From Balneolaceae bacterium (lineage in GTDB: Bacteria; Bacteroidota; Rhodothermia; Balneolales; Balneolaceae): DNA of 64,000 nucleotides. Shown in pieces: positions 1-64,000 of the stretch (its first letter is position 1; every line of letters begins with the position of its first letter). The stretch spans positions 434,001 to 498,000 of the forward strand of contig CP030887.1 of the NCBI GenBank assembly GCA_006969905.1, given 5' to 3'. The notes below the pieces were generated by a model, which did no database searches, had not been told where the DNA came from, and saw only the letters and a list, made by a program, of their open reading frames with translations. The translations under genes and the position numbers were made by a program.

Positions 1-1
1 T

Positions 2-1726
2 TCTACCCGAATACCTTATGAACTACAAGGGATGGCTGAGGTAAGTGTCGGGGAATTCAATTCCAGGAAAATCCATGCCACCCTGGGAAATACCTACAAA
101 AATTTCGGGTTCCTGGTAGAAACTTACCAGATGACAAATACAGGGTTTAAAGATTTGGATTTCGGAGGGGAAACCGGGTTTGATACCAAAGACTTCATGG
201 GTAAATTCATGTTCCGAACTAATGCAGATGCCAGTATTTACCAGAAGGTGGAATTCAAGCTAGCCTATTATGATGAAATTTCTGACGAGACTTATCTGGG
301 ATTGACTGATGCTGATTTTGATGCCGCACCCTATCGACGATATGCGGCATCCCAGGAAGATGTTATGGATGCAGATCAAACACAATTATCTGTTCGCCAT
401 TTTGCTCAATTTGCTGAAAACCTTGATTTAACAACGACCATTTATCGTAATGAATTCAACCGAAACTGGTATAAACTGGACAAAGTTGACGGAGTTGGTA
501 TCAGCACCCTGCTGGCAGATCCCCAAAACTACCCTGGTGCTTATAATGTTGTTGTGGGTGGCAATAGCCCCGATGATGTGCTTGATGTAAAAGCCAACAA
601 TCGTGAATACTATTCCCGTGGAATCCAGTCAGTTTTAGCCTATAGCTTTGATGTTGGTAAAACCTCATCTGAGATGGAATTGGGCATACGCTATCATGAA
701 GATGGGATGGACCGCTTCCAATGGGTAGACGGGTACCGGATGGAAAACGGGAGCATGATTTTAACCAGTTCGGGTACTCCAGGAACGAACAGCAACCGCA
801 TTGAATCTGCACAGGCATTGGCTTTCTACCTTCAAAATAAAATCACTTTTAATAACTGGACTTTTACTCCCGGCCTTCGATTTGAGAATATCAATTTAGA
901 AAGAGAGGACTATGGAAAAGCTGATCCTGATCGCACAGGCTCTGACTTAACTATTAGAGAAAACGAACTGAATGTTTTTGTTCCCGGATTGGGAGTGAGC
1001 TATCAGATAAATGAAGCATTGCATCTTTTTGGTGGATTGCACAAAGGTTTTGCTCCTCCAGGCCCCGGCTCTGTAAGTGGCACAGATGCTGAAAACAGTA
1101 TTAACTATGAATTAGGAACCAGGTATAGAAACAACAAACTTGGATTAGAAGCTGTCGTTTTCTTTAACGATTATTCAAATCTTTTAGGATCTGATCTTGC
1201 TGCTGGTGGAGGTGCCGGAACAACCGAACAGTTCAATGCCGGTGAAGTAAATGTAATTGGGGCAGAATTCTCTTTTGATTATGAGTTAATGCCTGAAAGT
1301 TCAACTTTGAAACTACCCGTTGCTTTGAATTATACTTTCACAGAAGCAACCTTTCAAAATAGTTTTAGCAGTAATTATGATGCATGGGGTGATGTAGAAG
1401 TTGGGGATATCATACCTTATCTGCCCACGCATCAATTCAATACCAGCCTTGATGCGATTTACAAAAAAGCAGATGCCAGCCTTGCCATATATGGCACTTC
1501 GGAAATGAGAACTATTGCCGGACAAGGTGATATAGCTGAAAATGAAAGTACAGATGCGTACGTTTTAGTTGATCTTTCTTTCGGATACCAGATTAATAAC
1601 AAAGCCCGCGTCTTCACGAATATTCGAAACCTAACGGATCAGACGTACATCGTTTCGAGAAGGCCGGCAGGTGTTCGCCCAGGTTTACCCAGAATGTTGA
1701 TGGGCGGGTTGAAATTAGATTTTTGA
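2..1726 (+). CDS. TonB-dependent outer-membrane receptor, FecA-like (5' end outside window)
   Basis: C-terminal part of a TonB-dependent receptor. The frame is open from base 2, so the ATG at 32 is internal and the signal peptide, TonB box and most of the plug are missing. What remains reads as a 22-strand barrel with alternating aromatic/polar strands, and it ends in the usual run (VFTNIRNLTDQTY, then RRPAGVRPGLPR and a terminal LKLDF with C-terminal Phe). The segment GLHKGFAPPGPGS is typical of FecA-type siderophore or ferric-citrate receptors. Expected role is energised uptake of a ferric chelate across the outer membrane. Substrate is inferred from family resemblance only. The next gene, a TolB-like lipoprotein, lies 78 bp downstream. 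Confidence 0.88.
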   Translation, partial: STRIPYELQGMAEVSVGEFNSRKIHATLGNTYKNFGFLVETYQMTNTGFKDLDFGGETGFDTKDFMGKFMFRTNADASIYQKVEFKLAYYDEISDETYLGLTDADFDAAPYRRYAASQEDVMDADQTQLSVRHFAQFAENLDLTTTIYRNEFNRNWYKLDKVDGVGISTLLADPQNYPGAYNVVVGGNSPDDVLDVKANNREYYSRGIQSVLAYSFDVGKTSSEMELGIRYHEDGMDRFQWVDGYRMENGSMILTSSGTPGTNSNRIESAQALAFYLQNKITFNNWTFTPGLRFENINLEREDYGKADPDRTGSDLTIRENELNVFVPGLGVSYQINEALHLFGGLHKGFAPPGPGSVSGTDAENSINYELGTRYRNNKLGLEAVVFFNDYSNLLGSDLAAGGGAGTTEQFNAGEVNVIGAEFSFDYELMPESSTLKLPVALNYTFTEATFQNSFSSNYDAWGDVEVGDIIPYLPTHQFNTSLDAIYKKADASLAIYGTSEMRTIAGQGDIAENESTDAYVLVDLSFGYQINNKARVFTNIRNLTDQTYIVSRRPAGVRPGLPRMLMGGLKLDF

Positions 1727-1748
1727 TTTGGAATTATTGCTTACCTTT

Positions 1749-1769
1749 GGGTTCGGTTCAGCTGAACCC
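1749..1769. terminator. possible hairpin after the FecA-like gene
   Basis: A perfect 14-bp palindrome GGTTCAGCTGAACC (1755-1768) lies within a larger GGGTTC...GAACCC pairing, 23 bp after the receptor stop. It is followed only by an A/T-rich stretch without a clean T run, so terminator function is uncertain. Confidence 0.35.
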
Positions 1770-1804
1770 TATAAATTCTTAATCAACCCCAAATTTTTCC
1801 ACGA

Positions 1805-2890
1805 ATGAAATTCCTGTTCTATAGCTTACTACTGGTATTATTTGCAAGCTGTACATCCCCTAAAAAAGAAGCCCCTTATAACCCCGAAGCAGACACGTTG
1901 AAATACGAACAGGAAGTTCATCTTCGCAATGTTACCCAGCTCACTTATGGGGGTAATAATGCAGAAGCTTACTGGAGCTATGACAATACCAAGCTGGTTT
2001 TTCAATCAGATTATTCAGGCTGGGGAGTGGAGTGCGATCAAATCTACTATATGGATTTAGAAGACATACCTGCCCCCGGTGAAGAACCTCCGCTAATTAG
2101 TACAGGGTTAGGCAGAACCACCTGCTCTTATTTTTTACCAGATGAAACCATTGTATATGGTTCTACACATTTAGCAGATATCAAATGCCCCGAAGTACCG
2201 GAACGTGGTGCAGGTGGTGCTTATGTTTGGCCTATTTATGAAGGCTATGATATTTTCCGTGCAAATCTGAAAGGTGAGATCATAGACACGCTAACCAATA
2301 CTCCCGGGTATGATGCCGAAGCAACAGTATCTCCCGATGGCAAAAAGATCGTGTTCACTTCTATGAGAACCGGAGACCTGGAACTTTTTATTATGGATGT
2401 CGATGGATCTAATGTTGTTCAGGTAACCGATGAGCTTGGTTATGACGGAGGTGCATTTTTCTCTCCGGATGGGAAGCAGCTACTTTTCAGAGCCTCGCGC
2501 CCGGAAACAGATGAGGAAATTGCAAAGTACAAATCGCTGCTTGCCCAAGGGCTTGTAGAGCCAACTAATATGGAACTGTTCCTGATTAATGTGGACGGAA
2601 CCAATATGCGCCAGATTACAGATTTAGGTAAAGCCAACTGGGCACCCTTCTTCCATCCTTCCGGTGAAAAGATTGTGTTTTCATCTAATCATAAATCTGA
2701 ACGGGGATTCCCATTCAATATCTACATGATTAACCCGGATGGTACGGGATTAGAGCAGGTTACTTTTGACAATACCTTCGACTCATTCCCCATGTTTTCC
2801 TATGATGGCAAAAAGCTTGTTTTCTCCTCAAACAGGAACAATGGCGGCAACCGTGATACGAATGTGTTTATAGCTGACTGGGTACAATAA
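1805..2890 (+). CDS. TolB-like PD40 beta-propeller lipoprotein
   Basis: 361-residue exported lipoprotein. The N-terminus is a short hydrophobic signal ending in a lipobox with Cys16 (LFASC). The body contains repeated PD40/WD40-like blades of the form SPDGKKIVFTS, SPDGKQLLFRA, HPSGEKIVFSS and YDGKKLVFSS, each followed by a line ending in D-G-(T/S)-N or similar, as in the C-terminal propeller of TolB. It lacks the TolB N-terminal domain, and there are no pal/tolQRA neighbours, so it is not the Tol-Pal TolB. Probably a periplasm- or surface-facing binding protein of unknown partner. It sits between a FecA-like receptor and a TlpA protein; an association with them is only suggested by position. 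Confidence 0.82.
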   Translation: MKFLFYSLLLVLFASCTSPKKEAPYNPEADTLKYEQEVHLRNVTQLTYGGNNAEAYWSYDNTKLVFQSDYSGWGVECDQIYYMDLEDIPAPGEEPPLISTGLGRTTCSYFLPDETIVYGSTHLADIKCPEVPERGAGGAYVWPIYEGYDIFRANLKGEIIDTLTNTPGYDAEATVSPDGKKIVFTSMRTGDLELFIMDVDGSNVVQVTDELGYDGGAFFSPDGKQLLFRASRPETDEEIAKYKSLLAQGLVEPTNMELFLINVDGTNMRQITDLGKANWAPFFHPSGEKIVFSSNHKSERGFPFNIYMINPDGTGLEQVTFDNTFDSFPMFSYDGKKLVFSSNRNNGGNRDTNVFIADWVQ

Positions 2891-2906
2891 CAGGTTCAGT
2901 AAATTT

Positions 2907-2941
2907 TACACTTTCGTGATAACTATTTGATAGAAAGTGTA
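2907..2941. repeat. inverted repeat between TolB-like gene and tlpA-like gene
   Basis: Arms TACACTTTC (2907-2915) and GAAAGTGTA (2933-2941) pair perfectly around a 17-nt loop in the 79-bp gap. No T tract follows, so it could be an operator or a weak hairpin rather than a terminator. Confidence 0.4.
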
Positions 2942-2969
2942 GTTATTGGTGTAATTAATATATTGCGCC

Positions 2970-3452
2970 ATGAAAATTTTGCTGCCCGTTTTATTATTTT
3001 TGTTTGTAGGATCAACCAGGATCGATCCTACCATTCCCAATTTCAGGTTAAAAGACCTGAACAACCGAACTGTATCTTATGAAAAAGTAAAGGGAGAAAA
3101 CCTTACGGTTATTGACTTTTGGGCTACCTGGTGTAAACCCTGTATTATATCCATGCCTAAGTTTGCCGAAATGGATGAGGAGTTTAAAGATGAAGATGTG
3201 AAATTCATCGGGATATCTATTGATGGCCCCAGAAATCAGGCGAAAGTAAAGCCGTTCATTAAGTCGCTGGGAATTGAATACACTATTTTGAGAGATATTG
3301 ATACTTCAGTTATGGCCCGCCTGCGGGTATCAGCAGTTCCGACTTTACTCATCGTCAATTCGGATAACGAGGTTCTTTATATGCATGAAGGATATAAAGC
3401 CGGAGAAGAAGTGGAGATCAGAGAGAAGATTCTCGAACTGCTGGAGAAATGA
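2970..3452 (+). CDS. TlpA-like periplasmic thiol-disulfide protein
   Basis: 160-residue thioredoxin-fold protein with a short N-terminal hydrophobic export signal. The active site is WATWCKPC (Cys55 and Cys58), followed by the family's cis-Pro region VSAVPTLLIV. It resembles TlpA/ResA reductases that keep periplasmic thiols reduced, for instance during metal-site or cytochrome maturation. Its TGA overlaps the ATG of the next gene by 4 bp (ATGA), so it is translationally coupled to an outer-membrane protein of unknown function. This is the first of four exported thioredoxin-fold genes in about 7 kb. Confidence 0.88.
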   Translation: MKILLPVLLFLFVGSTRIDPTIPNFRLKDLNNRTVSYEKVKGENLTVIDFWATWCKPCIISMPKFAEMDEEFKDEDVKFIGISIDGPRNQAKVKPFIKSLGIEYTILRDIDTSVMARLRVSAVPTLLIVNSDNEVLYMHEGYKAGEEVEIREKILELLEK

Positions 3453-4966
3453 GAAAATTCTTTTTCCTGGCTCTTACTTTATTTCAGCTTTTCATCTTTT
3501 CAAATAAGGTTTTAGGGCAGGTCTATGGTACAAACACGTTTGAGTTCCAATTAGGCAATCTTCCTTTTGAAGACGACAGGTATCTTACCACATCCTATGA
3601 TCAACTGAACCTCTTCTATGATACTGACAAAATCAGTTTTTTTACAAAAGTGGAACAGTTTCTTACTCCTCACAAAAACCGGAATTATTTTGAGCTTACC
3701 CAAAAACAGTTCCAGTTTCAGGATGATCATTTGAGAATCCGGATAGGAAATTTTTATGAAACCCTGGGATATGGACTCCTGCTTAGGAGCTATGATATTC
3801 CCGGATCGGTATATGAAAACGAGTTTGACAGAACACGCTACACGTTTTTAAGAGATCTTGAGGGAGTTTCAGTAAATGCTAATGGAGATTGGTTTGAATT
3901 AAAAGCCCTTCGTGCAGAACCGCTTAATAATCTTATCCCTCCTACCTTTGAACCCGATTCGGTTCGCAGACCAGATCTTGTTGAAGCTCTACAGGGTAAT
4001 TTTTATGCAACCGATCAGATTACTGTGGGTGGTGCTTTAGTGCGGGTCAATACACCCTTCTCGGGAGATTTCCAGGAGTATGGTTCGGTAATGTCTGATA
4101 TTCAACTCCCATTCAATATCCAGCTTTTTGGTGAGTATGCATTCAGTACCTCTTCCCAGTTTTTATCCTTTACATCACAAAACAGCTATGCACTATACTC
4201 CGGATTGAATTTTTTCAAAGACTCATTTGGTTTAAGTTTTGAATACAAAGATTATAGTAATTTTTTATTGGGTTCAGCTGCTTTTAATGATCCCCCATCC
4301 TTAATCAAAGAACATACATATCCGGTACTAAATCGCAGTACCCATGTTGTGAATACAGCCAGCGAAACCGGGGTACAATTAGAGATATTCTATAATTTTG
4401 AAGCCGGGCATTCTATTGTCGCCAACTATACTTCGGCAACGAATAATGTTTTTCTGCGTCAACAATTTTACGAATACTTTTTAGAGGGAAGCTATAAGGT
4501 TAATGAAACACTAACCCTGAAATCCTTTTTTGATTTCGCTAAAGATGATCCAAAACTGGAAGACAATCGTATTTCTGTAGGTTTTATTGTAGATAAGAGC
4601 TTTACAAAATCCCAAAATGTTATTGTCGATCTTCAGTACCAGACATTTGACCGGCAATTCGAACCTGATAAAACACAAAACTATTTTGCTTCCCTTGCTT
4701 TTGCTTTTAACTCTGACCTAACCATCAGTACTGTTTTTGAAGCTACAACGGATATTCTGCTAACAGACAATCCAAATACATTCCCAGAGATCGAAGAAGA
4801 TATTCGTACCTGGTTAGGTTTTAATTCTTTGTATAAGATTAATTCATCAAACTCGTTAGCTGTTTTTGCAGGTAAACGTCGGGGAGGCCCTGCATGTACT
4901 TCAGGCATTTGCTATGAAATCCTCGACTTTGAAGGCGTTGAGCTTCGACTAAATACCCGCTTTTAA
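3449..4966 (+). CDS. outer-membrane beta-barrel protein, DUF6029-like
   Basis: 505-residue protein with a signal peptide (hydrophobic residues about 4-21, ending near VLGQ). The rest alternates short amphipathic strands rich in Tyr, Phe and Asn with polar turns, and it ends in a strand with C-terminal Phe (RLNTRF), as in outer-membrane barrels. The middle segment around RIGNFYETLGYGLLLRSYD recalls the Bacteroidota DUF6029 family; I recognise this from memory and cannot confirm it. It has no TonB box or plug. It begins inside the stop of the TlpA-like gene and is followed 12 bp later by a redoxin lipoprotein, so these genes are probably one operon. Function unknown. Confidence 0.72.
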   Translation: MRKFFFLALTLFQLFIFSNKVLGQVYGTNTFEFQLGNLPFEDDRYLTTSYDQLNLFYDTDKISFFTKVEQFLTPHKNRNYFELTQKQFQFQDDHLRIRIGNFYETLGYGLLLRSYDIPGSVYENEFDRTRYTFLRDLEGVSVNANGDWFELKALRAEPLNNLIPPTFEPDSVRRPDLVEALQGNFYATDQITVGGALVRVNTPFSGDFQEYGSVMSDIQLPFNIQLFGEYAFSTSSQFLSFTSQNSYALYSGLNFFKDSFGLSFEYKDYSNFLLGSAAFNDPPSLIKEHTYPVLNRSTHVVNTASETGVQLEIFYNFEAGHSIVANYTSATNNVFLRQQFYEYFLEGSYKVNETLTLKSFFDFAKDDPKLEDNRISVGFIVDKSFTKSQNVIVDLQYQTFDRQFEPDKTQNYFASLAFAFNSDLTISTVFEATTDILLTDNPNTFPEIEEDIRTWLGFNSLYKINSSNSLAVFAGKRRGGPACTSGICYEILDFEGVELRLNTRF

Positions 4967-4978
4967 AATTTAATCACT

Positions 4979-5500
4979 ATGAAAAAACTAATCCCTCTGC
5001 TTTTTTTGGTTTTTCTTACAACTGCCTGTTCAGATAATGGCCCAACCAGTGTTGGGGATAAGATTGGAGAACCTGCACCCGATTTTACGTACACTTCACT
5101 GGATGGTGAATCTGTCACATTAAGCCAGCAAAATGGCAAGGTGGTTTACCTGTTCTTTTTTGGTGCTAATTGTCCTCATTGCCGTGCAAATGGCCCGGTT
5201 ACTGAAACCCGGATTTACCAGGAATTTGATGACAACCCAAATTTTGTTGCTTTGGGCCTTGATACCTGGAATACATCCGCCAGTTCCGTCAACAATTTTA
5301 AATCAATTACAGGAATTTCATACCCGCTGCTATTAAATGCACAGCAAAGCCTGATCGATTATTATGGCGATTCCGGGTCGTATGACCGTTCTGTTGTAAT
5401 TGCAGCTGATGGTACCATTGCCTACCAGGGAAATGTTTTCGTGAACCAGGATACGGATATTGTAATTGATGTAATTCAAAAAGAACTCGCAAAGTTATGA
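4979..5500 (+). CDS. redoxin/TlpA-family lipoprotein with CPHC active site
   Basis: 173 residues. Signal peptide with lipobox ending at Cys17 (LTTAC), then an AhpC/TSA-type thioredoxin fold (APDFTYTSLDG) with the active site FFGANCPHCRANGP (Cys65, Cys68). CPHC is the DsbA-type dithiol rather than the thioredoxin CGPC, which suggests an oxidising or isomerising role outside the cytoplasm. It overlaps the next gene by ATGA at 5497-5500 and is about 70-85% similar to it over the fold, so the two are tandem duplicates. This copy is membrane-anchored and lacks the sorting tail of its twin. Confidence 0.87.
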   Translation: MKKLIPLLFLVFLTTACSDNGPTSVGDKIGEPAPDFTYTSLDGESVTLSQQNGKVVYLFFFGANCPHCRANGPVTETRIYQEFDDNPNFVALGLDTWNTSASSVNNFKSITGISYPLLLNAQQSLIDYYGDSGSYDRSVVIAADGTIAYQGNVFVNQDTDIVIDVIQKELAKL

Positions 5501-6309
5501 TCTCAATAAAGAACTCTCTTGTTATTGCTGTTGGCTTAATAATAGCCCTTTCTACCCAGGTTTTTGCACAAAAAAATGTGGGGGACGATGCACCTGATTT
5601 TACGTACACTTCATTAGGCAATGAACAATACACACTTAGTGAATTAGAAGGGAAAGTAGTTTATATTTTCTTTTTTGGTGCTAATTGTTCTCACTGCCGT
5701 GCAAATGGCCCAGTTACTGAATCTGATATCTACCAAAGCTTTAAAGACGATACAAGCTTTGTAGCCCTGGGGCTTGATACCTGGAATACATCCGCCAGTT
5801 CGGTCAACAATTTCAAATCAATTACGGGGATTTCATACCCGCTGTTGTTAAATACACAGCAAAGCCTAGTTGACTACTATGGAAACTCCAGTGCTTATGA
5901 CCGGTCTGTTGTAGTAGCAAAGGATGGGAAAATAGCTTACAAAGGAACCGGTTTTGTCAATACAGATGTCGAACAGGTTAAAAACTCAATTACTGCTGAA
6001 TTAAATGTTACTACAAGTAATGAATCACCCGGTTTGGATTTACCCGGCTCCCACAAATTAGATCAGAATTATCCGAATCCTTTTAACCCTTCTACCACTA
6101 TTCGCTTTTCTTTATCCCAACCAACCAATGTACAGTTGAAAGTATATGATATTTTGGGTGCCGAAATAGCCACACTTGTCAATACGCGCTTGGGGCAGGG
6201 TGAGCAAAATGTAACCTGGGATGCTTCCAATCAAAGTTCAGGAATCTATTTCTACCGGCTTATTACTGATGAGGGTGTTTTTACCAAAAAAATGATGCTA
6301 ATAAAGTAA
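5497..6309 (+). CDS. redoxin with C-terminal type IX secretion (Por) sorting domain
   Basis: 270 residues: Sec signal peptide (cleavage likely after VFAQ), redoxin fold with active site FFGANCSHCRANGP (Cys64, Cys67), then from about residue 185 an extra domain beginning with the signature LDQNYPNPFNPSTTI and ending GIYFYRLITDEG...KKMMLIK, the type A T9SS sorting tail. The protein is therefore predicted to be secreted or surface-attached through T9SS, unlike its lipoprotein twin just upstream. Long stretches of the two genes are nearly identical at DNA level (compare 5240-5370 with 5780-5890), including third positions, indicating recent duplication or gene conversion. Confidence 0.9.
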   Translation: MISIKNSLVIAVGLIIALSTQVFAQKNVGDDAPDFTYTSLGNEQYTLSELEGKVVYIFFFGANCSHCRANGPVTESDIYQSFKDDTSFVALGLDTWNTSASSVNNFKSITGISYPLLLNTQQSLVDYYGNSSAYDRSVVVAKDGKIAYKGTGFVNTDVEQVKNSITAELNVTTSNESPGLDLPGSHKLDQNYPNPFNPSTTIRFSLSQPTNVQLKVYDILGAEIATLVNTRLGQGEQNVTWDASNQSSGIYFYRLITDEGVFTKKMMLIK

Positions 6310-6324
6310 AAAAGTTTCTTGTAT

Positions 6325-6360
6325 TAATTTAAAATTTAGTCTGGACTAAATTTTAAATTA
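6325..6360. promoter_or_regulatory. 17+17 bp perfect palindrome, candidate DtxR/MntR operator
   Basis: Arms TAATTTAAAATTTAGTC (6325-6341) and GACTAAATTTTAAATTA (6344-6360) are exact reverse complements around a TG centre, 42 bp before the ATG of a TonB receptor. The core TTTAGTCTGGACTAAA has the TTTAG/CTAAA symmetry of DtxR/MntR-family boxes, and the convergent neighbour (8588-9247) is a DtxR-family regulator. Assignment of this protein to this site is inference. The same arms could also fold as a terminator after the redoxin gene, although no T run follows. Confidence 0.6.
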
Positions 6361-6363
6361 GCC

Positions 6364-6397
6364 CTACATTAATATTGTTCAAGTACCATTAATGTAG
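6364..6397 (+). promoter_or_regulatory. second inverted repeat overlapping the receptor's ribosome-binding zone
   Basis: CTACATTAAT (6364-6373) and ATTAATGTAG (6388-6397) are perfect 10-bp arms around a 14-nt loop. The right arm ends 5 bp before the ATG at 6403, so if formed in RNA it would cover the ribosome-binding region; in DNA it could be a second regulator's operator. No classical Shine-Dalgarno is visible. Confidence 0.45.
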
Positions 6398-6402
6398 TAA
6401 AC

Positions 6403-8595
6403 ATGAAGCCTATTCTTTTTATTCTTCTTTTTCTGGCTCCGGCCAATGTGCTTTCTCAACAAACGGGGGTAATTAAAGGCAAGGTTTTGTCAGACTCCTA
6501 CAAACTTTTAGCAGATGCCACTATTGGGATAAAGGAAATCGGCCAAGGTACTTTTTCAACTAGTAAAGGTATCTTTGAGCTTTCTAAAATTCCTGCAGGA
6601 ACATATGATCTTCACGTAAGTGCAGTAGGATTTAAATCAAAAACAACAGAAGTACAGGTTACAAAAAAGGACACAACCTTTATTACCATCGTTTTAAGCG
6701 AGGATATATTTCAGCTTGAGCAAATGGTGGTAACGGGAACTATGAGAGAGGTATCCATTAAAGACTCACCCGTAAAAGTAACTTCTATCTCCAAATCCTC
6801 ACTGGACAAAACTGCCAGTAACAACATTATGGAAGCTATTGAGTATATCAATGGTCTTTATAACCAGGTGGATTGCGCAGTGTGTGGAACAAACAATATT
6901 CGCATCAATGGAATGGAAGGCCCCTACACCTCCATCCTTATTGATGGAATGCCGGTGATGGGGGCACTGGCATCTGTATATGGTTTAAATGGCATAAACC
7001 CGGGTATTATTCGAAACCTGGAAGTTATTAAGGGCCCCAATTCTACACTATATGGAAGCCAGGCTATGGGAGGTGTCATCAACATCATAACAACCAGTCC
7101 TTTTGAGGCTCCATCTGTAGACATTGAAACAAGTTCCAGTACCCATGGTGAACATAACTTCAATTTTGCATACAATCCTAAAATTGGGAATTCTCATGCT
7201 CTTTTTAGCGGTAGTGCATATTTACAGGATCAATTCGTTGACGATAACGGCGATGGATTTGCTGATTTAACCCAGGATATTCGTATTTCGTTGTACAATA
7301 AATGGGAGGTTTACAGAAAATCAGGAAAGCCTTTTACCATAGCCGCCAAATATTACTTCGAAGACCGAATGGGAGGGCTTGAAAATTTCTCCAGATCTTT
7401 AAGGGGCAGCGAGCAAATATATGGTGAATCTATTTATACCAACCGGTTTGAGTTATTGAGCACCTACGAACTTCCTTTTGAAACTGAAATTATAAGATGG
7501 GACGCTTCAGTCAGTTATCATGACCAGGATAGTTACTACGGAACGTACCACTATGTAGCCGACCAGCAGACCTATTTCAGTAATTTGATCTGGGACAAAA
7601 AAGTGAGGAGAAAAGGTAATCTTTTAACCGGCTTAAGTATCCGGTATGATCGTTTAACACAACTTTTTGACGGAACCCGGCTAAATGGCGGCTCTTCTGA
7701 TAATCGTTTTGTACCTGCAGTTTTCAGCCAGTATGATCACACTTTTTCCGATTCGTTTCGAGCTTTAGCAGGGGTTCGTTTAGACCATCATACTAATCAC
7801 GGCTTTATCTTTTCGCCCAGGTTAAATCTCAAAGCTTCTCCGGGTTCACACACCACTATGCGCTTTAACATTGGTACCGGTTTTAGAATAGTAAACCTTT
7901 TTACAGAAGAGCATGAATCCATGACCGGGTCAAGAGAGGTAATTGTAGAGGAAGCTTTAAACCCCGAACGCTCAGTAAATCTAACCTTCAACTTAAACCA
8001 GATAGTTGATGTAGGCCCATCCGTTATGAATTGGGATATAGATCTTTATTACACCCGTTTCTCTAACCAGATAATTCCTGATTATGATACACCCAATCAA
8101 ATATTATATCGCAATTTGGATGGATTTGCTGTTTCCAGAGGATTGGCTATAAGTATGGCACATAATTTCATTGCACCCCTTACTTATACCGTGGGCGTTA
8201 CTTTTCAAAATGTATTCTCAGTTGAAAATGATATCAAAGAACGCCTGCCATTTGCACCCGACTTTAATGCTGTATTCTCTTTAACCTACCGTTTTTTGAA
8301 TGAAAGCCTTGTCGCTGATTACACCAGCCGTTTAATTGGAAAAATGAAACTTCCGGAATACCCTAACAGAGATGATATCTCTTCGGTGTTTTCTGAGCAT
8401 AATCTAAAGCTTACAAAGAAGCTTAATTCGCAACTTGAGATTTATGTTGCCGGAAAAAACTTGTTCAATTATATCCAAAGGGATGCTATAATAGCCCCTG
8501 ACAGGCCTTTTAGTGACGACTTTGCCACAGATTATGTTTTCGGGCCGCTCCAGGGCAGAAGGTTGATGGGAGGAATTAAGTATTCGATCAACTAG
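6403..8595 (+). CDS. TonB-dependent receptor with CxxC plug motif, probable metal uptake
   Basis: 730 residues. Signal peptide (ending near VLSQQ), CarboxypepD-regulatory-like domain (about 22-100), TonB box/plug start (LEQMVVTGTMRE), plug domain with a CAVCGTNNIRINGMEG segment (Cys158, Cys161) and the usual IEVIKGP-like and GGVINIIT motifs, then a barrel ending YSIN. A CxxC just before the conserved RING/EG turn is unusual for plugs in general; I associate it with a subset of FCB-group metal receptors. The palindrome upstream and the DtxR-family gene whose end overlaps this one by 8 bp (convergent) support iron or manganese regulation. Substrate not identifiable from sequence. Confidence 0.9.
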   Translation: MKPILFILLFLAPANVLSQQTGVIKGKVLSDSYKLLADATIGIKEIGQGTFSTSKGIFELSKIPAGTYDLHVSAVGFKSKTTEVQVTKKDTTFITIVLSEDIFQLEQMVVTGTMREVSIKDSPVKVTSISKSSLDKTASNNIMEAIEYINGLYNQVDCAVCGTNNIRINGMEGPYTSILIDGMPVMGALASVYGLNGINPGIIRNLEVIKGPNSTLYGSQAMGGVINIITTSPFEAPSVDIETSSSTHGEHNFNFAYNPKIGNSHALFSGSAYLQDQFVDDNGDGFADLTQDIRISLYNKWEVYRKSGKPFTIAAKYYFEDRMGGLENFSRSLRGSEQIYGESIYTNRFELLSTYELPFETEIIRWDASVSYHDQDSYYGTYHYVADQQTYFSNLIWDKKVRRKGNLLTGLSIRYDRLTQLFDGTRLNGGSSDNRFVPAVFSQYDHTFSDSFRALAGVRLDHHTNHGFIFSPRLNLKASPGSHTTMRFNIGTGFRIVNLFTEEHESMTGSREVIVEEALNPERSVNLTFNLNQIVDVGPSVMNWDIDLYYTRFSNQIIPDYDTPNQILYRNLDGFAVSRGLAISMAHNFIAPLTYTVGVTFQNVFSVENDIKERLPFAPDFNAVFSLTYRFLNESLVADYTSRLIGKMKLPEYPNRDDISSVFSEHNLKLTKKLNSQLEIYVAGKNLFNYIQRDAIIAPDRPFSDDFATDYVFGPLQGRRLMGGIKYSIN

Positions 8596-9247
8596 CTGTT
8601 ACCAGGTAAACAGAGCTTGCCACATTATGCCCCAGGATTTGCTCTTTATCTTCCAGCAAAACTTTGATGGGGCCATCAAAAGCCGTTTTTTCCAGGATAG
8701 TAAGTTTAACTCCCGGTATTATGCCTGTTTTTTCCAGGAACCGAAGAAGTTCAGGGTCCTGATCTTTAACCCTGCCAATAATGTATGGCTTATTTTCTTC
8801 CGCATCCGTTATGGCAAGTGATGCCATTTCGGGTACAACACCATCTTTGGATGGAATCGGGTCCCCGTGCGGATCATGCGTTGGATGATTTAGCAGCTCT
8901 GCAATTTTATCTTCAAACTGTTCCGAGATATGGTGCTCGAGCTTCTCTGCTTCATCATGTACTTCATCCCATGAGTAACCCATCATTTCCTTTAGGTACA
9001 ATTCAAGCAACCTATGATGTCTCAATACTTCCAAAGCAATTTTTGTACCTGCTTCTGTGAGTGTAGCACCCTGGTATGACTTATGTGTGATGAGCTTTAA
9101 GCTTGCCAACCGCTTTAGCATATTGGTAACTGATGCAGATGAAACAGAGAGTGCATCTGCTATGTTGGTAGTTGTAGCCCCATCACCCTCTGTTTGAAGT
9201 ATATAAATGACCTTTAAATAATCTTCAACAGATTGGCTTATGCTCAT
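8588..9247 (-). CDS. DtxR/MntR-family metal-dependent transcriptional regulator
   Basis: 219 residues. N-terminal winged helix (SVEDYLKVIYIL...NIADALSVSSASVTNMLKRL), then the metal-binding/dimerisation domain with EAEKLEHHIS and HPTHDPHGDPIP, the usual His/Glu ligands of this family, and a C-terminal FeoA/SH3-like domain (about 140-219, GIIPGVKLTILEK). The metal could be iron or manganese. The gene follows the secreted thioredoxin gene with a 1-bp gap and converges on the CxxC TonB receptor, overlapping its end by 8 bp. It is the natural candidate for reading the 6325-6360 palindrome. Confidence 0.92.
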   Translation of the reverse strand: MSISQSVEDYLKVIYILQTEGDGATTTNIADALSVSSASVTNMLKRLASLKLITHKSYQGATLTEAGTKIALEVLRHHRLLELYLKEMMGYSWDEVHDEAEKLEHHISEQFEDKIAELLNHPTHDPHGDPIPSKDGVVPEMASLAITDAEENKPYIIGRVKDQDPELLRFLEKTGIIPGVKLTILEKTAFDGPIKVLLEDKEQILGHNVASSVYLVTAS

Positions 9248-9248
9248 C

Positions 9249-9800
9249 TTATTGCTCGATGATGATGTTTTCCTTTTTTTCTAAATAGTCTTCAAATTTG
9301 ACCTTACCAAACTGGTCGTCGCCTATATAACTCATCAAAGGTGCAAATATATCAGCGGGTAAAAACCCAGGCTGTGCGCCCAGTATTGTACCATCATCAT
9401 CAATAAAGTAATGAGTAGGAAACGAGGATAGTCTTAAATATCTCGCCAGTTCCCACGATTTGTAAGTTTCCCCGTTTAGCTTAACCTGTGTTTCTTTTTC
9501 TGCATTTAGTTGTACCGGGATAAACTGAGAATAAAGTGCTTCTCTTACTTTTTCATCAGTATATGTTTCCTTTCTCATCTTCATGCAATAAGTACACCAA
9601 TCTGCATACCCGAAAACGAGTACTTTTTTACCTGTCTTTTTAGCTTGTGCCTGGGCATCTTCAAGTGAAATCCACTTAATACCTGATGGGTCGTCTACAG
9701 CTTCACTTTGTTTCTTTTTAGTTTCCTGTGCGCAGGATGGAACGCTGACAAGTAAAGCCGCTATAGCTAACACAAATATTTTTTTGTCCAATAATTTCAT
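9249..9800 (-). CDS. thioredoxin-family lipoprotein (thioredoxin_7/DUF255-like)
   Basis: 183 residues with a lipoprotein signal (VSVPSC, Cys23) and a thioredoxin-like domain with active site YADWCTYCMKM (Cys69, Cys72). The following KETYTDEKV and FPTHYFIDDDG segments match the thioredoxin_7 group (DsbD C-terminal/YyaL-like) rather than TlpA. It should act in the periplasm on protein or metal-site thiols. It lies 20 bp after the membrane phosphatase gene and 1 bp before the DtxR regulator, so the three are probably co-transcribed. Confidence 0.87.
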   Translation of the reverse strand: MKLLDKKIFVLAIAALLVSVPSCAQETKKKQSEAVDDPSGIKWISLEDAQAQAKKTGKKVLVFGYADWCTYCMKMRKETYTDEKVREALYSQFIPVQLNAEKETQVKLNGETYKSWELARYLRLSSFPTHYFIDDDGTILGAQPGFLPADIFAPLMSYIGDDQFGKVKFEDYLEKKENIIIEQ

Positions 9801-9820
9801 GATGGTAGTTCTTAATAAAA

Positions 9821-12403
9821 TCAGGCCTTAATAACGACCAATGTCATATCATCGTATTGGGTTTCTTCACCAAAAAATGACCTTACATCGTTAGCTATTA
9901 AGTTACGAAGTTCAATTGAACTTTCTGTCTTCTCCTTTTTTAACAATTTTACCAGCCGATCTTCTCCATAAAACTCGCCTTCTTTATTTTGTGCTTCTGT
10001 AACACCATCTGTATACAGTATTAATACATCCCCATCCTGAAGCTGTATAGTTACTTCCTCACATGCTTTTTCAAAGGCATCCCCTTTTGTCATTCCTATC
10101 GCAACTCCTTTTGGTTGTGGCCACTCTGTTTCCCCGGAAGCTTTTTTATATAGCATTGGATTATGGCCTGCGCGAACATACGTGAATGTTTTATCCCTTG
10201 AATCAAGCACACCGTATATCATGGATATAAATGTACCTCTCGTAGCATTTTCGTTAAATAACCGGTTAGCCTGCACCATTAAAGCTTTTGGCGAATCCAG
10301 TATGGTACAAAGGCTATGGATTACTCCTTTCGCAAACGTCATATAAAATGCTGCACGTATTCCCTTTCCGCTTACATCGCCAATTGCTACGGCTGCCCGG
10401 TGTTCGTCAATGCAAATAATGTCGTAGTAATCTCCACCTGTATCCATGGCCGGATCACAAAGTGCTGCTGTATCAAAGCCTTCTATATCCGGCGTGGTAT
10501 TGGGTAAAAATGTCTTCTGTACTGTCCTTGCAATATCCAGCTCTTGTCGTACTCGTTGTTCTTTGGCTAAATCTTCTAAATAACCGGGCACATAATCCGG
10601 TAATTCGTCTGTTTCATTTCCTCGATAAATAAACATTACCGAAGCACCTATAAGCCCCAAAAAAACCATTAAGAAAACATAGAATAAACTTGCATCAGGT
10701 GATGATTCTATCAGCCATCCTTTTTTTGTAAACAAGAAGTTCAAAAACAAAAAGAAGGCAAGGCTGAGGCTTACAAAATCAAAAGCAATGTAAAAAAGCC
10801 CTAAAATCACTCCTAAAACCAGGTTTAAAGTAATTGCATTTATGATGGGATTGACTTCAAAATCCAGGGGTTCAATTAAAACAAAACACAAGCCACTAAT
10901 AACAGGTACAAGCCATTTTTTATTAGTAACACCTGCTAACTGGTTTGTTATGATTAGAAAGAGCGGAACGATTATAATCAAACTCTCCAACAAGGCTTTG
11001 AGAAGATTTGCTATTGACCCAAACATATAGGCAGATGTATCAAACTTTATGGTACTGTCAAGATAGGTGCCCGGAACAAACTCAAGGAATGCCATGTAAA
11101 CTCCAATCAGGACACCGCTTATTCCAAGTGCTCTGAGAATAGACCACCCAACAGGCTTATTTTTGAACATCCCCCTTCTTACCAAATCCCAGGTTTTTAA
11201 TTTTGACGGCCAGTACTGACGGGTGATGGAATCACTTACAGATGTAAGAAGAAAGAAACCTGCTGAACTTAGTGCCCCAACTATACCAATCGTAAACAAA
11301 ACACTAAATATCTGATTGGTTTCAAAACCTATACTATTAAACATTTCCAAAGCAATCATTCCGCTTACCATAAAACCTGCCAGTAAAGCAACCACCAAGG
11401 CAGGGCTCATATCAATAGCTTTTGCTTTAATACGCAGGTAAAAAATAATGAGCAGCCAAACGGCAAAACCCAGGATTCCTATCATAAAGCCGGTTTCTAT
11501 TAAGCTCACAAATAAAGAGAGGGAATTACTTTGAGCTTTTAAACCCGGATAGTTTGGTTTTATCAAATGAAGACTTCCTGCAGGCAGGATTTCGACTTCG
11601 AGGCCAGGAGATACTCCCATAACTGTATCCTGGGATGTCAGGAATGCCTTTACCACTTTATACCCGTTCTGATCATCAAATGATAAGGAATCACGGTTAA
11701 ATGAGAATCGTTTCCAATAGCTCTTTCCAATGTAGTATTCTGCTGCATTCCAAATATTTGAAGATGACAGATATCCCGAAAGCCCGGAATCCCCTTTCCC
11801 TATTGGCCTTCTGTCAAATACTCCTCGCATAGAGCGGTAATTTGAAGAACTCTCCCTGTTATGCTGATAATCAACTAAGCCACTTACAACGGTGTCAAGA
11901 GTTGCAATGGCAGCTGACTCAAAATCACTCCTTAAGGCTTTAATCAAGAGATTTCGATTAAAAGGGGTTTGGGCATTTACAATTTCCGGATCAACTTGAA
12001 AACTCACTAATTCTCCATTATTAGTGAGTTCCATACTCATTTTCGCATCTTCGAATCTATTACCATCGTGCCAGGTAACAAAACGTTTATACAGGGGCAG
12101 TACCAAATCTTTATTATTCCGGAGTCGATTTAAAAAGTTTGATGCGCCATATTTTCTCTGTAAAGAATCTGCCATAAAATCTAAGGAAACAACTCTTGCA
12201 TTTGTGCTGTATGAAACCGGTTGGTAATCCCAACTCAAAAAAGTAGAGTCCGCCTTCTCAATAATCCTTTCATCAGATATACTCATATCCATCACCGAAG
12301 GCACCCAATGATTACCTATATCCATGAAAAACCAAAAGGCTCCCAAAAACCCGGCAAATAGTAATACAATATCCCTAAAGCGTTGATCGTACATCGAATT
12401 CAT
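9821..12403 (-). CDS. membrane-bound SpoIIE/RsbU-type PP2C phosphatase
   Basis: 860 residues. One N-terminal membrane helix (about 12-30), a large extracytoplasmic region (about 35-290), a cluster of hydrophobic helices (about 300-610), a short coiled linker and a C-terminal PPM/SpoIIE phosphatase domain (about 630-860). The domain carries the metal-binding motifs TGGDYYDIICID and AIGDVSGKG plus late motifs (YTDGVTEAQN, DDMTLVVIKA). Such proteins dephosphorylate anti-sigma-factor antagonists in partner-switching pathways. No STAS or RsbW-like kinase gene is in the window, so its partner is unknown. Divergent from the NRDE gene with an 88-bp shared upstream region. Confidence 0.88.
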   Translation of the reverse strand: MNSMYDQRFRDIVLLFAGFLGAFWFFMDIGNHWVPSVMDMSISDERIIEKADSTFLSWDYQPVSYSTNARVVSLDFMADSLQRKYGASNFLNRLRNNKDLVLPLYKRFVTWHDGNRFEDAKMSMELTNNGELVSFQVDPEIVNAQTPFNRNLLIKALRSDFESAAIATLDTVVSGLVDYQHNRESSSNYRSMRGVFDRRPIGKGDSGLSGYLSSSNIWNAAEYYIGKSYWKRFSFNRDSLSFDDQNGYKVVKAFLTSQDTVMGVSPGLEVEILPAGSLHLIKPNYPGLKAQSNSLSLFVSLIETGFMIGILGFAVWLLIIFYLRIKAKAIDMSPALVVALLAGFMVSGMIALEMFNSIGFETNQIFSVLFTIGIVGALSSAGFFLLTSVSDSITRQYWPSKLKTWDLVRRGMFKNKPVGWSILRALGISGVLIGVYMAFLEFVPGTYLDSTIKFDTSAYMFGSIANLLKALLESLIIIVPLFLIITNQLAGVTNKKWLVPVISGLCFVLIEPLDFEVNPIINAITLNLVLGVILGLFYIAFDFVSLSLAFFLFLNFLFTKKGWLIESSPDASLFYVFLMVFLGLIGASVMFIYRGNETDELPDYVPGYLEDLAKEQRVRQELDIARTVQKTFLPNTTPDIEGFDTAALCDPAMDTGGDYYDIICIDEHRAAVAIGDVSGKGIRAAFYMTFAKGVIHSLCTILDSPKALMVQANRLFNENATRGTFISMIYGVLDSRDKTFTYVRAGHNPMLYKKASGETEWPQPKGVAIGMTKGDAFEKACEEVTIQLQDGDVLILYTDGVTEAQNKEGEFYGEDRLVKLLKKEKTESSIELRNLIANDVRSFFGEETQYDDMTLVVIKA

Positions 12404-12491
12404 AGGTTGGGTAAACGATAAACCTGAAAATTGGTTGCGGGAATATGCTTAGATTCAACCGATTTATAAAATCAAAATCCCTATAATTTTA

Positions 12492-13262
12492 ATGTGTTTA
12501 ATAGCCTTTTCTTTTAATGATCATCCAAAATACAAGCTTGTTCTCGCAGCTAACAGAGATGAATTTTATAAGCGCCCAACACGCAATGCACAGTTTTGGA
12601 ATGAAGAGGGGTTACCAAACATTCTTGCCGGAAAAGACCTGGAAGGAAAAGGAACGTGGATGGGTGTTCATAAAGATGGAAGGTGGGCAGCCTTAACTAA
12701 TTTCAGGGATCCTTCTTCAATTAAGAAAAATGCCCCCTCCAGAGGAGAGCTGGTGATAGACTACCTTTCAGAAGAAAGAAATGCTACAGATTATATTCGG
12801 GAGATTGGGGACAAAGCTTCTGTCTACAACGGTTTTAATTTATTACTTGGAGATGCTCTTGGTGTTTACCATTTCTCAAATCAAAATTATACCATCCGGG
12901 AAATATCACCGGGAATACATGGAGTTAGTAATGCGCTTTTAGATACCCCATGGCCAAAGCTAGAGGAAGCTAAAAAAGGGTTGAAAGATGCTATGAATAA
13001 AACATCCTTCCAGGCTGAAGAGCTGTTTCAATTGCTGCTGAATGATAAAAAGGCTGATGATCAAAACCTTCCCCAAACAGGTATTCCTTATAAGTGGGAA
13101 AAAGCTGTGTCCTCCGTTTTTATAGCTACCGATAACTACGGTACCCGCTGTTCAACTATCCTTTTAATTGATCGTAATAACAATATTGAGTTTGTAGAAA
13201 GAAGCTATAAACCCGGCAATCCGGAAGCCTTTGAAACTGTCAGGTTTGTAATTAATAGCTGA
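12492..13262 (+). CDS. NRDE (TANGO2) family protein
   Basis: 256 residues starting MCLIAFSFNDHPKYKLVLAA, with the diagnostic Asn-Arg-Asp-Glu (NRDE) at about 22-25 and Cys2 in the position expected of an N-terminal-nucleophile-like hydrolase fold. Further family motifs are GTWMGVHKDGRWAALTNFR, SRGELV and STAILL-like (TRCSTILLID). The family, which includes eukaryotic TANGO2, has no settled biochemical role, with links to acyl-CoA or haem handling. The ATG at 12492 places Cys at residue 2. The antiporter gene follows 53 bp later on the same strand. Confidence 0.9.
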   Translation: MCLIAFSFNDHPKYKLVLAANRDEFYKRPTRNAQFWNEEGLPNILAGKDLEGKGTWMGVHKDGRWAALTNFRDPSSIKKNAPSRGELVIDYLSEERNATDYIREIGDKASVYNGFNLLLGDALGVYHFSNQNYTIREISPGIHGVSNALLDTPWPKLEEAKKGLKDAMNKTSFQAEELFQLLLNDKKADDQNLPQTGIPYKWEKAVSSVFIATDNYGTRCSTILLIDRNNNIEFVERSYKPGNPEAFETVRFVINS

Positions 13263-13315
13263 TTACCAATTAATTACTATATTCAACGCCATTACCCGCA
13301 GAACTTACTTCTACT

Positions 13316-14767
13316 ATGACTTACAAATACGATAAGCCTTCTCTTCTACAATCCTTTATTCCTATTACTTTTCTCATCATTGCCTTGTTCATAAATGTCC
13401 GGATTTTTGGTGATGCTTCCCTTGACGGCTCCAATCAAATTATCCTCATGCTTTCGGCAGGCGTTGCCTCCTTAGTGGCTCTTAAGCTTGGAATTAAATG
13501 GGCGGAAATACGGCAGGGCATTGTAGACAGTATCAGTTCAGCTATGTCCTCAATGATCATTCTACTTCTTATTGGTACCCTTGCGGGAACCTGGTTACTA
13601 AGCGGTATTGTACCCGCTATGATCTATTACGGGCTGCAGATTTTAAACCCTACCATTTTTCTAGTAGCAGCCTGTGTTGTCTGCGCTATTGTTTCTGTGG
13701 CTACAGGTTCTTCCTGGACAACTTCGGCTACAGTGGGTATTGCTTTAGTTGGAATTGGAACAGCGTTAGGACTGCCTTTAGGGATGGTTGCCGGAGCTAT
13801 AATTTCAGGTGCGTATTTCGGAGACAAAATGTCGCCCCTCTCAGATACTACAAACCTTGCTCCCGCTATGGCAGGTACCGATTTATTCACCCATATCAAA
13901 TACATGGCCTTTACCACCGTGCCGTCCATTTCCATCGCTTTGGTAATATTCTTAATTCTTGGATTGGTGAAAGGCGGCAGTACTGAAGTTATTGACACTC
14001 ATATTATTCTTGATGCCATTGACAGTAAATTTGAGATCAACTTTTTACTCTTCATAGTGCCCATCATTATGGTAATTCTGATAACAAAAAAAATGCCTGC
14101 TATTCCGGCCATCACAATTGGGGCATTACTCGGAGCCGTTTTTGCACTTATCTTTCAGCCGGGGCTGGTTCAGGAAGTTGCTGAATTTGGTGATGGGGTT
14201 TGGGAAAAAGGTTTTGTTGGCATTATGATTTCTATGTATGGTTCAATCAGCATTGCAACAGGAAATGAAGTGGTTGACGGGCTTCTTCAATCAGGTGGCA
14301 TGTACGGTATGCTGGGCACTGTTTGGCTTATTTTGTCCGCTATGATTTTTGGCGGGGTTATGGAAAGAAGCGGGATGCTTAAACGTATTGCTGAAGGAGT
14401 TATCAGCGGGATAAATTCGGCCGGAGCGCTGGTAGCCACTACTGCAGGTACATGTATATTTTTCAATATCACCGCTTCTGATCAATACCTTGCTATCGTG
14501 GTTCCGGGAAGGATGTATACCGACATTTACAAAGACAAAGGGCTTGCCCCGGAAAACCTAAGTAGAACACTGGAAGATTCAGGAACTGTTACTTCGGCTT
14601 TAATACCCTGGAATACCTGTGGGGCCTATCATTCACAAGTTCTTGGTGTAAGCACTTTTGCATATTTACCTTTTGCCTTCTTTAATCTGATAAGCCCATT
14701 CATGACTGTCATCTTTGCTGTATTTAAGATCAAAGTCCGCATGCTGAAGGATGCAAAAGCCAAGTAG
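13316..14767 (+). CDS. nhaC: Na+/H+ antiporter, NhaC family
   Basis: 483-residue inner-membrane protein with about 11-12 hydrophobic helices. The NhaC signature lies at about 125-195: TGSSWTTSATVGIALVGIG, GAIISGAYFGDKMSPLSDTT and NLAPAMAGTDLF. Near the C-terminus ALIPWNTCGAYHS is also characteristic. Expected function is sodium extrusion coupled to proton entry, which fits a saline habitat, though some family members exchange other substrates such as malate/lactate. Probably monocistronic or co-transcribed with the NRDE gene. Confidence 0.9.
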   Translation: MTYKYDKPSLLQSFIPITFLIIALFINVRIFGDASLDGSNQIILMLSAGVASLVALKLGIKWAEIRQGIVDSISSAMSSMIILLLIGTLAGTWLLSGIVPAMIYYGLQILNPTIFLVAACVVCAIVSVATGSSWTTSATVGIALVGIGTALGLPLGMVAGAIISGAYFGDKMSPLSDTTNLAPAMAGTDLFTHIKYMAFTTVPSISIALVIFLILGLVKGGSTEVIDTHIILDAIDSKFEINFLLFIVPIIMVILITKKMPAIPAITIGALLGAVFALIFQPGLVQEVAEFGDGVWEKGFVGIMISMYGSISIATGNEVVDGLLQSGGMYGMLGTVWLILSAMIFGGVMERSGMLKRIAEGVISGINSAGALVATTAGTCIFFNITASDQYLAIVVPGRMYTDIYKDKGLAPENLSRTLEDSGTVTSALIPWNTCGAYHSQVLGVSTFAYLPFAFFNLISPFMTVIFAVFKIKVRMLKDAKAK

Positions 14768-14773
14768 CCCCAA

Positions 14774-14881
14774 GTCATACTGAACTTGTTTCAGTATCCT
14801 ATGGAAAGGCTTTGACTAAGAGTATTGTTTTAATCCCTTTGCTTAGACTTCACCAAGATCCCGAAATAAATTCGGGATGAC
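14774..14881. repeat. BIME-like intergenic element with GTCAT/ATGAC ends
   Basis: A non-coding element between nhaC and gltX. It starts GTCATACTGAA-CTTG-TTTCAGTATCC (first imperfect hairpin), has about 60 bp of spacer, and ends AAGATCCCGAA-ATAAA-TTCGGGATGAC (second hairpin). The outer ends GTCAT and ATGAC are reverse complements, so the whole unit is also a large inverted repeat. The same design is present at 62720-62815 with different hairpin bases. It resembles the dispersed REP/BIME repeats of many genomes, and may act as a bidirectional terminator for these convergent genes. Confidence 0.7.
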
Positions 14882-14922
14882 CTCTTTCTTATTTTTAAGT
14901 TTCCTTAACAGTATTCAGTTTT

Positions 14923-16404
14923 CTACCCCAACTTCTCCAGAGCAAAATCAATACGGGAAAGAACTTCTTCCTTCCCGATAAGTTCAAGGGCGGGGAATAA
15001 ATCGGGGCCAAAACCCTGACCGGTTGTGGCAATACGAACAGGCATCATCACCTTACCAAAACCTACTTCATTTTCTGATACCACTTCTTCCAACTTAGAT
15101 TTTAGCGTTTCAGCCTTAAACTCAGAATCGGCAAGGGCTTCTATCTTTGCCTTATAAGCAGAAACCATCCCAGGGCTGTCTTCTTTCCATTTCTTCAGGG
15201 CATTTTCATCGTATTCCTTCGGAGTTTCAAAGAAAAACGATCCCATCGTCACAAATTCATCGATTTTAGAAACCCGTTCATGTAAAAGACTAATTACTGC
15301 GCTTAAATAAGCATCATCTTTGGTGTTCAATCCGGTAGATTCTGCAAGTTCTTTTACTCTTGGGAGTAATTCCTCAACTGATGTTTCGCGGATATAGTGC
15401 TCGTTATACCACATCAGTTTTTTATGGTTAAAAACAGCTCCGCCTTTGCTTACCCGGTCAAGCGTAAATAACTCGCACAGTTCTTTCATAGAATGGACCT
15501 CAGAATCATCACCCGGACTCCATCCTAAATAAGCCAGAAAATTTACCAACGCCTCCGGCTCGTAATTTCCGGTAATATAATCTTTGGTGTTGATGGGAAT
15601 CCCTTCGCTTTCCGCTTTTCTTTTAGAAAGCTTCCCTCCGCTTGGACTCATAATAAGTGGCAAGTGCGCCATTGTTGGTGGCTCCCAGCCAAAAGCTTTA
15701 TACAATAGTATGTGCTTAGGAGCAGAGCTTAGCCATTCTTCACCCCGAATTACATCGGTAATTCCCATGGTATGATCATCTACCACATTTGCCAGGTGAT
15801 AGGTCGGCATTCCGTCTGATTTCATCAAAACCTGGTCATCCAATCCCGCTGTTTCGAAAGATACAATTCCGCGAATCAGGTCTTCGAACTTCACGGTTTC
15901 CCTGCGAGGCACTTTAAGACGAATTACATATTCATCGCCTGCTTCAAGTCTTCGCTCAACTTCATCCTGGGGAAGTGTAAGACTGTTTTTCATGGATTGA
16001 CGCGTAATCGAATCATAGCTTGGTGAAGGATTACCCGACTTTTTTAGCCGCTCACGCATTTCATCAATTTCTTCCGTCGTATCAAAAGCATAATAAGCAT
16101 GGCCGTTATCAATCAGTTGCTTCGCATACTCCTGATACATTTCCTTACGCTCACTTTGGCGATATGGCCCGACATCACCAGGATTATTGGGCCCTTCATC
16201 AATAGTCATTCCTACCCATTCCAGTGATTTAACAATATCCTGTTCAGCACCCTCTACATATCTTGACTGATCGGTATCTTCAATTCGAAGAACAAAAACC
16301 CCTCCATGATGGCGGGTAAATAAATAATTGTATAATGCAGTTCTAAGGCCACCAATGTGCAGAAATCCGGTTGGGGATGGAGCAAAACGTACGCGAACGT
16401 TCAT
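14923..16404 (-). CDS. gltX: glutamyl-tRNA synthetase
   Basis: 493-residue class I aminoacyl-tRNA synthetase that charges tRNA-Glu with glutamate in the cytoplasm. The HIGH motif is PSPTGFLHIGGLRTALYNYL (residues 10-29), the KMSKS equivalent is KLSKRKAE in the middle of the protein, and FVLRIEDTDQSRY is the usual glutamate-site segment. Full length for the bacterial discriminating type. Only one GltX is in view, so I cannot tell whether it also charges tRNA-Gln. Transcribed convergently with nhaC and divergently from the WbqC gene. Confidence 0.97.
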   Translation of the reverse strand: MNVRVRFAPSPTGFLHIGGLRTALYNYLFTRHHGGVFVLRIEDTDQSRYVEGAEQDIVKSLEWVGMTIDEGPNNPGDVGPYRQSERKEMYQEYAKQLIDNGHAYYAFDTTEEIDEMRERLKKSGNPSPSYDSITRQSMKNSLTLPQDEVERRLEAGDEYVIRLKVPRRETVKFEDLIRGIVSFETAGLDDQVLMKSDGMPTYHLANVVDDHTMGITDVIRGEEWLSSAPKHILLYKAFGWEPPTMAHLPLIMSPSGGKLSKRKAESEGIPINTKDYITGNYEPEALVNFLAYLGWSPGDDSEVHSMKELCELFTLDRVSKGGAVFNHKKLMWYNEHYIRETSVEELLPRVKELAESTGLNTKDDAYLSAVISLLHERVSKIDEFVTMGSFFFETPKEYDENALKKWKEDSPGMVSAYKAKIEALADSEFKAETLKSKLEEVVSENEVGFGKVMMPVRIATTGQGFGPDLFPALELIGKEEVLSRIDFALEKLG

Positions 16405-16487
16405 GAAATAATCTTAGCTTTGATTCAAATTTTAAAAGACATCAAAGGTACGAAATTTTAAAGACCCTTTTGATTGTAAGAATTCTA

Positions 16488-16533
16488 AATTATAAATGTT
16501 GAATTATACCAGGTACATTCAACATTTATAATT
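16488..16533. repeat. 17-bp perfect inverted repeat between gltX and wbqC-like gene
   Basis: AATTATAAATGTTGAAT (16488-16504) and its exact reverse complement (16517-16533) flank a 12-nt spacer. It lies in the divergent promoter region, about 54 bp before the WbqC start. There is no T tract, so it is not an obvious terminator. The arms resemble the A/T-rich ATAATTCAACATT palindromes scattered between genes in FCB bacteria, but a genome search is needed. Confidence 0.6.
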
Positions 16534-16586
16534 CAGCGTGTTATCTTTTACGCAGCTTTTCTCATTCTTAATTGATAATTGAACCA

Positions 16587-17222
16587 TTGAAACTGGCACT
16601 TATTCAACCTCAATTTGCTCCTAATCTATATGACCTTTCTGCTATGCTGAAAGCAGGCCGGGTTATACTTTTGGATACAGATACCTGGTCAAGAAAAGGG
16701 AGAACGCATCGTGCGAAAATACGGAATGAAGAAGGGACTCAGTGGATCAACATCCCTGTCAAAACGGAAGACAAAGGCAAAGCTATCAACCGGGTAAGAA
16801 TCGATCATTCCGAAGCCTGGAAAGAACCCTTCTGGAATGGCATCCTCCATAATTACAGTACCGCAACTTATTTTGATTTTCTCCACGATGAATTACTGGC
16901 TGATTTTGAAACTGCTTCTGAATTTGAAAAGCTGATCGACTTTAATCTCTTCTTCTTTCAACGAATACTTACCTATTTGGAGCTTGATATATCCCAGGAG
17001 CTAAAAAGTGAAGTGGGAGAAACAGATGTAACCCAATCCATAGTTTACCAGGAATATCAATCCAAAAATTATATACGACAGTTTGAGAAATCCGAAATCG
17101 CTTTGACTAATCATCCGGTGTATAGACAAGTCCATCCGGGTTTTGAGAAAGGTTGTTCGGTGCTGGACCTACTGCTTAACTATGGCCCTGAGAGCTTTGA
17201 AGTACTTGAGCAAGTTTATTAA
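16587..17222 (+). CDS. WbqC family protein
   Basis: About 211 residues. The typical WbqC opening KLALIQPQFAPNLYDLSAML is followed by DTWSRKGRTHRAKIRN and NWINIPVK-like segments (here TQWINIPVKTED), and the internal HSEAWKEPFWNGILHNY. WbqC proteins occur in polysaccharide or O-antigen clusters and resemble predicted glycine or amino-acid transferases; the reaction is not established. Start is uncertain: no ATG fits, TTG at 16587 gives the usual MKLAL start, and TTG at 16572 would add five residues. A stop lies immediately before 16572. It ends 4 bp into the convergent DASS gene. Confidence 0.83.
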   Translation: MKLALIQPQFAPNLYDLSAMLKAGRVILLDTDTWSRKGRTHRAKIRNEEGTQWINIPVKTEDKGKAINRVRIDHSEAWKEPFWNGILHNYSTATYFDFLHDELLADFETASEFEKLIDFNLFFFQRILTYLELDISQELKSEVGETDVTQSIVYQEYQSKNYIRQFEKSEIALTNHPVYRQVHPGFEKGCSVLDLLLNYGPESFEVLEQVY

Positions 17223-18685
17223 CCAATTGCCCAAGAAGGTATTTCACCTAATTCGATACCAAAAACCCAACTAAATAAGGTTAGTGAAGCAACAGATAGC
17301 AAAATAATGAATACTAAATTCAACCATAAACCAGCTTTGGACATTTCGGGAATTGTAATTTTACCACTTCCATAAATAATAGCATTTGGGGGAGTCGCTA
17401 CCGGAAGCATGAAAGCACAACTGGCCCCAAAAACAGCAGGAATGGCTAACAGCAGTGGGTTTTCTCCTAATCCAATAGCAACGGATGCCAAAATAGGAAG
17501 AAAGGCTGCTGTTGAAGCTGTGTTGCTAGTCATTTCCGTCAGAAAAACCATTAGCCCAACAACAATAAAAATAATGAGTACAATCGGCCAGGTGTTCAAA
17601 CTACCAATTCCTGCACCAATCCAGGTAGCAAGCCCGGTGCTACTTATAGCTGATGCCATACTCAAGCCCCCCCCAAAAAGAATCAATACCCCCCAGGGCA
17701 ACTTTATTGTATCTGACCAAACCAATAGCCCTCCACCTTTCTTTGATGGGATTAAGAATAAAGCTACTGAGGCTGCGATTGCGATACCTGCATCTGAAAG
17801 GCCCGGCAAAAAATTAACAAGTAATGGCCGGAATATCCAAGACAAAGCTGCAATTACAAAAACAGCCGCAACTTTCTTCTCCTGAGAAGATATCTTAGTA
17901 AGTTCCTTAACCTGAGCCTGAATAATTTCTTTGCCACCTGGAAGTGTTTCTATTCTAACAGGATATACAAGCTTAGTTAAAATAAAGTACATAGTCGGTA
18001 AAGAAATAAGCATACAAGGGACTCCAACCATCATCCACTGCATAAAACTTATTTCTATCCCGTAATTTTCAAATAGAAAAGCTGCCAATAATGCATTTGG
18101 AGGTGTACCTATAAGTGTACCCATCCCTCCAATATTACATGCATAAGCGATGCATAATATTAAGACGATCTCGAAATTTATCTTCTTGCCACTTTCTTTA
18201 TTATCTAACAAGTCTAGTATGGATACTGCTATAGGTAGCATCATTATTGCTGTAGCCGTATTGCTTACCCACATACTTAAAAATGCAGATGCAATAATAA
18301 AGCCGATTATTATTGAGGAAGGATTAACCCCTACTAAGCTTACTATACCAATGGCAACTCTTTTATGCAGTTGCCATTTTTGCATGGCTATTGCCAATAT
18401 AAAACCACCCATAAATAGAAAAATAAGTGGATTGGCATACGGCGAAGTAGACTCTGAAACCGAAATTATCCCCAGGATTGGAAATAGAACAATCGGTAAT
18501 AATGCTGTGACTGAAATAGGTATTGCTTCAGAAATCCACCAAATACCCATTAATAAAGTAACTGCTGCCGTCTTCCATGCTGCCTCGGATAAGCCTTCCG
18601 GAACAGGTAATAACAGTATAACTACAAATACTAAAAGCCCTGCAACAAGCCCAAAATGCCTGGTATAAGAAAAAACGCCTTTCAT
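17219..18685 (-). CDS. DASS (SLC13) family sodium:dicarboxylate-type symporter
   Basis: About 488 residues, 11-13 hydrophobic helices. Family motifs include TVTLLMGIWWISEAIP-like (here AVTLLMGIWWISEAIPI), NTATAIMMLP, GGMGTLIGTPPNAL and a repeat-2 counterpart TSNTASTAAFLP with PVATPPNAIIYGSG; the paired SNT motifs form the sodium/carboxylate site. Substrates in the family are succinate, citrate, sulfate and related anions. ATG at 18685 is preferred; a TTG at 18700 would overlap the stop of the upstream lyase-like gene and add five residues. Last gene of the sugar locus, so it may import an acidic sugar product or export an end product (inference). Confidence 0.87.
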   Translation of the reverse strand: MKGVFSYTRHFGLVAGLLVFVVILLLPVPEGLSEAAWKTAAVTLLMGIWWISEAIPISVTALLPIVLFPILGIISVSESTSPYANPLIFLFMGGFILAIAMQKWQLHKRVAIGIVSLVGVNPSSIIIGFIIASAFLSMWVSNTATAIMMLPIAVSILDLLDNKESGKKINFEIVLILCIAYACNIGGMGTLIGTPPNALLAAFLFENYGIEISFMQWMMVGVPCMLISLPTMYFILTKLVYPVRIETLPGGKEIIQAQVKELTKISSQEKKVAAVFVIAALSWIFRPLLVNFLPGLSDAGIAIAASVALFLIPSKKGGGLLVWSDTIKLPWGVLILFGGGLSMASAISSTGLATWIGAGIGSLNTWPIVLIIFIVVGLMVFLTEMTSNTASTAAFLPILASVAIGLGENPLLLAIPAVFGASCAFMLPVATPPNAIIYGSGKITIPEMSKAGLWLNLVFIILLSVASLTLFSWVFGIELGEIPSWAIG

Positions 18686-18696
18686 CGAATGAACAG

Positions 18697-21399
18697 TCAA
18701 TTTTCGATGGTATAACCTTCTTCAGCCATCCAGTATTCTAAATATGGGATGTTATAAATACTTGTCCAGCCAAAAATCCTCAAGCCGTTAGTGATCTTCC
18801 ATATTGCGGGCCTGAAACCACTCTCGCTTTCAGGAAGATTACTCACTTCTTCTAATGCATCTGCCAGAAAGCGTTGGTTTTCATAGGAATCAAATTCCTG
18901 AGGTAACTCGTCTGTTTTCAGATGCCTTGCTCTTTTTATAGCTTCATCAAGCAAACTTTTTTTCCGGGAAAACTCATAGCCAAGAACCAGGCTACTGATA
19001 GAAGAAAGGTAGGATTCCATACTATGGTTCATGGGAGGAACATCCCGAACTCTTATTGCATGATCAATTACTGCTTTTCTAACTTGCTCATCTCTGGTAA
19101 GTTGATAATACCGTCTCAGACCATTTGATACATACACCTGTGCATAGCCATATCTATCTATAATCATGGATCCCGCCTGATCCGGGTGATTTTGAAGCTG
19201 CAGCATAATATGCACACGGTCTTCCAATTCATCGAAATACTTCTCGATTTTAGTTGCATCATAAATCTCAGCAAGGTTCCAAATTGAAAGATAGAGCCTG
19301 CGACCTGTTAATCCATGATCACCAAATACTCTTTTCAAATAATAATTACCTGCTTCTTTAGCCACTTCTAAGCCCCTGTGATTTGCATCCAGGTAATAAG
19401 ATGATAACCAACCTGCCACCCAAACATGGGCACTTAACAGCGATGTGTAATGTTGGTCGGCATGTCTTCTTCCCATTCCTACATATGGGGAGCCCTTTGG
19501 TTTATCCGCAACCTGAAAAGCATGGATGGACTCATTAGTGTCACCGATATAAACAGGGTCTTTAGGCCAGTGAATATTATCCACATCCATAGTATGCTTA
19601 CTTACAGCCCTTGCAGTTTTATAATACATCGGATTGCCTGTACGTACAAATTGAAGCCACCACATATAATCAGTAGCAGGCTCATTATTAGTCCATTGTA
19701 TCCAATCATCTCTATAGTAATAGGTCATATAATCACCGTAATTGAGCATGCCATACCAGGGTTCCCAATTTTGATTAAACTTCATCCACTGGAGTTTATA
19801 ATCCAAGCCTCTTTCAAAAACAGCATATTTATTCATACTTGGAGCCATTTTTCCAAAAGCTTCGGAAGAAGCATACCACTCAGGTGCAGCGTGGGTTACC
19901 GGAGGCTCCATAAAGGCGGTAATTCCCTTATCAATATCTATATCTGTACTTTTTGAATGAAAATTAATCACCAACTCTGTGGTTTTTGCAAGTCCCTGAG
20001 CAAAGTTCGCAATCATCCCACTGTCGTTGTCACTGTCTTTTCTGGCAAAGCTCATGGGTTCAACAGAAGGTGTCCATATATAGGCTGTAACCTTGTTTTG
20101 ACTGTCTTCTACTTTAATCTCTTTAGGGTATTCTTCGAAAAAGCTTTGGAACCCAATCGTCACGCCCCACTTTTCATCAGATATATCTATCCAGCCCGGT
20201 ACACGCTCTTTTGATAGCTTTTCTCCATTTGGTGACATTATAGTAGAAGTAAATACCTCTTCTAGCCTTTCATCTGCTGAAGAGTTTTCCAGAGGTGGTA
20301 TTTGTGAAGGATTGGGGCCCGTTTGGAGAATAGAAAAATCAGCTCCATTTTTGAGCTCGGTATTAATAATTACACTTTCTCCCGGAGAGTGCCATTTCCC
20401 TTCATAGTAAGCGGAGCTCACACTTGCATTCTCTGAAAGATTATAATTTAATGCCAGCCCTGTTGCCGCAATTCTATCATTTGGTTGTGTAAATCCTGTA
20501 TCCTTTTGAAGTATGGTCTCATCAACAACTTTGCCATTTTTAGTTGCAATAGCTTCGTACTCGCCTGATTGTTTTTTGTGTTTATCAGGTACACCCGTGT
20601 AAACAAATGTATGTTCTACTTTGATGTAGCTTTTTCCGGCATATGCATGAATCCGTGTTACAAAAGGGGCTGTATTGTTATCATCATTTGAGTAATGATA
20701 TTCACCTTCAACCCGGATAATAGCGTAAAGAGGACCTGTCCCCTTTTCCTTAAGCGTTCGTGTAACTACTGCTTTTGATCGATCTAATCCAGCGTCATCC
20801 AATAAATCCAAAAAAGAAGCTCTTCCAGGCTCCCCAGTCGCAATTATATCTTCTTCATCAAACCCATTACCATCAATATCCAATTCTACTTTATCTATAA
20901 ACCCGCTTCCTGCCGGTGAATTAAAAAAACCGCCGCCTTCACCTTTTTCAACAGTAAATCTCATAGGACCCGTATTCACTTCCACTTCGCCATTATTTCG
21001 CTGATTATTTTTGATGGTCAATTTTTGATCGTATAGTCTTCCATTGCGAACATCCGACCCATATTCTACCTCATAGTTATCCCCTTCTTCTGTAAAAAAG
21101 AAAATCCATAACCATTTTATACTATTATCGATAGGCTCCCATGTTGTCACTTCTGTGATCTGTGAAGGAATTTCATGTCCCTTACTATTTAAAACCCGTA
21201 CATGATCAGGTGAAAATAGCTCCCCTTGAGGAATAGGTATACCAAAAACCTGAGGTGAACCCGCTATATTATTTTTGACTGTGATCGGTATTTGTTTTTC
21301 AGAGCCTGGTATTCCACACCCTGCAAAAAAAAAGGAGAGGATCAATAAACCAGTAGCTGTTTGAGAAAATATTTTTTTCAAGATATTCATGGCCTTCAT
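18697..21399 (-). CDS. RIFT-barrel/(alpha/alpha)-toroid lipoprotein, exo-rhamnogalacturonan-lyase (YetA)-like
   Basis: 900 residues. Lipoprotein signal ending at Cys28 (FFFAGC). The N-terminal part (about 35-320) resembles the RIFT-barrel domain of the YetA/PL26 exo-rhamnogalacturonan lyase group (VFGIPIPQGELFSPDHVRVL, WEPIDNSIKWLWIFF). The central and C-terminal parts (about 500-890) look like an (alpha/alpha) toroid rich in Trp/Tyr/His, with WEPWYGMLNYGDYMTYYYRD and GMGRRHADQHY. Family assignment is from memory; enzymatic activity is not shown. It starts inside the ROK kinase stop (ATGA) and ends at the DASS start, so it is translationally coupled to both. In this locus it is the only candidate glycan-cleaving enzyme, presumably surface or periplasm facing. 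Confidence 0.68.
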   Translation of the reverse strand: MKAMNILKKIFSQTATGLLILSFFFAGCGIPGSEKQIPITVKNNIAGSPQVFGIPIPQGELFSPDHVRVLNSKGHEIPSQITEVTTWEPIDNSIKWLWIFFFTEEGDNYEVEYGSDVRNGRLYDQKLTIKNNQRNNGEVEVNTGPMRFTVEKGEGGGFFNSPAGSGFIDKVELDIDGNGFDEEDIIATGEPGRASFLDLLDDAGLDRSKAVVTRTLKEKGTGPLYAIIRVEGEYHYSNDDNNTAPFVTRIHAYAGKSYIKVEHTFVYTGVPDKHKKQSGEYEAIATKNGKVVDETILQKDTGFTQPNDRIAATGLALNYNLSENASVSSAYYEGKWHSPGESVIINTELKNGADFSILQTGPNPSQIPPLENSSADERLEEVFTSTIMSPNGEKLSKERVPGWIDISDEKWGVTIGFQSFFEEYPKEIKVEDSQNKVTAYIWTPSVEPMSFARKDSDNDSGMIANFAQGLAKTTELVINFHSKSTDIDIDKGITAFMEPPVTHAAPEWYASSEAFGKMAPSMNKYAVFERGLDYKLQWMKFNQNWEPWYGMLNYGDYMTYYYRDDWIQWTNNEPATDYMWWLQFVRTGNPMYYKTARAVSKHTMDVDNIHWPKDPVYIGDTNESIHAFQVADKPKGSPYVGMGRRHADQHYTSLLSAHVWVAGWLSSYYLDANHRGLEVAKEAGNYYLKRVFGDHGLTGRRLYLSIWNLAEIYDATKIEKYFDELEDRVHIMLQLQNHPDQAGSMIIDRYGYAQVYVSNGLRRYYQLTRDEQVRKAVIDHAIRVRDVPPMNHSMESYLSSISSLVLGYEFSRKKSLLDEAIKRARHLKTDELPQEFDSYENQRFLADALEEVSNLPESESGFRPAIWKITNGLRIFGWTSIYNIPYLEYWMAEEGYTIEN

Positions 21400-22262
21400 T
21401 CTTGGTTTACAGGTGTGTCTTTATCAAGCGAGAGTGCAGCAGCTCCCAATACGGCAACCTGATCTAATTCTGAAATACGTATTTTCAGGTTTTCAAGAGA
21501 TTTCGGGTAGGCAAAATCAGCCATTGCAGTATGCATAGCCTTTTTAAAAAAACGGTAGGCATCTTTAACAGATCCACCCAGAATAATCATACCAGGATCG
21601 TAGGCATAGATAACAGCTTTCATTGCATTACCAAGATGGGTGCCAAACTCCTGATACATAGCTACTGCATTTTCACTTCCCTGTTTTGCTGCTTCAAATA
21701 CTTGCTGTCCATTTAATTTTTTATGTATCTCGAAAAACTGGCCAGAACAATATTCTTCGAAAATGGAGTCTTTGTAAGGAAGCATACCTACTTCACCAGC
21801 TCCACAATTTTCCCCGGAAACCAAGCTTCCATTCATTACTAGGCCGGCTCCAAAACCGGTTCCCAAAATCAACCCAACTATTGACTTCTCATAGATACCC
21901 TGGCCAAAATACTTTTCCCCGAGCACAAAACAGTTGGCATCATTATTTATGAAAACCAGCACTTTAAATTCTCTTTCTAGTATTTCTTTAAGGGGTATAG
22001 CTTCCCAGGAGGGTATATTTTGCACGTTATAAACAATCCCCTTTTCGGGATCTACTACACTTGGGACGCCAATACCTATCCCTTGAACCTTTTCTGTGAT
22101 TACAGAAGCTATCATTCTCTTAACCTGATCAATCAGATTATCCGGTTTGTTGGAATGTGCTATGGCTTCACTACTAAGCACTACTATCTCTCCATCTTCA
22201 ATCCGGGCAACTCTTACATTTGTTGCTCCTAAATCAATCCCTATAAGACAGGTATTCTTCAC
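21396..22262 (-). CDS. ROK family sugar kinase lacking the zinc motif
   Basis: 288 residues with an N-terminal phosphate-binding GIDLGATNVRVARI, catalytic Asp108 in INNDANCFVLGE, and the second phosphate motif ILGTGFGAGLV. Substrates of ROK kinases include glucose, N-acetylglucosamine and N-acetylmannosamine. The family's ExGH and CxCGxxGCxE zinc region is altered: the sequence reads GEVGMLPYKDSIFEEYCSG, so the sugar- and zinc-contacting His is Met160 and the cysteine cluster is deleted. GTG start at 22262 overlaps the MFS stop (GTGA). With nagB and deacetylases nearby, a glucosamine-type substrate is plausible (inference). Confidence 0.88.
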   Translation of the reverse strand: MKNTCLIGIDLGATNVRVARIEDGEIVVLSSEAIAHSNKPDNLIDQVKRMIASVITEKVQGIGIGVPSVVDPEKGIVYNVQNIPSWEAIPLKEILEREFKVLVFINNDANCFVLGEKYFGQGIYEKSIVGLILGTGFGAGLVMNGSLVSGENCGAGEVGMLPYKDSIFEEYCSGQFFEIHKKLNGQQVFEAAKQGSENAVAMYQEFGTHLGNAMKAVIYAYDPGMIILGGSVKDAYRFFKKAMHTAMADFAYPKSLENLKIRISELDQVAVLGAAALSLDKDTPVNQE

Positions 22263-23512
22263 TTAGATTCTTGCTTTTTACTAAAATCAATCGTCTTATT
22301 ACCTATCAGAGGTTTTGCCCAAAAACCAATACTTAGAATGTAGCCGAAAGTGATATATAGAAATATCATGCCTCCCCGAAGGCCAACAACATCACCCAAA
22401 GCACCAACTATGAGTGGGACAATTGCCCCCCCTGCTATACCTGTGACCAGTATTCCTGAAAAAGAACCGTGGTGTTCAGAAACGGAATTAAGTGCCAAAG
22501 AAAATATAATAGGCCACATCACGGCTATGAAAAACCCGATAGCCGGAAACATATAAATAGCCAGACCGCCACTACCAAAAAGAGCCACGGTAAAACAAAG
22601 GATTACAATAGATGTAAACAGGATCAGTACTTTTTTGCTGTCCATTATTTTGAGTAGTAACAGCCCTAGCAATGTACCTGCTGTCATCATGCCCCAGAAC
22701 CATGATACGGTAGAAGCACCTATTGTTTGGGGATCATATCCATGATAAGTTGAAAGAAATTCAGAAATCCAGTTTGCTACACCCTGTTCCGTACCTACAT
22801 AACAAAAAATTCCTAAAAAGAAGAGAATTACTTTTTTGTCTTTTAACAGCTCTAAATGTGTTTCAAGAGCGCCTACAAGCTCGTCTTCATTTTTTGTTAC
22901 AACCGGAAATTTAGAAACCCCAATAATAACAACCATCATCAATGATACCAGAGCAAATAACCAGTAAAGTGATACCCAGGGAAGGTTTTCCGGCACCAAA
23001 GCAGTCAGAGTAGCTATAATAAAATTTGAATCATCACTTCCGACATTCAATACCAAATAAGAGTAAACCAGAGGGCTTAAAAAGGAAGCGAGTCCAAAAA
23101 ATAATTGACCTATTACTGAATTAAATGCAAAGTTTTCTTCTCCACCCGAAACCCTAAGTAAAGGATTAATTGCCACCTGAAGCATAGCCATTCCCGTGCC
23201 TATCAAAAACAAGGAAATAACTGCAATATGGTACATAGGGAACAATGAAAAAAGAAGTGCCCCGGAAAATGCTACAAGAAAAGCGGTAATCATTATATTC
23301 TTTTCACCATATCTTTCAATGAGCATTCCTGAAGGAATTGACATAACGCCATAGGCGATAAAAAATGCAAAGGGAAGCAACGCAACAAGTGTAAGACTTA
23401 AGTTAAAGTCTTCAATAATCTGGGGTACCAGTGGCCCAATGATATTTGTCAAGAAAGAGATGACAAAAAACGTCAGTATTATAAGGCCAACCAGATAGTA
23501 ATTCCTTTTCAT
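22259..23512 (-). CDS. MFS transporter, probable sugar importer (FHS/FucP-like)
   Basis: 417 residues, 12 hydrophobic helices. The first-half signature between helices 2 and 3 is GMLIERYGEKNIMI, and a glycine-rich helix AISLFLIGTGMAMLQVAINPLLRVSGG recalls the NagP/FucP sugar:proton symporters. It overlaps the ROK kinase by 4 bp and follows the PIG-L gene by 35 bp, so it most likely brings the deacetylated or released sugar into the cell for that kinase. Substrate unproven. Confidence 0.87.
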   Translation of the reverse strand: MKRNYYLVGLIILTFFVISFLTNIIGPLVPQIIEDFNLSLTLVALLPFAFFIAYGVMSIPSGMLIERYGEKNIMITAFLVAFSGALLFSLFPMYHIAVISLFLIGTGMAMLQVAINPLLRVSGGEENFAFNSVIGQLFFGLASFLSPLVYSYLVLNVGSDDSNFIIATLTALVPENLPWVSLYWLFALVSLMMVVIIGVSKFPVVTKNEDELVGALETHLELLKDKKVILFFLGIFCYVGTEQGVANWISEFLSTYHGYDPQTIGASTVSWFWGMMTAGTLLGLLLLKIMDSKKVLILFTSIVILCFTVALFGSGGLAIYMFPAIGFFIAVMWPIIFSLALNSVSEHHGSFSGILVTGIAGGAIVPLIVGALGDVVGLRGGMIFLYITFGYILSIGFWAKPLIGNKTIDFSKKQESK

Positions 23513-23547
23513 AGTTCTAGCTCTATGATGTTAATAATGTGTTTTTC

Positions 23548-24453
23548 TTAGTTCTTTCTGAACATTGGAAAAAGTTCTCTTATTTCTTTTTCTGTGGGCT
23601 GTTTGCCGTATTCACAAATCTCAAAAGATTCTGCATAGCGAAATTTTGCTGCTTGTTCTTTTCCGTACCACTTTTCAAGGCCCGCTCTTTGTTCATCTGA
23701 AACTGTCATTCTGCCAATGAAGCCCTTTCTCAAAAAATCTTTCCTGGCTTCGGGGTCATCTGGTACCTTATCCAGGTTACCGGATACCCAAGGCAACCAT
23801 TCATACACCTGGGATTCATGTGCGTCAAAGGCATTTACCTTCTTTTCAAATGTTTCATCAATACCTACTACAATATCATGGCTGAATGGATTGGGCTTTT
23901 GAAAACCATCTGCCATATATAAGAAAACAGGGTTTTTCCTGAGAGGAGGTGTATCTGGTGTTACATTGGGTACAACTACCATGTAGGCCGCATCCTGAAC
24001 AAGTACACCTGCATATCTGTGATCCGGGTGATAATCGTTCGGGCGCAGGCCTAACACGATATCAGCATTCCAGCTTCTTATTTCCCGGATCACCTGCTGG
24101 CGTATGTGAAGCTCAGGCAAAAGTTCTCCGTCGTGGTTATCCAGAACTTTGTACTCGTCAATTCCAAGCCTTCTACCAGCTTCAGCAGCTTCGGCTCGTC
24201 TTCTTTTTGCCAGCATTCCACCGCCTTCTTTATGATGGCCAGCATCACCGTTTGTAATGGAAACGAATTTTACGGCGTACCCCATTTCGGCAAGTAAGGC
24301 GGCTGTACCACCCATTTTAGCATCGCCATCATCAGGATGAGCAAATATAGCTATTACTCTGATCCTGTCATCTTCTTCGGAAGTACCTTGAGAAAAAGAC
24401 GTTGTGAACAAAAAGATTGATATGATTATGAATAAACCTGTGAACTTTTTCAT
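23548..24453 (-). CDS. exported PIG-L family deacetylase (locus copy 1)
   Basis: 301 residues. Signal peptide (residues 1-21, TTSFSQ) then the LmbE/PIG-L fold. Zinc ligands are visible in AIFAHPDDGDAKMGG (His39, Asp41, Asp42) and LRPNDYHPDHRYAG, with conserved TNGDAGHH and RRRAEAAEAGRRLG. The family removes acetyl groups from N-acetylglucosamine-type residues. Being exported, it should act on the sugar before import. ATG at 24453 lies about 12 bp past the T tract of a terminator/attenuator that follows susD, so its expression may depend on readthrough. Followed by the MFS gene. Confidence 0.9.
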   Translation of the reverse strand: MKKFTGLFIIISIFLFTTSFSQGTSEEDDRIRVIAIFAHPDDGDAKMGGTAALLAEMGYAVKFVSITNGDAGHHKEGGGMLAKRRRAEAAEAGRRLGIDEYKVLDNHDGELLPELHIRQQVIREIRSWNADIVLGLRPNDYHPDHRYAGVLVQDAAYMVVVPNVTPDTPPLRKNPVFLYMADGFQKPNPFSHDIVVGIDETFEKKVNAFDAHESQVYEWLPWVSGNLDKVPDDPEARKDFLRKGFIGRMTVSDEQRAGLEKWYGKEQAAKFRYAESFEICEYGKQPTEKEIRELFPMFRKN

Positions 24454-24464
24454 TTGTATTGTTT

Positions 24465-24516
24465 AAAAAATTAAAAATAGACCGAGACAAGCTTCTCCCT
24501 GTCCCGTCCCAGTCTA
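24465..24516 (-). terminator. terminator/attenuator between susD and the deacetylase gene
   Basis: On the minus strand TAGACTGGGAC pairs with GTCTCGGTCTA (11 bp, two G-U wobbles) around a 17-nt loop and is followed by TTTTTAATTTTTT. It starts 13 bp after the SusD stop. It should stop most transcripts after susD and lower expression of the five downstream genes. Confidence 0.72.
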
Positions 24517-24528
24517 TAAAGCTACATT

Positions 24529-25902
24529 TTATTGGTGTTCTGGATTTTGAGTCATTTCATCAGGAGAAACATCAATTGCTCCCTGGGGTATTGGGAATAG
24601 GAGTGTGACCTGCGATTCTGGAATTCCCAAATGGGCGGCCATCACTTCTTTTGCAGTACCGAATCTTTTAAGGTCTGCCCATCTTTTATTCTCAAATGCA
24701 AATTCAACTCTTCGTTCATGAAGTAGTTTTTCCTCAAAGGTTCCTGGTGTAAGAGCACTTATATCTCCAAGGCCTGCCCGGTTACGAACTTCGTTGATGA
24801 GATCATAAGCTTCGAGCCCTTCTCCTAGCACTTCTGCAAGATTTAATAAGACCTCAGCATATCTGATTTCCATCCAGTTATTGTCACCGTCGAATGCAAC
24901 TGTTGGGCTACTAATAAACTTTCTAACCCAAGGATCAATTTCAGAATCTGATGTATCAATGGTTGCGTCAAATCGCTCATCACCTGCTTCATACATAGTT
25001 AGTACTTCATCGGTAACATCCTGAGGAGCACCACCACCACCTACGTTACCTCCCACACCAAGTGGGGTATATAAGTCAGTGTATGCACTACCCTCACCAA
25101 TGTTGCCCCCAACAAACTCTATTTCAAAAATCGACTCTGAGTTTCCTTCATTATCAGATCCCCATAAGTTTGCGTAATCGGAAACTAAAGAATATTGATT
25201 TGATGCGATGACTCTTCGTAATGGAGCCTCGGCTGCGGATGGGTTGCCATTAGCAAGATGTACTCTTCCAGCTAAGGCAGCAGCAGCCCATTTTGTAATT
25301 CTTCCATCCTCGGACAAAAGGCTTTCGGCTTCAGTAAGATCCGTAATTGCCTGGGCATATATATCAGATGCTGTAACCTGGTTAACAACTATATCAGGTG
25401 TGGTTACCTCATCAAGTTGCAATGGAACATTTCCGAAAATAACTGCCATGTGATAATATAGAAGTGCACGAATAAATAGTGCTTCTCCTTTTATCTGAGA
25501 ACGAACTGACTCTTCATTAAAATCAGCATTATCAATTCTTGCAATAATGTTGTTAGTGCTTGCAATTACGTTATATACAGCGTCATACGTAGCTGCAATC
25601 TCTTCACCATCCGGTAATTCATCAAAGATATCAAGCTGTTCTAAACTCTGAGCTAAACCTGTTGCACCACCACCGTTAGCACCGTTGTCAGCTCTCATTT
25701 CCATAAAAAGAATGATATTAACTCCAAAAACCTCTCTTCTTTGCAAGCCATCCAATGATCCTCGAATAGCCAGTTCAAAGTCCGTTTGGTTTTTATAAAA
25801 GTTATTTACATTTCTTTCTGTTAATGGACCTAAATCCGTAAAATTATCCCCACAAGAAATAAATAAGAGGGGAATGAAAGCAGTCAAAATTAATTTTTTC
25901 AT
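24529..25902 (-). CDS. SusD/RagB family outer-membrane glycan-binding lipoprotein
   Basis: About 457 residues from the ATG at 25902, which has a strong AGGAG six bases upstream; an in-frame ATG 36 bp earlier is unlikely. Lipoprotein signal ends at FISCGDNF. SusD features are the N-terminal LTERNVNNFYKNQTDFELAIRGSLDG, TPR-like helices in the middle (EALFIRALLYYHMAVIFGNVPL) and the C-terminal NEVRNRAGLGD, LLHERRVEFAFENKRWADLKR and LFPIPQGAID block. It would lie on the cell surface as the lid of the SusC channel. It starts 26 bp after the SusC stop. Confidence 0.95.
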   Translation of the reverse strand: MKKLILTAFIPLLFISCGDNFTDLGPLTERNVNNFYKNQTDFELAIRGSLDGLQRREVFGVNIILFMEMRADNGANGGGATGLAQSLEQLDIFDELPDGEEIAATYDAVYNVIASTNNIIARIDNADFNEESVRSQIKGEALFIRALLYYHMAVIFGNVPLQLDEVTTPDIVVNQVTASDIYAQAITDLTEAESLLSEDGRITKWAAAALAGRVHLANGNPSAAEAPLRRVIASNQYSLVSDYANLWGSDNEGNSESIFEIEFVGGNIGEGSAYTDLYTPLGVGGNVGGGGAPQDVTDEVLTMYEAGDERFDATIDTSDSEIDPWVRKFISSPTVAFDGDNNWMEIRYAEVLLNLAEVLGEGLEAYDLINEVRNRAGLGDISALTPGTFEEKLLHERRVEFAFENKRWADLKRFGTAKEVMAAHLGIPESQVTLLFPIPQGAIDVSPDEMTQNPEHQ

Positions 25903-25927
25903 AATGTCTCCTGTTAAATGTGGGATA

Positions 25928-28900
25928 TTAAAATTCAAGGTTTATACCCAGTTGAATGGTTCTTGCGAGGGGGTATGCTCCGTAGTCTTCACCAGGAGTT
26001 AAGCTATTTGAAGCTTGTAGATTAACCTCGGGGTTAAAGCCAATGTAATCTGTAAATATGGCCAGGTTTGTAGCAGAAGCATATATCCTTGCTTTTGAAG
26101 CAAAGTTTCCAAGCTTTTCAACCGGTAAATTATAACCGATTTGAACATTCTTAATACTCACATAGCTACCATCCTGAACCTGATAAGAGGAAGGGCGGTT
26201 ATTATTACCATGTGTGCCTGTACTTCTATCCGCTCTTGGATGTTCGCCATTTCCCGGATCGCTTTCAGATCGCCATCTGTTATTTAATACAGCATAGGCA
26301 TTAAAGTTAGCCTCTCCGTTAAGCAAGTGGCGAGATGTAAGATTTAATACTTCTCTACCCACTACACCTTGTATAAATACGCTTAAATCGAAGTTTTTAT
26401 AATTAAAACGATTCGTAATACCATATGTGAAATCCGGCTGATAATTACCTAGTATGGTTCGGTCATCAGCATTAATTACACCATCACCATTTACATCTTT
26501 AAATCTGAAATCACCTGGTTTTGGTGCCGGAGCTAATGCATCAGCGGGTGCAGCATCAATCTCAGCCTGATTTTGGTAGATTCCTTCTACCACATATCCG
26601 TAATAACTTCCTACAGCGGATCCTATCTGAGTAATGTGTCGTACACCAGCAGCACCCGAAACTAAAATCGGATCGCCATTAGGACCTAATTTATTAACCT
26701 GATTTCTATTGGTCGCCATATTGAAATCAGTCGACCATTGAAAATCTCTTTCTACAATATTTCTGGAAGTGATAGAAAACTCAAAACCTTCATTTTCAAC
26801 TTCACCAATATTTGTAAGCACACTATTAAAACCAGTAGAAGGAGGTACATTTACCGACAGTAATAGATCTTTGGTAGTAGTAAAGTAATAATCCATACTA
26901 CCATATATCCTATCGCTTAACAGAGCATAATCAATACCAAGATTGGTTTGATAGCTGGTCTCCCAAGAAAGTTCGCTGTCACCTAAAGTAGCCAATGATG
27001 ATCCTGGAAATACTACCCCATCTTCGGGATAAGTAACACTAGCCAGTCGACTTACAGAACTATAGTTGCCAATCTCAAAATTACCGGCAACACCATAACT
27101 TGCTCTCAATTTCAACTCGCTAAATATATTCATGTCTTCCATGAACGACTCTTCACTCAATCTCCAGCCAAGCGAGGCAGAAGGAAAAATCCCTGTTTGA
27201 TTATCCGAACCAAATCTAGAAGCACGATCTGATCGTATCGTAGCAGTAACCAAATATTTACCCTGATAGGAATAATTTACCCTTGCTAGCGCAGAAACAA
27301 GGGCCCATTCTGATTCATTTACTCCCCCACCTGTTACAATACCACCTGCAACGTTTGGTACCTGATCATCAACGAAACCCTGGGCAATTACAATGTTTAC
27401 TTCATTTTTTTGCTTTTGTGCTGTGTACCCTGCTAAAACACTTACTCTATGATCTTCATTGAAAACAGTTTCATAATTGATGGTATTTTCCCAAAGCCAG
27501 TTAAATCCATTTGCACCACTAGACTGTGCAAAAGGCTGGGGTGATGTTTGGTTTCTGTATAAAAACTTTGTACCCCTGTAAAATGAAGATTGGTAATCGT
27601 CTAAATCATATCCTAACAGTGATTTAAATGTGATATTCTCATTAATATTTACCGTACCATAAAGGCTACCATATAAACGATTATTGTTAATTTCTTCGCT
27701 TATAAATCTTTGAATCGCTAGTGGGTTACTTGCCGTGGTAGTACCTCCACCCAAATGAGATTGATTATTTAACTGATTAATGGTTCCATCTGTATTAAAT
27801 GGCGATACTACAGGTGAGTGCACTAAAGCAGAGTATATGATACCCGGAGGTTGTCCAAAATAGGGCGCATTAGCTGGCAATCTATCGTGCTGAGAAAGTG
27901 CTGCATTTGTAACAGAGCCTACTTTTACTTTATCTGTTATATCATATGTAACGTTTGCCCTGAAATTATACCTGGTAAATGATGATCCATCGATAATACC
28001 TTCCTGATCCAGAAAACCACCAGATAAGAAATAAGTAGCCCGGTCAGTTCCACCACTGGCAGATATATGGTAATTTTGTTGACTTGAAGAGCTCAACACT
28101 AAATCTAACCAATCTGTATCTGTACCATCCCAATTTATATAAGATTCAGGAATCAGGAAGTTTCCAATGTCTGGCCGACCGGCATTTGTATTTGGATCAT
28201 AAAGTGGATTTGCAGGTTGGTTGCCTCTTTCAATTTCCTGCAGGTAATTATTGTTTCTTGCATCTTTTGTGTATGCAATTAATTCTTCAGCATTCATCAT
28301 ATCAGGCTTATTAACTACCGATGAAGCTCCACCAAACATGTTTACAGTTACCCGGTTTATACCACGACTCCCTTTTTTAGTGGTAACCAAAATTACACCC
28401 CCCGCTCCGCGAGAACCGTAAATAGCTGCTGAAGAAGCGTCCTTTAATACATCAATAGCTTCAATATCATTGGGGTTTAATGAACTGAATGCATTTGACC
28501 TAGGAGCTTGAAATGATCCTCTCTGAGACTGAATATCAACTTGTAAGTCAGAGTTTCTTGATAAAGGAATCCCATCAATTACGTAAAGCGGACTATTACC
28601 TGCCGTAATAGAACCTCCCCCGCGAATGGTGATTTCCGGACTTGCACCAGGTTCTCCGGTTGGTTCTACAACATTTACCCCTGCCAACCTGCCCTGAAGT
28701 GCATTTTCAAAGCTTGATACCGGAATGTTTTGGATATCCCCGGTACGTATAGAAGCAATAGAACCGGTCACCTCCGTACGTTGCTGTGTACCATAACCAA
28801 CTACTATTATATCATCGAATGTTACCAGATCAGGCATTAAAGTAATATTAAAGACAGTCTGGCCATTTATGGGTACCTCTTGTGTTACATAACCAATAAA

Positions 28901-29506
28901 CTGGATAACCAAAATTTCTGCATCATCAGGAATTGTAAGTTCAAAAGTTCCATCAACTTCTGTATTAGTACCTATATAAGTACCTTTTACAAAAACATTT
29001 GCAGAAGGCACCGGCTCGTTAGTTAACCCATCAACAACCGTACCTCTTATTTCGATATTTGCTACATTTTTATTTTCAGGCGAAACAGGAGCTTTTTTAA
29101 TAAGAACAATCTCCCTGTTTTTGGAAATAGCGACTTCATAATCGGTGCCAAGCATTACTATTTGCAGGGCATTGCCAACAGTAATATCCTTAGCTTTTAC
29201 GTCAATTTTCTTGTCAAGAATATCCAGCTTGGAATTGAAAGCTATTCCAAGTTTTGCTTTCTTTGCTATATCTCTGAGTACACTGCCAAGCCTTACATTT
29301 TTTTCTTCAATTGATACAATACTTTGTAGTTCAGGGATTAAATCTGAATAATCATTCACCGAATAGTATAGATTTGACTGTAAACTGTTCGAAGCTGATG
29401 TAATAAGCTGTGCATTCGCAACTAAACTGCTCGCATTAAACGCAAAAACGGTTAGTATAAAATAAGAGGTTATTTTCCTCAATAATTTTGTAGCTGTAAC
29501 TTCCAT
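25928..29506 (-). CDS. SusC/RagA TonB-linked receptor with STN signalling domain
   Basis: About 1192 residues. Signal peptide (ends near SLVANAQ), STN domain (about 60-130, LGSVLRDIAKKAKLGIAFNS, SKNREIVLIKK), CarboxypepD-like domain (about 145-225, IRGTVVDGLTNEPVPSANV), TonB box/plug (DDIIVVGYGTQQRTEVTGSI), SusC motif EAIDVLKDASSAAIYGSRG, and a barrel ending GINLEF. ATG 29506 has AGGA seven bases upstream and is preferred over ATG 29518. The STN domain is what FecA-type transducers use to signal to a FecR anti-sigma factor, and such a pair is encoded just upstream. It imports glycan fragments with SusD. Confidence 0.96.
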   Translation of the reverse strand: MEVTATKLLRKITSYFILTVFAFNASSLVANAQLITSASNSLQSNLYYSVNDYSDLIPELQSIVSIEEKNVRLGSVLRDIAKKAKLGIAFNSKLDILDKKIDVKAKDITVGNALQIVMLGTDYEVAISKNREIVLIKKAPVSPENKNVANIEIRGTVVDGLTNEPVPSANVFVKGTYIGTNTEVDGTFELTIPDDAEILVIQFIGYVTQEVPINGQTVFNITLMPDLVTFDDIIVVGYGTQQRTEVTGSIASIRTGDIQNIPVSSFENALQGRLAGVNVVEPTGEPGASPEITIRGGGSITAGNSPLYVIDGIPLSRNSDLQVDIQSQRGSFQAPRSNAFSSLNPNDIEAIDVLKDASSAAIYGSRGAGGVILVTTKKGSRGINRVTVNMFGGASSVVNKPDMMNAEELIAYTKDARNNNYLQEIERGNQPANPLYDPNTNAGRPDIGNFLIPESYINWDGTDTDWLDLVLSSSSQQNYHISASGGTDRATYFLSGGFLDQEGIIDGSSFTRYNFRANVTYDITDKVKVGSVTNAALSQHDRLPANAPYFGQPPGIIYSALVHSPVVSPFNTDGTINQLNNQSHLGGGTTTASNPLAIQRFISEEINNNRLYGSLYGTVNINENITFKSLLGYDLDDYQSSFYRGTKFLYRNQTSPQPFAQSSGANGFNWLWENTINYETVFNEDHRVSVLAGYTAQKQKNEVNIVIAQGFVDDQVPNVAGGIVTGGGVNESEWALVSALARVNYSYQGKYLVTATIRSDRASRFGSDNQTGIFPSASLGWRLSEESFMEDMNIFSELKLRASYGVAGNFEIGNYSSVSRLASVTYPEDGVVFPGSSLATLGDSELSWETSYQTNLGIDYALLSDRIYGSMDYYFTTTKDLLLSVNVPPSTGFNSVLTNIGEVENEGFEFSITSRNIVERDFQWSTDFNMATNRNQVNKLGPNGDPILVSGAAGVRHITQIGSAVGSYYGYVVEGIYQNQAEIDAAPADALAPAPKPGDFRFKDVNGDGVINADDRTILGNYQPDFTYGITNRFNYKNFDLSVFIQGVVGREVLNLTSRHLLNGEANFNAYAVLNNRWRSESDPGNGEHPRADRSTGTHGNNNRPSSYQVQDGSYVSIKNVQIGYNLPVEKLGNFASKARIYASATNLAIFTDYIGFNPEVNLQASNSLTPGEDYGAYPLARTIQLGINLEF

Positions 29507-29605
29507 ATATGTCCTCATTTGCTGGTTAGTATTAACTCCACTGATCGCTAAAAAGCGCTTCCATATTCATTTCGAATTATTCATTGTTTTCTAAAATCAT
29601 TGCTG

Positions 29606-30673
29606 TTATTGGGTCGACTTGCTGATACCGAACCGAACTGTATCCCGTTCAATTTTGTACGTAAGTCCCAAAGACATAGAAATTGTCTCCAGAACATTTT
29701 CAAGCATCCTGCTTTTAAATTCGGCTGTTAACTGAAGTTCACTCACTTCCGGGTTTTCAAAACTGACAGTTATATCATACTTACGCTCTAGCTGCCTTTT
29801 GACTTCTGCCATAGGAGCTTGATAGAATTTCAAATACCCATCTTTCCAGCTTAGGTATAAATCCAGATTGTTTACTTGCTGGGTGCTGATGGTTTTTTCT
29901 TTGATATCAAAACTGCCAAGCTTACCCGCCGTCAGAATAACTCCGTCATCAATCCCTTTACCCTCACCCCGAAAGGAAACCACCCCCTCCTCAACCACTG
30001 TTCGAACTTCATTATCTTCGGGAAAAGATCGAATGGCAAAAGATGTACCCAGCACTTCTACCACAGATCCCCTCGTATAAATAACAAATGGTTTATTTGG
30101 GTTTTTAGCTACATCGAAATAAGCTTCACCTTCCAGGTATACTTCCCTTATATCCGGTTTAAATACGCTGGGAATCCTGATTTTACTTTCTGAGTTGAGT
30201 GTTACTTTAGTGCCATCAGAAAGTGTCATAGAACCTCTCAATCCTTTTTTCATCGAGATGCTTTTCAATATCGGTTCCGGCGTAACCTCTTCACTTGTCA
30301 AAAATTGATTAGCATAAATGCCTATAGAAACCGCAATTATAAAAATTGCAGCTATTCGCGCTAAAAAAAGAAGGTTTTTACGTTTTCTGTTTTTACTTCG
30401 TAAATCGAAAATTTTACCCGATTGATCACAATCATCCTCAATTCTGCTTTGAAGAACGGCCCAATCCAACTCAACATCAAAGTTCTCATCCATACTTTTG
30501 AACTCCGGAGAAAGCTCCCATATCTTTTTGAGGTCTTCCATTAATCTCCTATTCTCTTCATTTTCAGCCAACCATTGCTGAACTGATTTTGATTCTTCAG
30601 GTGTACATTCAGAAGCCAGATATCTGGCCAATAATTTGCTCTTCAATTCCGGTATTTTATGATGTTCTTTCAC
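29606..30673 (-). CDS. FecR-family anti-sigma factor
   Basis: 355 residues. N-terminal cytoplasmic anti-sigma domain (ARYLASECTPEESKSVQQWLAENEENRRLME), one membrane helix (about 104-124, LLFLARIAAIFIIAVSIGIYA region), then the periplasmic FecR domain (KGLRGSMTLSDGTKVTLNSES, EVYLEGEAYFDVAKNPNKPF) and a C-terminal DUF4974-like end (LYLSWKDGYLKFYQAPMAEV). It starts with GTG at 30673, 47 bp after the sigma gene, and precedes susC by about 100 bp. Expected to hold the ECF sigma factor until SusC reports substrate. Confidence 0.94.
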   Translation of the reverse strand: MKEHHKIPELKSKLLARYLASECTPEESKSVQQWLAENEENRRLMEDLKKIWELSPEFKSMDENFDVELDWAVLQSRIEDDCDQSGKIFDLRSKNRKRKNLLFLARIAAIFIIAVSIGIYANQFLTSEEVTPEPILKSISMKKGLRGSMTLSDGTKVTLNSESKIRIPSVFKPDIREVYLEGEAYFDVAKNPNKPFVIYTRGSVVEVLGTSFAIRSFPEDNEVRTVVEEGVVSFRGEGKGIDDGVILTAGKLGSFDIKEKTISTQQVNNLDLYLSWKDGYLKFYQAPMAEVKRQLERKYDITVSFENPEVSELQLTAEFKSRMLENVLETISMSLGLTYKIERDTVRFGISKSTQ

Positions 30674-30720
30674 TTTTCACTGTTATTTAAGACAGAACAA
30701 TATTTGCATACCCCTAAGAT

Positions 30721-31332
30721 TTATTTAAAATCTTCTGAACTTATTTTCTCACGGATATATTTAATAGCCTGCCCAATATGGTTTTCTACTGTTTTTTTAG
30801 AAATACCCAATACTTTAGATATTTCTTCATAGCTAAAGCCATGTCGTCTGTTGAGTTCAAACGAGATGCGTCTTCGTTCCGGCATTTCTTCAACCAGTTC
30901 CCAGATTCTCTTTAGTTGCCTGATTTCTAGTTCAGTGAGATTGCCATATAAGGTTTCATCTTGTTTGAGTTCTCTATTATGGCTTTCGACTTCACTCTGA
31001 TAATTCTTTTTTAGTCTTAGAAGAGCTTTTTTCTTTTCTAAAAGGTTTAATGCCTGGTTTCTGACTGCCTGGTATAAATATACTTTTATGGAGTAGTGAA
31101 GCTCCCAATCCTCCCGGTTTCTCCAAATTTTAAGAAATACATCCTGGACAGTATCTCTCGCTAATTCTTTTGATTTGGTGATGGTATTGGCAAATCGGAT
31201 AAGTTTATTATGGTACTCAAAGAAAAGCTTTTCGAATGCAGCTTTATCTCCTGAACGTATTTTGCGCACTTTAAGGAAGTCATCTTCCTTTCCCCCATTA
31301 TTAGTATTATCTATATGTGCAAAAAGCAACAT
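30721..31332 (-). CDS. ECF RNA polymerase sigma factor
   Basis: 203 residues. Sigma region 2 (AAFEKLFFEYHNKLIRFANTITKS, ARDTVQDVFLKIWRNR) and region 4 (EMPERRRISFELNRRHGFSYEEISKVLGISKKTVENHI) with the helix-turn-helix are clear. It lacks region 3, as ECF factors do. The order sigma-FecR-SusC(STN)-SusD is the standard regulatory arrangement in FCB glycan loci. A hairpin at 31462-31490 separates it from the upstream nagB/PIG-L unit, so it probably has its own promoter in 31333-31461. Confidence 0.94.
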   Translation of the reverse strand: MLLFAHIDNTNNGGKEDDFLKVRKIRSGDKAAFEKLFFEYHNKLIRFANTITKSKELARDTVQDVFLKIWRNREDWELHYSIKVYLYQAVRNQALNLLEKKKALLRLKKNYQSEVESHNRELKQDETLYGNLTELEIRQLKRIWELVEEMPERRRISFELNRRHGFSYEEISKVLGISKKTVENHIGQAIKYIREKISSEDFK

Positions 31333-31461
31333 TTACTAATCACTGCATCTTAAGTACCTTTTTTAATAATACTTATATAGTCCTCATTTCATGCCTTATC
31401 CTGATGTAATTAACATATGCTGAACATCAAAAGCACACTTTAAAACCTCAACCTTCAAAAG

Positions 31462-31490
31462 AAAGCAGCAAATAATTGATTTACTGCTTT
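31462..31490 (-). terminator. hairpin ending the nagB-PIG-L unit
   Basis: AAAGCAG (31462-31468) and CTGCTTT (31484-31490), with inner AAAT/ATTT pairing, form a stem directly after the deacetylase stop at 31501. On the minus strand it is followed by CTTTTGAAGG, a short T stretch, so it is a moderate terminator. Confidence 0.5.
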
Positions 31491-31500
31491 TCAACATGAA

Positions 31501-32370
31501 TTAATCATTATTTGAAAACCCCGGGCCACTACCTGCCCCGTCCGGTGCACCCATTCGGTATCGAAACTGCTCTGTAGTTCCTACCCGGTTTTTTATTCGT
31601 TCAATAAACCGTTGCCGCTCTTCATCTGACAGGTCATCAAGAGTAGCAAATCGATCATCTGAATTACCAGGGTAATCTCCGGATAAAGAAGTAAACTGAC
31701 TCAAGTAAGCCATATTCGATTCCATTTTCTGTTCAATGTAGTCGGAAATATCTACCGTTACGTTTGGAGCTTCAGCTCCCCAGTACATGTATTCTCTAAT
31801 ACTTACTGGTTCTAATCCTTCTTGTATAACATGCTCTGGAAAAATGAGATGCCATTCCGCTGCTCTTGCAGCATCTACTGCTAAGTAGGCTGCTGCGCGG
31901 TGATCACTCTTATGCCATTTTACATATCTGTAACCGGGTTCAAAACTTATCAGAACGTCAGGCTGGATCTTCCTATACCACCAGACCATTCGCTTAACAA
32001 GTTCTTCCCGGTCTGCAAATTCTACCATCCCATCTGTATAACCAAGATTGATATAATTCTCCTCAGGAAGTCCTATAGCACGCATTGCATTAAGTTGTTC
32101 ATGTCGGCGAATTTTTTCGAGACGCTGACGTGTCATAGTCCGGTCTCTGGTACCCACATTTCCATTGGTAAGCAACATTATGTACACATTATTTCCATTT
32201 TCCTGGAGCATTGCCAAAGTTCCATGCCTTCCGGCATCATCATCAGGATGAGCCCCCACCAATAGTATAGTCCTTCCAGTCCATTCTTCAATGGGTGTCT
32301 CCGGCTGGGCCAAAACCAAAACCGGTAACACCAAAAAGACCATTAAAATCAAAGTGCTTTGTTTTTTCAT
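31501..32370 (-). CDS. exported PIG-L family deacetylase (locus copy 2)
   Basis: 289 residues with a signal peptide (ends near VLAQP) and the LmbE fold: LLVGAHPDDDAGRHGTLAML (His41, Asp43, Asp44) and WHKSDHRAAAYLAVDAAR supply the zinc ligands, and LTNGNVGTRDRTMTRQRLEKIRR is the usual following helix. It differs clearly from the deacetylase at 23548-24453, so it is a separate subfamily rather than a recent copy. It follows nagB by 40 bp. Presumed reaction is removal of N-acetyl from an amino sugar outside the cytoplasm; substrate unproven. Confidence 0.89.
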   Translation of the reverse strand: MKKQSTLILMVFLVLPVLVLAQPETPIEEWTGRTILLVGAHPDDDAGRHGTLAMLQENGNNVYIMLLTNGNVGTRDRTMTRQRLEKIRRHEQLNAMRAIGLPEENYINLGYTDGMVEFADREELVKRMVWWYRKIQPDVLISFEPGYRYVKWHKSDHRAAAYLAVDAARAAEWHLIFPEHVIQEGLEPVSIREYMYWGAEAPNVTVDISDYIEQKMESNMAYLSQFTSLSGDYPGNSDDRFATLDDLSDEERQRFIERIKNRVGTTEQFRYRMGAPDGAGSGPGFSNND

Positions 32371-32410
32371 ATTAGTCCTGTTTTTCGTTAATAGCTGTTG
32401 AGTGCTAATT

Positions 32411-33175
32411 TTAAATTCTATTGACTTGTATCTCGTTTTGAATCATTGCTGCTGCTGGTTCATCCAAAACCAACTCTAACTTTTTATTCCCCTGGAGAAA
32501 TGAGACTGGGCAATCACTGGAAACTTGTTGTAAAAATGACTTTGCAATGATTTCTGCTTTCTTTTCACCCCATGCCAGCAAATAGATTTTTTTTGCCTCC
32601 AAAATTGTTTTTATCCCCATGGTGATGGCTTTTTCAGGAACAGGTGATCCGTTAAAATGAATCTTAGCATCTTGTCTTGTAATATCTTCCAGGTATACTA
32701 GTCTTGTAATGGAATCAATACCTGATCCTGGTTCATTAAAGCCAACATGCCCTGTTCTGCCAATTCCGAGAATTTGAATATCAATCCCCCCGAAATCTGT
32801 AATCTTTTGCTCATAGCTTTTACAGTATTCATTTATTTCATGCTCAGCTATTGAACCATCCGGGATATGTATGTTTTGCGAAGGTATATCTACATGAGAA
32901 AAAAAATGATTATGCATGTAGCTGTGATAGCTCTTGCCTGAACTCCCACTCATAGGATAATACTCATCAAGGTTAAAAGAGACTACATTGCGAAAGCTTG
33001 TGCCAGCTTTATTCAGTCTTATAAGTTCATCATAAACAGGTTTTGGAGTGTTCCCGGTTGACAGTCCCAATATTGTTTGCCTATTAATAGCATTATTTTT
33101 CTGTATTACATCTGTAATGCTATTTGCAACATGTACCGATGCCATGTATGGATTTGGGAAAACACTCAATTCCAT
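32411..33175 (-). CDS. nagB: glucosamine-6-phosphate deaminase
   Basis: 254 residues, cytoplasmic; converts glucosamine-6-phosphate to fructose-6-phosphate and ammonia. Motifs: phosphate loop GLSTGNTPKPVYDEL, catalytic base in FNLDEY (Asp70), and GIGRTGHVGFNEPGS (His143, Glu148). The residue matching E. coli Asp141 is Thr, which I recall as common in FCB enzymes. There is no nagA (N-acetylglucosamine-6-phosphate deacetylase) nearby; exported PIG-L enzymes may replace it. First gene of the minus-strand locus; the divergent neighbour is a symporter unit. Confidence 0.93.
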   Translation of the reverse strand: MELSVFPNPYMASVHVANSITDVIQKNNAINRQTILGLSTGNTPKPVYDELIRLNKAGTSFRNVVSFNLDEYYPMSGSSGKSYHSYMHNHFFSHVDIPSQNIHIPDGSIAEHEINEYCKSYEQKITDFGGIDIQILGIGRTGHVGFNEPGSGIDSITRLVYLEDITRQDAKIHFNGSPVPEKAITMGIKTILEAKKIYLLAWGEKKAEIIAKSFLQQVSSDCPVSFLQGNKKLELVLDEPAAAMIQNEIQVNRI

Positions 33176-33369
33176 TTCCTCAGATATATCGATAAGAATA
33201 TTAGCGGTGTTAATGATTACCGAATTGTTTAATCCGTACTTTTTTAAGACGGGTGTGAAACTTAAAACCCCTATAAATCTGAGTTATCAAATCCTTTTTC
33301 TAATTTTAGGCCGGAAAGTTATAAAGTGATTGAGCTTTTAAACTAAAACATCATTTCCTATCATCTGGC

Positions 33370-33489
33370 ATGGAAAATCAAAACCCTGAAGAAACCAACT
33401 GGAAAAGAACTTACACCCAGGTATTTATATGGGGTGTGGTTTGCATTTTGTTATTCTATTGGTTCACCTCAACCTTTAACCTGCCTTAG
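33370..33489 (+). CDS. 39-residue membrane protein preceding the sodium:solute symporter
   Basis: A small gene, ATG 33370 to TAG 33487-33489. The product begins MENQNPEETNWKRTYTQVFI, then has one membrane helix rich in aromatic residues (about 18-32) and a short tail ending FNLP. A polar, charged N-terminus before one helix predicts N-in orientation. It stops 3 bp before the symporter ATG, so the two are certainly co-transcribed. Very short membrane partners are known beside some sodium:solute symporters, and this is probably one (inference from position and shape). Confidence 0.75.
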   Translation: MENQNPEETNWKRTYTQVFIWGVVCILLFYWFTSTFNLP

Positions 33490-33492
33490 CCA

Positions 33493-35223
33493 ATGCATTG
33501 GATAGACTGGGGTGTACTTATCCTGTTTTTAGCCTACACTATCTGGGACGGCACAAGAAAAGGTAAAGATGCTGAAAACATTGAAGGGTATTTATTAGCA
33601 GGAAGGGGAATGCCATGGTGGGCGGCAGGGCTTTCCATAATGGCTACGCAGGCCTCCGCGATTACTTTTATTGGCACCACTGGGATTGCTTATGTAGAAG
33701 ATATGCGTTTTGTAATGGTTTACCTGGCTATTCCTTTTGCTATGATTCTTATCTGCATGTTCCTGGTTCCATTTTTCAGCAGAATGAAGGCTTTTACTGC
33801 TTATGAAGTACTGGAGGAACGCTTCGGACTAAAAACCAGGCTGACTACCAGCGGATTGTTTCTTATTTCCCGCGGATTGGCTCTTGGGACTGTAATTGCA
33901 GCTCCATCATATGTACTTGCCCTTCTTTTAGGGCTTCCACTCTGGATCACAATCCTCATTATCGGGGCAATTGCAACAGCATATACCATGATTGGAGGAA
34001 TGGCCGGGGTCATCTCAACTGATGTAAAGCAAATGGCCGTAATGATGTTCGGGCTCATATTTTGTTTCGGGATGATTCTTTACTACTTCCCTGAAGAAGT
34101 TTCCTTTGGGGATGCTTTGTATTTAGCGGGATCATTAGATAAACTCACTGCACTGGACCTCAGCTTTGATCTCAGTGAAAAATACAATGTGTGGAGCGGG
34201 GTTATTGCTGCACTATTTTTAATGCTCTCTTATTTTGGCACAGATCAAACCCAGGTACAACGTTACTTAACCACTCCTTCTACCGGGGAAGCCCGCAACT
34301 CCCTGTTGATGTCGGCTTATGCAAAAGTTCCCATGCAGTTCTTTATCCTTTTGCTTGGTGTCATGTTATATATCTTCTTCATTTTTAATGATGCCCCTAT
34401 TTCGTTCCGGGCTTCTGACCCTGTGGCACAAACAGAAGAACAACAAAACCGTGAGCAGTTAATCTATGAGCAATATTCTGAAGCGAAGCTCGCCCGGGAA
34501 AAGGCTGCAATTGCCGTCAGTTTAGAACGATCAAAAGTTAATCAGCAGGCTTTTATTGAAGCCGACGCTTCGTTTAATGAAGCTCGCCAGGCAGAATTAG
34601 CGTTACAATCTGATATTTTATCTGCGGATGTAAACGATACCAACTACATCTTCCCCTATTTCATCCTGAACTATATCCCAATCGGGCTTATCGGTTTAAT
34701 TATTGCAGGGATTTTTGCTGCAGCAATGAGCTCTATCGATTCCCAGTTAAATGCTTTAAGTGCAGTAAGCATTGTAGATTGGTATCAACGATTGGATAAA
34801 AATAAACACGGCGATCTCCATTACCTGAAGTATTCCCGTTGGACTACACTGGGATGGGGCATTTTTGCTACTCTTTCTGCCCTGGCACTGGGCGAAACCC
34901 GCTCTATTATAGAACTTGTTAACCAAATCGGAAGTTACTTCTATGGCTCTATCCTGGGTGTTTTTATCCTGCTTCTTTGGGTTAAAAAAGCCAACGGAAC
35001 TGGGGCCTTAGCTGGCCTGGCTATGGGAATGCTTTCTGTATTTACCTTTGATCGACTTTTCTATTCTGAAACCCTGGGAGATTACTCTTTCTTCTTTCCG
35101 TGGATACAAGTACCTGAAACTTACACTAAGGCTATAGAATTTTTGTGGCTGAATCCGCTGGGGGCTTTTGTGGTAGTAGTGGTTGGATATATTATTAGTG
35201 TTGCAATCGGTAAGAAAGAATAA
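33493..35223 (+). CDS. sodium:solute symporter (SSS) with a helical insertion
   Basis: 576 residues, about 13 membrane helices. The early SSS motifs are present (YLLAGRGMPWWAAGLSIMATQASAITFIGTTGIAY), and so is the late AAMSSIDSQLNALSAVSIVDWYQR segment with conserved Ser residues of the sodium site. Residues about 309-382 form a charged, Glu/Gln/Ala-rich stretch with few prolines (TEEQQNREQLIYEQYSEAKL...), which looks like a coiled-coil loop not found in PutP/SglT. Substrate may be a sugar, sialic acid or amino acid. It stops 3 bp before the methyltransferase gene. Confidence 0.9.
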   Translation: MHWIDWGVLILFLAYTIWDGTRKGKDAENIEGYLLAGRGMPWWAAGLSIMATQASAITFIGTTGIAYVEDMRFVMVYLAIPFAMILICMFLVPFFSRMKAFTAYEVLEERFGLKTRLTTSGLFLISRGLALGTVIAAPSYVLALLLGLPLWITILIIGAIATAYTMIGGMAGVISTDVKQMAVMMFGLIFCFGMILYYFPEEVSFGDALYLAGSLDKLTALDLSFDLSEKYNVWSGVIAALFLMLSYFGTDQTQVQRYLTTPSTGEARNSLLMSAYAKVPMQFFILLLGVMLYIFFIFNDAPISFRASDPVAQTEEQQNREQLIYEQYSEAKLAREKAAIAVSLERSKVNQQAFIEADASFNEARQAELALQSDILSADVNDTNYIFPYFILNYIPIGLIGLIIAGIFAAAMSSIDSQLNALSAVSIVDWYQRLDKNKHGDLHYLKYSRWTTLGWGIFATLSALALGETRSIIELVNQIGSYFYGSILGVFILLLWVKKANGTGALAGLAMGMLSVFTFDRLFYSETLGDYSFFFPWIQVPETYTKAIEFLWLNPLGAFVVVVVGYIISVAIGKKE

Positions 35224-35226
35224 TCC

Positions 35227-35865
35227 ATGCCTAAATTTGATCGAAAAAAACATTGGGAGCAAATTTACACCAGTAAAGGGCCTGAAGATGTAAGTTGGTT
35301 TCAGGAAAAACCCGTGGTTTCATTATCCTTTATTGAAGAAGCCGGAATTGAAAAAGATGCTTCTATCATTGATATAGGCGGTGGGGATAGTTTTCTGGTT
35401 GATCATCTACTGGATTTGGAATATACAAATATCACCGTACTTGATATTTCTGATACAGCCCTTTCAAAAGCAAAGAAAAGACTCGGTAAACGTGCAAAAC
35501 TGGTAAAATGGATTGAAGCAGATGCTTCGCATTTTACACCCGATCAAAAATATGATCTATGGCATGACCGGGCTGCTTTTCACTTTCTTACGAATGATAA
35601 TGATATTCAAAATTATATCCATACAGCCGTTGATTCCATAAAACCAGGTGGTAAACTTATCATCGGTACCTTTTCTGAAAACGGCCCTACTAAATGTAGC
35701 GGTATTGAAATAAGGCAATATTCGAAAGAAACATTAACTGAACTTTTTCAACCTTTTTTCAACCTTGAAAAGTGTCTCAATACCCCACACCAAACACCTT
35801 TTGGAACAATCCAGGATTTTACTTTTTGCAGGTTTAGAAAAAAGGCAACAACCTACTCATTATAA
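35227..35865 (+). CDS. class I SAM-dependent methyltransferase
   Basis: 212 residues. Begins FDRKKHWEQIYTSKGPEDVSWFQ, which is common to a methyltransferase group annotated near thiopurine/tellurite enzymes. SAM-binding motif I is IIDIGGGDSFLVDHLL, motif II region VLDISDTALSKAKKRLG, and motif III-IV region DLWHDRAAFHFLT. Target unknown. It lies 3 bp after the symporter stop (same operon) and its 3' end overlaps the convergent lipoprotein gene by 13 bp. Confidence 0.87.
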   Translation: MPKFDRKKHWEQIYTSKGPEDVSWFQEKPVVSLSFIEEAGIEKDASIIDIGGGDSFLVDHLLDLEYTNITVLDISDTALSKAKKRLGKRAKLVKWIEADASHFTPDQKYDLWHDRAAFHFLTNDNDIQNYIHTAVDSIKPGGKLIIGTFSENGPTKCSGIEIRQYSKETLTELFQPFFNLEKCLNTPHQTPFGTIQDFTFCRFRKKATTYSL

Positions 35866-36839
35866 TCCCTGATCAGGTTCTCAAGTGCTTCTTCGAAGGT
35901 AGTCTCTCCGTTTACATACGCCGGCATATGTTTGAAAATAACTTCATGATGGTTACTAAAAACATCGTTTCTGATCATGTAAAGTTCATAATCAACACCC
36001 TCCTTTTCCAAAGCTTCCTGTACCGCTATCCCGGAGAAGTAAAACAACAACGAATGCCAAAGGTTTCTTGGAGGTACCACACCCAGGCGTTCGGAAACTT
36101 TTGAGATCAGTTCTGCCGCTTTGTAATTACTGGATGACATTATAGAATGGCATGGTTCATGAAATAAAAGTTCTAACCAATCTCCGATACCTTCATCTTG
36201 TGAAGTAATTACAACATGAACTTCCGGACTGACAGAGGTATAACCACCTGCCCAATTTGCATAGTAGGTTACATCTATCCTGATTTTTTCATCTTTCCAG
36301 GGTTGCTGTGCTAAATCAGAAACTCTTTCAAAAATTTCATCTTCGTATTTAGTTATAAAGTCCAGGTGCTTATTAACTACTGCATTATTAGACTGATGAT
36401 GCTTGTCCCAAAAATACTTTTTGTAAACCGGTTTTATCTTGTTTAGATGCTCTACCAATTCATCACTGAAATCCTCCATTTCAAAAGACTCATCTTCGCT
36501 GAAATTAATTAGGGTTCTTTTAAGCTTATAAAGACCCCAATTAAAAAGTAAACTGTATGAGATCACAGAATCCCGATAGAAAACTATACCTTCTTTAAGA
36601 GTTTGTCTTTCTTCGGCGCTTAACTTTCCTAACTCTCCATCTGCAAAGCCATCATTCCAATTAGTGTCTTTAGCTTTACCTGCTTTATTGTACAAAAAGT
36701 GATGTTGATTGATCCAAAAATTGCTATAAAATTCGTACTTATCGGTTACAGCTATGGGTTCCCGTGAATTCGCGCTACCACATGCTGATATTGAAAAAGC
36801 CGAAGTAATAAGAAGAAGAGTAATGTATTTCGAATTCAT
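35853..36839 (-). CDS. lipoprotein with HExxH motif, putative metallopeptidase
   Basis: 328 residues with a lipobox ending at Cys20 (FSISAC). No family recognised with certainty. The key visible motif is LLFHEPCHSIMSSS (His227-Glu228-x-x-His231), a zincin-type HExxH. A third ligand is not assignable by eye, although GIAVQEALEKEG downstream offers a candidate Glu, as in gluzincins. The N-terminal half is helical and charged. Alone on its strand between the symporter operon and an AraC gene. It may be a degenerate or non-peptidase member. Confidence 0.7.
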   Translation of the reverse strand: MNSKYITLLLITSAFSISACGSANSREPIAVTDKYEFYSNFWINQHHFLYNKAGKAKDTNWNDGFADGELGKLSAEERQTLKEGIVFYRDSVISYSLLFNWGLYKLKRTLINFSEDESFEMEDFSDELVEHLNKIKPVYKKYFWDKHHQSNNAVVNKHLDFITKYEDEIFERVSDLAQQPWKDEKIRIDVTYYANWAGGYTSVSPEVHVVITSQDEGIGDWLELLFHEPCHSIMSSSNYKAAELISKVSERLGVVPPRNLWHSLLFYFSGIAVQEALEKEGVDYELYMIRNDVFSNHHEVIFKHMPAYVNGETTFEEALENLIRDYNE

Positions 36840-36919
36840 TGTTGCAGGTTTAAGTTTGAATTTGAGCTAATTTAATAGCCAGTTTTGAAGTTGTATTGGA
36901 AAAAACGGAACCTTAAATA

Positions 36920-37714
36920 TTAAATAACCTCCTCACGATTTGAGCGATTTATGAAAACCTCCGGGCTTTCACCCAGCAATATGTTAAAATCTTCAATCAA
37001 GTGTGATTGATCGAAATAACCTGTATTGAGCGCCAGTTCAGCCCAGTTTTTAGCCCTCCCTTCATCCACTTGTTTAACCACATAGGTTACCCTGGCAATC
37101 ATTGAAAAACGTTTTGGACTTAAACCAACCCGGGATGAAAATGCTTTCCGAAGATACCTGTCTGAGATACCTGCATCTTCTGCTATTTTTTTAATGGAAA
37201 CCCTACCATGCTTTTTATCAATTCGCTTAGAGACATATTCAATGGTTTGGTTAATTCTCTCCTTCCTGGTTAAATGGCCTATTAAAAAATTTTCAATTTC
37301 TGACAGGCATTGATCTGTATCTCCATTCCGGGCAAGCTCCTCCAATTTATCTTTCAAAATGAAAGTATCACTTCCGGTTATAGAACAAAGCGGAACAGAG
37401 TAATCCTTTAACTCACTAACAGGAAATGGAAGAAGGCCAGACATTCCCCAGGGTTTAAATCTTACAATAAGCGTAAGAATTCGATCTTTTCTGTTGATGT
37501 TTTTGAATACTGACCTGGGGCCAACTACGGATAACCTGGAGTAACCGGTCAATAAATGGAAAATTAAATACCCTGTACAATCCGGCATAATTGTCCATGG
37601 TACTACATCCTGTACCCCACCCGGCCTGTGTTTTAATATGATGTAAGACTCAACCCAGGGTTGTAAGCTAATTCCCGGATAGTATATCTGGGTTATTGGT
37701 TGCTCAGCGCTCAT
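36920..37714 (-). CDS. AraC-family transcriptional regulator
   Basis: 264 residues. The N-terminal half resembles the DUF6597-type sensor domain (IYYPGISLQPWVESYIILKH, VVPWTIMPDCTGYLIFHL). The C-terminal half has two helix-turn-helices (ISIKKIAEDAGISDRYLRKAFSS-like and ELALNTGYFDQSHLIEDFNILLGESPEVF). It starts 11 bp inside the end of the upstream hydroxylase gene, so the two are coupled. Its target may be that gene or its own operon; no operator is identified. Confidence 0.9.
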   Translation of the reverse strand: MSAEQPITQIYYPGISLQPWVESYIILKHRPGGVQDVVPWTIMPDCTGYLIFHLLTGYSRLSVVGPRSVFKNINRKDRILTLIVRFKPWGMSGLLPFPVSELKDYSVPLCSITGSDTFILKDKLEELARNGDTDQCLSEIENFLIGHLTRKERINQTIEYVSKRIDKKHGRVSIKKIAEDAGISDRYLRKAFSSRVGLSPKRFSMIARVTYVVKQVDEGRAKNWAELALNTGYFDQSHLIEDFNILLGESPEVFINRSNREEVI

Positions 37715-38564
37715 CTTCAGGATTCTCTTCCCCGAACTTAGAACCCACCGGAGGGCGGTATTCCTGGAAAGGGATTTTTAAAAGGTTTCCCAGGTTATCA
37801 TTTTCTTTGGGGTCCATATGGGTATCAATACCGTACTTCAATTCTTTGGTATCATCCACCTGGGCAAAAGTCCCGAACAACCGATCCCAGATGGCAAAAA
37901 TGTTTCCATAGTTGGTATCGGTTAAAGGCTGTGTATAGTGATGGTGCACCTTATGCATTAATGGTGTAATGAAAACCCATGATAGTGCCCGGTCAATTTT
38001 TAACGGCATTTGGATATTGGCATGGGTTAAATGAGCAAACAGAGCCGAAATGCTTTGGTACAGAAATACGATCCAGATCGGTGCACCAACTAAAATCACT
38101 CCAGCAACCGTAAAAACCATTCTGAAAACAGCCTCACCGGGATGATGGCGAAGCCCTGTGGTTACATCCACCGTTGTATCGCTGTGGTGCACTAAATGAA
38201 ATCTCCACATGAACCTGATTTTATGTTCCAGCCAGTGAATAAGATAGGCTCCAAAGAAATCCAGCAGCATCACTCCCACTATGGCCTGAACCCAAAACGG
38301 CATTTCAATCCATTGCAAAACACCGAAGCCCTCTTCTGTAACCATGTTGGACGACCAGACCAGCAGCCCGGCAAAGCCCAAACCAATCAACACAAAAAGT
38401 CCGTTTAGAAAAAGGTTTATTCCCGCATGGCGTACTTTTTTATATCCAAACTCAAACAGTGGAAATACCCCCTCAATAATCCAGAACAGGAAGATACCTC
38501 CAATCAAAATTCCTGCCCGGAATACAGTAGGGATATTTTCAAAAAACTCTATAAATGCTTCCAT
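37704..38564 (-). CDS. fatty acid hydroxylase/sterol desaturase family protein
   Basis: 286 residues, about four membrane helices. Diiron histidine boxes: HWLEH (110-114), HLVHH (123-127), LRHHPGE (about 139-144) and HKVHHH (204-209). The family hydroxylates or desaturates lipids and sterols in the cytoplasmic membrane. The substrate here is unknown. Followed directly by the AraC regulator. The upstream region carries the terminator of the beta-propeller gene. Confidence 0.9.
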   Translation of the reverse strand: MEAFIEFFENIPTVFRAGILIGGIFLFWIIEGVFPLFEFGYKKVRHAGINLFLNGLFVLIGLGFAGLLVWSSNMVTEEGFGVLQWIEMPFWVQAIVGVMLLDFFGAYLIHWLEHKIRFMWRFHLVHHSDTTVDVTTGLRHHPGEAVFRMVFTVAGVILVGAPIWIVFLYQSISALFAHLTHANIQMPLKIDRALSWVFITPLMHKVHHHYTQPLTDTNYGNIFAIWDRLFGTFAQVDDTKELKYGIDTHMDPKENDNLGNLLKIPFQEYRPPVGSKFGEENPEDER

Positions 38565-38624
38565 TGTTAAGAATTCTATGCTCGATTCTCCATGTTTAAT
38601 ATCGAAGAATTAATTCAAACAAAA

Positions 38625-38656
38625 AAAGCCCCGCACATAATTATGTACGGGGCTTT
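38625..38656 (-). terminator. Rho-independent terminator of the beta-propeller gene
   Basis: AAAGCCCCG-C-ACATAA / TTATGT-A-CGGGGCTTT is a 15-bp hairpin with one mismatch. On the minus strand it is followed by a run of T, 22 bp past the stop of the gene at 38678. Strong and unambiguous. Confidence 0.88.
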
Positions 38657-38677
38657 CCTTATCAACCACAATTGAGT

Positions 38678-41600
38678 TTAATTCTCTACTGTTTCCAGGC
38701 TTTTAAAAGGGCTTAGGTTTGCCGCTTCTATAGTTTGCTGGTACGCAGGCCAATCCGTTTGGATGAACTCGTTGATCTGAGATATTGCATCATTCACGGC
38801 TTCTTCTGCTAGTCGCAGCAGGTTACGTTCCGTTTCACCGGGGCCATCCAGGTCGTTATTCATATACCTGAAAGGACCAAAAACCCGCGTCATTACCGTA
38901 ATTTCAGGGTTACGGGTTATGCCCTGACGATCATCCGGCTTACCGAATACCATATTCAGCAAATCGTCAACCTGCTTCTTGGTTTCTTTGTTAGCCTCGT
39001 GTACATCTTTAAGTTCGTCTTTTTCACGGCTGTCTGCCTTAGCCAGCTTTTCAGCCATTTCAACGATTTCTTTGGCATCCACTAACCGGCTCGTTGCCTT
39101 ACCTAGTTTTTCCCGAAGGGCATCCACTTCCATTCTAAAGTCCAGGCTTGCCTTTAACACAGACATGGAAACTTCTGTTCTTGGATCATACTCAACCGTA
39201 ACCATGGTAGAGTCACTGTGATCTCCATACGTGAGTTTCACTTTGTACGTGCCGGGCAAAACGGTAGCTCCGCCCGGTTCTGAAGCATTAGGCCTTGGCT
39301 TACTTCTACTTGGATTACGAACCCCTTTCATTTCCAATCCCCAGGTTGTCCGGTTTATCCCGTTTTGGGAAGGGGTTCGTTCGAAGGTACGTATCTTTTC
39401 CCCGGCTGAATCAAAAATCTCAAAGGTTACTTTTTCCTTTTTCTTCTTTTCCTCAGCATCTTCTCCTTCTATATCCAGCTTATCCATATTTACGGAGTAA
39501 GTAATGCGGGCACCTCCCGGTCGGTTATCACCTGAAAACATCGCATCAGCTGCAAAGCGCGATCCGGCTGCCTGTCTCCAGTCAGCATCATAAGCAAGTG
39601 GTACCGGATATACATTTATTCCATTTTCCAATTCATCTATGCCCTTTTGGGCAAGTTCGCGTAACGGGCGGATATCGTCGAGTACCCAGAAAGAACGTCC
39701 AAAGGTTCCAATTACCAGATCATGCTCCCTGGGATGGATCACCATATCATAGGTGGAAACGGTTGGGTATCCATTAGTCCACTTCGTCCAGTTTTTACCA
39801 CTGTCGATAGTAACATATAAGCCGAGTTCGGTCCCCACAAACATCAGGTTTGGCTCTTCCAAATCCTGCACGAATGAAAGTGCGTATCCCTCAAGCCCTT
39901 TGTCTTTGGTGATGTTTGTCCATTTACGGCCGTAATCGGTAGTTCGCATTACATATACACCCCAATCATCACGACGATAATTATTGATTACCGCTACCGC
40001 TTCACCTGCATTGTGAACAGAAGCTTTAACCTGGGCAAAGTAACTACCCTCCGGAACGCCTTTTACATTTTTGGTCAGGTCTGTCCATTCCTCGCCACCA
40101 TTCCGGGTAATATGTATCTTCCCGTCATCGGTTCCCACCCAGATTAATCCTTCTTCCAACGTGCTGGGCTCAATAGCCAAAATGGTAGTAAAGTTCTCAG
40201 CGCCGGTAGCATCCATGGTAATACCGCCACTTTCATGCTGTTTTTGCTTAGTGGTGTCGTTAGTGGTTAAGTCCGGAGAGATAATTTCCCAGGATTCTCC
40301 CCTGTTAGTACTTTTGTGTACATACTGGCTCCCGAAATAGATGGTTTCATCATCAAAGGGGTCAAAGTTTACTGCAGCATTCCAGTTAAAACGAAGTTGC
40401 TTGCCATCCGGATGTGTTGGCCGTACATAACGGGCCGCACCAGTTTCCAGGTTTACACGGCCGATGTTTCCCTGCTGAGACATCGCATAACCATATCTGG
40501 AATCGCTTTGGTCCATAATTACATCAAATCCATCTCCGAAATACAATTCCTCCCAATAGGCATTTCGTATACCACCGGATCGCCATACATAAGCGGGGCC
40601 CTGCCACGATCCATTATCCTGCATTCCTCCGTATACATTGTATGGAATGGCCATATCCACATTTACATGGTAATACTGTCCCACAGGGAGGTTGTCTATG
40701 AACTGCCAGGTATTTCCGCCATCATAAGTAAAGTTCAAACCGCCATCATTACCATCAATCATAAAGCCCGGGCTTTCGTGGCTCAGCCAAAAAGCATGAT
40801 GATCAGGGTGTACCCAATTGTAATAGGGGTATAAACTTTCAAAAGACTTTCCACCATCTTCACTTTTGGAGAGATATGTGTACAGGCTAAACACTCTATT
40901 TTCGTTGAATGGATCTACATAGATTTCGGCGTAGTAGAATGGGCGATTGCCTACTTGTGGGTCTTTTTCTACGGTTTGTCTCAACTCCCAGGTGTAACCC
41001 CCGTCATCACTCCGGTAAATCGCATTTTTCTTCGATTCTACATGAGCATAAACTACATTGGGGTTGCTGGGCGCTATAGCTATTCCCATCTTGCCAAGTT
41101 CGCCTTTTGGAAGCCCATCTTCGGATGTAAGTTCTGTCCAGTTCTCACCACCGTCCATTGTCATATACAAACCGGAACCTTCTCCACCCGACTCAAAGAA
41201 CCAGGGCCATCTTCTAAACTCCCACATAGCTGCAAATAACTTGTTGGGGTTCGTCGGATCCATAACCAAATCAGCAATCCCTGTACGTGTATTGTTATAA
41301 AGAATTTTTTCCCAGGTTTTGCCACCGTCCGTTGTTTTATAGACACCACGGGTTTCACTGTCTCCCCATGCAGAGCCCTGGGCGCCCACATATACCACAT
41401 CCGGATTATCCGGGTGAATAATTACACGGTGTATATTACGTGTGGCTTCCAAGCCCATCAAAGTCCATGTGCGGCCTCCGTCAATACTTTTATAAACACC
41501 CGCACCGCTGGTTTGGCTGTTTCTCGGATTTCCTTCACCTGTTCCAATCCATACAATACTTGGGTTTTTTTGATGGATATCAATTGCCCCGATAGAAGCT

Positions 41601-41869
41601 GCTCCATAATCATCAAAAATCGGCTCCCAGGTAATTCCCCCGGTTGCTGATTTCCATAACCCACCAGATGCTGACCCCACATACATAATGTCTGTATTGG
41701 AGCTTACCACATCTATAGCCGTAATACGGCCACTCATCCCGGCTGGGCCAATATTCCTGGGTTCCATACCTTTAAGCAATTCCATGTCCAGTTTTTGGGC
41801 GTTAGATGATGGAATCATCATCAACAGGACTGCTAAAAAAGCAAAACTTGTTTTGTAGATATTTTTCAT
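38678..41869 (-). CDS. large exported sortilin/VPS10-like beta-propeller protein
   Basis: 1063 residues with signal peptide (ends SSNAQ). The N-terminal about 700 residues form BNR/sortilin-type blades with repeated SxDGGxTW boxes (KSIDGGRTWTLM, KTTDGGKTWEKI, MTMDGGENWTEL, RSDDGGYTWELR, RTTDYGRKWTNI), often annotated as VPS10/glycosyl-hydrolase-like. A linker rich in charged residues and a helical C-terminal domain (about 900-1050) follow. There is no catalytic Asp-box sialidase Arg triad that I can identify, so enzymatic activity is doubtful. No lipobox and no T9SS tail. Downstream of a zinc protease gene by 72 bp, each with its own terminator. Confidence 0.8.
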   Translation of the reverse strand: MKNIYKTSFAFLAVLLMMIPSSNAQKLDMELLKGMEPRNIGPAGMSGRITAIDVVSSNTDIMYVGSASGGLWKSATGGITWEPIFDDYGAASIGAIDIHQKNPSIVWIGTGEGNPRNSQTSGAGVYKSIDGGRTWTLMGLEATRNIHRVIIHPDNPDVVYVGAQGSAWGDSETRGVYKTTDGGKTWEKILYNNTRTGIADLVMDPTNPNKLFAAMWEFRRWPWFFESGGEGSGLYMTMDGGENWTELTSEDGLPKGELGKMGIAIAPSNPNVVYAHVESKKNAIYRSDDGGYTWELRQTVEKDPQVGNRPFYYAEIYVDPFNENRVFSLYTYLSKSEDGGKSFESLYPYYNWVHPDHHAFWLSHESPGFMIDGNDGGLNFTYDGGNTWQFIDNLPVGQYYHVNVDMAIPYNVYGGMQDNGSWQGPAYVWRSGGIRNAYWEELYFGDGFDVIMDQSDSRYGYAMSQQGNIGRVNLETGAARYVRPTHPDGKQLRFNWNAAVNFDPFDDETIYFGSQYVHKSTNRGESWEIISPDLTTNDTTKQKQHESGGITMDATGAENFTTILAIEPSTLEEGLIWVGTDDGKIHITRNGGEEWTDLTKNVKGVPEGSYFAQVKASVHNAGEAVAVINNYRRDDWGVYVMRTTDYGRKWTNITKDKGLEGYALSFVQDLEEPNLMFVGTELGLYVTIDSGKNWTKWTNGYPTVSTYDMVIHPREHDLVIGTFGRSFWVLDDIRPLRELAQKGIDELENGINVYPVPLAYDADWRQAAGSRFAADAMFSGDNRPGGARITYSVNMDKLDIEGEDAEEKKKKEKVTFEIFDSAGEKIRTFERTPSQNGINRTTWGLEMKGVRNPSRSKPRPNASEPGGATVLPGTYKVKLTYGDHSDSTMVTVEYDPRTEVSMSVLKASLDFRMEVDALREKLGKATSRLVDAKEIVEMAEKLAKADSREKDELKDVHEANKETKKQVDDLLNMVFGKPDDRQGITRNPEITVMTRVFGPFRYMNNDLDGPGETERNLLRLAEEAVNDAISQINEFIQTDWPAYQQTIEAANLSPFKSLETVEN

Positions 41870-41892
41870 GTTTCCAGCTTTTAGTTAAAAAG

Positions 41893-41918
41893 AAAGGGCA
41901 GCCAAATGGCCACCCTTT
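41893..41918 (-). terminator. terminator of the zinc protease gene
   Basis: AAAGGG-CA-GCC-AAAT-GGC-CA-CCCTTT hairpin with an internal loop, 24 bp after the stop at 41942 on the minus strand and followed by CTTTTTAAC. Moderate strength. Confidence 0.65.
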
Positions 41919-41941
41919 AACAGATTTAGTAAGAGAATTGC

Positions 41942-44431
41942 TTAATCATCAAGATCAAGAATCTCATCAATTCTCACTCTTGAGTCCTCAAGATGAATTC
42001 GGGTTGTACGATCTGCAGGCCGGCTGGCTAATGCGCTGTTAATATCCCGCTTGAGAATTTCCAGCTGGTTACGTACTACAGGTCGTATATCAGACTGAGT
42101 TACATTTACAGAAGAACCAAAAAAACCACCAGATGGAGGCTCGGTTTCCATAAGATACTCCATCCGGGTTAAGTAGGCTCTTTGAAGATGTCTTCTATGA
42201 ACATCAATGGTTCTTTTACCTCTTGCTTCTGCCCACACTCCGTTACGCAAATCATCCATCATTTCAATGAGGGTATAAACTCCGCCATCAGCTCGTGTTT
42301 CTGATTCAATTAAACGACCTAACCTTGAAGGATTAAGAACATTATTTAAAACACCTGCCTGTGCTCTTCTGAATGTTTCCACGGCAGTAGCCCGGTTTAC
42401 CCGGTCCAGTATATCATTATTGAATGCCCATGTGGGAGAAGAAAACGCATGTTTGTTGAGGAAATTCATAGCACGTTTCTGGTCGCTTTCGGCTACAATC
42501 TCATATACAACGCCATCCTGATCATAAGTTTTATAGGTCTCATAAACACCACCAATGTACGTAGTAACATGACCCATATATCTTCTCCACTGACCAAGAA
42601 CATTGTTGTATAGCTCGGAAAGATCAGAAAATTCTTCCCCGTCAGCTTCAACCCAATCAATTAGATTCTCAGTAATAACCTGAAGGTTTGCCAAACCAAG
42701 TTCACTTGCTTCCATGGCATCATCGCCAATAGCTTCTGTTTGCGATCTTGGATCAGAACCATTCGCATAACCAAACCAGTAAAGAGGGTCATCGCCATTA
42801 GCAACTATCCAGTCGTTAAGAGTTTCGTTCTCGTCATCAGCCTCCTCAACATCTGGTAACCAGGTATAACCCCATTTAATCGACCACTTGTCATATTCAC
42901 CAATCTTTGGGTAAAAATGAGTAACTCCATCCCCAGGCTGTGCAATATAATTGAATCGCGCATAGTCCATAATTGAAGGAGCTGTTCCATGATTTGAAGT
43001 AAATTCGGGATCACGCAATTGATCAACAGTATATCCTACACTTGAACCCATGTTATGGGGAAGACCAAGGGTATGGCCAACCTCATGAGCCATTACGAAG
43101 CGAAGCATTTCGCCCATAATCTCATCCGACATTTTTGCATTTCTTGCATCAGGATTAGCTGCTGCTGTCTGGATAAAGAACCAGTTACGAAGCAGGTTCT
43201 GGATATTGTGGTACCAAAGAATATCACTTTCCAGGATCTGGCCTGTTCTTGGATCGTGAACATGAGGCCCCTGTGCATTTTGAATTGGGTTTGTGATGTA
43301 ACGCATTACTGAATAGCGAACATCTTCAGGACTAAACTCCGGATCTTCTTCAGGTGTAGGAGCTTCTTTACCTACAATTGCATTTTTAAATCCTGCTTCT
43401 TCAAAAGCTACATTCCAGTCATTTATACCCTGTATAAGATATGGTATCCATTTTTTGGGGGTAGCAGGATCCAGATAGTAAACAATTTGCTCTTCAGGCT
43501 CTACTAACTCACCTCTCAAATATGCTGCCTTATCTTTTGGCACTAACTTATACCTGGTAATAAAACGATTGGTAGCCGCGCGGTGCTCATCAGAGCTATA
43601 ATCATATTGGCCAATTGAAAAATAACCTACTCTACGATCCCAGTTTCTTGGCACAGCGGGTTCTGCAGGAAGCAAAATCATAGACTGGTTTACTTCTAAT
43701 GAAATAGTACCTGTGGTTCTGTCATCCGGAGGATTACCGGCATCATAAGTTAATACATGCCTTACTTCAAGGTTTTCGGGATAACTTGCCATGCGCTCAA
43801 TGAAACTTCTGCTGCCGTCAAGTCTTCGTACCTGGAAATTTCTTCGCTGAAAGCTATTTAAACCACTTAAGAGTGGGATGTCACTGGTATATAGCTTAGA
43901 AACATCGATAACTACACCTGATGAGTCTTCATTCAACGCTTCTATCGAAAAAGTATGAATAACAGGCTCAAAATTATTATTGCGAACTGATTTATAAACC
44001 GGGTCGTCTTCATCAGCCACACTTGAGTATGATACATGGCGCAGCATTATGTTGTTTTCTTTTCTTTGCCACCTTACAACCTGTTGTCCACGTGCTTTCT
44101 GGCCTGCTCCCCCAAAACTCAGGTTCTGAGTAGAACCTGCAACCCGGGTCACCAAAAGCATTTCTCTGTCTAAATGGTCGTTTGGTATCTCGAAGTAATA
44201 CTTATCGTCAACCTTGTGGACGTTAAACAAACCTTCATCTGTTTTAGCATCCTTTGTTATTACTTCACTAAATTTTTTCATGTCTCCTTTTTTTGCAGGA
44301 GGGCGCTTTGTTTGTGCGGAATTGTTGCCTGACTTTGAAGCAGAACTGGTTGTTTTGCAACCACTCACTACCAAAACAAGGCAAAGTGCCATTGCGGCGT
44401 ATTTACTCATCAATTTTAAACCGTAGTTCAT
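41942..44431 (-). CDS. secreted zinc metalloprotease, DUF5117/DUF5118 type
   Basis: About 829 residues from ATG 44431 (an upstream ATG at 44494 and an inner ATG at 44410 are alternatives; the signal and lipobox ALCLVLVVSGC follow). N-terminal DUF5118-like segment (TKRPPAKKGDMKKFSEVITKDAKTDEG), DUF5117-like middle (YYFEIPNDHLDREMLLVTRVAGST), then a metzincin-type site HEVGHTLGLPHNMGSS (HExxHxxGxxH) and a DUF4953-like C-terminus. Family members are large exported proteases in FCB bacteria. Substrate unknown. Lipoprotein, so anchored at the envelope. Confidence 0.9.
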   Translation of the reverse strand: MNYGLKLMSKYAAMALCLVLVVSGCKTTSSASKSGNNSAQTKRPPAKKGDMKKFSEVITKDAKTDEGLFNVHKVDDKYYFEIPNDHLDREMLLVTRVAGSTQNLSFGGAGQKARGQQVVRWQRKENNIMLRHVSYSSVADEDDPVYKSVRNNNFEPVIHTFSIEALNEDSSGVVIDVSKLYTSDIPLLSGLNSFQRRNFQVRRLDGSRSFIERMASYPENLEVRHVLTYDAGNPPDDRTTGTISLEVNQSMILLPAEPAVPRNWDRRVGYFSIGQYDYSSDEHRAATNRFITRYKLVPKDKAAYLRGELVEPEEQIVYYLDPATPKKWIPYLIQGINDWNVAFEEAGFKNAIVGKEAPTPEEDPEFSPEDVRYSVMRYITNPIQNAQGPHVHDPRTGQILESDILWYHNIQNLLRNWFFIQTAAANPDARNAKMSDEIMGEMLRFVMAHEVGHTLGLPHNMGSSVGYTVDQLRDPEFTSNHGTAPSIMDYARFNYIAQPGDGVTHFYPKIGEYDKWSIKWGYTWLPDVEEADDENETLNDWIVANGDDPLYWFGYANGSDPRSQTEAIGDDAMEASELGLANLQVITENLIDWVEADGEEFSDLSELYNNVLGQWRRYMGHVTTYIGGVYETYKTYDQDGVVYEIVAESDQKRAMNFLNKHAFSSPTWAFNNDILDRVNRATAVETFRRAQAGVLNNVLNPSRLGRLIESETRADGGVYTLIEMMDDLRNGVWAEARGKRTIDVHRRHLQRAYLTRMEYLMETEPPSGGFFGSSVNVTQSDIRPVVRNQLEILKRDINSALASRPADRTTRIHLEDSRVRIDEILDLDD

Positions 44432-44545
44432 TTCTATTTTTTTAATGAAAATTTTAAGAAGCTTAAAAGTGAGATAATGACAAATGCCAATCAAGGGGAA
44501 TAGAGCCGGAAGGTGTAAAAAGAATTAAAGAGAAAGCGGGCGGAA

Positions 44546-45421
44546 TTACCTCAAATATTGCCTGAACCAGGACGAAGTACTTTCTACCAACTCCTTGAAT
44601 TGTGGCGGAAAAAATTCTTCTTTGAATGGATGTGCGATCCCAAAAGTGTGGCCTGCTTTGGATATTAAGCAGAGTTCTTTTTCTTTAGCTGAACAATGAA
44701 TATGAAGATGTTCCGAATCAGTATAAGGAACGGTTTCATCTTCCCTTCCGTGGATAAATAAAGAAGGAATACGAATGTCTTTAACTCTCCTGATAGCAAT
44801 CAACCGGTCTGCATTCTTTATGGCATCATCATACAGGGCTTTATCTACCTTCATAATTTGCCCGGTCCGGCTGTTGGGGAACTCTGTGTATCCTTTTTTT
44901 TGCCAATCTGAGACTGCTTGTTCAGAGAAACGCTCTGCATAATCAGCAACTGATGCCCAGGTAACCAGGGCCTGAACAGACTCGTATTCTGCGGCTGCGG
45001 CAACAGCGGTATGCCCACCTCTTGAATGACCTACCAATCCAATAACATCTGTATTAAGTTGAGCATGGCTGTTATTAATAGTGCCGTTCTGAAGCGCTTT
45101 TATTATAAGCCCTACTTCATCCAGGTCTTTAGATAAAGTTGCCTTTTCAAACAAATCAAGCCGGTCCAGCTCAGTCCTTTTTTCGCCAATTCCATTACGG
45201 GAAAAATTTATCGCTACCACACCAAAGCCATTTCTTGCAAGCTCTTCGCAGGCATCAGGAAAGGCTCCCCAATCCTTAAAGCCTTTAAAACCATGTAAGA
45301 AAATAATTACCGGAAATTCTCGGCTAGTTCCACTTATGGGAGCATACAGATCATACCGAACGGGAAGTTTTTCTTCCGTTTGGATACTACCTGACGAAAT
45401 TGAAATGTTTTCAAACTCCAT
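44546..45421 (-). CDS. alpha/beta hydrolase
   Basis: 291 residues, apparently cytoplasmic (no signal). Nucleophile elbow GHSRGGH, Asp in HGREDETVPYTD and His in KAGHTFG complete the triad; oxyanion region IIFLHGFKGFKDWG. It resembles dienelactone-hydrolase/acyl-peptidase-like esterases. Substrate unknown. Two bases after the pseudouridine synthase gene, hence probably in the scpB-rluB transcription unit. Confidence 0.85.
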   Translation of the reverse strand: MEFENISISSGSIQTEEKLPVRYDLYAPISGTSREFPVIIFLHGFKGFKDWGAFPDACEELARNGFGVVAINFSRNGIGEKRTELDRLDLFEKATLSKDLDEVGLIIKALQNGTINNSHAQLNTDVIGLVGHSRGGHTAVAAAAEYESVQALVTWASVADYAERFSEQAVSDWQKKGYTEFPNSRTGQIMKVDKALYDDAIKNADRLIAIRRVKDIRIPSLFIHGREDETVPYTDSEHLHIHCSAKEKELCLISKAGHTFGIAHPFKEEFFPPQFKELVESTSSWFRQYLR

Positions 45422-45423
45422 GT

Positions 45424-46248
45424 TTAGCTCTTCTTAAAGTCCAGTGGTTCCAGCTTTACCAGTTTCCTAAGGTTATTAATTTCTTTTTGTTTTAAAAAAC
45501 GCCAACGCCCCATTTTTACATCTTTCAGGTTTAAACCTGCATACTCAACTCTTTTAAGCCTGGTTACCTCAGTTCCAAAATATTCTACCATTCTTCGTAT
45601 CAAATGGTTCCTGCCTTCAAAAACTGAAATAAGAAATTGCTTTGGTGCATCTACATACCGCTCTACATAATGTCCTTTTGCCGGCCCGTCTTCCAACTCC
45701 ACACCTGCACGTAGTTTTGCTAATTCCTCGTCTGTAAGCATGCGTTGTGATTCAACTTCATAGGTTTTCCTGACTTTATAACTTGGATGCATTAAACGGT
45801 GTGCCAGATCCCCATCATTTGTAAGGATCAATAAACCGGTTGTATTCCGGTCTAATCTGCCAACAGGATATACTCTTGATCCCGTAGCATTCTCTACTTC
45901 ATCCATAACTGTTTTACGGCCTCTGTCATCATCTGTAGTTGTAATAGTATTTCGTGACTTGTTGAGTAACAGGTATGTAAAAGGCTCCAGGGTCAAAGTT
46001 TGTCCGTCTACTGTCACAGTATCTTTTCTTTGTACACTAACCCCTAATTCTTTGACCAATTTACCATTCACATAAACGTTTCCTTCTTCAATAAGTTTGT
46101 CGGCCTCTCTCCTGCTGCAAAGACCTGCATGTGCAATAAACTTGTTTAAGCGTATGCTCTCTGTTTTGCTATAATTCTGATCAACAGGCTTTGCTCCCTC
46201 TTCTTTTTTCCTGGGCTTCTTCTTTTTATGCCTGTTATTGTTTTTCAT
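45424..46248 (-). CDS. rluB: 23S rRNA pseudouridine synthase, RluB/RsuA type
   Basis: 274 residues. A Lys/Arg-rich N-terminus (KKKKPRKKEEGAKP), an S4 RNA-binding domain (RLNKFIAHAGLCSRREADKL, about 32-90) and the catalytic domain with GRLDRNTTGLLILTNDGDLAHRL, where the Asp is the nucleophile. The C-terminal GRNHLIRRMVEYFG motif is typical of the RluB/RluE/RsuA branch. Exact target uridine cannot be read from sequence. It follows scpB by 29 bp, a common pairing. Confidence 0.92.
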   Translation of the reverse strand: MKNNNRHKKKKPRKKEEGAKPVDQNYSKTESIRLNKFIAHAGLCSRREADKLIEEGNVYVNGKLVKELGVSVQRKDTVTVDGQTLTLEPFTYLLLNKSRNTITTTDDDRGRKTVMDEVENATGSRVYPVGRLDRNTTGLLILTNDGDLAHRLMHPSYKVRKTYEVESQRMLTDEELAKLRAGVELEDGPAKGHYVERYVDAPKQFLISVFEGRNHLIRRMVEYFGTEVTRLKRVEYAGLNLKDVKMGRWRFLKQKEINNLRKLVKLEPLDFKKS

Positions 46249-46277
46249 TTTTAGTGAAGCTTTAGAGTTACCGGAAG

Positions 46278-47030
46278 CTATTCCTTTTCCGGCTGAGAGT
46301 TTTCCTGAACAGGAGCTTCATTATTGGGGGACTCGTCATCTGGTGCATATAAATCCTTTTCTATAATCTCTGTTCCTTCCTCTCCTTCTTCATCTATTAT
46401 AAGGGATTGTTCCAGTAATAGTTGACGATGCTCCGCCATATCATCGTCTTTAAGGATTTCTTCTATTTCACGTGGCTTTGGTAATTCGTCCACTGAATTG
46501 ATACCAAAATGTCTTAAAAAGTGCTTTGTAGTTTTGTATAGTAAAGGTTTACCTGGCCCTTCAGCCCTTCCCGATACTTCAACCAGCGCTTTTTCCATTA
46601 ACTGCCGAAGGATATATCCTGAATCTACTCCACGTATTTGATCCACTTCGGGTTTGGTGATAGGCTGCTTGTAGGCTACAATAGCAAGTGACTCAATAGC
46701 TGATTGGGACAACTTTCGATAGGCATTTTCATGCTGAAATACGCTTAACCAATAATGAAATTTTTGCTGGGTAACAAAAGTATAACCCTCTGCAATTTTC
46801 TCAATCCTGAAACTTAGTCCATTTTCATCATACCGGGTATTAAGCTTATCCACGAACTGGCTTACTATTTCTGCGGAAATCTCAATTTGCTCTTCATTGC
46901 CAATAATAATCTCCCTGATCTTCTCTGCTGAAATGGGTTCATCAGCAGCAAAGATCAATGCTTCAATTACCGACGTTAACCGGGTACCATCAATGAATTG
47001 GTAATCGTTCAGCTTTTCACCCATAATCAC
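46278..47030 (-). CDS. scpB: segregation and condensation protein B
   Basis: 250 residues. Two winged-helix domains typical of ScpB: SVIEALIFAADEPISAEKIREII at the N-terminus and LSQSAIESLAIVAYKQPITKPEVDQIRGVDSGYILRQLMEK in the middle. It binds the SMC/ScpA complex and helps chromosome segregation. The C-terminus has an acidic tail (EEGEEGTEIIEKD...). No scpA is adjacent. It starts 4 bp inside the end of the aspartoacylase-like gene. Confidence 0.94.
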   Translation of the reverse strand: MIMGEKLNDYQFIDGTRLTSVIEALIFAADEPISAEKIREIIIGNEEQIEISAEIVSQFVDKLNTRYDENGLSFRIEKIAEGYTFVTQQKFHYWLSVFQHENAYRKLSQSAIESLAIVAYKQPITKPEVDQIRGVDSGYILRQLMEKALVEVSGRAEGPGKPLLYKTTKHFLRHFGINSVDELPKPREIEEILKDDDMAEHRQLLLEQSLIIDEEGEEGTEIIEKDLYAPDDESPNNEAPVQENSQPEKE

Positions 47031-47992
47031 TCAACTGCTTTTACAATAAAAAACCCATCATTTCCCTGTTTCTGGTACAGCGGCATTAAAATAAATCCAT
47101 CATTCTGTGCAAAAACTTTACCATACCTGTCATTTGCAAGCCAGTCTCCTTTTTTTACAGGGTCAAAATTCTGGAAGCCATCTAACATCTCAAAGTCATC
47201 GCCTTCTTCAATAATGTGCTTATACACAAATTGTACTTTATGGGGGTACCCTTCTACTTTGTTCATTAAATAGCTATAGTAATCTCCAAAATGCTCTAAC
47301 CTGTTCGCGGGTACTAATCCGGCAGCAACTAAAAGAACCAATAACCCTGCATATGCATTTTCTTCGGCTTCTTTTGTTTCGTGAGAACCTGTCTCAAAAG
47401 CAAAACCTATATGCCCTGCATCTTCCACATACTCCATTGAGGTACCCACTAAGGCATGTTCAACTCCAAATACTAACGGGATTTTAAGCTGGCTCAACAG
47501 TTCAACATGTCGCTCTTCTCTGGGTGTAATACTAAACATACCGCCCGTACCCGAGAAAGTGTGGATATCAATATAGATTATTTCTTCATCCGGGCTTTCC
47601 AAAACTATAGGATCAAGTATGCATAATAGCTCTTTTAGTTCTGCACGATCCGGGGTTTTAAGGCTTTCAAATGGTGTTCTCCGTACTTTGTCTAAAATGG
47701 AAGTAACCCATAATCGGTTCATGTCTTCTTCAACAAAACGAACATCTTCCAGCAATGCGCTAATGTTCCCTTGCAGCCCTATGAACCTACCAGATATTTC
47801 CTCTTTTAATGGCTCCAGTATATCTATCACCCTTTGAATAGCAACTACACCAGTGGGCTCATTACCATGCATTCCTGCAACAGCTATTATAGTTGGGCCG
47901 TCTTTAGGCCCCCTGATATCACCGACAAAATGTTTGAGAATTCTCTGCGTGTGTTGATCCTGATCCAGATCTTGTTCTAAAATTTCTTTCAA
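47027..47992 (-). CDS. succinylglutamate desuccinylase/aspartoacylase family metallohydrolase
   Basis: 321 residues, M14-like zinc fold. Ligands: AVAGMHGNEPTGVVA (HxxE) and IDIHTFSGTGG (His). No signal peptide, so cytoplasmic. The family removes acyl groups from amino acids (AstE, AspA) or acts on amides. It directly follows the GCS2-CBS gene (stop and start abut) and overlaps scpB by 4 bp. The pairing with an amide-bond-forming ligase suggests a common small-molecule pathway (inference). Confidence 0.87.
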   Translation of the reverse strand: MKEILEQDLDQDQHTQRILKHFVGDIRGPKDGPTIIAVAGMHGNEPTGVVAIQRVIDILEPLKEEISGRFIGLQGNISALLEDVRFVEEDMNRLWVTSILDKVRRTPFESLKTPDRAELKELLCILDPIVLESPDEEIIYIDIHTFSGTGGMFSITPREERHVELLSQLKIPLVFGVEHALVGTSMEYVEDAGHIGFAFETGSHETKEAEENAYAGLLVLLVAAGLVPANRLEHFGDYYSYLMNKVEGYPHKVQFVYKHIIEEGDDFEMLDGFQNFDPVKKGDWLANDRYGKVFAQNDGFILMPLYQKQGNDGFFIVKAVE

Positions 47993-49918
47993 CTATCCGT
48001 CCTTTTCTTCGGCTAATGCTTTTAACAACCGCCTCGTAATATTCATAAAATTTCCTTCGGTTATAATACCAACTAATCGGCTATTCTTCACTACCGGAAG
48101 GCATCCAATTTCTTTTTCCTGCATAAGCTTCATAGCCTCCATTATGGAAGCCTCAGGGTGTACGGTTACAGGGTTTGAGATCATAATTTCTTCAAGGGTA
48201 TTTATTTGTACACTATTATCTCCGCTTAATATTTTTGAATACTCGCGTGTTACCATTCTCATGGAAACCAAACCGATTAAATGCTTATTGTCATCTTCAA
48301 TAGGAACGTACCTGATTTTTCGCCAGTCCATGAGATTAGCAGCAAATTCGATCAAGTCATCTTTACGGGCCGTAAACAAATCCGTAGTCATGAATTCCTC
48401 AACCAAAAGGCTTGAGGGTTTTCCAAAACCTAGCTCTTCAATTTTGGCTAAGCCCCATCTATGTACAGGTTCTCCTTTTTTCTGATTCTTGATCATAGAT
48501 TTTGTTATTGCTGAAAGTGTCTGTTCACGATTACTGTCTTTTATCAAAGTGCCATACGACTTAACTGCCCAATATGAACCTGTTTGCGCTTTTTGCACGC
48601 GCTCTTCAATTACAGAAAGATAAGTATCAATATCTGATGTATTGATATCGGCTTTTCCTAAACCAGCCCGTGCAATAGGGAGTAGTTCTTCCAGTATTAA
48701 ATTTTTGGCAGATGTTTTTCGATCATTTGTCCAAACAAACTTGGTGTCCATCCCTAATTTTGAAGCAGCAAAAAAGTTCATTTTTGCTTCGTCAAAATCC
48801 AGCTCTTTAGTTATATCAGGATAAGTATCTTCAAATCCATTCATAAGGCCAAGCCAAAATGCTGTATTTGCCATCTCATCTACTACTGTTGGGCCTGAAG
48901 GAAATACCCTGTTCTCAATTCGTAAGTGTGGCTTGCCTCCTCCAACACCATAGCAGGGACGATTCCACCGGTAAACCGTACCGTTATGTATCTGCAATGC
49001 ATTAAGGCTTGGAGCTTTTCCGGATTTCATCATTTCCTCAACGTCCTCAACCACATCTGAACTAAGGAGTACCCGGTAGCGGGAAATATCTTCTTTATAA
49101 ATATCCAGGATACTGTTCTTGAGCCAGCCGTTTCCGAAAGTAACCCTTGGGCTGCTGTCCCTGAGATGATCTCCTACTGAACGGGTATCCACAGATTGGT
49201 GGAACAGGGCAATCCTGGTTTCGGCCCATAATCTTTTCCCAAAAAGAAACGGTGAGTTCACTGCACTTGCCAATACCGGAGCTGAAATTGCCTGGGCTAC
49301 ATTATATTTTGATACAAACTCGTCAGGTGTAACCTGCAAATGAACCTGGTAACCTGTATTGCATCCTTCTAAAAGCGGGGTGTCGAATTTCATCAAAAGC
49401 TCATCCATACCCTGTATGCGAAGTTCGTACTCTTTTCCGCGAAGATTATCGATGGCATCACAAAGCGCTTTGTAACGAGGAATAGGGGTCAGATTTTCGA
49501 TCTCAACATCCGACTTACGGACAGTAGGAATAATACCTGTTAACAAAATATCCCCGCCCAACTCTGCAACTTTTTCCCGCACATACTCAACTTCATTTTG
49601 CAGATTCTGCTCCATAACAGATAAACAGTTTCCTGTAAATTCAAGAGGTTCCAGGTTTATTTCGAGATTAAAAAGAGCTAGTTCAGTAGTATAGTTTCCG
49701 TCACCCAAGGCTTCCATTACTTCCATCGCCTTGGTCATGGGTTTGGCATTTTGATCAATAAGGCATAATTCTTGTTCTGCTCCAATACGGGTAATGCCTG
49801 TTTCAAACCACTCTTCATCCAGCATTTTTTGTAATGCACGCAGATCACGAAGCACTCGTTTCATAAAATTCTGTACTTCTTCGTTACTTTTTGCAAGCTT
49901 TACCCGTTCTTCACCCAT
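47993..49918 (-). CDS. GCS2-family carboxylate-amine ligase fused to a CBS pair
   Basis: 641 residues. The first about 480 match the glutamate-cysteine-ligase 2 (YbdK) type: FETGITRIGAEQELCLID, YTTELALFNLEINLEPLEF, CNTGYQVHLQV and RIENRVFPSGPTVVDEMAN. Two CBS domains follow (about 505-640; VEEFMTTDLFTARKDD, EEIMISNPVTVHPEASIMEAM), which usually bind adenine nucleotides and regulate activity. It could be a glutathione- or gamma-glutamyl-type ligase, but the fusion argues for a distinct regulated enzyme. Upstream gene is priA by 64 bp. Confidence 0.85.
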   Translation of the reverse strand: MGEERVKLAKSNEEVQNFMKRVLRDLRALQKMLDEEWFETGITRIGAEQELCLIDQNAKPMTKAMEVMEALGDGNYTTELALFNLEINLEPLEFTGNCLSVMEQNLQNEVEYVREKVAELGGDILLTGIIPTVRKSDVEIENLTPIPRYKALCDAIDNLRGKEYELRIQGMDELLMKFDTPLLEGCNTGYQVHLQVTPDEFVSKYNVAQAISAPVLASAVNSPFLFGKRLWAETRIALFHQSVDTRSVGDHLRDSSPRVTFGNGWLKNSILDIYKEDISRYRVLLSSDVVEDVEEMMKSGKAPSLNALQIHNGTVYRWNRPCYGVGGGKPHLRIENRVFPSGPTVVDEMANTAFWLGLMNGFEDTYPDITKELDFDEAKMNFFAASKLGMDTKFVWTNDRKTSAKNLILEELLPIARAGLGKADINTSDIDTYLSVIEERVQKAQTGSYWAVKSYGTLIKDSNREQTLSAITKSMIKNQKKGEPVHRWGLAKIEELGFGKPSSLLVEEFMTTDLFTARKDDLIEFAANLMDWRKIRYVPIEDDNKHLIGLVSMRMVTREYSKILSGDNSVQINTLEEIMISNPVTVHPEASIMEAMKLMQEKEIGCLPVVKNSRLVGIITEGNFMNITRRLLKALAEEKDG

Positions 49919-49982
49919 GTATCTTTCTTTAATAAATGGTTACCCCTATAAATACTTACTTTATTAAGCCTATTGCAAATTT

Positions 49983-52418
49983 TTAACGTACGGCATCAAC
50001 ATTAATATTTAACCTGATAGTACTCTTGCCGCTACTGCTTTTTGAGTTATATACTTCGAGAATTTTTTGCAGCAATCCTTCAATGTAATTTTCTGCTTTT
50101 TCAGGACTTATTTTCAGGAGTACCTCCCAATAATAATTCCGGTTTATCCAGGCAATGGGTGACGGTGACGGACCTAAAACTTCTCCTTCCGGCAATACCA
50201 TCCCGATACTTTTTCTCAAACTTTGTGCTTCTTTTTCGACCTCAAAGTTTTTAGCACCTTTCATAACAAATTTTATAAGCCGTGAGTAAGGAGGATAGTT
50301 AAGCGGTTTTCTGAAGCCCATTTCTTCCTTAGAAAAACCTATATGATCATGATTTCTCGAGTACTGAATTGCAGAGTTTTCCGGTTGCATGGTTTGAATG
50401 AAAACCGTTCCGGGTTTTTTACCCCGACCAGATCGCCCTGCTACCTGGCTTAACAATTGGTACATTCTTTCTGTTGACTGAAAAGAAGGGAATGCCAATT
50501 CAGTGTCTGCGTCAATAACACCAACTACCGTAACATTTGGGAAATCGAGACCTTTAGCCACCAACTGTGTTCCTACCATGATATCAGCCTCCCCCCTACC
50601 AAAAACAGACAGTATCTTTTCATGTGAACCTTTTCGAGTAGTAGAATCTCTGTCAAAGCGTATTATTTTGGCAGGTGGAAATAGCTTTTCAATTTCTTCC
50701 TCGATTTTTTGCGTTCCGGAACCTTTGATCACAAGCTCAGATGAGCCACATTCTTCACAAATTATATCTGATTTCCTCGCATAGCCGGAATAATGACACA
50801 TCAGTATATTCTTTTTCTTGTGATACGTCAGGCTCACCGAACACTCAGGGCTTTGGGGAATATGACCACAGCTTTTACACTGTATGTAATTCCCAAAACC
50901 TCTTCTGTTCAAGAGCAATATAACCTGCTCTTTTTTTGAAAGTGCTTCTTCCATTGCGTTATAAAGTGGTACAGTTAGCGGACCTCTCATCGCATTTTTA
51001 TATTGCTTAAGGTCTGTAATATGTACTGCAGGAAGAGTTGCATCGGAATGGCGTTCCTTAAGCTCCAGTAATTCAACTTTTCCTCTCGCTGCCATATGTA
51101 GTGCCTGCATACTCGGTGTGGCTGATCCCATTATGACCACAGCATTACTAAGTTTTGCCCTCACAATAGCTGTTTCCCTTGCATGGTATCTCGGAGCAGG
51201 ATCTTCCTGTTTATAAGAACCGTCATGCTCCTCGTCAAGTATGATAAGCCCTAGATTCTTTACTGGTGCAAAAACTGCCGATCTTGGCCCGATGGCTATG
51301 CTCTTTTTCCCAGACTCCAAATCATTCCATGCATTTAGTCGCTCCCTGTTAGACAAACGGCTATGCAGGATTGCGATCTCTTCACCAAATATTTTATAAA
51401 AACGGGCAACTGTTTGCGGAGTAAGTGCTATTTCAGGAACCAGTACAATTCCACCCTTTTTGGATTCAAGTACTTTCTTTAATGCATGGATATAAACCTC
51501 GGTTTTACCACTACCCGTAATGCCATAAAGCAAAAAGCTTTTGAAATCCTTTCTATTAATAGCTTTATCTACGGGCTGAAAGACTCCTTCTTGTTCTTCA
51601 TTTAGTTTTTTGATCGAGTTTGGATCATATTCTAAATCATATTTTCCAGGAATTACTTCCATTTCGATAGCTCGAATCCATCCTTCTTCTTTGAGCTTTT
51701 TAATAGAATAAGTACTTGCCAGTTCAGTTTCTTTTAGCTCAGAATTTCTTGTGGGCATACCTTTTTTGGTAAATAACTGCAGCAACTGAATCCACTTGGC
51801 ATCAACTACTTGCCTGGCTAAAAACGAACACGCCTTTTCTCTTGATTTATCTTCAGCCCAATCCCAGGCTCTTTCTGTCTTTGCCCTGGTTTTAATATCC
51901 GGCTGTTCCCATACCTCGAGTATTCCTCTTTTCAGTAACTCTTCAAACACTTTATTAAAAGAGGTTCCCTTCCACATCATCTTTGCATCCTTTAAAGTAA
52001 GAGCGGGACCTTTTGTAAGGGACTCAATAACCTCTCTTTCATCTTTACCCAGGCTTTTTTGTTCTACTTCTTCTTTAAGCCGAATATATTTTTGAGAAAT
52101 AAAATTGAGGCCTGCCGGTAGTGCAGCCTGGATTACCTCTCCCCAGCTACAAAAATAAAACTGGTGTATCCATTTTGTGAGGGCTAGCATTTCAGAGCTT
52201 AGGATGGGTTTTACATCTAAAACCTTTTGAACTGAACGGGTTTTGAACTCTGGTTTTTTATCATGGACATCAACAACCACACCGATTGCATAGTGGCTTC
52301 GGAAAGGAACCCAAACCCTCATTCCCTCTTGTACTTCCGGATAGTCTTTTTCATCTACCTGGTAAGTAAAAAGAGTACGAACAGCCGTTGGAAAAACTAT
52401 CTCTGCATAAATAGGCAA
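49983..52418 (-). CDS. priA: primosomal protein N' (PriA helicase) with a degenerate zinc site
   Basis: 811-residue replication-restart helicase. Walker A LLYGITGSGKTEVYIH, DEEH box ILDEEHDGSYK, motif III GSATPS and C-terminal motifs VGTQLVAKGLDFPNV and QVAGRSGRG are intact. The zinc region shows the spacing C514, C517, S523, C526, C541, S544, C554, C557: two of the eight usual cysteines are serine, both in what corresponds to the second zinc site of E. coli PriA. This site is therefore likely lost or altered. The codons AGC and TCC are clear in the sequence. Confidence 0.95.
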   Translation of the reverse strand: MPIYAEIVFPTAVRTLFTYQVDEKDYPEVQEGMRVWVPFRSHYAIGVVVDVHDKKPEFKTRSVQKVLDVKPILSSEMLALTKWIHQFYFCSWGEVIQAALPAGLNFISQKYIRLKEEVEQKSLGKDEREVIESLTKGPALTLKDAKMMWKGTSFNKVFEELLKRGILEVWEQPDIKTRAKTERAWDWAEDKSREKACSFLARQVVDAKWIQLLQLFTKKGMPTRNSELKETELASTYSIKKLKEEGWIRAIEMEVIPGKYDLEYDPNSIKKLNEEQEGVFQPVDKAINRKDFKSFLLYGITGSGKTEVYIHALKKVLESKKGGIVLVPEIALTPQTVARFYKIFGEEIAILHSRLSNRERLNAWNDLESGKKSIAIGPRSAVFAPVKNLGLIILDEEHDGSYKQEDPAPRYHARETAIVRAKLSNAVVIMGSATPSMQALHMAARGKVELLELKERHSDATLPAVHITDLKQYKNAMRGPLTVPLYNAMEEALSKKEQVILLLNRRGFGNYIQCKSCGHIPQSPECSVSLTYHKKKNILMCHYSGYARKSDIICEECGSSELVIKGSGTQKIEEEIEKLFPPAKIIRFDRDSTTRKGSHEKILSVFGRGEADIMVGTQLVAKGLDFPNVTVVGVIDADTELAFPSFQSTERMYQLLSQVAGRSGRGKKPGTVFIQTMQPENSAIQYSRNHDHIGFSKEEMGFRKPLNYPPYSRLIKFVMKGAKNFEVEKEAQSLRKSIGMVLPEGEVLGPSPSPIAWINRNYYWEVLLKISPEKAENYIEGLLQKILEVYNSKSSSGKSTIRLNINVDAVR

Positions 52419-52490
52419 TGTAATGACCCGCTTGAATTACAGTTAAGAAGGATAAAAGCTTATCCATTTATCAAGCTGAAATCAACTCTA

Positions 52491-52583
52491 TTAAAGAGTA
52501 ATCAATAAATAAAGTATGATTATAAAAACCGGAAGTGCGAATACCAGTCCGCTTGGCCAATATGTAGAAGAGTTTTTTTTCAT
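52491..52583 (-). CDS. 30-residue single-pass membrane peptide
   Basis: ATG 52583 to TAA 52491-52493, in the gap between comM and priA. The product begins MKKNSSTYWPSGLVFALPVF and then has a hydrophobic tail of Ile/Leu ending ITL. A strong GGAGG lies five to six bases before the ATG, unusual in this genome and good evidence of translation. It would be a membrane peptide with an N-terminal positive cap. No family recognised. Confidence 0.65.
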   Translation of the reverse strand: MKKNSSTYWPSGLVFALPVFIIILYLLITL

Positions 52584-52707
52584 AATTGCCTCCAACTGTT
52601 TTATATACTACACCTGATAAGGCTTGTTCCACTAATCAACAGGTTAATACAAATCAAGAGTTTTGCACACTGCATATTCATGTTATGAATAGAGTTTATG
52701 TTTGTTA

Positions 52708-54249
52708 CTAACCTAACCACCCTTCTCTATCCAAACTTCTGTATTGAATAGCTTCAGCAATGTGATGAGATGATATATTTTCTGACTTATCCAGATCAGC
52801 GATAGTTCTTCCTACTTTTAAGATTCGATCATAAGCTCTTGCAGACAATCCCAAAGAAGTAATCGCTTTTTTAAGAATCCCTGAACTTGCATCATCCAGC
52901 TGGCATACTTTCCGTACTTGCCTTGTATTCATCTGAGCATTGCTATACACTCCTTTTACTCCCATGAATCTTTGGGACTGAATTTCCCGTGCTTCTATTA
53001 CTCGTGCCCTAATATCTTTTGAAGATTCCCCTTTTGCTCTACCCGATAACTCATCATAACTCACTTTGTTTACTTCAATGTGTAAATCTATACGATCTAG
53101 TAACGGCCCGCTTATTTTGCTTAGGTATCGTTGCATCTGGAGCGAACTGCTTCCTCCCATTTGATGCGGATCATACCAATCTCCGGTTGGTGACGGATTC
53201 ATAGATGCTACCAGCATCGCCCGGCTGGGATAGGTTACACTCATTCTCGCCCTGGAAATAGAAACAAATCCGTCTTCAAGTGGTTGGCGCATTACTTCCA
53301 AAGCACTTCGTTTAAATTCAGGCAACTCATCCAGGAAAAGTACTCCGTTATGTGCCATCGAAATCTCTCCCGGCATGGGCACACTCCCTCCTCCAACCAA
53401 AGCAACATCCGATACCGTATGATGAGGAGCGCGAAAGGGGCGGGTTGTAATCAATGCTTTTCCTGAATCCAGTATCCCTGAAACTGAATGTATTTTAGTT
53501 GTCTCCAATGCTTCCTCTAATGTAAGAGGAGGAAGTATGGTTGGGATTCTTCTTGCCATCATGGTTTTCCCCGACCCAGGCGGCCCTACCATAATAACGT
53601 TATGTCCTCCAGCAGCTGCAATCTCAAGTGCCCGTTTTACATTTTCCTGTCCTCGTACATCACTGAAGTCCATTACACTGGCTTTCCCATTCAAAGAAAA
53701 GACACTTGGAACATCAATAGAAAAGGGTTCCATTGATCCCCGGTTTTCCAGCCAATCTTTGACCTGGTTCAAATGATCAAAGGCGAATACTTCCAAGCCT
53801 TCAACAACTGCGGCCTCCGGCCCATTTTCTTTAGGAACAACCAGGTATTTAAATCCTTTTTTCTGTGCCTCCACTGCAACAGGCAATACTCCTTTTATAG
53901 GTCGTATCTGCCCGTCCAATGAAAGCTCTCCCATCATTACCGTTTCCTCAAGCTTTTGAGTATACAATTGACCGGACATTCTCAGCAAACCAACAGCAAT
54001 GGGTAGATCAAAGGCATTACCTTCTTTTGGAAGATCTGCAGGTGCAAGATTTACCGTAATTCTGCCTAGCGGATAGTACGAACCTGTATTTCTTATGGCA
54101 GCTTCAACCCTATCCCTCGACTCCGAAACTGCCCTGTCCGGTAAACCTACCAGGAAAAATTTCACCATCCCATTAGTGTGATGGGTTTCTACATCTATGA
54201 TACGAGCATCAACACCAACGGTAGATGCACAATAAACTCTGGCTAACAT
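52708..54249 (-). CDS. comM: YifB/ComM family Mg-chelatase-like AAA+ ATPase
   Basis: 513 residues. N-terminal Lon-like ChlI domain (VEAAIRNTGSYYPLGRITVNLAPADLPKEG), AAA+ core with Walker A IMVGPPGSGKTMMARRIP, Walker B GVLFLDELPEF, and a C-terminal Mg_chelatase_C with RIDLHIEV and SGRAKGESS. ComM is a hexameric helicase that promotes branch migration in natural transformation. Other competence genes are not in the window. Divergent from the DUF4342 gene. Confidence 0.95.
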   Translation of the reverse strand: MLARVYCASTVGVDARIIDVETHHTNGMVKFFLVGLPDRAVSESRDRVEAAIRNTGSYYPLGRITVNLAPADLPKEGNAFDLPIAVGLLRMSGQLYTQKLEETVMMGELSLDGQIRPIKGVLPVAVEAQKKGFKYLVVPKENGPEAAVVEGLEVFAFDHLNQVKDWLENRGSMEPFSIDVPSVFSLNGKASVMDFSDVRGQENVKRALEIAAAGGHNVIMVGPPGSGKTMMARRIPTILPPLTLEEALETTKIHSVSGILDSGKALITTRPFRAPHHTVSDVALVGGGSVPMPGEISMAHNGVLFLDELPEFKRSALEVMRQPLEDGFVSISRARMSVTYPSRAMLVASMNPSPTGDWYDPHQMGGSSSLQMQRYLSKISGPLLDRIDLHIEVNKVSYDELSGRAKGESSKDIRARVIEAREIQSQRFMGVKGVYSNAQMNTRQVRKVCQLDDASSGILKKAITSLGLSARAYDRILKVGRTIADLDKSENISSHHIAEAIQYRSLDREGWLG

Positions 54250-54338
54250 TTTATTTCCGAATCTTTTTTATTTGCTTTGCGTAGTTAGACCTTGCCGGAG
54301 GAGACTCCTTACAAAAATTTCCATAAATTGCACATATC

Positions 54339-54734
54339 ATGAACAAAGACGAGGCAAAAAATAAGGCAAAGCACATCTATGAAGAAGTGCAGGGCGGAGT
54401 AAACGAAATTATTAGCAAAATCCGCGAATTAATAAAGGAAGGCAGTGCACGAAGACTAATTATCAAGAACAAAAAGGGCGAAGTTGTATTTCAGACACAA
54501 TTGGCTGTTGGTGTTGGCGGAGCCGCTCTTGTTGGTGCCATGGCACCTGTAATTTCTGCGATTGGTATGTTTGCCATGTTCATAAATGATTACCAAATAC
54601 TGGTTGAGCGGGAAGTAGACGGACTTGAAGACGAATACTCTGTGGATGCAGAAGTTATTGAGATTAACGAAGAGGACGAGGAAGAAGAAAAGGAAGAGAA
54701 AACAGTAGGTAAGAAGAAAAAAACCGATAAATAG
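54339..54734 (+). CDS. DUF4342 domain protein
   Basis: 131 residues. Residues about 10-80 match DUF4342 (GVNEIISKIRELIKEGSARRLIIKN...VGVGGAALVGAMAPVISAIG) with a hydrophobic segment (about 50-85). The C-terminus is strongly acidic then basic (EEDEEEEKEEK, KKKKT), so it is probably disordered. Function unknown; in other genomes the family is predicted to be membrane-associated. Monocistronic, ending at a strong convergent terminator. Confidence 0.82.
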   Translation: MNKDEAKNKAKHIYEEVQGGVNEIISKIRELIKEGSARRLIIKNKKGEVVFQTQLAVGVGGAALVGAMAPVISAIGMFAMFINDYQILVEREVDGLEDEYSVDAEVIEINEEDEEEEKEEKTVGKKKKTDK

Positions 54735-54739
54735 ATTAA

Positions 54740-54774
54740 AAGGTGACAAGGATATTACATTGCCTTGTCACCTT
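54740..54774. terminator. bidirectional terminator between DUF4342 gene and trxB
   Basis: AAGGTGACAAGG and CCTTGTCACCTT are perfect 12-bp arms around an 11-nt loop, placed 5 bp after the DUF4342 stop and 10 bp before the trxB stop. A short T stretch follows on the minus strand (TTTTAATC). Confidence 0.85.
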
Positions 54775-54784
54775 AATTTCCAGA

Positions 54785-55762
54785 TTATTTCCAGTGCCCT
54801 TCGGCTATAGCCTCTTTACTTAATTCATTGCTTAAATAGTGTTCGGCATCCAATGCTGCTTTACATCCTGTTCCTGCTGCAGTAACCGCTTGCCTGTAAA
54901 AAGAATCCATTGCATCTCCACAAGCAAAAATACCGGGTAAATCTGTTTTAGTGGATTGCCCTTTCGTCTGGATGTAACCTACATCATCCATCGTTAAAAC
55001 ACCTTTAAACAAATCGGTGTTTGGTTTGTGGCCAATAGCTATAAATACTCCTGTTACATCATCAAGCGTTGTGATTTCTTCTGTTTTAAGATTTTTGATC
55101 TTAACACCTTCCACAATCTGATCACCCAGAATTTCTTCTATACCACTATCCCACATAAATTCGATTTTATCATTATCAAAGGCCCTGTTTTGCATGGCTT
55201 TTGATGCACGCAGTTCATCTCTTCGGTGTACTACTGTAACCTTGCTTGCAAACTTTGTGAGAAACAAAGCTTCTTCCATTGCTGTATCGCCACCACCAAC
55301 AATAATTACATGTTGATTACGGAAAAAAGCACCATCACATGTTGCACACGCCGATACACCCTTTCCTCTCAATCGAGTCTCACTTTCTATACCTAACCAC
55401 TTGGCCGAAGCACCTGTTGATATAATAATAGTATGTGCAAAAAGCTCCGTTTTTTCGTCCACTTCAAGTTTATAAGGGCGCTTGTCGAAGTCGATATTTG
55501 TTACATAACCATACCGGCAATCAGCACCAAACTTTGTAGCCTGCTCCCTGAAATCCTGCATCATTTGCGGACCCATTACCCCATCAGGATAGCCCGGAAA
55601 ATTTTCTACATCCGTAGTAGTCATAAGTTGGCCACCCGGTTCAGGCCCTTCAAATACTAATGGGCTTAAATCAGCTCTTGCTGCGTAAAGTGCTGCTGTA
55701 AATCCTGCGGGACCGCTTCCAATAATAACAACGTCAAACGTTTTTCCTGCAATATCTTCCAT
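54785..55762 (-). CDS. trxB: thioredoxin reductase
   Basis: 325-residue cytoplasmic flavoprotein that reduces thioredoxin with NADPH. FAD-binding GSGPAGFTAALYAARADLSP, redox dithiol SACATCDGAFF (CATC), NADPH-binding IIVGGGDTAMEEALFLTKFA and C-terminal FACGDAMDSFYRQAVTAAGTGCKAAL. The ATG has an AGGAG upstream. It may supply electrons to the exported thiol proteins through a membrane relay not seen here. The nearby pnt genes provide its NADPH (inference). Confidence 0.97.
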   Translation of the reverse strand: MEDIAGKTFDVVIIGSGPAGFTAALYAARADLSPLVFEGPEPGGQLMTTTDVENFPGYPDGVMGPQMMQDFREQATKFGADCRYGYVTNIDFDKRPYKLEVDEKTELFAHTIIISTGASAKWLGIESETRLRGKGVSACATCDGAFFRNQHVIIVGGGDTAMEEALFLTKFASKVTVVHRRDELRASKAMQNRAFDNDKIEFMWDSGIEEILGDQIVEGVKIKNLKTEEITTLDDVTGVFIAIGHKPNTDLFKGVLTMDDVGYIQTKGQSTKTDLPGIFACGDAMDSFYRQAVTAAGTGCKAALDAEHYLSNELSKEAIAEGHWK

Positions 55763-55993
55763 AATAATACTCCTAAAAATTTAACGGCTAATTATACAAA
55801 AAAACGATCTTCTCATTTTCACTTATCTTCTATCATTTTGATAGGCATAGTAGATCATTAGCGAGCAAATAAATGCGTCTTCATAAAGTCTTCACGTTAA
55901 TCATTAGTTTTATACTGGAAAAGCGCTTCCGTAAATATTTGTCGTAATCATTGATTTGATTATGTTATTCCGAACTTAAATTTGGAGGTAATA

Positions 55994-57112
55994 GTGGTTA
56001 TTGCTGTACTCAAAGAAACTGCCGAACATGAGCATCGGGTTGCTCTTTCACCGGATGTAGCCGGGCAATTGGTAAAAAAGGAATTGGAGGTTTGTGTTGA
56101 GGAGGATGCCGGCCTGGGCTCTAACTTTCTTGATGAACAATACCGGGTAGCCGGGGCTAGTATTGTAACCAGAGATGAGATTTTTGCCAAAGCAAACCTG
56201 ATCCTATCTGTTCAAACACCACCGGATGAAGACCTCAAAAAAATAAAAAAAGGAACTACTTTAATTTGTTTCCTTTGGGCACTACAACATCCCGGTTTGG
56301 TTGAAAAGCTTAAGTCTGCTGGGATTTCAGCTTTGGGTATGGATGCCATTCCCAGAATTTCGAGAGCACAAAACATGGATGCTCTTTCATCCATGAGTTC
56401 CATAGCCGGCTACAAGGCTTCTTTGATTGCAGCTAATGAACTCGATAAGTATTTCCCAATGATGATGACCGCCGCAGGTACTATTCCCCCTTCCAGAGCA
56501 CTGATTTTAGGTGCCGGGGTTGCAGGCTTACAAGCCATCGCAACCTGTAGAAAACTAGGTGCAGTTGTAGAGGCTTTTGATGTACGTCCGGTTGTGAAAG
56601 AACAAGTAGAAAGTTTAGGGGCTAAATTTGTTGAAGTACCTTTGGAGGAAGACACTGAAACCGAAGGCGGTTATGCGAAAGAGCTCTCGAAAGAAAACCA
56701 GGATCGTCAGCGTCAGGTCATTCACGAGCATGTTAAAAAATCCGACATTGTAATTACCACCGCTTTGATTCCGGGACGTCCTGCACCATTGCTCATAACC
56801 AAAGAAATGGTAAGTGACATGAAACCGGGTTCGGTGATTGTAGACCTCGCTGCTGAAAACGGAGGAAATTGTGAGTTAACTGAGGCTGGTAAAATTACTG
56901 TTGCTAACGAGGTTAAAATCGTTGGCCCTATTAATTTGCCCAGCCAGTTGGCAAATCATGCAAGCATGCTTTATGCCAAAAATATGCTGGCACTGTTGAA
57001 CCTCCTGATTAAAGAAGGAGAGTTAAACTTCGATTTTGAAGATGAAATTTTGTTGAACACAACAATCACTCATCAGGGTGAAGTTGTAAGCCCAATGCTA
57101 TTAAATGTATAA
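55994..57112 (+). CDS. pntA: proton-translocating NAD(P) transhydrogenase subunit alpha part 1
   Basis: 372 residues, starting at GTG 55994, which has GGAGG five bases upstream; an in-frame TTG at 55982 is rejected because it overlaps that site. Soluble NAD(H)-binding domain I: MIAVLKETAEHEHRVALSPD, LILGAGVAGLQAIATCRKLGA and VIVDLAAENGGNCELT. This is the split, three-gene form (alpha1, alpha2, beta) in which the membrane part of alpha is a separate gene. It makes NADPH from NADH using the proton gradient. Confidence 0.95.
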   Translation: MVIAVLKETAEHEHRVALSPDVAGQLVKKELEVCVEEDAGLGSNFLDEQYRVAGASIVTRDEIFAKANLILSVQTPPDEDLKKIKKGTTLICFLWALQHPGLVEKLKSAGISALGMDAIPRISRAQNMDALSSMSSIAGYKASLIAANELDKYFPMMMTAAGTIPPSRALILGAGVAGLQAIATCRKLGAVVEAFDVRPVVKEQVESLGAKFVEVPLEEDTETEGGYAKELSKENQDRQRQVIHEHVKKSDIVITTALIPGRPAPLLITKEMVSDMKPGSVIVDLAAENGGNCELTEAGKITVANEVKIVGPINLPSQLANHASMLYAKNMLALLNLLIKEGELNFDFEDEILLNTTITHQGEVVSPMLLNV

Positions 57113-57115
57113 CCT

Positions 57116-57178
57116 TTTGCGAGCGCAGCGAAGCAATCCCAAGATTGCTTTGTCGCTCAATTCTTCGCTCCTCGCAAA
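57116..57178. repeat. REP-like palindromic repeat inside the pnt operon
   Basis: Outer arms TTTGCGAG (57116-57123) and CTCGCAAA (57171-57178); inner hairpin AAGCAATC-CCAA-GATTGCTT (57131-57150). The GCGAAGCAATC/GATTGCTT core resembles a dispersed intergenic repeat widespread in bacteria. It sits between pntA1 and pntA2 and may set their relative expression or be neutral. Confidence 0.7.
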
Positions 57179-57192
57179 CTAATATTCTGATT

Positions 57193-57483
57193 ATGTCTGC
57201 TTTAATTTTTTCCTTATTCATTTTTGTTCTGGCCTGCTTTATAGGCTTTGAACTCATCTCAAAGGTTCCACCAACTTTACATACACCTCTTATGAGTGGT
57301 GCTAATGCCATTTCGGGCATTACCATTGTAGGGGCCCTTATTGTTGCAGGAAGCGTGGGTGGTGCACTTGGGCAATGGCTTGGTTTTGCGGCTATTGTTT
57401 TTGCCACCATAAATGTGGTTGGGGGATTTATGGTAACCGACCGGATGCTCGAAATGTTTAAGAAAAAAGGAGATGACAAATGA
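57193..57483 (+). CDS. NAD(P) transhydrogenase subunit alpha part 2
   Basis: 96 residues with three membrane helices, the membrane part of the alpha subunit: MSALIFSLFIFVLACFIGFELISKVPPTLHTPLMSGANAISG is the family start, and GALGQWLGFAAIVFATINVVGGF the third helix. ATG 57193 is preferred over an upstream TTG at 57145, which lies in the repeat. Its TGA overlaps the pntB ATG (ATGA). Confidence 0.93.
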   Translation: MSALIFSLFIFVLACFIGFELISKVPPTLHTPLMSGANAISGITIVGALIVAGSVGGALGQWLGFAAIVFATINVVGGFMVTDRMLEMFKKKGDDK

Positions 57484-58901
57484 GCCAGTTCCTACCTGAT
57501 TACATTCTTGCCTGGTTACCGGATACCATACAAATCATTTACCTTATTGCTACCGCCTTTTTTATTCGGGGCCTGAAATTACTTAACTCCCCCAATACTG
57601 CCCGAAAAGGAAACATGCTTGCAGCTATTGGTATGCTTATCGGGGTGGTTGTTACTCTTTTTGATCAGCATATTGTTTCTTTTGAATTCATTATCGCAGG
57701 TATAGTTGTTGGATCATTAATCGGTACCATTGCTGCCAAGAAAGTTGCTATGACGGCAATGCCCGAAATGGTAGCCATTTTTAATGGCTTTGGGGGAGGT
57801 GCTTCGGCTCTTGTTGCCTGGGGAGAACTTGCCAGAACACCGGATGTGGCTATGTTCGATTCAGCAGCATTAGTAACCCTTGGGTTAAGTATCTTTATTG
57901 GCTCACTTACCTTTACAGGGAGCTTTATTGCTTTTGGAAAATTGAAAGGGTTCATCTCAGGCAATGCTATCACATTCCCGGGATTAAACTTTATCAATAT
58001 CGGGTCTATGATCGGGGTGCTTGTATTGGTGGGAATGTTTACAATTGACCCTGCTAATGACACATTCTTCTGGATTATCCTGGGCGTTTCCCTTTTAATC
58101 GGGATTACATCAGTTATTCCGATTGGCGGTGCTGATATGCCTGTGGTTATTTCTCTCCTCAATTCATATTCAGGGCTGGCAGCATCTATGGCCGGATTTG
58201 CACTCAACAACAACTTACTTATTGTTTCAGGCGCGCTGGTTGGTGCTGCGGGTTTAATCCTCACCAATATTATGTGTAAAGCTATGAACCGATCACTAGC
58301 TAATGTAATCTTTGGCTCTTTTGGCGGAGATGATGGAGCTGGTGGCAGTGCAGGCGCAGGTGGTGACAGGACTGTTCGTGAGACCTCTGCCGAAGATCTT
58401 GCGATCCAGATTGCTTACGCCTCAAAAGTAGTAATTGTTCCAGGTTACGGTTTGGCCGTTGCCCAGGCACAACATGTGGTAAAAGAGGTTGCTTCCAAGC
58501 TTGAAGCAAAAGGTGTACAGGTTAAATATGGTGTTCACCCTGTTGCAGGACGAATGCCCGGCCATATGAACGTACTGCTTGCCGAAGCTGATGTACCTTA
58601 TGACCTGCTTTACGATATGGATCAGATAAACCCTGAGTTTGGAACCACGGATGTTGTATTGATTATCGGTGCTAATGATGTGGTTAATCCTATTGCCAAA
58701 ACCGATCCTGGAAGCCCAATCTATGGTATGCCCATACTTAATGTAGATGAAGCGAAACGTACCGTTGTTTTCAAACGTAGTCTTAATGTAGGTTATGCCG
58801 GTATTGATAATCCATTATTCTATGCAGAGAAAAACCAGATGTTTTTCGGAGATGCCAAAAAAAGTTTACAGGCGTTGAATGAAGCATTAAATTCAGTATA
58901 A
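57480..58901 (+). CDS. pntB: NAD(P) transhydrogenase subunit beta
   Basis: 473 residues. Nine or so membrane helices (domain II: AMPEMVAIFNGFGGGASALVAWGE, NSYSGLAASMAGFALNN) and a C-terminal NADP(H)-binding domain III (VIVPGYGLAVAQAQHVVKEVA, FGTTDVVLIIGANDVVNP, NVGYAGIDNPLFY). With PntA1/A2 it forms the proton-pumping enzyme. It is followed 10 bp later by an FKBP lipoprotein gene. A decayed copy of its last about 75 bp lies at 59490-59565. Confidence 0.97.
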   Translation: MSQFLPDYILAWLPDTIQIIYLIATAFFIRGLKLLNSPNTARKGNMLAAIGMLIGVVVTLFDQHIVSFEFIIAGIVVGSLIGTIAAKKVAMTAMPEMVAIFNGFGGGASALVAWGELARTPDVAMFDSAALVTLGLSIFIGSLTFTGSFIAFGKLKGFISGNAITFPGLNFINIGSMIGVLVLVGMFTIDPANDTFFWIILGVSLLIGITSVIPIGGADMPVVISLLNSYSGLAASMAGFALNNNLLIVSGALVGAAGLILTNIMCKAMNRSLANVIFGSFGGDDGAGGSAGAGGDRTVRETSAEDLAIQIAYASKVVIVPGYGLAVAQAQHVVKEVASKLEAKGVQVKYGVHPVAGRMPGHMNVLLAEADVPYDLLYDMDQINPEFGTTDVVLIIGANDVVNPIAKTDPGSPIYGMPILNVDEAKRTVVFKRSLNVGYAGIDNPLFYAEKNQMFFGDAKKSLQALNEALNSV

Positions 58902-58910
58902 AAAGTACTT

Positions 58911-59402
58911 ATGGTTAGGCATAAATTCGCTTTCATCATTGTTATTGCTCTATTAATACTAACAAGCTGTATTAGCAGTGCGGACACTTCATGTAGTTTA
59001 TCACCAAACTTGAATGTTGACAAAGAACAACTTGAGAAGGACATCAATAATATAGATTCTTATTTAGCTGATAGTTCAATAGTTGCTCAAATTGATGAAA
59101 CTGGATTACGTTACGTAATAACTAGGGAAGGTAACGGGTCAAATCCAACACTTTGTAATACTGTAATTGTTACATACCAAGGTCGGTTTATAAGTAATAA
59201 TGAAGTTTTTGACACCAGCAACAATCCGGTAGCTCTTCCATTGGGTAATATTATTACAGGTTGGCAAATTGGATTGCCTAAAATTAAGCCTGGAGGCTAT
59301 ATTACTTTATATATTCCATCAGTATATGCATATGGCTCTGAAGGAAGAGATGGTATACCTCCAAATTCTAGCCTGATATTCGAGATAAATTATCTAAGAT
59401 AG
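58911..59402 (+). CDS. FKBP-type peptidyl-prolyl isomerase lipoprotein (copy 1)
   Basis: 163 residues with lipobox Cys20 (LILTSC) and an FKBP domain from about 70: VIVTYQGRF, EVFDTSN (catalytic Asp), IITGWQIGLPKIKPGG (active-site Trp), LYIPSVYAYGSEGRDGIPPNSSLIFEI. The catalytic-pocket residues are kept, so it is probably an active prolyl isomerase in the periplasm. It begins 10 bp after pntB. A second, degenerate copy follows at 59681. Confidence 0.9.
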   Translation: MVRHKFAFIIVIALLILTSCISSADTSCSLSPNLNVDKEQLEKDINNIDSYLADSSIVAQIDETGLRYVITREGNGSNPTLCNTVIVTYQGRFISNNEVFDTSNNPVALPLGNIITGWQIGLPKIKPGGYITLYIPSVYAYGSEGRDGIPPNSSLIFEINYLR

Positions 59403-59489
59403 TGTGATTGAATAAACCTATAAATAATCAGCAATTTATTGTTTGAGAGATGCTCTAGTTCATATTTTTTAGTACTTCACTATACCCTG

Positions 59490-59565
59490 CTTTATTCTGT
59501 GCAAAAAACTAAATAGTTTTTTGGGGATGCTAAAAAAGCCTCCGGGCCTTGAATGAAGCTTAGTA
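59490..59565 (+). pseudogene. decayed duplicate of the pntB 3' end
   Basis: About 75 bp similar to 58814-58885 (pntB end). Translated pieces FCAKN, FFGDAKK and RALNEA correspond to pntB's FYAEKN, FFGDAKK and QALNEA, but they lie in different frames and are broken by stops. It sits upstream of the second FKBP gene just as real pntB sits upstream of the first, so a segment containing pntB end plus FKBP was duplicated and the pntB part has decayed. The rest of 59403-59680 holds no gene I can support. Confidence 0.72.
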
Positions 59566-59680
59566 TTTATCTTTAGTTATTATTTTTTAATACTTGAGAC
59601 AATCTAAGTTTGGATTACTCTTGATTTAAAAAATAAATGGCTGCTTTCGATTAAACGCTGACTTTTTCGTGGTACAATAC

Positions 59681-60166
59681 ATGCGAATTGTTGTTTACAT
59701 ACTCTTTTTCTCAGTCCTGGTGTTTGGCTGCAATGCCAATGATGATTCCTGTAATTTGCAACCCAATTTAAATGTTGATAAAACCCAGCGTTCGCTGGAT
59801 GTAATCGCTATTGATAAATACTTATCTGATAATGGCCTCTTTGCTCATACTGATGAAACAGGTATACGTTACGCTATTACCGATCAGGGCTCGGGAGCTG
59901 AATCTTCTCTCTGTAACGAGGTTACTTTCACCTACACGGCAAGGCTTATGTCAACTAGTGAGGTTTTCCTTGAAATTGATGCTCCGCAAACCGAGGAACT
60001 TCGAAACCTGATCACTGGTCTGCAGATTGGAATACCAAAAATAAATTCCAGTGGAAATATTATCATTTATATACCTTCTGTATATGGTTATGGTTCATTA
60101 GGGACTCAGGGAGTGCCCCCAAATGAGAACCTTATTTATGAGGTTGACGTAATTGAGATCGACTGA
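59681..60166 (+). CDS. FKBP-like lipoprotein with altered active site (copy 2)
   Basis: 161 residues from ATG 59681 (a GTG 12 bp upstream is less likely), lipobox Cys17 (LVFGC). Clearly related to the preceding FKBP gene (CNLQPNLNVDKTQ vs CSLSPNLNVDKEQ, DETGIRYAIT, IPPN-like VPPNENLIYEV). Key residues differ: the catalytic-Asp position (EVFD) is EVFL, and the active-site Trp of ITGWQIG is Leu (ITGLQIG). It may therefore bind rather than isomerise. Transcribed from its own region. Confidence 0.85.
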   Translation: MRIVVYILFFSVLVFGCNANDDSCNLQPNLNVDKTQRSLDVIAIDKYLSDNGLFAHTDETGIRYAITDQGSGAESSLCNEVTFTYTARLMSTSEVFLEIDAPQTEELRNLITGLQIGIPKINSSGNIIIYIPSVYGYGSLGTQGVPPNENLIYEVDVIEID

Positions 60167-60323
60167 TCTTCACTAATAAATTTTCCTTATCGCATCTTAA
60201 AGCTTTATTGATTTGAGATGCTGTTGTCAATTGGGTTTCTTCTTTCACTCTGACTAAATTCTGGTGCTAATTTATAAATAGCAGGGGTAACTGTTAATAT
60301 GGCCATCAGGCATCAACTAATAA

Positions 60324-62597
<2,274 letters not shown>

Positions 62598-62628
62598 TTG
62601 CTGATATAGCACTTACTAAAGTTTAAAG

Positions 62629-62653
62629 GGGCAATTATACAATTGCCCTTTTT
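62629..62653 (+). terminator. katG terminator
   Basis: GGGCAATT-ATAC-AATTGCCC followed by TTTTT, 31 bp after the katG stop. Classic Rho-independent terminator. Confidence 0.9.
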
Positions 62654-62719
62654 CATTTACCAAAGATAATATGAGTTCGAGATAAGAAATGCTTAGATAG
62701 GTACCTAAGCGAGTTTTTA

Positions 62720-62815
62720 GTCATTCCCGCACATGCGGGAATCCAAAGTTAGCTTTTACAAGGAGTATTTTACTTTTAGCCTGATTTTAGATTCCGGCTT
62801 TCGCCGCGGAATGAC
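62720..62815. repeat. BIME-like intergenic element, second copy of the 14774 class
   Basis: Starts GTCATTCCCGC-ACAT-GCGGGAATCC and ends GATTCCGGCTTTCGCCGCGGAATGAC, with about 50 bp between. Outer GTCATTCC and GGAATGAC ends are reverse complements. Same plan as 14774-14881 but different hairpin bases. Placed between katG and the convergent MFS gene. Confidence 0.75.
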
Positions 62816-62869
62816 ATTCTTTAGCATTCAAAGAGTGTTTCTTATCTTAAACTCACGTAAAAATAGTGA

Positions 62870-64000
62870 TCAAACGAACTCTGCATCAGCTTCATAGTGT
62901 TTCATTGCCCGGATAAAACAAACTGTTGCCATCGCTCCGCATGCTACAAACACAAGCATTAATGCTTTTGACGGAGCATAAACTCCTTCAAACATATTAT
63001 CTATCAACCAGCCTGTTAATGGAGGGCCAATCCCAAAACCAACCACACTAACCACAAATAAGTAAAGCGCCCCTGCCATGCCACGCATCTTAGGGCCTAC
63101 AAAATACTGCATTAGTGCTGCTGCCACTCCGTTATAGGACGATGAAATAACATTGGCAAAGCCAATTAATAAAAAAGCCATAATTGCTGATTCAGCAAAT
63201 AATCCAAAATAGTAGAAAGGTAATCCCCCCAAAGCTGCAACTATTCCCATTATGAAACGCTTCTCGGCTCCCCATTTTGAAGCAAAACGATCTGCCAACC
63301 AGCCGGATACATTCACGCTGATACCTGTCAGAAACATAAACCACCCGTAACCAGCAATCCTGTTTGGAGCTTCGAAAACATCCGTGAATACTGTACTTAT
63401 AAAAGCCAGGATGGTATATCCGCTTAATGCCAGCAAAGAAAACCCAGCTAAATGATAACGGACTGTTTTCTTTTTGAGAATATATCTCAAAACTTCTAAA
63501 AAGGAATGTACTTCTTCATGGGCACCCAGCTTTGTTCTCACAGGCTCCTTTAAGAAAAAAGCTCCCAGTAAAGCTATTCCTACTCCCGGTAAACCCACCG
63601 TTTTGAGTGCGACCCGCCAATCATATGCCTGGGCAACCGACCCTCCGATCAGAAAAGAAAGCCCTACCCCTATAAAAATCCCTGAGGCATATATCGAAAA
63701 TACTGTGGCTCTTTGTGAGGGTTTAAAATAATCAGCCAATAATGAATATACTGCCGGACTTAGGGCAGACTGGCTTACACCCACAAACAACCTTGCTGTT
63801 ATTAAAAAGGAAAGAGAAGCAGCAAACCCACTTGCGAATGTCATCATACTCCAGATGATAAGCCCGCTGAGAATGATATATTTCCTGGAAAACTGATCCG
63901 CTAATCTCCCCATAAAAATTCCGCAAATAGCATAGATCAAAGAAAATGCAGGACCGTAAAGTACCCCTATCTCTGTGTTGCTTAAACTAAGCTCATTCCT
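62870..64000 (-). CDS. MFS transporter (5' end outside window)
   Basis: At least 376 residues. The frame stays open through base 64000 (GVLYGPAFSLIYAICGIFMG continues upstream), so the TTG at 63940 is internal. The MFS signature loop GRLADQFSRKYIILSG, about 11 helices and the second-half loop GWLADRFASKWGAEKR are visible. It resembles the spinster/sphingolipid-type or organic-anion MFS branch. Substrate unknown. Confidence 0.85.
   Translation of the reverse strand, partial: RNELSLSNTEIGVLYGPAFSLIYAICGIFMGRLADQFSRKYIILSGLIIWSMMTFASGFAASLSFLITARLFVGVSQSALSPAVYSLLADYFKPSQRATVFSIYASGIFIGVGLSFLIGGSVAQAYDWRVALKTVGLPGVGIALLGAFFLKEPVRTKLGAHEEVHSFLEVLRYILKKKTVRYHLAGFSLLALSGYTILAFISTVFTDVFEAPNRIAGYGWFMFLTGISVNVSGWLADRFASKWGAEKRFIMGIVAALGGLPFYYFGLFAESAIMAFLLIGFANVISSSYNGVAAALMQYFVGPKMRGMAGALYLFVVSVVGFGIGPPLTGWLIDNMFEGVYAPSKALMLVFVACGAMATVCFIRAMKHYEADAEFV

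Follow-up and report, generated by a model that had tools for sequence, protein, structure and literature searches.

How might a bacterium use N-acetylated amino sugars if it encodes NagB but not NagA? The question is raised by a run of 11 genes at positions 17219 to 33175 of the window, by which we mean the whole 64,000-nucleotide stretch of Balneolaceae DNA analyzed (contig CP030887.1, positions 434,001 to 498,000). Of the enzymes of the classical NagA/NagB route for N-acetylglucosamine (GlcNAc), only NagB is encoded here. The initial annotation of the window proposed that acetyl groups are removed outside the cytoplasm by exported PIG-L proteins, after which free amino sugar is imported, phosphorylated, and deaminated.

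Gene content of the locus

All 11 genes are open reading frames on the minus strand. Every gene named in the initial annotation is among them, but its list missed two, encoding an ECF sigma factor (30721 to 31332; over the TIGR02985 cutoff) and a FecR-type anti-sigma factor (29606 to 30673; Pfam FecR and FecR_C), which stand between the two PIG-L genes. Adjacent to each other are the genes for a SusC-type TonB-dependent outer-membrane transporter (25928 to 29518; TIGR04056, 897.5 bits) and a SusD-type lipoprotein (24529 to 25938; Pfam SusD_RagB and SusD-like_3). The true start of the latter is probably the ATG at 25902, judging from a lipobox-like FISC in the translation. Its best NCBIfam match is NanU, but the score (72.9 bits versus a cutoff of 425) is far too low to be read as a pointer to sialic acid, and we set that idea aside. 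With adjacent SusC and SusD and at least one carbohydrate-active enzyme (the PL26-like and PIG-L/CE14-like proteins), the locus has the makeup of a Bacteroidota SusC/SusD utilization locus.

The MFS sugar carrier (22259 to 23512) is of the gluP/NagP/FucP group but scores under every family cutoff (TIGR01272, 153.7 bits, where 202.55 is required). The genes for this carrier, a ROK sugar kinase (21396 to 22262; Pfam ROK), a PL26-like (PcRGLX-like) lipoprotein that is a candidate exo-lyase (18697 to 21399), and a DASS-family sodium/anion carrier (17219 to 18700; over the TIGR00785 cutoff) overlap successively by 4 bases, the DASS start being taken as TTG. The ROK kinase has the motif E-x-G-M, with M160 in at least 97% of 64 alignment rows; classical ROK kinases have E-x-G-H.

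Pfam and NCBIfam agreed with the initial annotation that none of the 11 genes encodes a recognizable glycoside hydrolase domain, although the PL26-like protein is still carbohydrate-active by family. Three PcRGLX Pfam domains are over cutoff in this protein, and it matches the PL26 structure over its whole length (Z 29.5, 3.0 Å, 711 residues aligned, 19% identity), so that the three-domain PL26 fold extends from end to end. The stretch W-Y-G...Y-G-D and R-T-G...H-T-x-x-V-D-x-x-H is common to it and the PL26 (PcRGLX) lyases. It is likely the cleaving enzyme of the locus, a putative lyase. Genes for a GH20 hexosaminidase and a KdgA homologue are present elsewhere in the genome, which is one contig of 3.49 Mb.

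The two PIG-L proteins

PIGL1 (23548 to 24453; Pfam PIG-L, 87 bits) and PIGL2 (31501 to 32370; 83 bits) are PIG-L (CE14/LmbE-type) proteins, and both look exported, a judgment made from hydropathy alone: both window proteins begin with a signal-like hydrophobic stretch, and the N terminus was hydrophobic in 77 of 77 PIGL1 sequences and in all 14 PIGL2 orthologues examined. The LmbE/PIG-L motif is HXD1D2 plus H, supplying two metal-binding histidines, a metal-binding aspartate, and the general base (PMC4101496). PIGL1 keeps it as HPDD and HPDH in 65 of 65 alignment rows. PIGL2 of the window has HPDDD and HKSDH; in its alignment, PDD and HKxDH are kept in 17 of 17 rows, and His41 falls under the 95% listing threshold.

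By sequence, both proteins match LmbE-type deacetylases best, and the best solved matches of PIGL2 are archaeal diacetylchitobiose deacetylases. The AlphaFold2 model of PIGL1 matched the deacetylases Dac, BshB, and MshB at Z scores of 21 to 24. However, the top structural match was GalB, a hydratase of the same fold (Z 24.4); because GalB ties with the deacetylases, fold alone is no proof of deacetylation.

Distribution of PL26-like loci

The PL26-like protein recurs throughout the Bacteroidota and in several other phyla. Linkage was counted in 57 PL26-like loci flanked by 5 kb or more on either side. A separate, unfused PIG-L gene was present in 56 of the 57; in 52 of these a PIG-L protein had a hydrophobic N terminus, and in the remaining 4 the gene was cut by the edge of the locus. 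Since PIG-L genes are rare in the genome of the window (5 in 3.49 Mb), PIG-L neighbors would rarely occur by chance. ROK, SusC, and SusD genes were each found in 53 loci, MFS genes in 52, and DASS genes in 34. A Pfam scan of chosen neighbors revealed no GH88 or GH105 gene as a recurrent neighbor.

NagB was encoded near only 7 of the 57 loci, one of which (L149) had a weak, 24% match, and the locus of another genome of the same genus (G003) has no nagB. The gene lies directly 3' of rgl (the PL26-like gene) in two KSB1 loci (L095 and L108), in Caldithrix (L084), in a member of the Flavobacteriaceae (L130), and in genome G182 (L192).

Absence of nagA

The initial annotation had proposed a whole-genome search for nagA as a check. 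None was found in the genome: the best TIGR00221 score was 33.8 bits versus a cutoff of 225.65. The absence that it noted in the locus is thus true genome-wide, but few genomes of the family have nagA at all, and its absence alone is therefore weak evidence. Only 4 of 92 family genomes had nagA over the cutoff, and 10 had any match at 1e-20; in the genus of the window there was no match in 8 genomes. Among 21 other locus-bearing genomes outside the family, 17 had no match and 4 have nagA.

NagB and the NagB-PIG-L fusions

NagB of the window (32411 to 33175) is a single-domain glucosamine-6-phosphate deaminase that just exceeds the TIGR00502 cutoff (238.6 versus 236.9 bits). Its strongest NCBIfam match is NF002557, the fused NagB type, at 315 bits (cutoff, 384) and over the NagB half only; the nearest solved sequence is 2bkv, which we take to be Bacillus subtilis NagB. 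No PIG-L domain is fused to it; it may have lost such a domain or never had one, the NagB tree having long branches and a midpoint root. PIGL2 was considered as a split-off from a NagB-PIG-L fusion and rejected; its match to the PIG-L segment is weak (6.6e-5), and several loci carry a fusion and PIGL2 side by side.

Elsewhere, the same genome encodes a NagB-PIG-L fusion (L064) that is cytoplasmic and has kept its PIG-L motif. It lay beyond the view of the initial annotation and is a possible substitute for NagA.

Fusions inside and outside the locus differ in the state of their PIG-L domains. Outside, 48 of 48 keep HPDDD: 22 of 22 from the Balneolaceae, which are part of all rows found, and, from other genomes that bear the locus, all 26 that were retrieved as loci and readable. 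For these 26, "outside" means not within a retrieved rgl locus, so that some may lie in the same region over 10 kb away from rgl. (L223 is left out of the 26, and the third-ligand motif of L210 lies beyond the stretch read.) Inside, 7 of 15 have lost catalytic or metal-binding residues and 8 are intact. The lesions affect the general base (HPADD in four, HPVDD in two) or a metal ligand (HPDND in one), and the two HPVDD proteins also lack the third metal ligand. Because the four HPADD copies form one clade and the two HPVDD copies another, the seven lesions represent about three events. L183 was counted as in-locus since it adjoins PIGL2 of locus L055, as was L203, which adjoins PIGL1 in a genome that has its PL26-like gene on a different contig; we treated L199 and L202 as outside although their PL26-like genes sit on other short contigs. 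Duplicates (L082 = L056, L070 = L148, and L119 = L072) entered the counts once.

Comparing the motif state of the 15 in-locus fusions with that of the 22 Balneolaceae fusions outside gave a Fisher P value of 6e-4, which ignores relatedness. In the 7 genomes holding both kinds, the ratio of PIG-L to NagB divergence was higher inside the locus for every one of 21 genome pairs (medians, 1.51 inside and 0.71 outside). With the PIG-L domain decaying inside, intact outside, and missing from NagB of the window, cytoplasmic deacetylation looks dispensable for this locus, in keeping with acetyl removal ahead of import. In two HPADD genomes (G067 and G068), which have a TIGR00221 match, a NagA-like enzyme might make up for the damaged domain. 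Such matches at 1e-20 occurred in 4 of 30 genomes with rgl, over the cutoff in G057 and under it in G035, G067, and G068; three others with a damaged in-locus fusion (G065, G045, and G090) had none.

Proposed pathway and alternatives

The genes and their order, the conserved motifs, the lack of nagA in the genome, and the decay of the cytoplasmic PIG-L domain were computed. From them we infer a pathway: its substrate, the order of deacetylation and cleavage, the lyase chemistry, what the MFS, ROK, and DASS proteins act on, and the cellular location of the steps. On balance, we favor a utilization locus for an N-acetylhexosamine glycan, a poly- or oligosaccharide that probably also contains uronic acid. 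SusC and SusD would carry glycan fragments into the periplasm under control of the ECF sigma factor and FecR. The exported PIG-L enzymes would take off the N-acetyl group, and the PL26-like lipoprotein would cleave the deacetylated fragment. Free hexosamine would enter via the MFS carrier, to be phosphorylated by the ROK kinase and deaminated by NagB, and the DASS carrier may import an acidic lyase product. With acetyl removed before import, NagA would not be needed. The outside deacetylation of the initial annotation is in keeping with the exported-looking PIG-L proteins, the conserved PIGL1 motif, and the in-locus decay; it draws little from the background absence of nagA, and the genome holds an intact fusion. 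Also counting against our reading are the 8 intact in-locus fusions, the small number of independent lesions, the scarcity of nagB near the loci, and the 4 locus-bearing genomes outside the family that have nagA.

That fusion suggests an alternative, in which the N-acetylhexosamine is imported and phosphorylated by the ROK kinase, the PIG-L half of the out-of-locus fusion takes off the acetyl group, NagB deaminates the product, and the exported PIG-L proteins act on some other substrate. Beyond the family, every one of the 21 locus-bearing genomes searched has a fusion and 17 lack a nagA match, and over half of the in-locus fusions have an intact motif. We consider this rather unlikely, since it is inside the locus that the PIG-L domain or its catalytic residues are being lost, the opposite of what it predicts, and a separate PIG-L gene is a near-constant partner of the PL26-like gene. 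The PL26 fold could also point to a uronate-rich glycan, from which the PIG-L proteins strip a decorating acetamide for the PL26-like enzyme; uronate, imported by the DASS carrier, would be the main carbon source and NagB a minor add-on. The frequency of DASS genes, the scarcity of NagB, and the KdgA homologue are consistent with this, but MFS and ROK genes are more constant than DASS genes and nagB is part of the run in a number of distant lineages, making it improbable. NagB in the run likewise argues against PIG-L proteins that act otherwise, as GalB does, in a locus not meant for amino sugars. That possibility has the tie with GalB in its favor, but the sequence matches to LmbE-type deacetylases make it very improbable, as do the substrates of the LmbE-like enzymes that PMC4101496 describes as characterized up to 2014, which are GlcNAc-core compounds or, for two amidases, related conjugates.

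Deacetylation before import, our preferred reading, has a broader form that we put forward tentatively and with more doubt than confidence. In a widespread system, exported PIG-L proteins would de-N-acetylate a hexosamine-uronate glycan, elimination by the PL26-like enzyme would yield free hexosamine for the MFS carrier and unsaturated uronate for the DASS carrier, and NagB of the locus would be shedding its cytoplasmic PIG-L domain because in Bacteroidota that domain, a GlcNAc-6-phosphate deacetylase fused to the deaminase, takes the place of NagA. Glycosyl inositol phosphoceramide head groups, hyaluronan, and heparosan are unproven candidate substrates, among which no recurrent neighbor gene decides. 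If true, the proposal would give Bacteroidota amino-sugar catabolism a second order of steps, with deacetylation ahead of import, and would explain what a so far unstudied PL26-like subfamily, found in several phyla, does. The intact and decaying fusions of the same genomes would also serve as a natural experiment, directing attention to a candidate GlcNAc-6-phosphate deacetylase in nagA-less Bacteroidota.

Comparison with known systems

Two comparisons concern single proteins. The window PL26-like protein shares its fold along its full length with PcRGLX, the Penicillium PL26 exo-rhamnogalacturonan lyase, but, at 19% identity, falls in a distinct bacterial subfamily linked to PIG-L genes. NagB of the window most resembles the NagB portion of the NagB-PIG-L fusion (NF002557, PRK02122), with fusions 48 to 52% identical to it, but is unfused, and PIGL2 resembles the PIG-L part only weakly.

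Flavobacterium johnsoniae ChiUL, a chitin utilization locus described in PMC5127042, resembles the window locus in being of the Bacteroidota SusC/SusD type and in carrying nagB and an inner-membrane sugar transporter. ChiUL has GH18 chitinases and GH20, neither of which is in the window locus, nor are NagK and NagA, which in F. johnsoniae are encoded outside ChiUL and predicted to act inside the cell.

In the chitin pathway of Thermococcus kodakarensis, as reported in PMC6566704, the PIG-L (CE14) enzyme Dac removes acetyl groups from GlcNAc glycans in the route to glucosamine, and GlmA is an exo-glucosaminidase. Both PIG-L proteins of the window have Dac sequences or structures among their matches. 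Unlike the Thermococcus route, the window locus has exported-looking PIG-L proteins, SusC/SusD uptake, and a PL26-like cutter in place of GlmA (no glycoside hydrolase domain of that or any type being found in its 11 genes), followed by ROK and NagB. A further likeness is to the genome-based prediction for Chitinispirillum alkaliphilum, which, as presented in PMC4814513, combines periplasmic deacetylation, import of glucosamine units, and a kinase acting on glucosamine. In that prediction, the deacetylating enzymes go by the name of polysaccharide deacetylases, GH9 cleaves the dimer inside the cell after its import, and the annotation includes a GlcNAc-6-phosphate deacetylase, whereas the window has PIG-L proteins, a PL26-like enzyme, and a genome without nagA. 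The initial annotation knew of no described pathway in this exact form. That claim has to be qualified, since a deacetylate-first route is already known from Thermococcus (PMC6566704) and another has been predicted for Chitinispirillum (PMC4814513).

Gene content and predicted functions

Reading-frame inspection of the window gave eleven open genes at 17219-33175, all on the minus strand, in the transcription order nagB, PIGL2 (31501-32370), ECF sigma factor, FecR, SusC, SusD, PIGL1 (23548-24453), MFS carrier, ROK kinase, RGL (18697-21399, encoding a PcRGLX-like lipoprotein), and DASS carrier. PIGL1 and PIGL2 are the two PIG-L genes, and four-base overlaps join the MFS, ROK, RGL, and DASS genes in succession. 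All genes listed in the initial annotation are present as open frames; its list was correct and lacked the sigma/anti-sigma pair. The closest named relatives of the locus are in Balneola and Balneolaceae metagenome-assembled genomes (MAGs). A sodium/solute symporter (SSF) gene (33493-35223) is the divergent neighbor of nagB, and in four loci of the same genus (L044 to L047) an SSF gene adjoins nagB or PIGL2.

LmbE-like enzymes have the motif HXD1D2 plus H, in which D1 acts as the general base and D2 binds metal (PMC4101496); the metal triad of Pyrococcus Dac is His40-Asp43-His151 (PMC9779004). PIGL1 has HPDD and HPDH in 65/65 aligned rows, and its structure model (pLDDT 89.9) matches BshB, LnmX, Dac, and MshB at Z scores of 21 to 24, with the hydratase GalB tied for the top. 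By a crude hydropathy and pattern test, N termini were hydrophobic in 77/77 PIGL1, 14/14 PIGL2, and 100/102 RGL proteins, and in 0/19 NagB and 0/79 ROK proteins; the same test found a lipobox-like signal in 40/102 RGL proteins. The PIG-L proteins of the locus are thus exported-looking. RGL has three PcRGLX domains above the cutoff, and its model (pLDDT 88.3) aligns with PL26 from end to end (Z 29.5, rmsd 3.0, 711 residues aligned, 19% identity).

Classical ROK kinases carry an E-x-G-H motif. The motif here is E-x-G-M, with M160 in at least 97% of 64 rows, which points away from plain glucose as the substrate without identifying the sugar. Genes elsewhere in the genome encode one distant MFS relative (28 to 30%), a GH20 enzyme whose scanned neighbors include no sugar-uptake gene, and a second, GH20-like enzyme. 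There is also a second sugar locus (L161:77-19408, at 2556000-2575900 of the genome's contig) with GH2, GH20/GH67N-like, GH88, a distant NagB-family protein, PfkB, and KdgA.

Conservation of the locus

The RGL/PIG-L locus is a widespread conserved unit. RGL relatives occur in 30/92 family genomes at an E value of 1e-20 (two of the 30 being distant) and in 21/394 genomes drawn from the phylum at 1e-100. Named genomes yielded 131 candidate stretches with RGL relatives, of which 80 were examined; by record title they are from Flagellimonas, Allomuricauda, Maribacter, Pedobacter, KSB1, Caldithrix, Gemmatimonadetes, Acidobacteria, and others. The examined loci total 87, 80 named and 7 unnamed, and neighbors were counted in the 57 that have at least 5 kb on each side of RGL; many of these genomes are kin, so the counts are not independent. 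PIG-L is present in 56, ROK, SusC, and SusD in 53 each, and MFS in 52; FecR (44), sigma factor (42), DASS (34), and NagB (7) are less constant, the last being an undercount for Balneola because the 10-kb flank of the named loci stops short of the NagB position. In all 56 PIG-L-positive loci the PIG-L gene is unfused to NagB, and in 52 a PIG-L protein has a hydrophobic N terminus, the remaining four genes being cut at the locus edge. The sole locus without PIG-L (L149) also has a weak NagB match (24% identity). The gene directly after RGL is nagB in loci of KSB1, Caldithrix, and Flavobacteriaceae. RGL is adjoined by a PIG-L protein of 927 to 965 amino acids (aa) in one Acidobacteria record (L144) as well as in bins HR10 (L133) and HR08 (L135). 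Two findings within the genus count against our reading: the G003 locus lacks nagB, and L044 to L047 lack PIGL1 but keep PIGL2.

Other variations were observed. In Pedobacter relatives (L089, L101, L102, and L107) and in L133, L135, and L144, proteins of 830 to 965 aa related to the L101 PIG-L stand in place of, or beside, the short PIGL1. An oxidoreductase-like protein of ∼400 aa lies near PIGL1 or RGL in L086:5338-6537, L099:6611-7840, and L100:8422-9633; a dinucleotide-binding GAGAFGG motif was read by eye in the L099 protein. L062 and L063 each have two distant PL26-like proteins (22 to 26% identity), the remainder of the locus being missing. SusC of genome G006 (L046:4614-8199) is in two frames (792 and 450 aa), from a frameshift or an assembly error.

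The NagB-PIG-L fusion and the absence of nagA

The initial annotation noted no nagA in the locus, and the absence extends to the whole genome (one contig, 3.49 Mb, 99.77% complete), in which the best TIGR00221 match scores 33.8 bits versus a cutoff of 225.65. The absence is real, but it is a family background rather than a mark of the locus, because TIGR00221 exceeds the cutoff in only 4/92 family genomes (10/92 have a match at 1e-20), has a match in 0/8 genomes of the genus, and is without a match in 17 of 21 locus-bearing genomes searched outside the family, the other 4 being above the cutoff. Among the 30 RGL-bearing family genomes, four have a match, above the cutoff in G057 and below it in G035, G067, and G068.

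The obvious place for the missing GlcNAc-6-phosphate deacetylase is a two-domain NagB-PIG-L fusion in the cytoplasm. One of the five PIG-L proteins encoded in the genome is the C-terminal half of such a fusion (639 aa; L064:8822-10741, near position 2075000 of the contig). NagB is above the cutoff in 73/92 family genomes; by our reading of the match table, one or more of these matches in every such genome lie in frames of fusion length (500 to 703 aa). Above-cutoff NagB in fusion-length frames is also present in 21/21 genomes searched outside the family. The fusion makes inference from the absence of nagA alone unsafe. Within the family, single-domain NagB above the cutoff was found six times (G000, G002, G004, G006, G025, and G028), always at the locus.

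With deacetylation ahead of uptake, the NagB of the locus should need no fused cytoplasmic PIG-L domain. The window NagB and those of five relatives have none. Among the fusions read away from the locus, the HPDDD motif is intact in 22/22 from Balneolaceae and in 26/26 from other locus-bearing genomes (third ligand checked in all but one). Of 15 distinct fusions at the locus, 8 are intact and 7 damaged, representing about three independent events: HPADD in four (general base lost; a single clade including Rhodohalobacter sulfatireducens), HPDND in one (metal ligand), and HPVDD with DPHSTQ in two (base and third metal ligand; a single flavobacterial clade). In seven genomes with both kinds of fusion, the PIG-L/NagB divergence ratio was higher at the locus in 21/21 pairs (medians, 1.51 versus 0.71); these pairs overlap in genomes and so are not independent, but the direction was the same in every one. 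Over all usable pairs the ratios were 1.34 at the locus (104 pairs) and 0.83 elsewhere (227 pairs), and among intact-motif copies at the locus, 1.31 (28 pairs). Because of this damage, the intact motifs elsewhere, and the consistently higher ratio, we read constraint on cytoplasmic deacetylation as relaxed for the NagB that serves the locus. A caution is that two of the HPADD genomes, G067 and G068, carry a NagA-like match below the cutoff; the TIGR00221 search gave no such match in the damaged-fusion genomes G065, G045, and G090.

Almost every Bacteroidota genome examined carries an intact-motif fusion, and most of these genomes are without nagA; their GlcNAc-6-phosphate deacetylase may be this fusion.

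Proposed pathway and known systems

Computation gives the gene content, the conserved unit, the exported-looking PIG-L proteins, the genome-wide absence of nagA, and the decay of the cytoplasmic domain. In the pathway that we propose, SusCD would import an N-acetylhexosamine glycan, acetyl groups would be taken off in the periplasm, and RGL would cleave the glycan; the hexosamine would then enter via MFS, be phosphorylated by ROK, and be deaminated by NagB, with DASS handling an acidic product. With a KdgA homologue encoded elsewhere in its genome, the cell could use a uronate product.

Among the open-license papers searched, we found none linking PIG-L or LmbE to NagB, SusC, or utilization loci, none that combined exported PIG-L with a PL26-like enzyme, ROK, and NagB, and none on a decaying NagB-PIG-L fusion. 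The main text of a Bacteroides thetaiotaomicron reconstruction contains no nagA or nagB term (PMC3878776). The chitin locus of Flavobacterium johnsoniae includes nagB, and NagA is predicted to function intracellularly (PMC5127042). In Thermococcus, Dac deacetylates diacetylchitobiose and glucosamine is released afterwards (PMC6566704), and a periplasmic deacetylate-first route has been predicted for Chitinispirillum (PMC4814513).
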